Shown here: positions 1 to 34,105 of the stretch, in pieces | How positions within the stretch are numbered: position 1 is the stretch's first letter | How the letters are laid out: every line of letters begins with the position of its first letter | Assembly (NCBI GenBank): GCA_009778475.1 | Contig: WRJS01000031.1 | Location: 1-34,105, forward strand | Source: Kiritimatiellota bacterium | GTDB lineage: Bacteria > Verrucomicrobiota > Kiritimatiellia > RFP12 > UBA1067 | DNA: 34,105 bases | Direction: 5' to 3' | Program-made: the position numbers and the translations under genes | Notes under the pieces: model-generated | Database searches by the model: none | Told to the model about the DNA's origin: nothing | What the model saw: the letters and a program-made list of their open reading frames with translations, nothing else

Positions 1-128
1 GAGCCGAGCCGAGCCGAGCCGAGCCGAGCCGAGCCGAGCCGAGCCGAGCCGAGCCGAGCCGAGCCGAGCCGAGCCGAGCCGAGCCGAGCCGAGCCGAGCC
101 GAGCCGAGCCGAGCCGAGCCGAGCCGAG
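1..128. repeat. (GAGCC)n pentanucleotide microsatellite
   Basis: Twenty-five full GAGCC units plus GAG run from the first base without any interruption. The tract probably continues to the left of the window. None of the three forward frames of the repeat contains a stop codon, and two of them stay open for about 95 bases past its end. The next gene begins at 326, so the tract is not part of that protein. A perfect five-base repeat is prone to length change by slippage. It is also a typical place for an assembly to break, so the true length is unknown. Confidence 0.95.
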
Positions 129-325
129 ATGTCATTTAGCGTTGTCGCCACGATCCTTATCCCTCAAAAAAAACATATTCATGTTAGCAGATTGCATGGC
201 AGAAGGCAAGGCGGAAAATGGTGAATGATGCGGAAGGGCGAGGGGGCGTGATTTCGGGCTTGACGGATGGCGCATTCTGTGTCATCTTTACGGGCTTGAA
301 TTTCAGGCATCATAGGATAGAGAAA

Positions 326-1738
326 ATGTTTTACGCTCGATTGTTTCCTGCGGTATGTGTGTTGGCTTGCATGGCGGCCGGTTGCCGGAACTGGCCGTCG
401 GTGGGGCCGGACTATGAGGCGAGCCGGTTCGCGCAAGGGCCCGAGATCGCGGCCGCGCTGAACGACGGCGGCAGCGATGAGGTCTCCGCAAAAATCGCGC
501 AATGGTGGAAAACGCTTGACGACGATAAGCTGACGTTCCTCCTGGAGTCTGCGCTGGCGGCGAACCGCGAGGTGGCCGTCGCGGAGGCGAAAATCGTGGA
601 GGCGCGCGCGCGGCTGGGGATCGCGAACGCGGGGTTCTTCCCGACGGTCGGGGTGGGCGGCGCGTACCAGCGTTACCAGACGAGCCGGAACAACTCGCCG
701 TTCGTGCGGGTGCGGGACAGCCAGTTTCAGGCGGGGTTCGACGCGACGTGGGAGATCGACATCTTCGGCGGCACGCGGCGCAGGGTGGAGGCGGCCGAGG
801 CGGGCGTGGAGGCGCTGGAGGCGGGGCGCGACGCGGTGTGGGTGTCGCTGGCGGCGGAGGTGGCGAACACGTATGTGTGCTACCGCACGGCGCAGGAGCG
901 GTTGCGCGTGGTCCGCGCGAATGCGGTGCTTCAGGAGGAGACCTACAACCTGAACAAGTCGCGCGCGGAGTCCGGGCTGATCGGCGAGCTGCCGTTGCAC
1001 CAGTCCGCCTACATCCTCGAGAGCACGCGCTCGCAGATCCCGCCGCTGGAGGCGAGCCTTGAGGCTTACGCCAACGGGCTGGCCCTGCTGACGGGCGCGT
1101 TCCCCGGGACGCTGCACGCCTGGCTGGGCGAGGGCGACATCCCGTCTGCGGCGCGTTGGACGCTGGAGGCGATCCCGTCGGAATGCATACGGATGCGGCC
1201 GGACGTGCGCGCGGCGGAGCGGCGGGTGGCGGTGGCGAGCGCGAACGTGGGCGTGGCGACGGCGGACCTGTACCCGAAGTTCTCGCTGCTGGGATCCATC
1301 GGGCTGGGGTCGGTCAAGGCGGCGGACTTCCTCAGCGCGGACAGCGTGCTGTACAGCCTCGGGCCGCAGGTCGCGTGGCCGATTTTCCGGGGCGGCTCGA
1401 TCCGCAACAACATCAAGGCGCAGAGCGCGGTGCAGGAGCAGGCGCTGGCGGGATACGAGCAGACGGTGCTGAGCGCGGTGCGCGACGTGCGCAACGTGCT
1501 GGTCGCGTACGACCGTGAGTACGCGCGCCACGAGAGCCTAACCCAGGCCGCCGAGGCGGCGCAGAAAGCGGTGGACATCGCAGACGATTTGTACAAGCGC
1601 GGGCTGACGGACTTCAACAACGTCCTCGACGCGCAACGCTCACAGATGGCGCTGCAAGAGAGCATCGTCGTCTCGCGCGGGACGATTTCGCAGCACCTCG
1701 TGAGCCTCTACAAGGCGCTGGGCGGGGGCTGGCAATAG
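326..1738 (+). CDS. NodT-family outer-membrane efflux lipoprotein (TolC-like)
   Basis: This is a 470-residue outer-membrane channel component of a tripartite efflux pump. The N-terminus is a lipoprotein signal ending in AAGC (Cys20). It is followed by the VGPDYE motif seen at the mature start of NodT/OprM-type proteins. Two outer-membrane efflux (OEP) coiled-coil repeats follow, rich in Ala, Glu and Arg, with the usual FPTVGVGGAY and YPKFSLLGSIGLG strand segments. The start at 326 is chosen because AGGATAG lies just upstream and the lipoprotein signal begins there; an in-frame ATG at 218 would add 36 unlikely residues. The gene stands alone here. A matching fusion protein and pump begin at 32360 at the other end of the window, so a shared system is possible but not shown. 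Confidence 0.93.
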   Translation: MFYARLFPAVCVLACMAAGCRNWPSVGPDYEASRFAQGPEIAAALNDGGSDEVSAKIAQWWKTLDDDKLTFLLESALAANREVAVAEAKIVEARARLGIANAGFFPTVGVGGAYQRYQTSRNNSPFVRVRDSQFQAGFDATWEIDIFGGTRRRVEAAEAGVEALEAGRDAVWVSLAAEVANTYVCYRTAQERLRVVRANAVLQEETYNLNKSRAESGLIGELPLHQSAYILESTRSQIPPLEASLEAYANGLALLTGAFPGTLHAWLGEGDIPSAARWTLEAIPSECIRMRPDVRAAERRVAVASANVGVATADLYPKFSLLGSIGLGSVKAADFLSADSVLYSLGPQVAWPIFRGGSIRNNIKAQSAVQEQALAGYEQTVLSAVRDVRNVLVAYDREYARHESLTQAAEAAQKAVDIADDLYKRGLTDFNNVLDAQRSQMALQESIVVSRGTISQHLVSLYKALGGGWQ

Positions 1739-1781
1739 CGATCGCAGGGGAGACGCCCCCCCCTATTCCCTCGAATGCCTT

Positions 1782-2618
1782 TCACAGCCTCTCCGCTTGT
1801 CTGCGGCAGGCCCAGCATGAGTAGGCGATGGTGACGAAGTGGGAGGCGGGGAGGCGGGGGGCGACGGCGATCTTGACGCCGAGAAGGGTCGTGCGCCCGC
1901 CCATGCCCATGGGACCGATGCCGAGCTGGTTGGTCTCGTCCAGGACGCGGCGTTCGAGCGCGGCGAGCTCCGGCACGGGCGACGTGTCGTCCAGCGGGCG
2001 GAGCAGCTGTTTCTTGGCGAGCAGGAAGCCCTCGCCCCGGTCCGCGCCGATGCACACGCCGAGGATGCCTGGGGCGCAGCCGAAGCCTTGCGCTTGCCAC
2101 ACGGCGTGCAGGATGCATTTGCGCGCGCCGTCGAGGTCGCGCCCCGCGCCGAGGGCGGCGTCGGGGAGGCTGAACTGGCAGCTGACGTTTTCGGAGCCGC
2201 CGCCTTTCTGCAGGAGGGCCACGCGGATGGCGCCGGTGTCGGCCTGCTCGAAATGACAGGCGGGGATGCCGTCGGCGACGTTGGTTTCGAGGGACGCGCC
2301 GGAGAGGGTCTCGATGGTGTTGTGGCGGAGCCAGCCGTTGGCGGTGGCGGCCTTGACGGCATCCTGTGCGGCGCGTTCGAGCGCGAGCGTGTCCGTGCCG
2401 CGCGGGACGGTCCAGAAGAAGGTGAGCATCCCGGTGTCTTGGCAGAGTGGCGTTGACTGCTCGCGTGCGAGGCGGGTGTTCTCCAGAATCGAACGCAGGA
2501 AAAGCGCGGCCTGCGAGCCGGGCGGCTCTGCGGCGGCGGCGCGTTTGAGCGCGGCCTCGACATCCGCGGGCAGGTCGCTCGTGGTGCGGCGGATGAGCTC
2601 TGTGAGGCGGGCAATCAT
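1782..2618 (-). CDS. class I fumarate hydratase, alpha subunit
   Basis: At 278 residues this matches the separate alpha subunit (N-terminal half) of iron-sulfur fumarases and L(+)-tartrate dehydratases. It would interconvert fumarate and malate in the cytoplasm together with a beta subunit. Visible family marks are CQDTG (Cys59), KGGGSEN (138-144), GCAPG (Cys181), NQLGIGPMGMGG (230-241) and CWAC near the end (Cys268). Cys59, Cys181 and Cys268 match the three [4Fe-4S] ligands of single-chain FumA. The gene lies downstream of the IMP cyclohydrolase gene on the same strand and faces the efflux gene tail to tail. No beta subunit follows: only 43 bases separate it from the efflux gene. Fumarase is preferred over tartrate dehydratase by general frequency; sequence alone does not settle the substrate. 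Confidence 0.9.
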   Translation of the reverse strand: MIARLTELIRRTTSDLPADVEAALKRAAAAEPPGSQAALFLRSILENTRLAREQSTPLCQDTGMLTFFWTVPRGTDTLALERAAQDAVKAATANGWLRHNTIETLSGASLETNVADGIPACHFEQADTGAIRVALLQKGGGSENVSCQFSLPDAALGAGRDLDGARKCILHAVWQAQGFGCAPGILGVCIGADRGEGFLLAKKQLLRPLDDTSPVPELAALERRVLDETNQLGIGPMGMGGRTTLLGVKIAVAPRLPASHFVTIAYSCWACRRQAERL

Positions 2619-2703
2619 GGGGAAATTAATAGTTAATAGTTGGACACGGGATGCCGGCGAGCATGATTAACTTTGTCATAACATAATCCTGTCAAAAAAT
2701 AAA

Positions 2704-3387
2704 TCAGCGTATCGTGTAGATGCCGTTCACGGAATCGGGCGTGACGGGTGCGAAGAAGGCGGCGATGGCGGTATCGTAGGCGGCGGTGTGGGCGAAGGCC
2801 TTCTTCATCAGCGCGAGGCGCGTGCCGAGGCCGAGGCTGCCGCTGTTGGCGCGCAGCTCGTCGAGCAGTGCGGCGTAGTCGGCGGGGTCGGTGACGGAGG
2901 CGACGCGCAGGTAGTTCTTCGCGGAGGCGCGGACCATGCACGGGCCGCCGATGTCGATGTTGGTGCGCGCGGACTCGGGGGTGGCGCCGGGCGCGGCAAC
3001 GGCCTGCGCGAAGGGGTAGAGGTTGACGACGGCCATGTCGATGGCGACGGCCTGCGTGCGGGCGAGGTCGGTCTGGTGGGCGGCGTTGTAGGTCTCGCTC
3101 AACAGGCCGAGGTAGATTTTGAAGTCGAGCGTCTTGACGAGGCCGCCCTGCATCTCGGGCTGACCGGTGTAGCCGGAGACGGACACGAGGTGGCGCGCGC
3201 AGAGGGCGTCGCCGAGCGTTTTCTGGAGGAAGGTGTAGGTGCCGCCCGTCGAGAGGATCTTCACGTCGGGGCACGCGGCGACAAGCCCCCCCGCGAACGT
3301 GTCCAGCCCTGTCTTGTCCGAGACGCTCATCAGCACGTTCCGCACGGGCACGCGCCCGTCAATCTCGCTCACGATATTCAACGCCAT
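2704..3387 (-). CDS. purH: stand-alone IMP cyclohydrolase (PurH N-terminal domain)
   Basis: This 227-residue protein corresponds to the MGS-fold IMP cyclohydrolase half of PurH, which closes the purine ring of FAICAR to give IMP. Family signatures are SVSDKTG (21-27), ILSTGGT, YTGQPEMQGGLVKT, MAVVNLYPF and NIDIGGPCMVRASAKN. The protein ends after this domain, so the AICAR formyltransferase half of normal PurH (total about 510 residues) is absent. The start at 3387 is favoured because AAGGAG lies 7 bases upstream; a longer reading from 3453 has no such site. The segment normally read as KTLHPKIHGG is KTLDFKIYLG here, a clear divergence from the common bifunctional enzyme. The fumarase alpha gene lies 85 bases downstream on the same strand; no functional link is apparent. 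Confidence 0.9.
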   Translation of the reverse strand: MALNIVSEIDGRVPVRNVLMSVSDKTGLDTFAGGLVAACPDVKILSTGGTYTFLQKTLGDALCARHLVSVSGYTGQPEMQGGLVKTLDFKIYLGLLSETYNAAHQTDLARTQAVAIDMAVVNLYPFAQAVAAPGATPESARTNIDIGGPCMVRASAKNYLRVASVTDPADYAALLDELRANSGSLGLGTRLALMKKAFAHTAAYDTAIAAFFAPVTPDSVNGIYTIR

Positions 3388-3451
3388 TGCGCAACTCCTT
3401 GGTCGGTTTTTCAAATGGGCACTTATTATAGACGTTCGCGGGAGCGGGCGC

Positions 3452-3540
3452 AATTAGAAATTAGGAATGGGGAGAGAGGAATCAAATGGTGGGCGCGGCA
3501 GGGGATCCCGTTGCGCACACGCTCTGCGTCTCTGCGGGAA
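3452..3540. repeat. intergenic repeat words (ATTAGGA type and CTCTGCGTCTCTGCG type)
   Basis: Between the 5' end of the IMP cyclohydrolase gene (3387) and the 3' end of the glycosyltransferase gene (3567), the bases from 3452 read AATTAGAAATTAGGAATGGG, the same word found at 14037 and 33551. About 65 bases later comes CTCTGCGTCTCTGCGGG, which resembles CTCTGCACCTCTGCGCG near 13680. No gene is seen in this gap. Confidence 0.6.
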
Positions 3541-3566
3541 ACTGAAATCGCGCCAGCACATCCCCG

Positions 3567-4592
3567 TCATTGCCCGCCGCAATAGCTCGCCCACGGGAAA
3601 TCGCGCCAAGCAGGGTCGTCCATGACATACGCGCAGATGAAATCCGCGACGGCCTTGCCGGAATAACAGGCGTGCGTCTTGATGCGCCCTGCGCGCCCGA
3701 TTGCGCGGGCGCGCGTCGGCTCGGCGGCAAGGCGCCTCGCTTTCGCGACGAGGTCGCTTGTCGAATCGAAAAAGACCATCTCTTTGTCCGGCTCATACAG
3801 CGCCTGCAAGCCCGAGGCCGACGCGGTCAACGTGCAGATGCCGTTCCCGGCAAGTTGGACGATGCGGTCGGAACTGTACAGGAATACGTCGTTGCGGTCA
3901 GAGAGGTTCAGGGCCAGCAACGTGCGTTTGAGCATCTGGTCTTTCGCGTCGCCGAAAACGCCGGGGCGGCCGAGGCATCCAGCGAAGCCCAGGCGCAGGC
4001 CGCCCGCGTTCGCGGCGATTTCCGTAAGCAGGGCCGCCCGCTCGGGGCGCAGACGGTCCGAGCCGATGAACACGAGGTCGAAGTCCGCCTCGCGCAATTC
4101 ATCGATGTTCAGCCGCTCGATGTTCGCGTCTGCGGGGTTGGGGATGAACGCGGCGCGGCACCCGTCGCGCCTGAACTGCGCGAGCAGGTCGCCGCCCGTC
4201 GTCACGAAGATGGCGTCCAGCAGCGGCAGTTTGGCGAACAGATGCGAATAGTCGCGGAGCAGGTAAACCTGATCGACGTACCACAGCGCGATTTTCATCT
4301 GCGGGTGTGCGCGGCGCAATGTCTGGAGCGTCTGCGGCGTGATGGCCTGCGCGTGGCCGAGCAGGAGCAAGTCCGGCTCGACGTGCTTGCAGCAGGTGAT
4401 GAGGCATTTGTTCGCGAAGGCCCCGCCGAGGCGTTTGGAGCGCAGGAGGTTGACGCGCGCGCGGTCGCTGATGGAGAACGGATAGACGTAATGCCCCGCT
4501 TGGCAAAGCCCGGTGTGCAACTTGTACTCGCAGTTGTAAAACTCCCTCCCGTCGCGGACGAAACTGTAATGTGCGGCATGAACGATTCGCAT
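3567..4592 (-). CDS. CgeB-like glycosyltransferase
   Basis: This 341-residue protein looks like a GT-B fold glycosyltransferase of the CgeB / Glyco_trans_1_2 type. These transfer sugars from activated donors during surface polysaccharide or glycoprotein assembly. It opens with MRIVHAAHYSF, has a central DLLLLGHAQ segment, and has a second Rossmann half starting near FDLVFIGSDRLRPERA. The C-terminal half has NLSDRNDVFLYSSDRIVQLAGNG and a downstream EPDKEMVFF segment, the donor-side pattern typical of CgeB proteins. There is no signal peptide, so it is likely cytoplasmic. The start at 4592 is supported by AAGGAG five bases upstream. It is the last gene of the minus-strand polysaccharide cluster and is separated from the deacetylase before it by a long inverted repeat. 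The sugar specificity cannot be read from the sequence. Confidence 0.82.
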   Translation of the reverse strand: MRIVHAAHYSFVRDGREFYNCEYKLHTGLCQAGHYVYPFSISDRARVNLLRSKRLGGAFANKCLITCCKHVEPDLLLLGHAQAITPQTLQTLRRAHPQMKIALWYVDQVYLLRDYSHLFAKLPLLDAIFVTTGGDLLAQFRRDGCRAAFIPNPADANIERLNIDELREADFDLVFIGSDRLRPERAALLTEIAANAGGLRLGFAGCLGRPGVFGDAKDQMLKRTLLALNLSDRNDVFLYSSDRIVQLAGNGICTLTASASGLQALYEPDKEMVFFDSTSDLVAKARRLAAEPTRARAIGRAGRIKTHACYSGKAVADFICAYVMDDPAWRDFPWASYCGGQ

Positions 4593-4602
4593 GGAAACTC
4601 CT

Positions 4603-4806
4603 TTTTTAGTTTTTAGTTTACAGTTTTTAGTTTTTAGTTTCTAGTTTTTAGTTTCTAGTTTCTAGTTTCTAGTTTTTAGTTTACAGTTTTTAGTTTTTAG
4701 AATATTGCTTCGTTATCATTTCTGCGTACCATTGTTTCTAACAACTAACAACTAAAAACTGTAAACTAAAAACTAGAAACTAGCAACTAGAAACTAGCAA
4801 CTAGCA
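4603..4806. repeat. TTTTTAG/CTAG word array forming a 46-bp inverted repeat
   Basis: The gap between two polysaccharide genes is made almost wholly of TTTTTAGTTTCTAG-like words on the left (4603-4700) and their reverse complement on the right (4737-4806). Bases 4655-4700 pair with 4745-4790 at 44 of 46 positions, leaving a 44-base loop. As RNA this would form a very long A/U-rich hairpin between the deacetylase and glycosyltransferase coding regions. Confidence 0.9.
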
Positions 4807-4824
4807 ACGAAACTCCTCTCCTTC

Positions 4825-5592
4825 TCATATCTTGAACTTCCCCCTAGACAGCACCAAGGGGAACTGCCATGTTGTCATCTCGCCGTGTGCGCTCAGGCGG
4901 TCGATGGTGTACGGGTCCTCAATGCGCCGGATGCCTTTCTCGCAGGTGAACGCGCACTGGAACCCCAGGCGTTTCAGCATCTCGATCTCGCGCGGCGTGT
5001 AGCGGCCGAAGGGGTACGCGAACGACACGCACGGCCTGCCCGTGACGCGCTCAATCCACGCCTTGCCCTCCTGAATCTCGCGCTCCGCCGTCGCGTCGTC
5101 CAACTCCGGCAAGCGCACATGGCTCAGCGTATGCCCGCCGAACTCGACAAGGCCGCTGTCCGCCATCTCGCGCATCTGCGCGTCCGTCAGCATCGGCTTG
5201 CCGGGGTACTCGCAGCGCGTGGCGGCGAAAACCGTCGCCTTCGCCTGATACGTTTTCAGTAGCGGGAACAGGTGGACGTAGTTATCCTCGTAGCCGTCGT
5301 CGAACGTGAGGCAGACGTGGCGCGAGGTCGGCGCGAAGGAGATCAACTCCGTGGCCGTCACGAACGTGTAGCCATGCGCTTTCAGATAGCGCAACTGAAA
5401 CTCCAGCAGCGTCGGGTTGACATTCAGCCCCGCGCGCATCCCCGGCCACGGCGCGATGTCCGTGGCGTGGTACATGAACGCGCGCGGCAGGTTCGGGTCT
5501 TTCGGGATGCGGAACGGGAAGTAGTAGCGGAGCGAGAGCCCGCACAGCGCGGCCAGCGCAATGGCAAAGAGGATGTACCACACCCATGTCAT
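4825..5592 (-). CDS. membrane-anchored polysaccharide deacetylase (CE4), first copy
   Basis: This 255-residue protein belongs to carbohydrate esterase family 4, metal-dependent enzymes that remove N- or O-acetyl groups from glycans. One N-terminal membrane helix (about residues 4-21) suggests an anchored, outward-facing enzyme. NodB-fold motifs are visible: TFDDG (Asp98/Asp99), HTLSH (metal ligands His154 and His158) and FAYPFGRY. An AGGGAGGAAGGG ribosome site precedes the start at 5592. It resembles the gene at 6552-7316 in length, anchor and motif spacing, so the two are probably paralogues with the GT2 gene between them. A role in trimming a surface polysaccharide or carrier-linked sugar fits the context; the actual substrate is unknown. 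Confidence 0.9.
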   Translation of the reverse strand: MTWVWYILFAIALAALCGLSLRYYFPFRIPKDPNLPRAFMYHATDIAPWPGMRAGLNVNPTLLEFQLRYLKAHGYTFVTATELISFAPTSRHVCLTFDDGYEDNYVHLFPLLKTYQAKATVFAATRCEYPGKPMLTDAQMREMADSGLVEFGGHTLSHVRLPELDDATAEREIQEGKAWIERVTGRPCVSFAYPFGRYTPREIEMLKRLGFQCAFTCEKGIRRIEDPYTIDRLSAHGEMTTWQFPLVLSRGKFKI

Positions 5593-5617
5593 ATCCCTTC
5601 CTCCCTTTTGTTTTTCT

Positions 5618-5643
5618 CACACAAAGGCACGAAGGTCACAAAG
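5618..5643. repeat. CACAAAGG intergenic repeat word
   Basis: The sequence CACACAAAGGCACGAAGG followed by TCACAAAGG lies just upstream of the deacetylase start. It is a relative of the ACCACAATGGACACAAT word at 13338 and the GAAAGACACGAAAGATGCG word near 15666. It lies in the short gap between the GT2 stop and the deacetylase start. Confidence 0.5.
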
Positions 5644-5661
5644 GAATCATTTCCCCGAACA

Positions 5662-6555
5662 TTAATCATTCTTCTCACCTTCCTTCGCTAATTGCAAGGC
5701 GGAAGCCTTGCGCTCCCGGCAATTCCTAATTTTTCCCTCCCCCTGCCCCGCCTCGTAGAGTTTCGCCTCCTTCGCGAACGAGTAGTACGCCGCGTTGACC
5801 GCGCTGATGAAGCCCGGCACGCCGCGCAGGAAGCCGCCCTTCAAAACGTACCCACGGAAAAACGTCGCGGGGAAAAGCGTCGCCAGACGGAACAGCGAAT
5901 GGCGCCGCCCCTTCGCGAAACGCTCCCGCGCCTTCAGCGTCGAATAGGCGTTCTGCTTGGCGATGACCGCCTCCATCGACACCAGCCCGTAGTGCAGCAG
6001 CGGCGCGCGGGTCTGCGCCACAACCGCATCACCCGCCAGCACGACCTGCTCATGCACGAGGTGGGTCAGGTCGTAGCGGCCCTTCGCGCGGCGGAAGCAA
6101 CGGATTTTCGTCAGGATCTCGCTCGGGAAAAGCCTGTTCAGGAAAACCTCAGGGATCGGGAAACGGAGCGCGTCGGCCTTGCCCTCCGCGACGGTTTGGG
6201 CGACGGCCTGCGCGAGTTCAGGCGAGACCTCCTCATCCGCGTCGATGTTCAGCACCCAGTCGTTCGCGCACTGCTCCAGCGCCCACTGCTTCTGTTGCGC
6301 GTAGCCTTGCCAGTCGCGGTGAAGCAGGCGCACGTTCGGAAACGCGGCCGCGATGCCGCACGTCGCGTCCGTGCTGCCCGAGTCCACGAGCACCACCTCC
6401 GCGAAGCCGCGCACGCTCTCCAGCGCACGGCGGATGTGCCGCTCCTCGTCGCAAGCGATGATATAGACTGACGCGGGAATCATACCTTTATTTTCCATTT
6501 CGCGGGCAGGAATTCCCCTAAAGGGGCGCATACAGCCCGTGCCACCTTGTGTCAT
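5662..6555 (-). CDS. family 2 glycosyltransferase (WaaE/KdtX-like)
   Basis: This is a GT-A fold family 2 glycosyltransferase. Marks are SVYIIACDEERHIRRALESV, the nucleotide-binding VLVDSGSTDAT segment, the DADEE metal motif and a C-terminal HLVHEQV region like lipopolysaccharide core enzymes of the WaaE type. It probably adds a sugar to a lipid-linked or core glycan at the cytoplasmic face. The start at 6555 overlaps the upstream deacetylase stop as ATGA, with GGGAGG 8 bases upstream; this gives 297 residues. Homology itself begins near MIPASVYIIA, so a start at 6483 is a real alternative. Oddly, the last residues (about RNCRERKASALQL) are encoded by a dispersed intergenic repeat at 5691-5730, so the natural C-terminus has been replaced or extended. 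Confidence 0.85.
   Translation of the reverse strand: MTQGGTGCMRPFRGIPAREMENKGMIPASVYIIACDEERHIRRALESVRGFAEVVLVDSGSTDATCGIAAAFPNVRLLHRDWQGYAQQKQWALEQCANDWVLNIDADEEVSPELAQAVAQTVAEGKADALRFPIPEVFLNRLFPSEILTKIRCFRRAKGRYDLTHLVHEQVVLAGDAVVAQTRAPLLHYGLVSMEAVIAKQNAYSTLKARERFAKGRRHSLFRLATLFPATFFRGYVLKGGFLRGVPGFISAVNAAYYSFAKEAKLYEAGQGEGKIRNCRERKASALQLAKEGEKND
5691..5730. repeat. GGGAGCGCAAGGC module inside the GT2 3' end
   Basis: This copy contains the hairpin GCAAGGC-GGAA-GCCTTGC (5694-5711) followed by GCTCCCGGC and an ATTCCTAAT word. Related copies lie at 11163-11233 and 14191-14285. Here the module lies inside the glycosyltransferase reading frame and supplies C-terminal residues. Confidence 0.8.
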
Positions 6556-7316
6556 ACCCTGTACCTCCCGCAGCGCAACAGGATCCGGAACTGCAGGTCG
6601 TCGCACGAGCGCAACACGCTGGTGCGGCGGATGCGGAACGGGTCAGCCAGCGGCGCGAAGCCCTTCTTCACCGTCACCGCCGCACGGAAGCCGAGCCGCT
6701 TCAGCACCTCCACCGTCGCGTCCGTGAAACGCCCGTAGGGGTACGCGAACGACACGCACGGCCGCTTTGTGTGCGCCTCGACAAACGCCTTGCCCCCCGC
6801 GATCTCCGCCTCCGCCGTCGCCGCGTCCGCCTGACTGAGGTTGACGTGGTTGAGCGTGTGCGCACCGAGCTCAATCAGCGGGTCGTTCGCCAACGCCGCA
6901 AGCTGCCCTTCGGACAGCATCCGCGCACCCGGCACGTCGCTTCTCCGCGAGATGAAAATCGTGGCCTTCGCCTGATGCTTGCGCAGGATCGGCAGCGCGG
7001 TCTCGGCGTTGTCCGCGAAACCGTCATCGAACGTCAGCGCGACGCACCGCGTCAGGTCCGGCCGCGCAAGCAACTCCGACACCGTGAGGAACGTGTAACC
7101 CTTGCGTCGCAACAACGCCACCTGCGCGTCGAACGCGCGCGGCCGGACGCACAATTGCGGGTTCATCCCCTCCGGCACGGCATCGCCGAACGCATGGTAC
7201 ATCAGCACGCGCGGGCAGCAAGGCGGGCAGGGCGGCCGCCAGACCGTGTAGCGGCACAGCCCTGCGACCAGCCCCCCGGTCGCTAAAACGGAGGCTATCA
7301 GTATTTCCCAAAACAT
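6552..7316 (-). CDS. membrane-anchored polysaccharide deacetylase (CE4), second copy
   Basis: This 254-residue carbohydrate esterase family 4 protein has an N-terminal membrane helix (about residues 3-20) and the NodB-fold motifs TFDDG (Asp97/Asp98), HTLNH (His153 and His157) and FAYPYGRF. It would deacetylate a glycan on the outer side of the inner membrane. It is the first gene of the minus-strand cluster, and its TGA stop overlaps the ATG of the following glycosyltransferase, indicating translational coupling. It is clearly related to the gene at 4825-5592. A short Cys-rich stretch after the anchor (PPCPPCCP, about 28-35) is absent from the other copy. The ribosome site before 7316 is weak. 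Substrate unknown. Confidence 0.88.
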   Translation of the reverse strand: MFWEILIASVLATGGLVAGLCRYTVWRPPCPPCCPRVLMYHAFGDAVPEGMNPQLCVRPRAFDAQVALLRRKGYTFLTVSELLARPDLTRCVALTFDDGFADNAETALPILRKHQAKATIFISRRSDVPGARMLSEGQLAALANDPLIELGAHTLNHVNLSQADAATAEAEIAGGKAFVEAHTKRPCVSFAYPYGRFTDATVEVLKRLGFRAAVTVKKGFAPLADPFRIRRTSVLRSCDDLQFRILLRCGRYRV

Positions 7317-7717
7317 ATTGCCATATTAGCATAATCTTCCCCGTCAGGCAAGCCCTGCCACGTGTGGAGACTGGGAAGAGTACGAAAGGGAAGTTTTCGG
7401 TTGTCAGTTTTCAGAAAACACAGATTTCACGATGGAGGGCGAGACAGGGGACCCCATTGGCACGGCGTGTGGCCAATGGGGCAGGAAGCCGTTAAACACA
7501 TTGCCGCTTCCCGCCCCATTGGTCGCTTCCCGCCGCACGCCATGCAAACACCTCATCCATGATTCGTCGCTCCCCCCTCCCCATTCTTCTCGGCAATAAC
7601 TTTCTGATCCCTGCGTTTATTTTTTGCGAGAGGGCATTAAGCGTACTTGACTTGTTGAGGAAAATCACGTACCTTAATTGAACATCAAGACATTTCCGTA
7701 TAAGGAGGGAGATGATT
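7317..7717. other. intergenic region with repeat modules and a 10-bp palindrome
   Basis: No gene is seen in these 401 bases. Positions 7412-7450 carry a module reading CAGATTTCACGATGGAGGGC, which reappears in reverse at 16028-16060 and 20385-20410. It is followed by CCCCATTGGC (7452-7461), paired perfectly with GCCAATGGGG (7472-7481). A second CCCCATTGG lies near 7523. The rest leads into the promoter-like signals before the gene at 7718. Confidence 0.7.
7647..7675 (+). promoter_or_regulatory. possible sigma-70 promoter for the Pro/Tyr-rich protein gene
   Basis: TTGACT (7647-7652) is followed after 17 bases by TACCTT (7670-7675). The -35 box is strong and the -10 box weak. The transcript would carry a leader of about 35 bases containing AAGGAGG (7702-7708). 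This is judged by eye only. Confidence 0.35.
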
Positions 7718-9682
7718 ATGAAAATGAAAACGCTCATGTTACTGGTCATGGCTGGCTTGCCGATCTTCTGCTCGGCCCAGCGCAACCAATCCGGAAGGGC
7801 AGTGCCTGCCGCGCCGCCGACGTACACACCGCCGAGCGCGCCTGTCCAGACGCGCCAAAGCGCACCGACGTACACGCCGCCCAGCGCGCCTGTCCAGACG
7901 CGCCAAAGCGCACCGACGTACACGCCGCCGAGCGCGCCTGTCCAGACGCGTCAAAGCGCACCGACGTACACGCCGCCCAGCGCGCCTGTCCAGACGCGCC
8001 AAAGCGCACCGACGTACACGCCGCCCAGCGCGCCCGTCCAGACGCGCCAAAGCGCACCGACGTACACACCGCCCAGCGCACCTGTCCAGACGCGCCAAAG
8101 CACACCGACATATACGCCACCGAGCGCGACCGTCCAGTCACGCCAAAGCGCACCGCCGCCCATCAACGTCGCGCGTCCTGAACGGATCGTCGAACGTCCG
8201 GTGACGCCGACCGTCGAGCGCCCTGCCGTCACGCAACCCGCGCGTTCGGAGCAGCGTCCCGTGGAGCGCCCGGTCTCGCCGGTTGCCGAGCGCCCTGTGA
8301 CGCCGATCGCCGAGCGCCCTGCCGTCACGCAACCCGCGCGTTCGGAGCAGCGCCCTGTGGAGCGCCCTGTCTCGCCGGTTGCCGAACGCCCGGCCTTGCC
8401 GAGTGCGAACCACGAGCCTGACCCGTCCGCGCTTTTCAGGGAATACAGCCGGCAACAGGAGTCCCTGCGCCAGACACCCCAACCGGGCCGCCAGCCGTCA
8501 ACGCCGGGAGCGGACAGGCCCTCGCGCGTTGAGACGCCCGTCGTCTCCCCGCGCCCGCCGAGCGGCGGTGACCGGGATCGCATCATGCGGCCCGACCTCT
8601 CGGGACGCTCGTCCTCGTCACCCGGGCGCATCACAGTACCCGAGACGACGACGCTCCGCTCCACGCCCGGCATGGGCCCGACCCGTGACGCGGCCGCCTC
8701 CCTGCGCCACCCCCTGACCACGCAACGCCCCAGCTTCGGCAGCGGCGGCGGTCATAATCCCCTGTCCTCCCCTGCCTCCAGCTTGCGCCCGCAGACGACA
8801 CAGGCACCGGCGGTGGCCTCGCATCGCCAGCCGCCCGCCGCCGCGCCGCATAACCCCCTCCGCCTATCGCGGCCTGTCGCAGACTATGCGCACCGCACGC
8901 CCATGATGGGGCTGGCACGCCCGCTGCCGTCGCCCATCGTCACGCGCCCGGCGGTGTCGTACCCGGTCGCCGCCGCCTATTACCCGACGTACAACTCCTA
9001 TAACTTCTACCCGCGCCCGGCCTACTACGGCTACTACGGGCCGACCGCCTCGCGCGTGCGCATCTCCCCGTGGCTCAGCCTCGCCCCCATCTGGTGGGGT
9101 CCGGTGCTGTACCCCTCCGGGTTCGGCATCTCTTGGTCGAGCGGATCGTTCGGACTATCGTTCTCAACCTCCGCCTACTCCCCATTCTACGCCCACCGCC
9201 CCTACTATGACTCCTGGTACTATAACGGCTGGGGCTACAGCAGCGCGTACTACGGCGGCTGGTCACGCGGCTGGTACGGCGGCTTCTCCTACGTCTATAA
9301 CCCCTGGCCCGTGTACCGCACCCACTACCTCTACTCGCCGCCCACGCTGGTCTATGAGACAGCCTACTCGCAGCCGCCCGCGCAGACCGTCGTCTATCAG
9401 ACCGTGCAGCACCTCGACCAGCCGCTCACCGTCGCGTCCACGCCCGTTACCGCCGTGCCGCCCGCCCAGCACGCGCACGCGGAGCAAGAGGGCTACCGCT
9501 GCTCCTGCGCCTGCGGCTGCAACGGGCAGGTCCCCTGCACCTGCGAGTACCCCTGCGGCTCGGAGTACGACGACGACGAAACGCAGGCCTACCTGCTCAG
9601 CAACAGCTTCGTCTCCTACGCCGTCTCGCTGAACCCCGAAACCATCTGGGCCTCCTATGCCGGGTTCGACCGCATCCAGTAG
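7718..9682 (+). CDS. secreted Pro/Tyr-rich repeat protein with Cys cluster, function unknown
   Basis: I do not recognise this 654-residue protein. It has a signal peptide (MKMKTLMLLVMAGLPIFCSA). Seven 16-residue repeats of the type TYTPPSAPVQTRQSAP follow, then nearly two copies of a 32-residue Glu/Arg/Pro/Val repeat. A long low-complexity Pro/Arg/Ser linker comes next. The C-terminal region is very rich in Tyr, Gly, Ser and Trp (about residues 405-560), and near the end seven Cys lie within 19 residues (595-613), followed by an acidic DDDE. The layout resembles an extended envelope-spanning stalk with a sticky or metal-binding tail. AAGGAGG lies 9 bases before the ATG at 7718 but only 3 before an ATG at 7712, so 7718 is preferred. 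It may be cell-surface, spore-coat-like or matrix material; this is inference. Confidence 0.8.
   Translation: MKMKTLMLLVMAGLPIFCSAQRNQSGRAVPAAPPTYTPPSAPVQTRQSAPTYTPPSAPVQTRQSAPTYTPPSAPVQTRQSAPTYTPPSAPVQTRQSAPTYTPPSAPVQTRQSAPTYTPPSAPVQTRQSTPTYTPPSATVQSRQSAPPPINVARPERIVERPVTPTVERPAVTQPARSEQRPVERPVSPVAERPVTPIAERPAVTQPARSEQRPVERPVSPVAERPALPSANHEPDPSALFREYSRQQESLRQTPQPGRQPSTPGADRPSRVETPVVSPRPPSGGDRDRIMRPDLSGRSSSSPGRITVPETTTLRSTPGMGPTRDAAASLRHPLTTQRPSFGSGGGHNPLSSPASSLRPQTTQAPAVASHRQPPAAAPHNPLRLSRPVADYAHRTPMMGLARPLPSPIVTRPAVSYPVAAAYYPTYNSYNFYPRPAYYGYYGPTASRVRISPWLSLAPIWWGPVLYPSGFGISWSSGSFGLSFSTSAYSPFYAHRPYYDSWYYNGWGYSSAYYGGWSRGWYGGFSYVYNPWPVYRTHYLYSPPTLVYETAYSQPPAQTVVYQTVQHLDQPLTVASTPVTAVPPAQHAHAEQEGYRCSCACGCNGQVPCTCEYPCGSEYDDDETQAYLLSNSFVSYAVSLNPETIWASYAGFDRIQ
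7820..8155 (+). repeat. seven 48-bp tandem repeats within the coding sequence
   Basis: Seven consecutive 48-base units each encode 16 residues of the TYTPPSAPVQTRQSAP type. The first six differ at few bases and the last is more diverged. The near identity at DNA level suggests recent expansion by slippage or unequal crossing-over, with frame always kept. Confidence 0.95.
8216..8392 (+). repeat. 96-bp tandem repeat within the coding sequence
   Basis: Two copies, starting at 8216 and 8312 (the second incomplete), encode a 32-residue unit beginning ERPAVTQPARSEQRPVERPV. The unit is exactly twice the length of the preceding 16-residue repeat. Confidence 0.9.
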
Positions 9683-9722
9683 CCGCGTCACGCTCACGAC
9701 CGCATCAGGCGCCCCGTTCAGC

Positions 9723-10217
9723 ATGGACTGGGGCGCCTTCTCGCCCACCGACACCGCCGTCCTCACCTTCATCCGCCATGACGGGCAGATCCTGCTCATC
9801 CTCAAAAAGCGCGGCCTGGGCAACGGCAAGTTCAACGCCCCCGGCGGCCGCCTCGAGCACGGCGAGACCCCCGAGCAGGCCGCCGTGCGCGAGACCCAGG
9901 AGGAGGTCGGCCTCACCCCCACCGGCCTGCGCCCTGCCGGCCTCCTTGACTTCGCCTTCACCGACGGCTACTCCCTGCGCTGCCACGTCTTCACCGCGAC
10001 CGACCACACCGGGATCCTCGCCGAGACCGACGAGGCCGCGCCCTTCTGGTGCCCCGAGGCCGACATCCCCTACGGCAGGATGTGGAGCGACGACCGCCTC
10101 TGGGTCCCCCTCATGCTCGACGCCAAACCCTTCCGCGCCGCATTCGTCTTTGACGGCGACCTCATGCTCTGGCACACCTTGCGGGTGGAGGCAGGAATTG
10201 CTAATTATGCATTATGA
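9723..10217 (+). CDS. Nudix hydrolase, MutT/MTH1-like
   Basis: This 164-residue protein has a complete Nudix box: Gly42, Glu48, Arg56-Glu57, Glu60-Glu61 and Gly63. The stretch KKRGLGNGKFNAPGGRLEHGE closely follows the pattern of MTH1-type 8-oxo-dGTP diphosphatases, which clear oxidised nucleotides from the pool. The cytoplasmic protein has no signal peptide. The start is uncertain. ATG at 9723 gives the usual short lead before the first strand. ATG at 9657 overlaps the upstream gene by 26 bases and would add 22 residues. Neither has a good ribosome site, and coupling to the upstream gene is possible. Substrate is inferred from the family only. Confidence 0.88.
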   Translation: MDWGAFSPTDTAVLTFIRHDGQILLILKKRGLGNGKFNAPGGRLEHGETPEQAAVRETQEEVGLTPTGLRPAGLLDFAFTDGYSLRCHVFTATDHTGILAETDEAAPFWCPEADIPYGRMWSDDRLWVPLMLDAKPFRAAFVFDGDLMLWHTLRVEAGIANYAL

Positions 10218-10344
10218 ATTATGCATTATGCATTGACACAAGGCTGAAGGCCCTCGGGGAATATCCAATATCCAACAAGGAATATTCAATGTCCAAGTGA
10301 AATGCGCTGCTGTAGGGCGGTCCCGCGAGACGCGGCGGGCCTAC
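10205..10344. repeat. cluster of periodic words and a GC-rich hairpin between converging genes
   Basis: The gap holds three different words in series. The first is ATTATGAATTATGCATTATG, from about 10207. The second is CCAATATCCAACAAGGAATA, from about 10266. The third is GTAGGGCGGTCCCGCG (10312-10327), which pairs imperfectly with CGCGGCGGGCCTAC (10331-10344). The last word contains the rnfE stop codon. No T-run follows, so it is not a typical terminator. Confidence 0.7.
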
Positions 10345-11018
10345 TCCGGAATCTTGCAGAGGGCGCAGTGGCGGCAGTCGAACGCGGCGGGCTCAGGCGC
10401 GGGCCTGCCGTGCTTCCGCGCCGCCGCCTCCTGCAGGCGGTTGATGCCCGCGAGCAGGAGCCCCAGCACGACGAAGCCGCCCGCGGGCAGCACGAACAGG
10501 GTCATGCTGTTGCCGTGTATGTCCGTGAGCGCGAGCCCGCCCCAGAGCGTCACCGAGCCGCCCCCGGCGAACTCGCGTATCGCCCCGATCAGCGCGAGCG
10601 CGAGCGTGAACCCGATGCCCGTCCCGAGGCCGTCCGCCGCGCTGCGCAGGACGCCGCTCTTCGACGCGAAGGCCTCCGCGCGGCCCAGGATGATGCAGTT
10701 GACCACGATCAGCGGGATGAAGATGCCAAGGCTGCCGGCGAGCGCCGGCGCGTATGCCTGCATGAGCAGGTCCACGATGGTCGTGAACGACGCGATGACC
10801 ACGATGAAGCTCGGGATGCGCACCGTGGCGGGGATGAGCTTGCGCAGCGCGGAGATGACGACGTTCGAGCAGGTCAGCACGAACGTGGCCGCGGCGCCCA
10901 TGCCCAGCGCGTTCTCAAGGGAGGTCGTCACCGCCAGCGTCGGGCACATCCCCAGCACCAGCCGGAACACCGGGTTGTCCTTGACGATACCGCGCGAAAA
11001 AACACCGAATATGCTCAT
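10341..11018 (-). CDS. rnfE: RnfE/RsxE-type ion-translocating electron transport subunit
   Basis: This 225-residue integral membrane protein matches RnfE (RsxE/NqrD family). The family subunit helps couple ferredoxin:NAD electron flow to Na+ or H+ transport. Diagnostic stretches are GIVKDNPVFRLVLGMCPTLA, TFVLTCSNVVIS, IPSFIVVIASFTTIVDLLMQAY and PLIVVNCIILGRAEAFASK. About six membrane helices are expected. The C-terminal tail carries CRHCALC, a close Cys trio. AGGAGGG lies upstream of the start at 11018. No other rnf genes (A, B, C, D, G) are adjacent, which is unusual because they normally form one operon. Confidence 0.92.
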   Translation of the reverse strand: MSIFGVFSRGIVKDNPVFRLVLGMCPTLAVTTSLENALGMGAAATFVLTCSNVVISALRKLIPATVRIPSFIVVIASFTTIVDLLMQAYAPALAGSLGIFIPLIVVNCIILGRAEAFASKSGVLRSAADGLGTGIGFTLALALIGAIREFAGGGSVTLWGGLALTDIHGNSMTLFVLPAGGFVVLGLLLAGINRLQEAAARKHGRPAPEPAAFDCRHCALCKIPE

Positions 11019-11383
11019 GCGTCAACATCCCTCCTGTGAACGAAAGTCAAAGCGCATTATTATGGCGCACTTTCGCGTTTTGCGCAACACTAAACTGGAG
11101 GGATTGGGGTGTCGCTGTTCGGCATGGTTACAGCCCCCGAGAAACCGCGCCGGGGGCGCAAGGCCGGGAGCGCAAGGCCTCTGCCTTGCAATGCTTAGCT
11201 TGTTATGCAGGGCGGAAGCCCTGCGCTCCCGGCACTGCGCTCCCGGCGCTGAACTCCCCAAAAAATCCTCTGCCGCATTTTTGTGCTTGCATTTGTCCCG
11301 CGAGAGGGGGATACTGTTCTGTAATCTTCAATAAGGGGTGCGGACGATGAAAACGTTTGCCGGAGGTTTGTTGGCGGGCCTCA
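11019..11383. other. intergenic region with facing GGGAGCGCAAGGC modules
   Basis: No gene is supported in these 365 bases. Two copies of the CAAGGC module face each other at 11163-11194 and 11207-11233, with an extra GCGCTCCCGGC partial copy up to 11248. The right part carries a 24-codon reading frame (11347-11421) with a signal-like start, but it runs into the clpX end and is not convincing. Confidence 0.65.
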
Positions 11384-12628
11384 TCAGTTTTGCCCGTATT
11401 CGCGCACCCTGTCCGCAGTGATGGCAACCGTCTTGCCTTTCAGATTGCCCGGTGCCTCGTACATAATCTCCATCATAAAATTCTCCATGGCCGCCCGGAG
11501 CCCGCGCGCGCCCGTCTTGCGCTTCATGGCCACGCGGGCCATCTCGCGCAACGCCTCGTCCTCGAACGTCAGCTGCACGCCCTCCATCGCGAGCAGCTTC
11601 TGGTACTGCCGCACGAGGCAGTTCTTCGGCTCGGTCAGGATGCGCACCAGATCGCCCTCCGTCACCTCCGCCATGGACGTGATGACCGGCAGCCGCCCGA
11701 CAAACTCGGGAATCAGCCCGAACCGCATCAAGTCCTCCGGCTGGACGTCCAGCACGGCGGCCCGATCCGTTTTCGCGCCCGCGCGGGCGTGGTGGTCGCC
11801 GACCTCCTTGTAGCCGATGGCGCGGTGCCCCTGGCGCTGGCGCACGATGGCGTCCAGCCCGACGAACGCGCCGCCGCAGATGAACAGGATGTTGGCGGTG
11901 TTGATCTTCAAATACTCCTGCTGGGGATGCTTGCGCCCGCCCTGCGGCGGCACGCGCGAAACCGTGCCCTCCAGAATCTTCAGCAGCGACTGCTGGACGC
12001 CCTCGCCGGACACGTCACGCGTGATGGACACGTTCTCCGTCTTACGCGCAATCTTGTCAATCTCGTCGATATAGACGATACCGCGCTCGGCGCGGGGGAT
12101 GTCGCCGTCCGCCGCCTGAATGAGGTACAGCAAAATATTCTCGACATCCTCGCCGACGTAGCCGGCCTCGGTGATGGTCGTGGCGTCCGCAATCGCGAAC
12201 GGCACGTCCAGCATCTTGGCGAGGGTCTTGGCGAAGAGCGTCTTGCCGCACCCCGTCGGGCCGATCATCAGGATGTTGCTCTTCTCGATCTCGACATCCT
12301 TGAACGCATCGTCCATCCCCGCCTGCGGCTGCGTCAAGCGCCGGTAATGGTTGTGGACCGCGACGGCCAGCGCCTTCTTCGTATGCTCATGCCCGATGAC
12401 GTGCTGGTCGAGGAACGCCTTGATCCCGATCGGCGGCGGGACGTTCAGCTTCGGCAACCGCGTGTTCTTGCCCACCGCGGTCTCCTGCGCATCCTTCAAG
12501 ACGCGGGAACACGCCTCCACGCAATCGCTGCAGATGTTCCCGTCCGGGCCGGGGATGATCGCGGGACACTGATCCTCACTCCTGCCGCAGAACGAGCAGA
12601 CTAATTTCGGGGTCGGGCGACGTGCCAT
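11384..12628 (-). CDS. clpX: ClpX, ATP-dependent unfoldase of the ClpXP protease
   Basis: This 414-residue AAA+ protein unfolds tagged substrates and feeds them to ClpP. An N-terminal zinc-binding domain is intact (Cys11, Cys14, Cys33, Cys36). It is followed by Walker A GPTGCGKT (123-130), the pore loop GYVGED (156-161), Walker B IVYIDEID (184-191) and a sensor region [12 protein letters not shown]. The ClpP-docking loop, normally IGF, reads IGY here (271-273). The gene starts three bases after the clpP stop, the classic clpP-clpX arrangement. It is otherwise a normal full-length housekeeping gene. Confidence 0.98.
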
Positions 12629-12631
12629 AGC

Positions 12632-13246
12632 CTATTTCTCCGCCGAGAGCTTCACCAGCACCTCGTCCACAAGCCCATAGTCCTTCGCCTCGGCGGCGGA
12701 CATGAAGTAATCGCGCTCCGTGTCGTTCGCGACGGCCGCCGCGTCCTTTCCCGCGTGGAACGCGAGAATCTCGTTGAGGCGATCCTTCAGGCGCAGGATC
12801 TCCTTGGCCGCGATGCTGATGTCCGTGGCCTTGCCCTCCGCGCCCCCCCACGGCTGGTGGATCATGATGCGCGCGTTCGGGAGCGCGAAGCGCTTGCCCT
12901 TGCTCCCGGCCGCGAGCAGCACCGCGCCCATGCTCGCCGCCTGGCCGACGCAATACGTCGCGATGCCGCACGTCAGGAACTGCATCGTGTCATAGATCGC
13001 CAGCCCAGCCGTGACCGACCCGCCGGGCGAATTGACGTACACCGAAATGTCCTTCGTCGCGTCCTGCGACTGCAAGAACAGCAGCTGCGCGATAATCACA
13101 TTGCTCACCGCATCATCAATCGCCGAGCCGATGAAGATGATACGATCCTGAAGCAAGCGCGAGTAAATATCCCACGACCGCTCCCCCCTACCCGTCTGCT
13201 CCACGACAATCGGGACCAACATCGAAGCCTGTTCTAAATGATTCAT
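12632..13246 (-). CDS. clpP: ClpP, ATP-dependent protease proteolytic subunit
   Basis: This 204-residue serine protease forms the proteolytic chamber of ClpXP. The catalytic triad is visible as Ser105 (ASMGAV), His130 (MIHQPWGG) and Asp179 (ERDYFM). The start at 13246 is chosen because AAAAGGAACGCT precedes it directly and the protein then begins in the usual place ahead of [14 protein letters not shown]. Upstream in-frame ATGs at 13264 and 13273 are possible but have weaker sites. It is the first gene of a clpP-clpX operon; its upstream region is a dense repeat cluster, so the promoter could not be placed. Confidence 0.97.
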
Positions 13247-13738
13247 AGCGTTCCTTTTGCTCATACCACCCATTCTCTTTTTTGACAGGATTTCAAGACT
13301 AGCAGGATTAACTTGCTGAAAAAAATCCTCCGTTTCCTTTAACCACAATGGACACAATAGAATGCACAAAGGACACTATTATTGTGCCTATTGTGAAAAC
13401 CATTGTGTCCATTGTGGTTAAAAAACATCCTGTTAATCCTGTTCTAAAAAAAATCCTCCGTTTCCTCCCAGCAGCCACAGATGACGCTGATTTGCACCGA
13501 AAAGGGCATAACCATACCATACCCCTGCGCAAAACGCAAGGAGGAATACCGCTGGGTCTTACGGCAATTCCATCCTCCTTATCTATCAATTCTGATAGTG
13601 TCCATTGTGGTTAGAGAAAACGGAGGATTATTTTTGACAGGATTACCTGTCACCTAACTTATCACTTATCACCTCTCCCTCTGCACCTCTGCGCGAGAAT
13701 AAAAACCGGGTGTTTTCAGCTTCCATGGCGCGGGGGTT
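13247..13738. other. repeat-dense noncoding region upstream of clpP
   Basis: No gene is seen here. The words include GACAGGATTTCAAG (13284) and AGCAGGATTAACTTG, the pair AATCCTCCGTTTCCT (13324 and 13453) with its reverse form near 13618, and GTTAATCCTGTTCTA at 13431. Also present are TTGACAGGATTACCTG (13634), ACTTATCACTTATCACC (about 13658) and CCTCTGCACCTCTGCG (13679). The 21-bp inverted repeat at 13338-13422 is listed separately. A TACACT at 13743 could be a -10 box but has no good partner. Confidence 0.75.
13338..13422. repeat. perfect 21-bp inverted repeat of the CACAATGG word
   Basis: TTTAACCACAATGGACACAA(T) at 13338-13358 is the exact reverse complement of 13402-13422. The 43-base centre contains a second, smaller inverted repeat (GCACAA at 13364 and TTGTGC at 13382). 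A third half-copy, GTGTCCATTGTGGTTA, lies at 13598-13613. Confidence 0.93.
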
Positions 13739-14035
13739 ATGGTACACTATATGCCGACTGTCCCGTGCCAGGCGGGCGGCAAACAAAGGGAAGGGATAAG
13801 GGATTATCTCAAGACGATTCCTATCCCTGAACTCATAGTGGATTACCTTGCCCTATATGATGAAGAGCAAGATGCTTGTGTTGTCCCTGACCTTGGGGCA
13901 GACTACAACGCATTGAAAAAATTGCTTGTCCCCCTTTCCATAGAGTCGTTCGACCCGCGCGAAGCGCAGAAGCCCGATGAGAAAAAACAAGCCGTTGCAG
14001 GTGGCGCCGAAGGCAGGGCGGCGGCGAGCCATAAG
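13739..14035 (+). pseudogene. hypothetical open-frame fragment of distinct base composition
   Basis: The first roughly 95 codons from 13739 (or 13751) read like real protein: LKTIPIPELIVDYLALYDEE and DACVVPDLGADYNALKKLLV. Their codons are noticeably less GC-rich than the neighbours. After about 14035 the frame runs into repeat words and then antisense through the recombinase gene, so the long open frame there is not a protein. I do not recognise the fragment. It may be the front of a decayed gene whose end is the mini-frame at 14083-14184, one frame away. No ribosome site of note. Confidence 0.35.
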
Positions 14036-14036
14036 G

Positions 14037-14285
14037 GAGAATTAGGAATGAGGAATCAGAAATCGGGGGAGAGGAGTCAGGGATGGAGGGCGAACGTCCC
14101 CGTGAGCCGGGCGCCCCCGCTGGCCGCTGGCTCTACCTCGCCGCCCTCGCCGCCCTCTGGCTCATGCGCAGGAGAAAGGGGTGACGCATGTGCCGGGAGT
14201 GCAAGGCTTCCGCCTTGCATTTATTACTTGGCAAGGCAGAAGCCTTGCGCTCCCGGCATCATGCAGGGCGGAAGCACTGCGCATC
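14037..14285. repeat. composite repeat island next to the recombinase
   Basis: In order: an ATTAGGAATGAGGAATCAGA word (14041), the ATGGAGGGCGAACGTCCCCG module (14083), a hydrophobic mini-frame (listed separately), and three GGGAGCGCAAGGC-type copies at 14191-14219, 14230-14258 (reverse) and 14263-14285. The first two of these copies are near-complete inverted partners around a 10-base centre. Confidence 0.8.
14083..14184 (+). other. 33-codon mini-frame resembling a C-terminal sorting/anchor tail
   Basis: The frame reads MEGERPREPGAPAG, then WLYLAALAALWLM, then RRRKG and a stop. The first nine residues are encoded by a repeat module found elsewhere in noncoding DNA. The rest has the shape of a C-terminal protein-sorting tail: a short hydrophobic helix followed by a basic cluster. 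It may be the leftover 3' end of a decayed exported protein. There is no good ribosome site, and an in-frame stop lies at 14032. Confidence 0.3.
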
Positions 14286-14290
14286 CTGTC

Positions 14291-15574
14291 TCACGTCTCC
14301 GTGGCGGGCAGGGGGGGGATGGCTTTGTTGAGCCAGTCGCGCTTGGATTGGACGCTGGCGTGGCTGTACATGTCGTGCATGTTCTGGGGGGCGTGGCCGG
14401 TGAGGCTGTCGGTGATGCCGGAGGGCACGCCTGCCTCGTCCATCTGGGTGATGAAGCAGGCGCGGAAGCTGTGCATCGTGGCGCGGCCGCGGTGGTCGTC
14501 CAGAACCCCCGCGCCGACCATGAGGCGCTTGACGAGCGCGGACAGGCCGTTGGCGTTGCGGTTGTAGGCGTGGTGGAGGTGGGGGAACAGGAAGCCCGCG
14601 GGCCTTCCGCGCGCGCCCCTGAAGCGTCGCAGCAAAATCTTATGCGTGGCGGGCATGATGGGGATCTCGAGGGGCCAGGGCTTCACGCCGCGCGTCTTGG
14701 GGGGGATGTGGAGGAAGAAATCGCGGGCGGGGTTGAAGTCCTCCCACCTGAGCGCGGCGAGCGAGCCGATGCGCATGCCGTACTGCCACGCGAAGGCAAC
14801 GGCGTCGCGCAGGTCTTCGAGCAGGAGGCGGTTGATGGTGCGGCGGCGGTCGAGGGTGTTTTCCTCCTTGTGGCAGCGCGTGATGCGCATGAGGAAGGCG
14901 CCGGCCTCGCTGACGGTGAGGCGGCGGTAGCGGAAAACGCCGTCGCGCGCCTTAGGCTTGAGGCGCAGGCCGGTGTTCCAGGGGTTGGAGCAGTCGGGCC
15001 AGACGGTGTGCCAGATGCGTTTGAGCGTGCTGATGTCCTGGGGGGCGGTTGACTTGCGGGAGAAGATGTGTTTGATGTATTCCTCGGCCATGGGGCGCGT
15101 GACCTCGTCGGCGTAGGCGGCGGTGGACCAGCGCAGGAACGCGTCGAGCTGATGGCGGTAGCATTTGAGGCTTTTGAGCGCGGCCTCGTAGCGTTGCGTG
15201 AAGAGGAACCACACGTCGGAGAGCCTGACGCGTGGCGGCGCAGGGGAGTTGGCCGGGGTCGGCGCGGCTGGCGGCGCGGCGGCCGGCGCGTGGGCAGCGG
15301 CGCAGGCGTTGAGCTGGCGGAAACAGGCGTTGAGGATGGCGAGCATCACGCTGACGGGGGGCCGTGCCGGGGAGGCCGCCAACGCATACGCGCGCGCCTC
15401 GGCCTCTGCCCGGCTTGCGGTGTGCAGGCAGATGCGCGTCCTGCGCTTGGGCGACAGGGGCAGCGGGATTTCCATGTAATAGATGCCGTCCGCCGTGGAG
15501 TCGGCGGACAGGTATTTGCCGTTGCGGCGCTTGTAGAGGCTTCCCTGGAAAGGGCGTATAGAAATCGCTTTCAT
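14291..15574 (-). CDS. tyrosine-type site-specific recombinase
   Basis: This 427-residue phage-integrase-family protein cuts and rejoins DNA through a catalytic tyrosine. The catalytic set is present: Arg268 (YGMRIGSL), Lys293 in PPKTRG, His368-x-x-Arg371 (MHSFRACF), His394 (LTGHAPQ) and Tyr403 (DMYSH). A core-binding domain covers about 115-200, preceded by an Ala/Pro-rich linker (92-114) and an N-terminal arm-type region with IYYMEIPLPLSPKRRTRI. It stands alone among repeats, with no excisionase, phage or transposon genes. Its start has only a weak ribosome site. It may be a solitary integrase, or mark an integrated element whose other parts have decayed. Attachment sites could not be identified. 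Confidence 0.92.
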   Translation of the reverse strand: MKAISIRPFQGSLYKRRNGKYLSADSTADGIYYMEIPLPLSPKRRTRICLHTASRAEAEARAYALAASPARPPVSVMLAILNACFRQLNACAAAHAPAAAPPAAPTPANSPAPPRVRLSDVWFLFTQRYEAALKSLKCYRHQLDAFLRWSTAAYADEVTRPMAEEYIKHIFSRKSTAPQDISTLKRIWHTVWPDCSNPWNTGLRLKPKARDGVFRYRRLTVSEAGAFLMRITRCHKEENTLDRRRTINRLLLEDLRDAVAFAWQYGMRIGSLAALRWEDFNPARDFFLHIPPKTRGVKPWPLEIPIMPATHKILLRRFRGARGRPAGFLFPHLHHAYNRNANGLSALVKRLMVGAGVLDDHRGRATMHSFRACFITQMDEAGVPSGITDSLTGHAPQNMHDMYSHASVQSKRDWLNKAIPPLPATET

Positions 15575-16096
15575 TCAATAGGGTAGCGTATCTGCGGGGG
15601 AAAGACGAGACATTGATGCGGGGGAAAAACGGAACGGGGCGCGTCCCATATCCAACAGTGAACCGCGAAAGACACGAAAGATGCGAAAATTCAAGAAGGG
15701 CCTTTTATAGGCGGGATTGACAGGATTCCCCTTCCGGCGCATATAGATTTTTGCCGCAATGGGCGCAACACTTTTCGCGATAGGCACAATGATAGTGTCC
15801 GGTGCGCATCTTGTTCGAGTGTCCTGTAAAATACAGATGACGGGATAGAGGACTCCCCTGTTTGGATAGGCGTGATATGGAGGGCGAGGCAGGTGGGATT
15901 TTAGATTTTAGATTTGTGATTTGCCTGTTTGGATAGGCGTGATATGGAGGGCGAGGCAGGGGTCCCCATTGGCGCGGCGTGCGGGTAATGGGGGCTGACG
16001 GCTCGCGGGGACGCTCGCCCTCCAGAAGACGCTCGCCCTCCATCGTGAAACCTGTGTTTTGCAGGACACTCGTTACAGGGTCATGTAACGCGCTGG
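15575..16096. other. repeat-dense noncoding region
   Basis: No gene is supported. Visible words are GTGAACCGCGAAAGACACGA (15659), GGGATTGACAGGATTCCCC (15711), ATTTTAGATTTTAGATTTG (15898), two identical 37-base copies at 15857-15893 and 15924-15960, CCCCATTGGCGCGGCG (15965), and the GGCTCGCGGGGACGCTCGCC module (16000) with a second GACGCTCGCCCTCCA. CCTGTGTTTTGCAGGACACT at 16052 ends the set. Reading frames across this region on the minus strand are made of these words. Confidence 0.75.
15857..15960. repeat. 37-bp direct repeat (two identical copies)
   Basis: CCTGTTTGGATAGGCGTGAT followed by ATGGAGGGCGAGGCAGG occurs identically at 15857-15893 and 15924-15960. The 30 bases between them are largely the TTTTAGATTTTAGATT word. 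Confidence 0.92.
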
Positions 16097-19000
16097 TTAC
16101 TGCGGGCGGGGGGTGCTTTTCCCTCGCGTTTGCGCCGCGCTGGCCTGGAGGGCGAGGCGGGTGGAGGTCTCGGGGTAGGCGGCGGCGAGTTTGTCGAGGG
16201 CGGGGAGGGTGGCGCGGTCGGCGAGGTGGCCGAGGGCGGTGGCGGCGGCGTGGCGGGTGTCGAGGGCGTTGCCGAAGTCGGCGACGATGGCGAGCAGCGC
16301 GGGGATGGCTTTCTTGTCGCCGAGCCGCCCGAGAGCCCAGGCGGCGGCGGCGCGGTGGCAGGGGGTGAGCTCGTTGTGCAGGAAGGCTTGGCCGGGGCCG
16401 AGGGGGTCGGGGCTGCCGTTGGCGAATTCGTTGGGCATGGCGAGGGCGGCGAGCAGGGCGTCGGCGGAGCGGGGGTCGCCGATCTCGCCGAGGGCGCGGG
16501 CGAGGAAGAAGCACACCCAGTTGCGGGTGGGGAGTTTCTGGACGACGGGGATGCCGCTGGGGAACACGCGGGGGATGTCGTCGGTGACGGTGAGGTGGCG
16601 GGCGTAGGCGGCCTGGATGCGGGGGGCGTATTGGCGGTCGCGGGTGACGAGGGAGAGGATCTGGGCGGCGCGGTTGTCGAGGGGTGGGTTGCCGCCCCAT
16701 GAGCCGTACACTTTTTTGAGCATGGCGGTGATGTCGGGGTCGGGGGTGGCGGCGGTGTCGCCGAGGGCGGCGAGGCAGGTCTCGGTGACGAGGGCTTCGG
16801 CGCCTTGGCGGCGGATGAGGCGGCCGATGAGGTTTTCGGCGTCGTCGGTGGGGGCGAAGAGGGCGCGGTCGAAGTCGGTGGGGACGCTGTGGATGAGTTG
16901 GGGGACGATCTCGGGGTGGCCGTCGGTGGCCATGTTCTCGAGGGCTTCGATGATGCGGAGGTGGACGGGGGAGGCGTGGCAGGCGATGAGCGCGTCGTGG
17001 TCGCCGTACCAGAAGGTGAAGCGTTTGTATTCGCGGAGGCTGAGGAAGGTGGTGATGAGGGCGGCCTGGGCGTCGGGGGTGGCGATGAGGCCGAGGGCGT
17101 CGGCGCAGGCTTCGGCGAGGAAGAGGTTGCCTTTGTCGGGGTCGGAGTTGGCGGCGAGGGTCTCGGCGAGGAGGGGGACGGCGTTGGTGTCTCTGAGGTG
17201 GCCGAGGGCGCGGGTGACCTCTTGGACGGTGCGGGGGTTGACGGGGGAGTCGGCGGCGAATTTGGCGTTGTCCCATTGGAAGCGGTATTTGGTGAAGGCG
17301 TCGTCGTCGCGCATCCGCAGGAGGGTGTCGCGGAGGGCCTTGCGGGTGTCGTCGGTGGTGCCGATGTGGCGGAGGGCGCGGGCGGCGCGGCGGACGGTGT
17401 CGCGGTCGGGGTCGGCGAGTTGGGGGGTGAGGGCGGCCTCGGCGCGGTCGGGGTCGGCGGCGCCGGCGAGGAGGTTCCCGAGGGCGATGTCGGCGGAGAG
17501 GCGCACGAGGAGGTCGGGGTCGGCGGCGGCCTTGCGGAGGGGGTCGGCGGAGGCGCGTGTGCCGCAGGCGGCGAGGGCGAGGGCGGCGGCGACGCGGGTT
17601 TCGCGGGAGGGGTCTTTGAGGGCTTGCGCGAGGGCGGGGGCGGCGGCGGGGTCGCGGGTGAGGGCGAGGCGGTGGGCGGCGGTGGCGCGTTGCTCGGGGG
17701 TGCCGCCTTGGAGGCGTTTGATGAGTTCGGCGCTGGTGACGAAGGTGCGGTTGAGGCTGGCGATCTCGCGGAAGCGGTCGAACTGGAGTTCGGTCATGCC
17801 GGTGACGGCGGCGTTGTTGCCGCGGAAGCGGTGGGGGTCGCCGCCGGGGGTGAGGCGGAGGGGGGCGGCGGTGGTGGCCTGTATGGCGCGGGGGGTGACG
17901 ACGGTGGCGGGGGAGGTCTGGCGCACGGCGTGGCAGCCGACGCAGCCGCGGCTCTCGCCGGGGCGGACGTAGATCCAGGACATCTCGTTGAGTTCGGCGC
18001 GGCCTTCGGCGTCGACCATCTGGAAGGCGATGGCGGCGTCGGCGGGGACTTCGACGGCGAAGGAGCCGTCGGGGGCGATGGGGACGGTGCCGAGGTCGAT
18101 GGTCTCGTTCCCGGCGTGGACGATGTAGGAGTGCGAGGAGCGGGTGGTGACGCCTTTGCCCATCAGCACGCGGACGGCGACGATGTGGTTCCACCCGGCG
18201 GTGGTGTTGCGCGTGAGGCGGGCGTCTTGGCAGAAGAGCACGCCGGTGGCGGCGGTGTCGTTGATGGGGCTGGCGAGCAGGGGCGGGCGTTCGCGCGCGC
18301 CGAGGAACACGGGGGAGTGTACGGTGGCGCCGTCCGTCGCGGCGTGGACGGGGACGATCTTCGCTTGCGGGAAGGCGGGGTCCACGATGCCGAGGAGGTC
18401 GAAGCTGCCGGGCGGGGTGGGCGTCTTGGCCTCGCCCACGCGCGCGAACGCGCCGCCGGAGGTGCGGACGGTGCAGAGCAGCCGCCCGTCGGGGAGCGCC
18501 GCGACGTCGCCCGCCGGGACGGGGATGTTGAGGATGTCGCGCTGGGCGCAGCCGGGGCGGCCCACCGCGATGCTCGCGCCCGTGAGGTATGCGATGCGGC
18601 CGTCGGGCATGGGCGCGGGGCTGCCGCAGTTGAAGGCGCGGAGGCGGTTGCCGTAGCCGGGGCCGAGGTCGAGGCCGAACTCGGTGTAGCCGTGGCCGCC
18701 GTCGGGGTGCACGGCGTGGAGGAGGGTCTCGACCTTGCCGCGGTCGAAGAAGTTGTCGGAGCGGATCATGAGGATGCGGCCGTCGGCCATGACCTCTGGC
18801 TCGTTGTCGAAGATGAAGGTGGGGGTGAGCGTGCGGATGCCGCTGCCGTCGGGGCTCATGGTGAAGAGCGCGCGCGAGGGGGTGTTGTGGTACTCCTCGA
18901 AATAGCCGCAGCGCGTGGAGGTGAACGCGACGCGGCCGTCGGGCAGCTCCACGGGGTCGATGTCGTGGAACGGCCCGAACGTCAGCTGCTCCGGCGCGCC

Positions 19001-20044
19001 GCCCGCCGCCGCGATGCGGAAGATGTGGTAGAACGCGAAGTCGAACGCGGGGTCGCGCGCGCTCTTCGGCGCGGCCGAGGGGACCTCTTGGCTGTGCGGC
19101 CGCACCATCGAGAAGTAAATCCACTTGCCGTCGAACGACACCGACGGCGAGCCGATGGCACCGCCCTCGCCCGCGTCCAGCAGCACCTTCGGCTCCGCCC
19201 CGCCCTTCGCGGGCTTGATGACGCGCAGGGTCTGGCCCACCTTCATCGGCCCCGGGAAGTCATGCTCGGGGAACGCGCGCGTGAAGCCGGGGTTGAAGAT
19301 CATGTTGCCCAGCGTGTGCCACGCGCCGCCCTTGCGCGACTGCGCGAGCGTGAAGCTGCGGTCGTCGCCCAGAAACGCGATGCCCGACGGCCACACGAAA
19401 CCCTCCGGCACCGCCGCCTCCACGGGGCTCTCCTTCTCCTTGGTCGGCGGCTCGGCCTTGCCCGGCACCGCGAGCTTCCCCCACGGCGCCCCGCCGTGCG
19501 GCGTGATCTCGTGCGGCGGCTTCCAGTCCTGATCATTGAAATCGCGCTGATCCCAGTTCGGCTCCGCCTCGATCGACGCCTTCCACGATGCATCCGAGAC
19601 GAGCTCCACGATCGAGCCGTCCGTCAGCACCACATGGAGTTTCAGCAGCAGCCCCGCAGGGCTGGGCGCGGTGTTGACCGCCTGCACCGCGATGGTGTTG
19701 TCGCCCAGCGACAAGAGCGACGACACATCGAAACGCTTCGGGAGCCGCCAGTCGTCCGGGTTCGCGACGCGCCCGCCCACGAGCTTGCCGTTGATGATGA
19801 CCTCATAGAGGTTGTCGGCGGTGACGGCGAGGTCTGCGGTGACGATGCGCTCGCGCTCCGTGACCGCAACCCCCGCGCGGAAAAAGCAGTTTCCCTCTGG
19901 CAACGTGTTCAGGTTCGAGTCGGGTTTGGGTTTGAGCCACACCCACTTCGCCCCCTCGAAATCCAACGGCTTCGCCTCCTGCGCGACAACCCCAAACGCC
20001 ATGCCGAACAGTATCGCCACAATACCCATCATATTCCGCATCAT
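16097..20044 (-). CDS. HzsA-like monohaem cytochrome c with sugar-binding-like front and HEAT-repeat tail
   Basis: This 1315-residue protein starts with a signal peptide (MMRNMMGIVAILFGMAFGVVAQ), preceded by AAGGGAG. The N-terminal 150 residues (GAKWVWLKPKPDS, YEVIINGKLVGG, NTIAVQAVN) look like the jelly-roll domain of glycosidases. Next comes a beta-propeller-like section with repeated LPDGRVAF / MADGRILM strands and STRCGYFEEYH, resembling the middle of hydrazine synthase subunit A relatives. A single c-type haem site CVGCH lies at 701-705 in RPGESRGCVGCHAVRQ. From about 770 to the end, HEAT repeats dominate (PALAQALKDPSRETRVAAALALAACG and many more). It should be exported and haem-loaded. 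Related large proteins occur in PVC bacteria; substrate and partners are unknown, and true hydrazine synthesis is not implied. Confidence 0.8.
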   Translation of the reverse strand: MMRNMMGIVAILFGMAFGVVAQEAKPLDFEGAKWVWLKPKPDSNLNTLPEGNCFFRAGVAVTERERIVTADLAVTADNLYEVIINGKLVGGRVANPDDWRLPKRFDVSSLLSLGDNTIAVQAVNTAPSPAGLLLKLHVVLTDGSIVELVSDASWKASIEAEPNWDQRDFNDQDWKPPHEITPHGGAPWGKLAVPGKAEPPTKEKESPVEAAVPEGFVWPSGIAFLGDDRSFTLAQSRKGGAWHTLGNMIFNPGFTRAFPEHDFPGPMKVGQTLRVIKPAKGGAEPKVLLDAGEGGAIGSPSVSFDGKWIYFSMVRPHSQEVPSAAPKSARDPAFDFAFYHIFRIAAAGGAPEQLTFGPFHDIDPVELPDGRVAFTSTRCGYFEEYHNTPSRALFTMSPDGSGIRTLTPTFIFDNEPEVMADGRILMIRSDNFFDRGKVETLLHAVHPDGGHGYTEFGLDLGPGYGNRLRAFNCGSPAPMPDGRIAYLTGASIAVGRPGCAQRDILNIPVPAGDVAALPDGRLLCTVRTSGGAFARVGEAKTPTPPGSFDLLGIVDPAFPQAKIVPVHAATDGATVHSPVFLGARERPPLLASPINDTAATGVLFCQDARLTRNTTAGWNHIVAVRVLMGKGVTTRSSHSYIVHAGNETIDLGTVPIAPDGSFAVEVPADAAIAFQMVDAEGRAELNEMSWIYVRPGESRGCVGCHAVRQTSPATVVTPRAIQATTAAPLRLTPGGDPHRFRGNNAAVTGMTELQFDRFREIASLNRTFVTSAELIKRLQGGTPEQRATAAHRLALTRDPAAAPALAQALKDPSRETRVAAALALAACGTRASADPLRKAAADPDLLVRLSADIALGNLLAGAADPDRAEAALTPQLADPDRDTVRRAARALRHIGTTDDTRKALRDTLLRMRDDDAFTKYRFQWDNAKFAADSPVNPRTVQEVTRALGHLRDTNAVPLLAETLAANSDPDKGNLFLAEACADALGLIATPDAQAALITTFLSLREYKRFTFWYGDHDALIACHASPVHLRIIEALENMATDGHPEIVPQLIHSVPTDFDRALFAPTDDAENLIGRLIRRQGAEALVTETCLAALGDTAATPDPDITAMLKKVYGSWGGNPPLDNRAAQILSLVTRDRQYAPRIQAAYARHLTVTDDIPRVFPSGIPVVQKLPTRNWVCFFLARALGEIGDPRSADALLAALAMPNEFANGSPDPLGPGQAFLHNELTPCHRAAAAWALGRLGDKKAIPALLAIVADFGNALDTRHAAATALGHLADRATLPALDKLAAAYPETSTRLALQASAAQTRGKSTPRPQ

Positions 20045-20223
20045 GCTCTCTCCCTTTTCAAAATCAAAAAACATAGTATAACCGTTCGCATTGCCCAAGT
20101 CAAAGGGAATTGTGGACGGAATTTCCATTAGGACTGTCCTAAAACCGCAAGACTCAAGACCGTTAACCGCAAAACGCGCGAGACACGCGAGACACGCAAA
20201 AAAGATTTAGAGTCATTTAAGGT

Positions 20224-20371
20224 GGCAAGCGTCGTAGAGACGGATGATTATCCGTCTCCTGAAGGCAATGACACGGGGAGACGGATAATCATCCGTCTCT
20301 ACCAGTAAACCTGTCCTATCGTCAGACCCCATTGGCGCGGCGGGCGGCTCGCGGGGACGCTCGCCCTCCAT
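20224..20371. repeat. 148-bp composite element, copy 1
   Basis: This copy matches 20454-20601 at 145 of 148 positions. It holds a perfect 26-bp inverted repeat (20234-20259 with 20277-20302, loop of 17) whose arms are themselves near-palindromes of GAGACGGATgATtATCCGTCTC. The CCCCATTGGCGCGGCG and GGCTCGCGGGGACGCTCGCC modules follow. The shape recalls REP/BIME elements of enterobacteria, though the sequence is unrelated. Confidence 0.93.
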
Positions 20372-20453
20372 CTGTCGCTCGCCCTCCATCGTGAAATCTG
20401 TATTTTGCAGGACACTATTCAGCACCTGCGGCGCTATGGGACAACATCAGGTT

Positions 20454-20601
20454 GGCAAGCGTCGTAGAGACGGATGATTATCCGTCTCCTGAAGGCAATG
20501 ACACGGGGAGACGGATAATCATCCGTCTCTACCATTAAACCTGTACTATCGTCAGACCCCATTGGCGCGGCGGGCGGCTCGCGAGGACGCTCGCCCTCCA
20601 T
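20454..20601. repeat. 148-bp composite element, copy 2
   Basis: Second copy, 230 bases downstream of the first and in the same orientation, with three base differences. Its inverted repeat arms are 20464-20489 and 20507-20532. It ends about 90 bases before the adk start. Confidence 0.93.
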
Positions 20602-20691
20602 GTACCTAGTAAGGTTAAATTGACTATAAAAATTTTTTGCTTTTTTTGTTGCGCTGGCTGGCCTGTTTTTGATATGGTGATTTTTCCACTG

Positions 20692-21339
20692 ATGAAAATC
20701 ATCATTCTTTTAGGTGCGCCAGGTTCTGGGAAAGGAACGATCGCCGGACGTTTGTCGGCGGGCGGCGGCGCGTGCAGGCATATCTCGAGCGGCGACCTGC
20801 TGCGCGACGCGGTGAAGCGGCAGACGGCGGCGGGGGCGGAGGCGGACGGCTACATGAAGCGCGGGGAGCTGGTCCCGGATGAGCTTGTCGCGCGGATGAT
20901 TTCGGATTTGCTGGCGGGCGCGGCGGGCGACTGCACGCTGCTGCTGGACGGGTTCCCGCGCACGGTGGCGCAGGCGCAGATGCTGGACGCGGCCGTGGCG
21001 GCGGGCGGCGCGGGGCTGGACATGGCGATCCTGCTGGACGTTCCCGAGGAGATTCTGACGGACCGCATCGCGGGGCGGCGCGTGTGCCCGGCGTGCGGGG
21101 CGGGGTATCATGTGGCGAGCATCCCGCCGAAGGCCGAGGGCGTGTGCGACGTGTGCGGCGCGGCGCTGGTTGTCCGCAAGGACGACAACCCGGAGACGGT
21201 GCGGAACCGCCTCGCGGTGTACCGGGTGCAGACGGCGCCGCTGATTGACTTTTACGAGGCGCGCGGCCTGCTGCGGCGCGTGGACGGGGCGCGGGAGGCA
21301 GGGCTGGTGGCGGATGACCTGAGGCGGCTGCTGGCATGA
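20692..21339 (+). CDS. adk: adenylate kinase
   Basis: This 215-residue enzyme interconverts ATP + AMP and 2 ADP. It has the P-loop GAPGSGKGT (8-16), the AMP-binding DGFPRT motif, and a long-type LID domain with four cysteines (CPACG and CDVCG) that probably bind zinc. The start at 20692 places the P-loop at its usual distance; an in-frame ATG at 20620 would add 24 hydrophobic, Cys-rich residues and is unlikely. It opens the alpha-operon-type cluster and overlaps map by four bases (ATGA). The usual upstream neighbour secY is not present; repeat elements lie there instead. Confidence 0.97.
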   Translation: MKIIILLGAPGSGKGTIAGRLSAGGGACRHISSGDLLRDAVKRQTAAGAEADGYMKRGELVPDELVARMISDLLAGAAGDCTLLLDGFPRTVAQAQMLDAAVAAGGAGLDMAILLDVPEEILTDRIAGRRVCPACGAGYHVASIPPKAEGVCDVCGAALVVRKDDNPETVRNRLAVYRVQTAPLIDFYEARGLLRRVDGAREAGLVADDLRRLLA

Positions 21340-22085
21340 ACATCCCGCTGAAGAGCGCTGCGGAGCTGGACGCGATGCGCGTGAGCTGCCGGATGGCGGC
21401 GGAGGTGCTGGCGGCGGTCGCGGCGGCGGTCGCGCCGGGCGTGACGACGGGGGAGCTTGACCTGTTGGCCCGGCGGCTGATCGAGGAGCGCAAGGCGAGG
21501 CCGTCGTTCCTGGGGTACAGGAAGTATCCGGCGGCGATGTGTATTTCGGTCAACGACGAGGTGATCCACGGGATCCCCGGGCGGAGGGTTGTCCAGCCGG
21601 GGGATGTGGTGAGCCTGGACGTTGGCGTGTTGAAGGACGGGTTCCACGGGGACTGCGCGACGACCGTGATGGTGGGCGTGACGGACCCGGAGGTGATCCG
21701 GTTGGTGGAGGTGACGAGACGGGCGCTTGCGGCGGCGGTTGCCGCGGCGGCGCCGGGCGCGCGCCTCTCGGACGTGTCTCATGCGGTGCAGAGCATCGCG
21801 GAGGCATCCGGCTGTTCGGTGGTGAGGGAATTTGTGGGCCACGGCGTGGGGCGTCACCTCCACGAGGATCCGCAGGTTCCCAACTACGGGAAGCCGGGGC
21901 GCGGGCCGTTGCTGCGGCCGGGGATGACGTTGGCGATCGAGCCGATGGTGAACCTCGGGGCGGGCGGCGTGTGCGTGCTGGACGACGGATGGACAGTTGT
22001 GACGAAGGACGGGAGGCCGTCCGCGCACTTCGAGCACACCGTGGCAGTGCTCGGGGAAGGTTCGGAAATTTTGACGCTGGCATAG
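21336..22085 (+). CDS. map: methionine aminopeptidase, type I
   Basis: This 249-residue enzyme removes the initiator methionine from new proteins. All five metal ligands are visible: Asp95 (SLDVG), Asp106 (GDCA), His169 (VGHGVG), Glu202 (AIEPM) and Glu233 (FEHT). It lacks the zinc-finger extension of longer forms. The start overlaps the adk stop as ATGA, so the two are translationally coupled. rpmJ follows after 90 bases; infA, often found between map and rpmJ, is absent. Confidence 0.97.
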   Translation: MNIPLKSAAELDAMRVSCRMAAEVLAAVAAAVAPGVTTGELDLLARRLIEERKARPSFLGYRKYPAAMCISVNDEVIHGIPGRRVVQPGDVVSLDVGVLKDGFHGDCATTVMVGVTDPEVIRLVEVTRRALAAAVAAAAPGARLSDVSHAVQSIAEASGCSVVREFVGHGVGRHLHEDPQVPNYGKPGRGPLLRPGMTLAIEPMVNLGAGGVCVLDDGWTVVTKDGRPSAHFEHTVAVLGEGSEILTLA

Positions 22086-22175
22086 GGAGAAAAAATTTCC
22101 GAATTTTTGGATAGACAAGAGGACGGATTTTTGGTTAAATGAAAGGCCTTTTTTTGACCGAGGAAAGAATAGACC

Positions 22176-22289
22176 ATGAAAGTTCGTAGTTCAGTTCGTC
22201 GCATTTGCGAGCGTTGCCGGGTGGTGCGTCGCAAAGGCATCATTCGCGTTATTTGTACGAACCCGCGCCATAAGCAGCGCCAGGGTTAA
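22176..22289 (+). CDS. rpmJ: ribosomal protein bL36
   Basis: This 37-residue protein starts [17 protein letters not shown] and ends NPRHKQRQG. It is the zinc-binding form of L36, with Cys11, Cys14, Cys27 and His32 in the standard positions. An AGGAAAG site precedes the ATG. It lies between map and rpsM, its usual place in this cluster. Confidence 0.97.
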
Positions 22290-22305
22290 GTGAGAGAGGA
22301 CAACC

Positions 22306-22707
22306 ATGCCAAGACTGATGGGTGTGGATATTCCGGGTCGTAAGCGCGTGGGTTACGCGCTCCGGTACATCCACGGGATCGGCCCGAAGCGGGCCAACGA
22401 TGTGGTCGAGCAGTGTAAGCTCGACCCCGCCAAGAAGGCTGATGACCTGACACCGGACGAGATCCGTCACATCGTGTCGTTCATTCAGGATACGTACCGC
22501 GTGGAGGGTGACCTGCGCCGCGAGGTGTCGCAGAACATCCGCCGCCTGATCAGCATCGGGTCGTACCGCGGCCTGCGCCACAAGCGCGGCCTGCCGGTGC
22601 GCGGCCAGCGGACGCGGACGAACGCGCGGACGCGCAAGGGCGCGAAACGGACAGTCGGGGCGGTGCGCGACAAGTCGGCGCGCGCGGCCATGAAGGCGAA
22701 GGCGTAA
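22306..22707 (+). CDS. rpsM: ribosomal protein uS13
   Basis: This 133-residue S13 protein of the small-subunit head contacts the P-site tRNA and 16S rRNA. It contains RLMGVDIPGRKRVGYALRYI, the helix-hairpin GIGPKRA, and the basic tail GLRHKRGLPVRGQRTRTNAR. An AGAGGAC site lies before the start, 16 bases after rpmJ. It is normal in length with a slightly long basic C-terminus. Confidence 0.98.
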   Translation: MPRLMGVDIPGRKRVGYALRYIHGIGPKRANDVVEQCKLDPAKKADDLTPDEIRHIVSFIQDTYRVEGDLRREVSQNIRRLISIGSYRGLRHKRGLPVRGQRTRTNARTRKGAKRTVGAVRDKSARAAMKAKA

Positions 22708-22770
22708 TGAACCCGGCGGCGGCGCGCAGAGGGCGCGCCCGCCGCAACTGTACTTTAAGGCTAGACACGC

Positions 22771-23283
22771 ATGAGTGACGAAGTAATCAATAAGGAAGAA
22801 GCACCGGCCGAGCAGCCGGTCGTCCTCTCCGAGGAGCAGAAGGCGCATGAGGAGGCGGCCGCCGTGCTGGCGATGGGCGATGACGCCAAGGCCGCCGCCA
22901 GCGCGGCCGACGTGAAGAAGAAGGGCAAAGGCAAGTCGATCCCCGCGGGGATCTGCTTCATCCGCTCGACGTTCAACAACACGCTCGTGTCCATCACGGA
23001 CGCGCGCGGCGGGGTGATTGCCTGGAGTTCGGCCGGCAAGGCCGGGTTCAAGGGGTCGCGCAAGTGTACGGCGTTCGCGGCGACGATGGTCGCGCAGGAC
23101 GCGGCGCGCCAGGCGATGTCCAAGGGTATGCACGAGGTTGAGGTGAGGGTGCAGGGCGCAGGCGCGGGGCGCGAGTCTGCGGTGCGGGCCATCCAGTCTG
23201 CCGGGATGCAGGTCTCGGTGCTGAAGGATTGCACGCCGATCCCGCATAACGGTTGCCGCCCGCGTAAACGGAGGAGGGTGTAA
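22771..23283 (+). CDS. rpsK: ribosomal protein uS11 with an acidic N-terminal extension
   Basis: The S11 core (small-subunit platform) starts near residue 55 with [20 protein letters not shown] and ends with the conserved [11 protein letters not shown]. In front are about 50 extra residues rich in Glu and Ala ([18 protein letters not shown] and on), ending in KKKGKGK. Typical S11 proteins have only about 10-15 residues there. The whole frame uses the same codon style, and the next internal ATG lies in the extension, so the long start looks real. The TAATG junction overlaps rpsD by one base. Confidence 0.96.
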
Positions 23284-23912
23284 TGGGCAGATATACGGGG
23301 CCCGCGTGCCGGCTGTGCCGCCGCGAAGGGCAGAAGTTGTTTTTGAAGGGCGCGCGCTGCTACATGGCTAAGTGCGCGATTGAGCAGGGGCACTCCGCCC
23401 CGGGCCAGCACGGCGCGCGCCGCAGCCGCAAGATATCCGAGTACGGCCAGCAGCTGCGCCAGAAGCAGTGCCTGCGCCGCCAGTACGGGATGCAGGAGCT
23501 CCAGTTCCGCCGCTTCTTTAAGGAGGCGTTGCGCCGCAAGGGCGTCACGGGCGAGATCCTGCTCCAGCTGCTGGAGACGCGCTTGGACAACATGGCGTAC
23601 CGCCTCGGGTTCGCGTCGTCGCGCAGGGCCGCGCGCCAGTTCGTCCTGCACGGCCACGTGCTGGTGAACGGCAAGGTCGCCTCCGTGCCGTCGATGATCC
23701 TTAAGGCCGGCGACGTGATCGAGGTCCGCGACCGCCCGCGCAGCCGCGACATAGCTCTGCGCAGCCTCGAGGCCGCCACCACGCAGCAGACGCCCACGTG
23801 GGTCGCGCTGGACAGGAGGGCGTTCCGTGCCGAGCTGCAGAGCATCCCGACGCGCGAGCAGATCGCCCCCATCGTGGATGAACAGGCTGTCGTTGAGTTG
23901 TATTCCCGCTAA
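23283..23912 (+). CDS. rpsD: ribosomal protein uS4, zinc-binding type
   Basis: This 209-residue S4 protein starts small-subunit assembly, and in some bacteria represses its own operon. The N-terminal zinc knuckle is complete (Cys9, Cys12, Cys26, Cys31), so this is the C+ form. The S4 RNA-binding domain is clear at LDNMAYRLGFASSRRAARQFVLHGHVLVNG. Its start overlaps the rpsK stop (TAATG). Confidence 0.98.
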   Translation: MGRYTGPACRLCRREGQKLFLKGARCYMAKCAIEQGHSAPGQHGARRSRKISEYGQQLRQKQCLRRQYGMQELQFRRFFKEALRRKGVTGEILLQLLETRLDNMAYRLGFASSRRAARQFVLHGHVLVNGKVASVPSMILKAGDVIEVRDRPRSRDIALRSLEAATTQQTPTWVALDRRAFRAELQSIPTREQIAPIVDEQAVVELYSR

Positions 23913-23935
23913 CCGCAATCGTAGAACATGGCTCC

Positions 23936-23956
23936 CGCAGGCCCGTAAAGCCTGCG
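23936..23956 (+). promoter_or_regulatory. 7-bp perfect hairpin in the rpsD-rpoA spacer
   Basis: CGCAGGC (23936-23942) and GCCTGCG (23950-23956) pair perfectly around a 7-base loop. The hairpin lies 23 bases before the rpoA start and is not followed by a T-run. It could slow or regulate ribosomes or RNA decay between these genes; no function is shown. Confidence 0.45.
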
Positions 23957-23979
23957 CGGCAGCCTGAAAGGACGGAAAC

Positions 23980-24972
23980 ATGCCGATTCGTTTGAGTCGT
24001 TTTGAAATGCCCCGCCGTGTGCAGAAGGATGAGACAACCGCGACCGGGACCTACACCCGGTTCACCGCAGAGCCGTTCGAGGTGGGCTACGCCCGCACCG
24101 TCGGCAACTCCCTGCGCCGCGTCCTGCTCTCGTCAATCGAAGGCGTCGCGATCGCCACCGTGAAGGTTGGCGGCGCGCAGCACGAGTTCTGCTCCCTCCC
24201 CGGGGTCAGCGAAGACGTGACCGACATCATCCTCAACCTCAAGCGCGTGCTCCTCAAGAGCTACAACCGCGTCCCCGTGCTCCTGCGCCTCCACAAGAAA
24301 GGCCCCTGCACGGTCACTGCCGCGGACTTTCTCCAGGACAACGCCATCGAGATCCTCAACCCCACCCAGCACATCGCCACCCTCGACGCCGACGGCGAGC
24401 TCGACCTTGAGGTCGAGATCCGCAGTGGCCGCGGCTTCTGCCCTGCCGAGGGCAACAAGCCCGAGGAGCAGGTCATCGGCCGCATCCCGATCGACAGTAT
24501 CTTCTCGCCTGTCTCCCGCGTCAACTTCCAGGTGGAGAACACGCGCGTGGGCCAGCATACGGATTACGAGAAGCTCGTGCTGGACATCTGGACCGACGGG
24601 CGCGTCACGCCCGACGAGGCGCTGAAGACCGCCGCCGCCGTCCTGCGCCACCACCTCGACGTCTTCGTGGACTACAGCGAGGAAGTGCTCGAGTTCGAGG
24701 AGTCCGAGAAGAAGGTGGACGAAGAGCGCGACCGTCTGCGCCTCATCCTCAACATGAGCGTCAACGAGATCGAGCTCAGCGTCCGCGCCGCCAACTGCCT
24801 CAACAACGCCAACATCACCACCGTCGGCGAGCTGGCCATGAAAACCGAGGCAGACATGCTCAAGTACCGCAACTTCGGCAAGAAGTCACTGAACGAAATC
24901 AAGGACAAGCTGGTTGACCTAGGGCTCTACCTCGGCTACAAGTTTGACCATGACCTGATTGAAAACAAGTAA
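23980..24972 (+). CDS. rpoA: RNA polymerase alpha subunit
   Basis: This 330-residue subunit dimerises to nucleate RNA polymerase assembly. The N-terminal domain has FEVGYARTVGNSLRRVLLSSIEGVAI. The C-terminal domain, which contacts upstream promoter DNA and activators, has the helix-hairpin region ELSVRAANCLNNANITTVGE and NFGKKSLNEIKDKL. An AAAGGACGG site lies before the ATG. Full length and ordinary, between rpsD and rplQ as expected. Confidence 0.99.
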   Translation: MPIRLSRFEMPRRVQKDETTATGTYTRFTAEPFEVGYARTVGNSLRRVLLSSIEGVAIATVKVGGAQHEFCSLPGVSEDVTDIILNLKRVLLKSYNRVPVLLRLHKKGPCTVTAADFLQDNAIEILNPTQHIATLDADGELDLEVEIRSGRGFCPAEGNKPEEQVIGRIPIDSIFSPVSRVNFQVENTRVGQHTDYEKLVLDIWTDGRVTPDEALKTAAAVLRHHLDVFVDYSEEVLEFEESEKKVDEERDRLRLILNMSVNEIELSVRAANCLNNANITTVGELAMKTEADMLKYRNFGKKSLNEIKDKLVDLGLYLGYKFDHDLIENK

Positions 24973-24996
24973 GAGAGTTTGAGGTTTTAAGACACT

Positions 24997-25419
24997 ATGC
25001 GTCATCAAAGAATCGCCAAGAAGTTCGGCCGTAGCTCCTCGCACCGCAAGGCGCTCATGATCAGCCTTGTAACGAACCTGATCCTGCACAGCAGCATCAA
25101 GACCACGTTGCCCAAGGCCAAGCAGGCCCGCCGCGATGCCGAGAAAATCGTCACCGTTGCCCGCAAGGGCACGCTCGCCGCGCGCCGGCTCGCGTCCTCG
25201 CGCCTCCAAAGCCCGGAGGCGGTGAAGATCCTGTTCGACCGCGTCGTCCCGTCCATGGACGGGCGCAACGGCGGCTACACCCGCATCCTGAAGCTCGGCC
25301 AGCGCCGCAGCGACGGCTCGGAGATGTGCCTCCTGCAATGGGTCGTGCTTCCCGGCGCCCCGGCCGAAGCCGAAGCCGCGCCCGAGGCGGACGCGGACAC
25401 CGACGCGGCGAAGGCGTAA
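24997..25419 (+). CDS. rplQ: ribosomal protein bL17
   Basis: This 140-residue large-subunit protein near the exit tunnel starts MRHQRIAKKFGRSSSHRKAL, the standard L17 opening. The core continues to about residue 118, followed by an acidic Ala/Glu/Asp tail (EAEAAPEADADTDAAKA) not present in short L17 proteins. It is the last gene of the cluster and is followed directly by a strong terminator. Confidence 0.98.
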   Translation: MRHQRIAKKFGRSSSHRKALMISLVTNLILHSSIKTTLPKAKQARRDAEKIVTVARKGTLAARRLASSRLQSPEAVKILFDRVVPSMDGRNGGYTRILKLGQRRSDGSEMCLLQWVVLPGAPAEAEAAPEADADTDAAKA

Positions 25420-25438
25420 GCCGATCAATACAACAAAA

Positions 25439-25476
25439 AAACGGTGGGCGCTTTTGCGGCCACCGTTTCATTTTTT
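25439..25476 (+). terminator. rho-independent terminator after rplQ
   Basis: AAACGGTGG (25439-25447) pairs with CCACCGTTT (25460-25468). An inner CGC-TTTT-GCG step lies beyond a G-G mismatch. TTTTTT follows at 25471-25476. An A-run at 25434-25441 means it may also stop transcription from the sulfatase gene on the other strand. Confidence 0.9.
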
Positions 25477-25479
25477 GTG

Positions 25480-27363
25480 TCACTTGACGCTGATCTGCGT
25501 GATGCGGCCGTTGAAGGGCTCGGGGGTGGTGTAGGCGGTCACGGGCTGACCGTTGTCGTGGCCGACGCAGAAGTCCTCGCCCGGCTGCTGGGCGATGAGG
25601 CCGGGGGCCTGCCCCACCGCGATGAGTTTGCCGTCGAGCGAGAGGCGCATGGCGCCGTCTTTCGCGAGCGCGGCCTCCAGCCGCCCCTTGCCGGGGAAGG
25701 GGTCCGGCACCACGATCTCCGCCACGCCGCCCTTGCCCGTGCGGACCGCGAAGGTGAGGTGCCCGGTGCGGAGGTAGAGCGCGTAGCCGTAGGCCTGCCC
25801 GCCGTGCGCGAGGAGGATGGTGTTCTTCTGGGCGGTCTCCACGTCGCACGCGAGCGTGAAGGGCTGGCCCGCGACATAAGGCGCGCGGTCGCCGTTCACG
25901 GCGTCGCCGGGCGTGAGCGCGGCGAGCGGCTGGGCGGGCGCGACGGGGCGGGGCTGCGCCGCCTCTTCTCCGCCGGGGTAGAGCATCTGGGCCTTGCGCT
26001 CGACGACCCCGCACGGACGGCGGCCGGGCGCGTCGGGGGCGCAGAGTTCGGCGGCCTTGGCGTCGGCCAGCGCTTTCAGGCGGGCGACGATGTCGGGGTG
26101 CTTGTCGGCGAGGTTGACGCGCTCGCCCATGTCGTCCACGAGGTTGTAGAGGCGGGGGTTGGCCTTGGCGTCGTCGGGGATGTCCTCGTTGCGGATGCGT
26201 TCGCGCTGCGGCACGAGGGCGAGTTTCCAGGGGTCTTGGCGGACGGCCTCGAGTTTCCATGCGTTGAAGTAGTAGTGCGCCTCGCGGGGGGCTTCGGCGG
26301 AGGTGGCGGTGAGCAGGCCGGAGAGGTCGCCGCCGTCGATCGCGGGCGTGTCGGGGAGGTCGCCGCCCGCGAGTTTGACGAGCGTGGGCAGCAGGTCGAT
26401 GGTGGCGGCGGGGGTCTTGCAGACCGCGCCCTTGGGGACGGTGCCGGGCCACCACGCGAGGGTCGGCACGCGCGCGCCGCCTTCCCATGTGCTGCCCTTC
26501 GCGCCGCGCAGGGGGAAGGCGGAGCCCGCGTCCGCGCCCTTGAGCGCCCACGGGCCGTTGTCGCTGGAGAAGATGACGAGCGTGTTGCCGTCGAGGCCGA
26601 GTTCGCGCAGGGTGTCGAGGACGCGGCCCGCGCTCCAGTCCACCTCCTGCACGAGGTCGCCGAAGCGGCCGTTCTGGGAGGTGCCCATGAATTTCTTGCC
26701 GGGCCAGATGGGCGTGTGCACGGCGTTGTGCGCGAGGTAGAGGAAGAAGGGGCGGTCCTTGTTGGCGCGGATGAAGGCGACGGCCTCGTCGGTGTAGCGC
26801 TCGACGAGCGGGCGCTGCTCCTCGCTGTCGCTGATGAGATCGACGACCTCGCCGTCGCGCACGAGCGGCACGACGTTCACGCCGCGCGCGGCGGAGCGGC
26901 GCAGCATGTCGTTGGAGTACGGGATGCCGAAGTAGTGGTCGTAGCCGTGCGCCTGCGGCAGGAACTCGGGCTGGTCGCCGAGGTGCCACTTGCCGACCGC
27001 CTGGGTGGCGTAGCCGAGGGGCTTGAGGCGTTTGGCGATGGTGAACTCGGCGGGGTTGAGGCCTTCCTTGCTGGCGGGCCCCAGCACGTCGCGGATGGAG
27101 ACGCGCACGCTGTAGCATCCCGTCTGGATCTGCGCGCGGGAACTGGAGCACAGGTGCGACGCGTAGAAGTCCGTGAAGCGCATCCCCTCGGCGGCCATGC
27201 GGTCGATGTTGGGCGTCTTCTGCTTCGTCGCGCCGAAGCAGCCGAGGTCGGCATACCCCATGTCGTCGATGAAGATGATGACGAAGTTCGGTTTCGGCGC
27301 GGCGTGCGCGGTGAACGCGAGCAGCAGTGAAAACACAAGCGAGCATAAACGATGACAATTCAT
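25480..27363 (-). CDS. secreted sulfatase (S1 type) with C-terminal LamG-like domain
   Basis: This 627-residue protein has a signal peptide (residues 1-21) and the alkaline-phosphatase fold of type I sulfatases, which remove sulfate esters from glycans. Metal and substrate residues are visible: Asp33/Asp34 (FIDDMGYADLG), GKWHLGD, SSDNGPW and the KGSTWEGGARVP segment. The formylglycine site reads C-S-S-S-R (72-76) instead of the usual C-x-P/A-x-R. After about residue 470 a jelly-roll domain like LamG/concanavalin follows (LRTGHLTFAVRTG, LEAALAKDGAMRLSLDGKLI), which may bind glycan. GAGGAC precedes the start. No maturase gene is in the window. Substrate unknown. Confidence 0.93.
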   Translation of the reverse strand: MNCHRLCSLVFSLLLAFTAHAAPKPNFVIIFIDDMGYADLGCFGATKQKTPNIDRMAAEGMRFTDFYASHLCSSSRAQIQTGCYSVRVSIRDVLGPASKEGLNPAEFTIAKRLKPLGYATQAVGKWHLGDQPEFLPQAHGYDHYFGIPYSNDMLRRSAARGVNVVPLVRDGEVVDLISDSEEQRPLVERYTDEAVAFIRANKDRPFFLYLAHNAVHTPIWPGKKFMGTSQNGRFGDLVQEVDWSAGRVLDTLRELGLDGNTLVIFSSDNGPWALKGADAGSAFPLRGAKGSTWEGGARVPTLAWWPGTVPKGAVCKTPAATIDLLPTLVKLAGGDLPDTPAIDGGDLSGLLTATSAEAPREAHYYFNAWKLEAVRQDPWKLALVPQRERIRNEDIPDDAKANPRLYNLVDDMGERVNLADKHPDIVARLKALADAKAAELCAPDAPGRRPCGVVERKAQMLYPGGEEAAQPRPVAPAQPLAALTPGDAVNGDRAPYVAGQPFTLACDVETAQKNTILLAHGGQAYGYALYLRTGHLTFAVRTGKGGVAEIVVPDPFPGKGRLEAALAKDGAMRLSLDGKLIAVGQAPGLIAQQPGEDFCVGHDNGQPVTAYTTPEPFNGRITQISVK

Positions 27364-27727
27364 AACAAAGTCCTCTTCTTCTTTTTTGAATCACAGATTA
27401 TAAAGATTACGCAGATTTGTTCGGTATGTCAAGCACAAGAAGGACATCATGGCAGAGTGTTTTTTGGGACACTAGCCCATCATTTCAGGCTTGCAAAACG
27501 CGGGAGTTTGCTGTACTTTTAAGCGTATGTTTACTCTTGTTCCAAAGTACGGCGGATACCACAAGCACAAGCGGTTTCACGGAACGGCTTTATGCGGTGC
27601 GTACCGCAAAACGGGAGCAGGGAAAGTGAGGAGGGGTGGACTGTATGGACGGTGGATAAGAGCAACAAGGCATTTGCACTGCGAATCTTTGTCCACCACG
27701 TTCACCCAAAATGAAAAGGAGACGATG
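27364..27727. other. divergent intergenic region between sulfatase and GH71/99-like gene
   Basis: No gene is supported. Near the sulfatase start lies an AATCACAGATTATAAAGATT word. A weak promoter candidate pointing right is TTGCAA (27491-27496) with TACTTT (27514-27519) at 17-base spacing. An open frame covers 27491-27724 in frame with the next gene, but its residues look random and the real signal peptide begins at 27728. Confidence 0.6.
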
Positions 27728-28960
27728 ATGAAAAAGTTGATGTTTGCACTGTGCGCGTGCGGTGCGCTGTGCGCGACGGCGGGTGCGCCGATAGACCCCT
27801 CGACGCTGGACGGTAAGATCATGGCGGGGTATCAGGGATGGTTCCGCACGCCGGGGGACGGGTTCGACATGGGCTTCACGCACTACGCCATACAGGGCAA
27901 GTTCGAGCCGGGCTTCTCCGCCGTGGAGATGTGGGCGGACGTCTCCGAACTCGACGACGACGAGAAGTTCGCCACCCCCTTCAAGCACGCGGACGGCTCG
28001 GTCGCGCACGTGTTCAGCTCCTGCTCGCCCAAGACCGTCATGCGCCACTTCAAATGGATGGAGGAGTGCGGGCTCGACGGCGTGTTCCTCCAGCGGTTCG
28101 TCGGCACGACCAAGAACGCCAAGCACCGCGTCGCGCTCCAGCAGGTGATGGCGAACGTCCGCGCGGGGGCGGAGAAGCACTCGCGGGCGTGGGCGATGAT
28201 GTACGACCTCTCGGGCGGCAGCGACACGGACATCCCCGGCTCGGTCGTCGCGGACTGGAAACGCCTCGTGGACGAGGACAAGATCCGCGCCGACCGGATG
28301 TACCTGCGCCACAAGGGCAAGCCCGTCGTCTCCGTCTGGGGCATCGGCTTCAACGACCGCCGCCGCTACACGCTCGCCCAGTGCCTTGAGCTCATCACCT
28401 TCCTGAAGGACGACCCTGTCTATGGCGGCAACACGGTGATGATCGGCGTGCCGACGTATTGGCGGACGCTGAATCGCGATACGATGGAAGACCCGCTACT
28501 GCATGAGATCGCGAAGAAGGCGGACATCGTCAGCCCCTGGGCGGTCGGGCGTTTCAACAACCTGCGCGACGTGCAGAATTACACGCAGGAGGTCGCGCCG
28601 AAAGACCTAGCATGGTGCCGCGAGCACGGGCGTGATTTCCTGCCCGTGGTCTATCCCGGATTCAGCTGGTTCAACCTGATGAAAGGGCGCAACACCGAAG
28701 CCAAACTCGACGCCATCCCGAGGCTGAAAGGCGAGTTCCTCAAAGCGCAGCTGAACGGGCACATCGGATACGGCGCGACCATGATCTACCAAGCCATGTT
28801 CGACGAGATCGACGAAGGCACCGCCATCTTCAAAGTCACCAACACCCCCCCCGTCGGCGACTCGCCCTTCCTCGGCTACGAAGGACTCCCCACCGACTTC
28901 TACATGAAGATGGTCGGCGACGCCGCGCGGCGGCTGAGGGAAAAACTAAAAATCAAGTGA
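27728..28960 (+). CDS. secreted GH71/GH99-like glycoside hydrolase
   Basis: This 410-residue protein has a signal peptide (MKKLMFALCACGALCATAGA). The mature part begins with GKIMAGYQGWF, typical of GH71/GH99-like proteins, a TIM-barrel group that includes endo-alpha-mannosidases and alpha-1,3-glucanases. Further typical segments are VRHFKWMEECGLDGVFLQRF-like (near residue 100), VVSVWGIGFNDR, DIVSPWAVGRFNN and a final GATMIYQAMFDEIDEGTAIF. AAGGAG lies 6 bases before the ATG at 27728 and 3 before one at 27725. It diverges from the sulfatase gene, so the two may act on the same glycan. Exact activity is not determinable. Confidence 0.88.
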   Translation: MKKLMFALCACGALCATAGAPIDPSTLDGKIMAGYQGWFRTPGDGFDMGFTHYAIQGKFEPGFSAVEMWADVSELDDDEKFATPFKHADGSVAHVFSSCSPKTVMRHFKWMEECGLDGVFLQRFVGTTKNAKHRVALQQVMANVRAGAEKHSRAWAMMYDLSGGSDTDIPGSVVADWKRLVDEDKIRADRMYLRHKGKPVVSVWGIGFNDRRRYTLAQCLELITFLKDDPVYGGNTVMIGVPTYWRTLNRDTMEDPLLHEIAKKADIVSPWAVGRFNNLRDVQNYTQEVAPKDLAWCREHGRDFLPVVYPGFSWFNLMKGRNTEAKLDAIPRLKGEFLKAQLNGHIGYGATMIYQAMFDEIDEGTAIFKVTNTPPVGDSPFLGYEGLPTDFYMKMVGDAARRLREKLKIK

Positions 28961-29021
28961 ACGGTGGAGAGTGGGGTGACATATATGGAGTGCGGCGGCT
29001 TGCCGCCGTGCCACTTGGGGT

Positions 29022-29133
29022 TCACTCGATGAGGATGATGCGGAAGCTGTGGCGGTCGAGGGGGAAGGTGAGGGTGGCGGGGGGGGGGCGAAGGCTAGAA
29101 CCTCTCCGGTCTCGGCGTCGCGGGCCTGAGCGT
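29022..29133 (-). pseudogene. truncated duplicate of the GH123-like gene's 3' end
   Basis: On the minus strand this ends LTFPLDRHSFRIILIE and a stop, matching the end of the gene at 29590 (...RHSFRIIIIE). About 110 bases align with few changes. A run of ten G (29079-29088) replaces an eight-base G/C stretch, shifting the frame. Homology stops where the REP-like element begins. No intact gene lies upstream of it. Confidence 0.85.
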
Positions 29134-29183
29134 CGTCTCCGCAGGGCAATGGCACGGGGAGACGGATAATCATCCGTCTCTAC
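29134..29183. repeat. partial copy of the GAGACGGAT inverted-repeat element
   Basis: CGTCTCCGCAGGGCAATGGC leads into the complete right arm GGAGACGGATAATCATCCGT (from 29157). This matches the loop and right arm of the elements at 20224 and 20454; the left arm is cut off at the junction with the gene fragment. Confidence 0.88.
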
Positions 29184-29235
29184 GATGCCTGCCATTGAGA
29201 CGCTCAAAGGACTATATCATGTTTTGGGGGTCGCC

Positions 29236-29571
29236 TCAGTCGTCTTGTTTCGGGAGGGGTGGAAGCTCTCGCCCGAATTCGTAGCGGTGGCGGTGCGGGG
29301 GAATGCCTTTAGAATAGATAATCCATTTATACGCCCAATTCCGTGGTCGGTATTTTCCGGGCTTGCGCATGATTTTCCCTTTCTTCTCCATCATGGCGAT
29401 GGTTTCGCGCATCTGCTTCTTCGACTGCTTTCTTTCGCGCCTGTTGCGTATCAGGTTGTGTATGCACAAGATTGGCATGCCTAACATGCACAGCACCAAG
29501 AATCCCACAAAAACAAAAAGCCAACTAGCCTCCAAAAGCCAGCCTACGACATCCGTGATCCATCCCCACAT
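29236..29571 (-). CDS. small membrane protein, function unknown
   Basis: This 111-residue protein is not one I recognise. Residues about 8-38 form one long or two short hydrophobic helices (WLFVFVGFLVLCMLGMPILC). A strongly basic stretch follows (RNRRERKQSKKQMRETI), then a soluble tail rich in Lys, Arg, Tyr and Pro ending ELPPLPKQDD. The gene is convincing because AAGGAGGTG lies five bases before the ATG. It starts 18 bases after the stop of the GH123-like gene on the same strand, so the two are probably co-transcribed. Base use is less GC-biased than the neighbours. Confidence 0.75.
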   Translation of the reverse strand: MWGWITDVVGWLLEASWLFVFVGFLVLCMLGMPILCIHNLIRNRRERKQSKKQMRETIAMMEKKGKIMRKPGKYRPRNWAYKWIIYSKGIPPHRHRYEFGRELPPLPKQDD

Positions 29572-29589
29572 CGCGCACCTCCTTTTTCC

Positions 29590-32157
29590 TCACTCGATGA
29601 TGATGATGCGGAAGCTGTGGCGGTCGAGGGGGAAGGTGAGGGTGGCGGGGGCGGCGAAGGCTAGAGTCTCCCCGGTCTCGGCGTCGCGGGCCTGGGCGTT
29701 GCGCGGGAGCTTGGCGGCGGTGAGGTCGGCGGTGACGGGGCCGGTGTCGCCGTAGCTGGCGGTGATGAGCATCGCCTTGCCGCCGCGCCGCAGGAGAAGG
29801 GCTCTGGCGGGGGCGCCGGTGAGGCGGACGGGGAAGCCGGGGTCCCAGTAGCGGCTGACGCGGCAGTCGGGCTGGCCGTAGCCGAAGTCGGTGAGGATTT
29901 GGATGAGGCGTTTGTGGAGGGGGCCGCCCCAGAGGCCGGGCTTGATCTCGTGCACGAGGGAGGAGCCGGCGGCGCTGCGCTCGATGCGGGGGTCGTTGTT
30001 GAACAGGCCGTGCCAGACGGCGAGGCAGCCGCTCTGCAGGCCGGTGCTCTGGGCGAGCAGGAGGGTGGCGTCGGCGTCGAGGCCGAGGCGCTCGTTGACG
30101 TCCATCTTCTTGTAGTCGCCTTGGTCGCGCCATTCGTGGTCGAGGATGAGGGTGGCGAAGGAGAGCATGGGGATGGCGTTGACGTTGGTCATGTGGATGA
30201 AGGTCATGGGGGGCAGGCCGAGGCGGTGGTGCAGGAGGGCGGTGCGCTTGGTGAGGTCGTGGAAGCCGAAGATGTTGACGCCGGGGCAGGGGCGGCCGTC
30301 GTCGTCGGTGTAGCCGGGGCCGAGGGGGGCGGGGGTGTAGTTGGGGGAGAGGCAGTAGTTGTCGTAGTAGATGCCGCCGGCGAAGCCTTCGAGCATCTTG
30401 GCGAGGTAGTGCATGATGAAGGACTGGCGGGAGGGGAGGGGGTCGTTGGCGTATTCGATGCCGTTGTTGGCGCGGGGCAGGACCTGCTTGCGCCAGGCGG
30501 TGAGCCAGACGCGGCCGTCGCGCGCGCGGATGAAGCGCTCGTCGCCGGGGTAACGGGGGTCGGCGATGTCGTAGGTGCTCCACTCGTCCATGAAGGTGGC
30601 GGCCTCGTCCTCCCAGTTGACGGCGCGGGCGTTGGTGTAGGGGATGACTTTGCCGTCGCGGAATTTGCCGTTGCTGAGGTAGTTGAGGGACCAGTTGATG
30701 TGGTTGGTGTAGGTCTGCATGTCGGGCTGGAACTCGGGGGCGGAGAAGGCGGAGAGCCAGCGGGGCGTGAACGTGGGGTCGAGCGCGCCGCCGCGCTGGA
30801 GGCGGCCGAACTCGGCGTAGATGGAGAAGTCCTTGAACGCGGGGTAGAAGGCGTGGAAGGGGCCGGCCGCGCCCCAGTAGTAGCACGCGCCCATCCAGCC
30901 GAAGGGCAGGGTGCCGGGCGCGTCGGCGGCGATCTCGTGGCTGGGGAACCAGCGGCGGAAGTTGAGCGGCTCCTCGGGCATGGGCTTGGCGGGGGTCGCC
31001 ATCAGGCCGAAGGTGATGGCGCGGGCGCGGCCGAGGGCCGCGGGGCGGTTGAAGAAGTGGATGTGCAGGGACGTGACGCCGCCGCGTCGGCGGATCTCCA
31101 TCATCGGCTTCTGCGGGTCGAGCGAGCAGTCCTTCGCGTTCTCCGCGAACCAGCAGATGCCGCGCTCCGGGCCGCCGACCCAGATGTACGGCACGAACGG
31201 CGGCGGCAGCTTGTCGCGGCCGACGTGGCTGGACTCCCACACGCAGTCGGGCGAGGCGCTGTTGGTGTAGGCCACCGCGTAGCGCGAGCCGTCGTAATGC
31301 CAGAGCTCGCCCGCGCCGTCGGGGATGCGCCCGGCGTAATGGAAGCGGAGCAGGTCCGTCACCGGATGCATGAGGCTCGCCTCATCCGTCCGCAGCGGGA
31401 TGACGAGCGAGAGCGATTCGACCGTCGCCGGCGAGGGGTCGATGTGCAGCGTCACGCGCACCATGCCGTCATAGTCGAACGCGAACTCCGTCCTCCCGCG
31501 CAACGCCCCCAGCGTCCACGGCGCATGGCCCAGCACGCGGTCCGGCGCGCGCTCCGTGAACGTGACCCCCTTGCCCGACGCGGCGCAGGCCTTCCCGTTG
31601 ACCGAGCCCTCCAAGCGCATGGGCGCCGCCAGCAACGCGACCCCCTGCGACGTCACCCCGCGCCACAGCCCTGCCGCGTCGAGCCGATGCTCCCGCAGCA
31701 CGCACCCCACGCGCGTCGGCCAGGTCTTGACCGTCAGCGGCGTGAACGGCGCGATGACCACGCGCTCATTGCCCAGCTGCTCTTCCTCCCACGCGAACCG
31801 CTTACGCACGAACGTCCGACGGATGCCCGTGCCCTCCAGCGCGAGCGTGTACTCGCCCTCATCCAAAGGCGGCAGGTCAAGCGTCACACCCGCCGACGGC
31901 ATCGGGTAATCCCCCCGCCACGCGGCAAGCCGCTCCTCGCCCCGCAAGAGCGCAAGCCGCCATCCCCCCTCCGTCACCGCCGGGGTCAGGATGAGGACAC
32001 GCAACTTACCCGCCGTCGGGAAATACGAAAAACGGAACTCCGTCCCATCCGGCTCCTTCAGCAGGTCATTGATATTCACACCCTCCTGCGCCCGCGCCAT
32101 AAGCGCCACCGCCAGCATCCCCCCCGCCAGCCACCGAGTGATCCCCTGCATATCCAT
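29590..32157 (-). CDS. secreted GH123-like (DUF6067-type) glycoside hydrolase
   Basis: This 855-residue protein has a signal peptide (MDMQGITRWLAGGMLAVALMARA). The first 370 residues are beta-rich and include PFVPYIWVGGPERGICWFAEN, a hallmark of the GH123-N-terminal-like / DUF6067 group. A central barrel-like part has FGWMGACYYWG, FAGGIYYDNYCLSPNYTP and FIHMTNVNAIPMLSFATLILDHEW, where acidic residues near the YYDN and DHEW segments are candidate catalytic groups. A C-terminal beta-sandwich closes it. AAAGGA lies 7 bases before the ATG at 32157; a GTG at 32163 is also in frame. Family members act on complex carbohydrates; the substrate here is not known. A truncated copy of its 3' end lies at 29022. 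Confidence 0.82.
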   Translation of the reverse strand: MDMQGITRWLAGGMLAVALMARAQEGVNINDLLKEPDGTEFRFSYFPTAGKLRVLILTPAVTEGGWRLALLRGEERLAAWRGDYPMPSAGVTLDLPPLDEGEYTLALEGTGIRRTFVRKRFAWEEEQLGNERVVIAPFTPLTVKTWPTRVGCVLREHRLDAAGLWRGVTSQGVALLAAPMRLEGSVNGKACAASGKGVTFTERAPDRVLGHAPWTLGALRGRTEFAFDYDGMVRVTLHIDPSPATVESLSLVIPLRTDEASLMHPVTDLLRFHYAGRIPDGAGELWHYDGSRYAVAYTNSASPDCVWESSHVGRDKLPPPFVPYIWVGGPERGICWFAENAKDCSLDPQKPMMEIRRRGGVTSLHIHFFNRPAALGRARAITFGLMATPAKPMPEEPLNFRRWFPSHEIAADAPGTLPFGWMGACYYWGAAGPFHAFYPAFKDFSIYAEFGRLQRGGALDPTFTPRWLSAFSAPEFQPDMQTYTNHINWSLNYLSNGKFRDGKVIPYTNARAVNWEDEAATFMDEWSTYDIADPRYPGDERFIRARDGRVWLTAWRKQVLPRANNGIEYANDPLPSRQSFIMHYLAKMLEGFAGGIYYDNYCLSPNYTPAPLGPGYTDDDGRPCPGVNIFGFHDLTKRTALLHHRLGLPPMTFIHMTNVNAIPMLSFATLILDHEWRDQGDYKKMDVNERLGLDADATLLLAQSTGLQSGCLAVWHGLFNNDPRIERSAAGSSLVHEIKPGLWGGPLHKRLIQILTDFGYGQPDCRVSRYWDPGFPVRLTGAPARALLLRRGGKAMLITASYGDTGPVTADLTAAKLPRNAQARDAETGETLAFAAPATLTFPLDRHSFRIIIIE

Positions 32158-32271
32158 ACGCACATCCTTTCCGAATAAATTGTGATGACGAAATTAAACC
32201 ACAAAGCCGCACGGAAGTCAATATCATGGCGGGCGATTGCTAAAGCCTCTAAGAAACTTCCTGCTTGTGGA

Positions 32272-32304
32272 GCACTTTCAACTTGCTTCCGGTCGTGAAA
32301 GTGC
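32272..32304 (+). promoter_or_regulatory. 9-N15-9 palindromic operator over the efflux promoter
   Basis: GCACTTTCA (32272-32280) and TGAAAGTGC (32296-32304) are exact inverted partners around 15 bases. They flank and cover the -35 box and reach the base before the -10 box of the promoter at 32283-32311. This is the typical position for a repressor of an RND pump operon. No regulator gene is adjacent. Confidence 0.7.
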
Positions 32305-32311
32305 CTATACT
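32283..32311 (+). promoter_or_regulatory. sigma-70 promoter for the MFP-RND operon
   Basis: TTGCTT (32283-32288) and TATACT (32306-32311) are separated by exactly 17 bases. Transcription would start near 32318, leaving a leader of about 40 bases before the ATG at 32360. This is the best-looking promoter in the window. Confidence 0.7.
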
Positions 32312-32359
32312 TTCGGGCTTATTTCAAACAGGCAATGCAGGCGCATTAAGGGAAACGTT

Positions 32360-33556
32360 ATGAGTAGTCAGAGGGTTCGGGTCGTCGAGGGTGCCATCAT
32401 TTGGGTGATTGCGGCGGTGTGTTTGGTGACGCTGGGGTGGTATGCCGCTCATTTTTATTCGCTGGGGAAGTCCAGGGGCGGTATGGGCGGTATGGGCGCG
32501 GGGGTGCCGAAGGTGGTCGTGAAGGCGGTGGAGGAGGGGGTCGTGAACCCGCCGCGTAAGTTCATCGGTCATGTGGAGGCGATGGAGGCGGCGGAGGTGA
32601 AGGCGCGGGTGGGCGGTTACCTGAAGGAGATCGCGTTCGAGGAGGGCGCGGTAGTCAAGGAGGGCGATCTGCTGTTCACCATCGATGATGAGGATTACAC
32701 GGCGCGGGTGGCGCAGCGCAGGGCGGACATCGCGAAGGCGGAGGCGATGCTGGAGCGGTCGGGGTCGGTGCTGGAGCGTGTGGAGAATGTGCTGAAGCGT
32801 CTGGAGGCGGTGGACGCGCGGAGCGTGTCGGCGCTGGACTTGGACAATGCGCGGGCGGATGTCTTGACGGCGAAGGCGGATGTCTCGACGGCGAAGGCGG
32901 CGCTGGTGGAGGCGCAGACGCATCTGGTCTCGGCGGAGATTGACTTGAAGCACACGAGGGTGTATGCGCCGGTCACGGGGAAGATCGGGCGCAGGCTGGT
33001 GTCGAGGGGGGATTACGTCGTGCCGGCGGCGGCGCTGGTGCGGGTGGTGCAGTTGGACCCGGTGCGGGTGGTGTTCTCGGTGACGGATCGCGATTTCGTG
33101 GAGTTCAAGACGCGCGCGGAGGTGCGGGGGGACAGTGAGAAGATCCGGGCGCGGATCGTGCTGCCGACGGGGGCGGAGTATGGGTCGCCGGGGATATGGG
33201 ATTTCTTTGACAACAGTATGTCGGAGCAGACGGCGTCGCTGACGGTGTGGATGCGGGCGGAGAACAGGGAGGGGGTGCTGCTGCCGGGGACGTATGTGAA
33301 TGTGCTGGTGGAGGGGTCGGCGGTGGAGCCGTCGCCGGTGGTGGACGTGGCGGCGGTGCGGCGGAGCCAGCAGGGCGCGTCGGTGTTCCGCGTGGGCGCG
33401 TCGAACACGGTGGAGGCGGTGCGCGTGACGCTGGGGCTGGCGACGGAGCGGCTGGTGGCGGTTGAGTCGGGCCTTGCCGTGGGCGACCGTGTGATTGTGG
33501 AGGGCCTCCAGAATGTGCGCGCGGGGGCGGTGGTGGAAGTGGTGGAAAAAAATTAG
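32360..33556 (+). CDS. RND efflux membrane-fusion protein (AcrA/MexA family)
   Basis: This 398-residue periplasmic adaptor has an N-terminal membrane helix (about 12-31) instead of a lipoprotein signal. The family layout is clear: a barrel-sandwich half (EAAEVKARVGGYLKEIAFEEGAVVKEGDLLFTIDDEDY), a long coiled-coil hairpin (about 110-185), and the second lipoyl half (DLKHTRVYAPVTGKIGRRLVSRGDYV). A beta-barrel and a membrane-proximal domain follow. It links the inner-membrane pump encoded next to an outer-membrane channel. AAGGGAAACG lies before the start at 32360. Its TAG stop lies inside the long inverted repeat that separates it from the pump gene. Confidence 0.95.
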   Translation: MSSQRVRVVEGAIIWVIAAVCLVTLGWYAAHFYSLGKSRGGMGGMGAGVPKVVVKAVEEGVVNPPRKFIGHVEAMEAAEVKARVGGYLKEIAFEEGAVVKEGDLLFTIDDEDYTARVAQRRADIAKAEAMLERSGSVLERVENVLKRLEAVDARSVSALDLDNARADVLTAKADVSTAKAALVEAQTHLVSAEIDLKHTRVYAPVTGKIGRRLVSRGDYVVPAAALVRVVQLDPVRVVFSVTDRDFVEFKTRAEVRGDSEKIRARIVLPTGAEYGSPGIWDFFDNSMSEQTASLTVWMRAENREGVLLPGTYVNVLVEGSAVEPSPVVDVAAVRRSQQGASVFRVGASNTVEAVRVTLGLATERLVAVESGLAVGDRVIVEGLQNVRAGAVVEVVEKN

Positions 33557-33630
33557 GAATTAGAAATTAGGAATTAGGAATGGGGAAGAAGAAAAAAAGA
33601 TTCCTAATTCCTAATTTCTAATTTCTAATT
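33551..33630. repeat. 31-bp inverted repeat of the ATTAGGA word between MFP and pump genes
   Basis: AATTAGGAATTAGAAATTAG and the next 11 bases (33551-33581) pair with 33600-33630 at 30 of 31 positions around an 18-base purine loop. The left arm contains the fusion-protein stop codon, and the right arm ends four bases before the CAGGAG ribosome site of the pump gene. Confidence 0.95.
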
Positions 33631-33646
33631 CTCACAGGAGCAATTT

Positions 33647-34105
33647 ATGTTGTCGAAGTTTTTCATTGAGCGGCCGCGGTTCGCGATGGTGATTGCGACG
33701 GTGCTGTCGCTGGCGGGGGTGATGGCGTTGATGAACCTGCCCATCACGCAGTACCCGCCGATCACGCCGCCGCAGGTCGTGGTGATGATGCGTTCGCCGG
33801 GGGCGAACGCGCTGGACATCGCCAAGACGATTGCCACGCCGCTGGAGGAGCAGATCAACGGCGTGGAGGGGATGCTCTATATGTCCTCGGATTGCGATGA
33901 CATGGGCAACTACGCGCTGACCGTCACGTTCGAGGTCGGCACGGATCTGAACATCAACATGGTGAAGGTTCAGAACCGCATCGCGCAGGCGACGCCGCGC
34001 TTGCCCAAGGAGGCGGTGGACATGGGCGTCACGGTGGAGACGCGCTCGGCGGACATCATGGGCTTCTTCTATGTGCAGTCGCCGAACGGGACGTACACCT
34101 CGCTG
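33647..34105 (+). CDS. RND efflux pump, inner-membrane transporter (N-terminal part, cut by window end)
   Basis: The 153 residues visible match the start of AcrB/MexB-type pumps. They comprise MLSKFFIERPRFAMVIATV, a first membrane helix, ITQYPPITPPQVVVMMRSPGANALD, the porter-domain segment ATPLEEQINGVEGMLYMSSD and VKVQNRIAQATPRLPKEAV. CAGGAG lies six bases before the ATG. Family members are about 1030-1060 residues, so some 85 percent of the gene lies beyond the window. It is the second gene of the fusion-protein operon and uses the proton gradient to export drugs, bile-like compounds or other small molecules. Confidence 0.95.
   Translation, partial: MLSKFFIERPRFAMVIATVLSLAGVMALMNLPITQYPPITPPQVVVMMRSPGANALDIAKTIATPLEEQINGVEGMLYMSSDCDDMGNYALTVTFEVGTDLNINMVKVQNRIAQATPRLPKEAVDMGVTVETRSADIMGFFYVQSPNGTYTSL

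Follow-up and report, generated by a model that had tools for sequence, protein, structure and literature searches.

Three probable classes of small hairpin elements in the intergenic gaps of a Kiritimatiellota bacterium

Between the genes of the DNA analysed here there are probably three classes of small hairpin elements, most of them without a gene: heptamer arrays, whose gene-bearing counterparts enclose genes of the 23S-rRNA-intervening-sequence protein (IVP, PF05635); nonamer arrays, whose counterparts enclose genes of the GxxExxY PD-(D/E)XK nuclease (PF13366); and GC-rich palindromes of the REP/REPIN type, some of which lie beside Y1 (RAYT-like) genes. The window, i.e. the whole stretch that was analysed, comprises 34,105 nt of a Kiritimatiellota bacterium (assembly GCA_009778475.1, contig WRJS01000031.1, positions 1-34,105, forward strand); genome-wide counts refer to 814,105 bp of the same genome (G000), with gene calls made within the analysis.

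The first class appears to consist of intergenic relatives of the 23S rRNA intervening sequences, in the gene-bearing form of which the IVP gene (S23/four-helix bundle) lies between degenerate heptamer arms, and the second class appears to be a parallel nuclease family with degenerate nonamer arms; judged from sequence, both would be small selfish hairpin elements with MITE-like derivatives. The occurrence of the same kinds of arms around two small genes in many genomes suggests two selfish families that are spread over bacteria and archaea. A wider reading, which we put forward tentatively, is that these are widespread, undescribed selfish elements with hairpin arms of degenerate tandem words, in two parallel lineages (heptamers with an Avd-like four-helix bundle, nonamers with a word-reading PD-(D/E)XK nuclease). 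In bacteria and archaea alike, they may copy themselves into gaps between genes, give rise to hundreds of gene-less derivatives and change both arms in concert via out-of-register pairing and copying. If true, the two-lineage reading would also explain the heptamer repeats of cyanobacteria and others, as well as the origin of the rRNA intervening sequences. The analysis connects these sequences with intergenic heptamer repeats known from separate reports, and provides a shared genomic setting for two barely studied, widely annotated proteins, the “four helix bundle protein” and the “GxxExxY protein”. The spread of short periodic intergenic repeats across phyla, a long-standing puzzle, is now a testable question for which the candidate proteins can be named and the substrates are defined.

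Shared words in the gaps

An earlier note on this DNA had described nearly every gap as an assembly of a few reused words, an interpretation that is partly supported by our analysis. The words occur above chance: lag-7 runs (at least 12 matches) are found at 31.5 per 100 kb of gaps and at 0.9 in coding DNA; 18-mers common to at least two gaps cover 18.9% of the gap bases and 0.4% of coding segments of matched length, one being taken from each gene; AATTAGGAATTAGGAATTAG, with up to two mismatches, has 106+112 occurrences genome-wide and its reversed control 0; and the listed words are present in 147 of the 316 gaps of at least 100 bp, compared with 28 of 570 genes. Gap coverage has been scored with shared 18-mers and 16-mers, 11-mer coverage having proved non-specific. 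“Nearly every gap” is too strong, as 16-mers common to at least three gaps occur in 174/316 gaps, i.e. about half (coding segments: 4/316).

The description of a reused, modular set holds, and inverted pairs are indeed frequent, yet many arrays are single: counted as gap-and-family cases by the analyst's seeds, one orientation is seen in 181 cases and both in 57. Inverted 9-mer pairs occur in 176/399 gaps, 52/399 shuffled gaps and 114/399 coding segments of equal lengths; since such pairs are also common in coding segments, their bare presence is weak evidence. The distinguishing mark of the gaps is the reuse of identical words across pairs, with 167 9-mers recurring in at least four inverted pairs in the gaps and none (0) in the coding control. 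Among the three places where GACAGGATTA had been reported, it is found at 13636, while 13284 reads GACAGGATTT and 15719 reads GACAGGATTC; and the statement that no transposase is nearby overlooks a gene of the Phage_integrase family at 14291-15574, for which we have found no link to the words.

Four word-poor relatives have served as controls: the listed words have 5 occurrences in their 298,389 bases, and these genomes nonetheless carry IVP genes, with other words. The lag-7 run rate of one of them (G002), with 2 runs over 5,954 gap bases, is like that of the window genome; in the other three, no lag-7 runs are found. In a word search of 42 genomes, the reversed control pattern scored in 14/42, up to 19 times, in genomes that have at most 4 forward matches; perhaps these matches reflect its reading as another heptamer word.

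The three classes and their partner genes

Rather than one mixed lexicon peculiar to this genome, we find three classes (period 7, period 9 and compact GC palindromes) that differ in the gene they accompany. Across many phyla, the nonamer word ACAGGATTA has the same anatomy. The enclosure of the two small genes by inverted arms has been scored at 30 loci per family, namely those returned by our searches (roughly the best match of each genome rather than every match), against 307 random genes of G000 and G001; loci L029, L030, L441 and L442 lie outside the studied set. Inverted arms enclose the IVP gene at 23/30 loci (p 6e-22) and the GxxExxY gene at 24/30 (p 2e-23), compared with 10/307 random genes; the arm score is failed by 7/30 and 6/30 loci, respectively. 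The best lag is 7 or 14 in 15/23 of the IVP arms (mean lag-7 autocorrelation 0.50), while among the GxxExxY arms it is 9 in 15/24 and otherwise 8 or 10 (mean lag-9 autocorrelation 0.39). Where a genome has few or no copies of the searched words, 6/9 IVP and 4/7 GxxExxY loci still pass. The plasmid loci were selected from the top of the listings (7 of 30 named records with IVP and 3 of 8 with GxxExxY), and 4/7 and 2/3 of them reach the arm score, which leaves 4/10 failing for both genes together.

The elements of class 1 are AT-rich heptamer arrays that form hairpins, and in the window genome the IVP gene is found in the loop at L376/L411, L406, L407, L408 and L409; four window words match the arms of IVP genes elsewhere in this genome. 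One hairpin of the class in the window, detected with TRF (TTTTTAG/TTTCTAG/TTTACAG, 4603..4812), has its left arm at 4603-4700 and, after the loop, its reverse-complement right arm at 4738-4812; its predicted fold is -80.4 kcal/mol (z -12.3), and the IVP gene at G000:C26:11390-11704 (L376/L411) has arms of the same word. The AATTAGG hairpin at 33549..33631 (arms 33549-33581 and 33600-33631) is a single long stem with a predicted -39.3 kcal/mol (z -8.8), and its word recurs on the flanks of IVP genes in G001 (L414) and G021 (L418). Two further arrays, read directly on the forward strand, are single: a short AATTAG array at 3450..3472 and an AATTAGG/AATGAGG array at 14040..14065. The forward-strand array ATTATGC/ATTATGA (10200..10234) shares its word with the arms of the IVP gene at G000:C5:43258 (L406); next to it, the forward-strand element AATATCC/AATGTCC (10256..10307, with the end CCAAGTGAAATGCGC) has a word that is found in 14/399 gaps and forms the arms of the IVP gene at G000:C17:23635 (L180/L409). 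On the reverse strand, the array at 13656..13675 (the reverse of GTGATAA) belongs to a word family that flanks the IVP gene at G000:C36:14066 (L407), while for the forward-strand GATTTTA array (15895..15916), whose word is in 3/399 gaps, no partner gene has been found.

The words do not follow IVP phylogeny (rho -0.03, p 0.29; n=37, i.e. 37/43 sequences in the Mantel test); the tree omits L404 (below the cut-off), L390 (a stop), L402 (a partial match) and the duplicates L411/L417. Furthermore, PF05635 has no match in G061 and G085, despite their 47 and 40 CAAGTWGCAAGT sites.

The nonamer arrays of class 2 (ACAGGATTA, CACAAAGGA, CGCAAAG and others) are represented in the window by a nested hairpin at 13284..13446, with outer ACAGGATT arms at 13284 and 13428-13446 and inner CACAATGG arms at 13338-13372 and about 13382-13424 (predicted fold -63 kcal/mol, z -10); the GxxExxY gene at G000:C119:9990 (L410) has ACAGGATT on its flanks as well. 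A CACAATGG right arm together with GACAGGATTA follows at 13600..13645. On the forward strand, the CACAAAGG array at 5615..5645 matches the arms of a GxxExxY gene in G001 (L353), and a CGCGAAAGA array lies with GACAGGATT at 15660..15730; a AATCCTGTC half-arm is located on the reverse strand at 2680..2696. Word similarity tracks the GxxExxY tree (rho -0.47, p 0.001, n 25, from 25/31 sequences), and the correlation stays at -0.42 to -0.48 after the removal of close pairs or of the ACAGGATT group (repeated on 22, 20 and 17 sequences); the D..ExK residues are invariant in 31/31 GxxExxY sequences. PF13366 has no match in the word-rich Thiobaca (258 copies of the 16-mer), G063, G088 and G089, and in the family of G059 it is found in 8/11 word-rich and 2/9 other genomes, which is not significant (p 0.07).

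The GC-rich modules of class 3 look like compact palindromes of the REP/REPIN type. The GCAAGGCGGAAGCCTTGCGCTCCCGGCA family, present in 24/399 gaps and on both sides of the Y1 gene at G000:C30:19648 (L438), occurs in the window as a palindrome at 5694..5723 and as inverted module pairs at 11149..11258 and 14191..14260. The REPIN-like palindrome doublet GTAGAGACGGATGATTATCCGTCTC..GAGACGGATAATCATCCGTCTCTAC, tagged with GTAG, is located at 20234..20302, with a second copy in a duplicated stretch 230 bp further on (20464..20532) and a single copy of its palindrome at 29159..29183; by eye, no GTAG or CGTC tag is seen on the GC modules other than these two doublets. The GAGGGCGAGCGTCC module (20355..20368, reverse strand) has others at 14086 (a variant), 16009 and 20585, and is found in 30/399 gaps. 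By pattern, the listed GC words occur in 2/6 Y1 loci of the window genome (L435, L438), and a third locus (L437) has GGCAGGAATGCC by eye.

Turnover, spread and competing explanations

The spread of the words had been called unknown; there are now candidates for it, i.e. the IVP and GxxExxY genes between the arms and the Y1 genes beside some GC modules, and the mode of movement that we infer is the following. The element would move, as a hairpin, into gaps between genes; its protein would act in trans on the gene-less copies, with the GxxExxY nuclease recognising its own word; and the arms would be re-homogenised via out-of-register pairing and copying.

Gene-less hairpins are more numerous than gene-bearing copies, and arm polarity is fixed: in the window genome, 52 gaps read from word to complement, 3 are reversed and 2 are mixed, while, of 80 loci in other genomes, 53 have the complement unit within 250 nt downstream and 3 upstream. 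An idea of telomerase-like break extension has been dropped, because any element with inverted ends also gives a fixed arm polarity. The comparison of close relatives for insertion or loss, as suggested in the earlier note, shows 3/10 element sites to be empty between sister species (about 92% identical), where different words also occur at the same gap. Among 65 orthologous gap pairs, in which array calls were made by eye, an automatic inverted-repeat rule gives a hit in both genomes in 14, in G059 only in 11, in G060 only in 4 and in neither in 36. No target-site duplication is apparent by eye in three filled/empty pairs, whose flanks are too diverged for a firm reading.

The IVP and GxxExxY genes could be cargo, not movers. 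That they are passengers landing in hairpins made by a third factor is unlikely; in favour of it, the partner genes are absent from several word-rich genomes and the IVP tree does not match the words. Against this, period 7 is found mainly with IVP and period 9 with GxxExxY, and the word follows the GxxExxY tree.

We consider it improbable that every word belongs to the REP/REPIN type and owes its spread to Y1 (RAYT) transposases, an explanation in favour of which Y1 matches are found in 46/53 genomes searched (G001 being counted twice, as G078), GC modules adjoin Y1 genes in the window genome and the doublets at 20234 and 20464 carry the GTAG tag. As the mover of the arrays, Y1/RAYT is rejected on the Y1 flanks, despite its co-occurrence with the words in the family of G059 (10/11 word-rich and 4/9 other genomes, p 0.05): the 7- and 9-mer arrays are not found beside Y1 genes, the flanks of which hold other repeats, and the arm score is reached at 6/29 Y1 loci, without a common period; the exception is one Y1 unit inside a ACAGGATT hairpin (L229). 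Moreover, array arms are not palindromic units, and the ACAGGATT element is present in Spirosoma (G064) and G086, neither of which has a Y1 match.

The origin of the arrays in place, through replication slippage and quasi-palindrome template switching with no mobility, is decidedly improbable as a whole, though unit number does vary between orthologous copies (L258/L266), and words may change in place because related IVP genes are kept in the same slot while their words differ (L375/L379 and L412/L399; slot judged by eye). It is opposed by one exact 18-mer that recurs in many phyla and an archaeon, by copies of a 117-bp element that reach 90-96% identity in several species, by the empty orthologous sites and by the specific genes between the arms.

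That the hairpins are functional terminators or regulators under selection is very improbable: the predicted hairpins are strong, several elements begin just past a stop codon and one group has its arms between an A-run and a T-run (both by eye), but two arrays lie in frame within a helicase gene, elements occur between cooperating genes (e.g. nrdB/nrdA and cmr2/cmr3), and a terminator role is rejected as a general explanation on bases that elsewhere run from T-run to A-run, the wrong orientation for a terminator (by eye), and on occupancy that differs between congeners and sister species.

Returning to the putatively mobile hairpin elements, viruses are unlikely to be their main carriers: the exact 18-mer is present in 29 stretches of viral_contigs, a close-relative search of which gives two IVP loci and no GxxExxY, and IVP has no match in the phage collection. 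Two minor candidates have been set aside, namely a shared loop-tip motif, GCAATGC, found in 11/239 loops, and a possible crossing of unit order between the arms, noted by eye.

Comparison with known systems

Gene-less forms of the 23S rRNA intervening sequences exist, and other repeat systems include the cyanobacterial STRRs, small dispersed repeats and the Rickettsia palindromic elements. With the intervening sequences, the class 1 elements share the stem-loop with terminal inverted repeats and, in the gene-bearing form, the IVP/S23p (PF05635) gene in the loop, but they are multicopy and separate protein genes, and their heptamer-array arms are built from many different words. The window elements are outside the 23S rRNA gene, and no Rfam family reached threshold in the window. 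The gene-less copies resemble MITEs in that their inverted ends are like the ends of a gene-bearing element that the genome also carries, but no DDE transposase is seen between the arms and no target duplication is seen by eye. We have found no published description of an IVP/GxxExxY array-hairpin system in the open-access literature, most subscription journals being outside this coverage.

In the rRNA intervening sequence of Coxiella, S23p is preceded by tandem heptamers (PMC4990558). Avd, the accessory protein of diversity-generating retroelements (DGRs), is homologous to PF05635 (PMC10053308), but is the partner of a reverse transcriptase in a diversity-generating element. REPs and REPINs are small, hairpin-forming, intergenic inverted doublets, which a partner RAYT has been proposed to spread in trans (PMC3733652, PMC3116915); the GC modules fit this system, while classes 1 and 2 have tandem arrays instead of palindromic units as their arms, and other partner genes. 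The TAACTGA heptamers of Beggiatoaceae, cyanobacteria and Bacteroidetes are intergenic repeats of scattered phyla with suspected horizontal transfer; the accessible text of that report treats them as direct repeats, suggests a role in translation and names no IVP link (PMC4679880). Lastly, the paired multicopy sites of Geobacter metallireducens, which have been read as possible IHF/HU binding sites, are short tandem repeats on opposite strands (PMC2700814), and share with the window elements their paired, multicopy, opposite-strand arrangement.

Abundance and arrangement of the words between genes

The genome of the window (3.97 Mb in 208 contigs, the window being contig 31) carries short repeat words in its gaps far above chance, as the earlier note had supposed: lag-7 periodicity is present in gaps and absent from coding DNA, 18.9% of gap bases lie under 18-mers common to several gaps versus 0.4% of coding segments, and one 20-base word has 218 matches genome-wide against 0 for its reverse (up to two mismatches, overlapping units counted). 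The claim that nearly every gap is made of such words holds for their reuse but not for its extent, the words named there occurring in 147 of the 316 gaps that measure 100 bp or more. The AATTAGG word has a patchy distribution, being present in 11 of 59 relatives searched; four relatives without it (298 kb sampled) contain the named words 5 times in total, and do carry genes of the 23S-rRNA-intervening-sequence protein (IVP, PF05635) with words of their own, while one of the four, G002, shows lag-7 runs at a rate similar to that of the window's genome in a small sample.

The words occur as arrays, frequently in inverted pairs, and with fixed polarity: for seven word families in the window's genome and its one searched congener (G001), the word is followed by its complement in 52 gaps, the order is reversed in 3 and mixed in 2, and a further 181 gap-and-family cases hold a single orientation only, ACAGGATT being foremost among such families (43 of 47). 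Among decided gaps, 118 of 165 in the window's genome and 51 of 70 in the congener have a purine-rich left arm, versus 49 of 99 coding controls, and the predicted folding of the window hairpins is far stronger than that of shuffled sequences.

A helicase gene of the congener (L150:246-3155) contains two in-frame heptamer-array hairpins (TTGAGAAG/AGTAGAAG) with the frame open; both are missing from its ortholog in the window's genome (L174:9937-12708), where Helicase_C_2 and DEAD domains are found, and the same word also flanks an IVP gene of the congener (L415). Pentanucleotide arrays, perhaps marking assembly break points, form contig ends at 1-128 of the window (GAGCC x25) and from base 1 of locus L016 (ACGGC). 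About seven copies of a 48-bp tandem repeat lie inside a long open reading frame (7817-8155), and a Phage_integrase-family gene (14291-15574) adjoins the window's longest repeat-bearing gap.

Genes located between the inverted arms

The starting clue was one hairpin with a gene between its arms, belonging to PF13366 (GxxExxY nuclease; TIGR04256), which has matches in 39 of 52 genomes; open reading frames between inverted arms in the scanned samples of the two congeners yielded a second family, PF05635, matched in 33 of 52 genomes (29 exceeding the curated cut-off). Arms were scored, for all families, by locally aligning the upstream flank to the reverse-complemented downstream flank and taking the best score (threshold 28), on about one best match per genome from mostly draft assemblies. 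The threshold is reached by 23 of 30 IVP loci (best lag 7 or 14 in 15, otherwise 8-10 or 13) and 24 of 30 GxxExxY loci (lag 9 in 15, 8 or 10 in nine), by 6 of 29 loci of the RAYT-like Y1 transposase, with lags of no common value, by 10 of 307 random genes from the two congeners, several of which happen to sit between two hairpins, and by 2.3% and 6.8% of mismatched pairs. Among named plasmid records obtained via protein search, the same threshold is reached by four of seven IVP loci (Nostoc edaphicum, Anabaena, Geminocystis, Picosynechococcus), with Trichormus at 25 and two lower, and by two of three GxxExxY loci (Bacteroides finegoldii, Bernardetia). In the cyanobacterial plasmid loci L425, L426 and L431, IVP elements separate the cooperating genes nrdB/nrdA, cas6/cas4 and cmr2/cmr3.

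The window words TTTTTAG, ATTATGC, GTRATAR and AATATCC are carried by arms of IVP genes in the window's genome, and ACAGGATT by those of one GxxExxY gene; in the congener, AATTAGG forms the arms of an IVP gene and CACAAAGG words those of a GxxExxY gene. The searched genomes of word-rich Thiobaca, G063, G088 and G089 gave no PF13366 match, and those of word-rich G061 and G085 no PF05635 match. We have found no report in the open-access literature that links heptamer or nonamer arrays with either gene family.

Word recognition by the GxxExxY nuclease is plausible and the IVP link looks structural, judging from sequence comparison, because the words follow the GxxExxY tree and not IVP relations. 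For GxxExxY, protein tree and word similarity correlate (rho -0.47, p 0.001, n=25), also when close pairs or all members of the ACAGGATT group are left out (rho -0.42 to -0.48, p 0.001); one subclade, spanning Firmicutes, Bacteroidota, Proteobacteria and Kiritimatiellota, holds ACAGGATT and ACATGATT words and includes one locus with another word (L368). Its D..ExK residues are invariant in 31 of 31 proteins, and sequence comparison found no relative of solved structure. For IVP, the words show no link to the tree (rho -0.03, p 0.29, n=37); different words surround related proteins that occupy the same slot. The IVP of the window's genome has a match of solved structure, 2gsc (E 3.5e-25), which a reference title describes as five four-helix bundles. 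According to PMC10053308, Avd of diversity-generating retroelements is a homologue of PF05635, which may hint at a reverse-transcription step.

By analogy, the heptamer elements look like an intergenic, high-copy counterpart of rRNA intervening sequences: PMC4990558 describes a Coxiella rRNA intervening sequence that is excised by RNase III and carries S23p, with tandem heptamers upstream of S23p, and calls the origin of such sequences unclear, with a mobile-element hypothesis on record.

Spread over phyla and turnover between relatives

The exact 18-mer GACAGGATTAACAGGATT occurs in at least 114 stretches of reference genomes; the 80 matches listed, isolates included, come among others from Proteobacteria, Chloroflexota, Verrucomicrobiota, Kiritimatiellota, Bacteroidota, Firmicutes, Acidobacteriota, Planctomycetes, Nitrospirae, Armatimonadetes and the archaeon Methanoperedens. 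Of these 80 loci, nine of them with shorter flanks, 53 have a complement unit within 250 nt downstream and 3 have one on the other side. A 16-base core has 4 to 258 copies per genome in 21 genomes selected for having it, its reversed control 0.

The two congeners differ from each other in the occupancy of the orthologous gaps read. The hscB-hscA gap, with both flanks in one locus in 13 of 20 genomes of the G059 family, holds a ACAGGATT hairpin in three (G059, G060, G074), hairpins of other words in three (G091, G088, G061) and no array in seven. Ten element sites were compared between the sister species G059 and G060 (~92% identical at hscBA): the sister's site is empty in three cases, has the same word in two, has another hairpin in four (three another nonamer word, one the GTTGGGTT type) and is not judgeable in one. 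Among 65 orthologous gap pairs read by eye, arrays occur in both genomes in nine and in a single genome in seven; the nine comprise two with the same element, two whose shared word has a version particular to each genome and five with a different word, one of which is complex. Co-occupancy exceeds independence (p 1.4e-6 with seed gaps, p 7.8e-4 without them), which permissive gaps and replacement in place would explain equally. At L416 of G059, a GxxExxY gene interrupted by stops in the frame read still lies between its arms; its gap, before an anthranilate-synthase-like gene, looks by eye to be shared with G085 and G091, whose copies have no stops and other words.

GC-rich modules

The GC-rich modules are probably REP-like repeats, an assignment less certain than those of the heptamer and nonamer elements: GTAG-tagged palindrome doublets occur at 20234 and 20464 of the window, of the same kind as the GTAG-tagged palindromes described for REPs in PMC3733652, and the GGGAGCGCAGGGC module flanks a Y1 gene of the window's genome on both sides (L438). 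By eye, a stretch with a REPIN-like doublet and a GAGGGCGAGCGTCC module is present twice, 230 bp apart, at 20220-20600, and in Thiobaca trueperi (L229) a Y1 transposase unit, accompanied by GC palindromes of its own, is apparently inserted inside a ACAGGATT hairpin.
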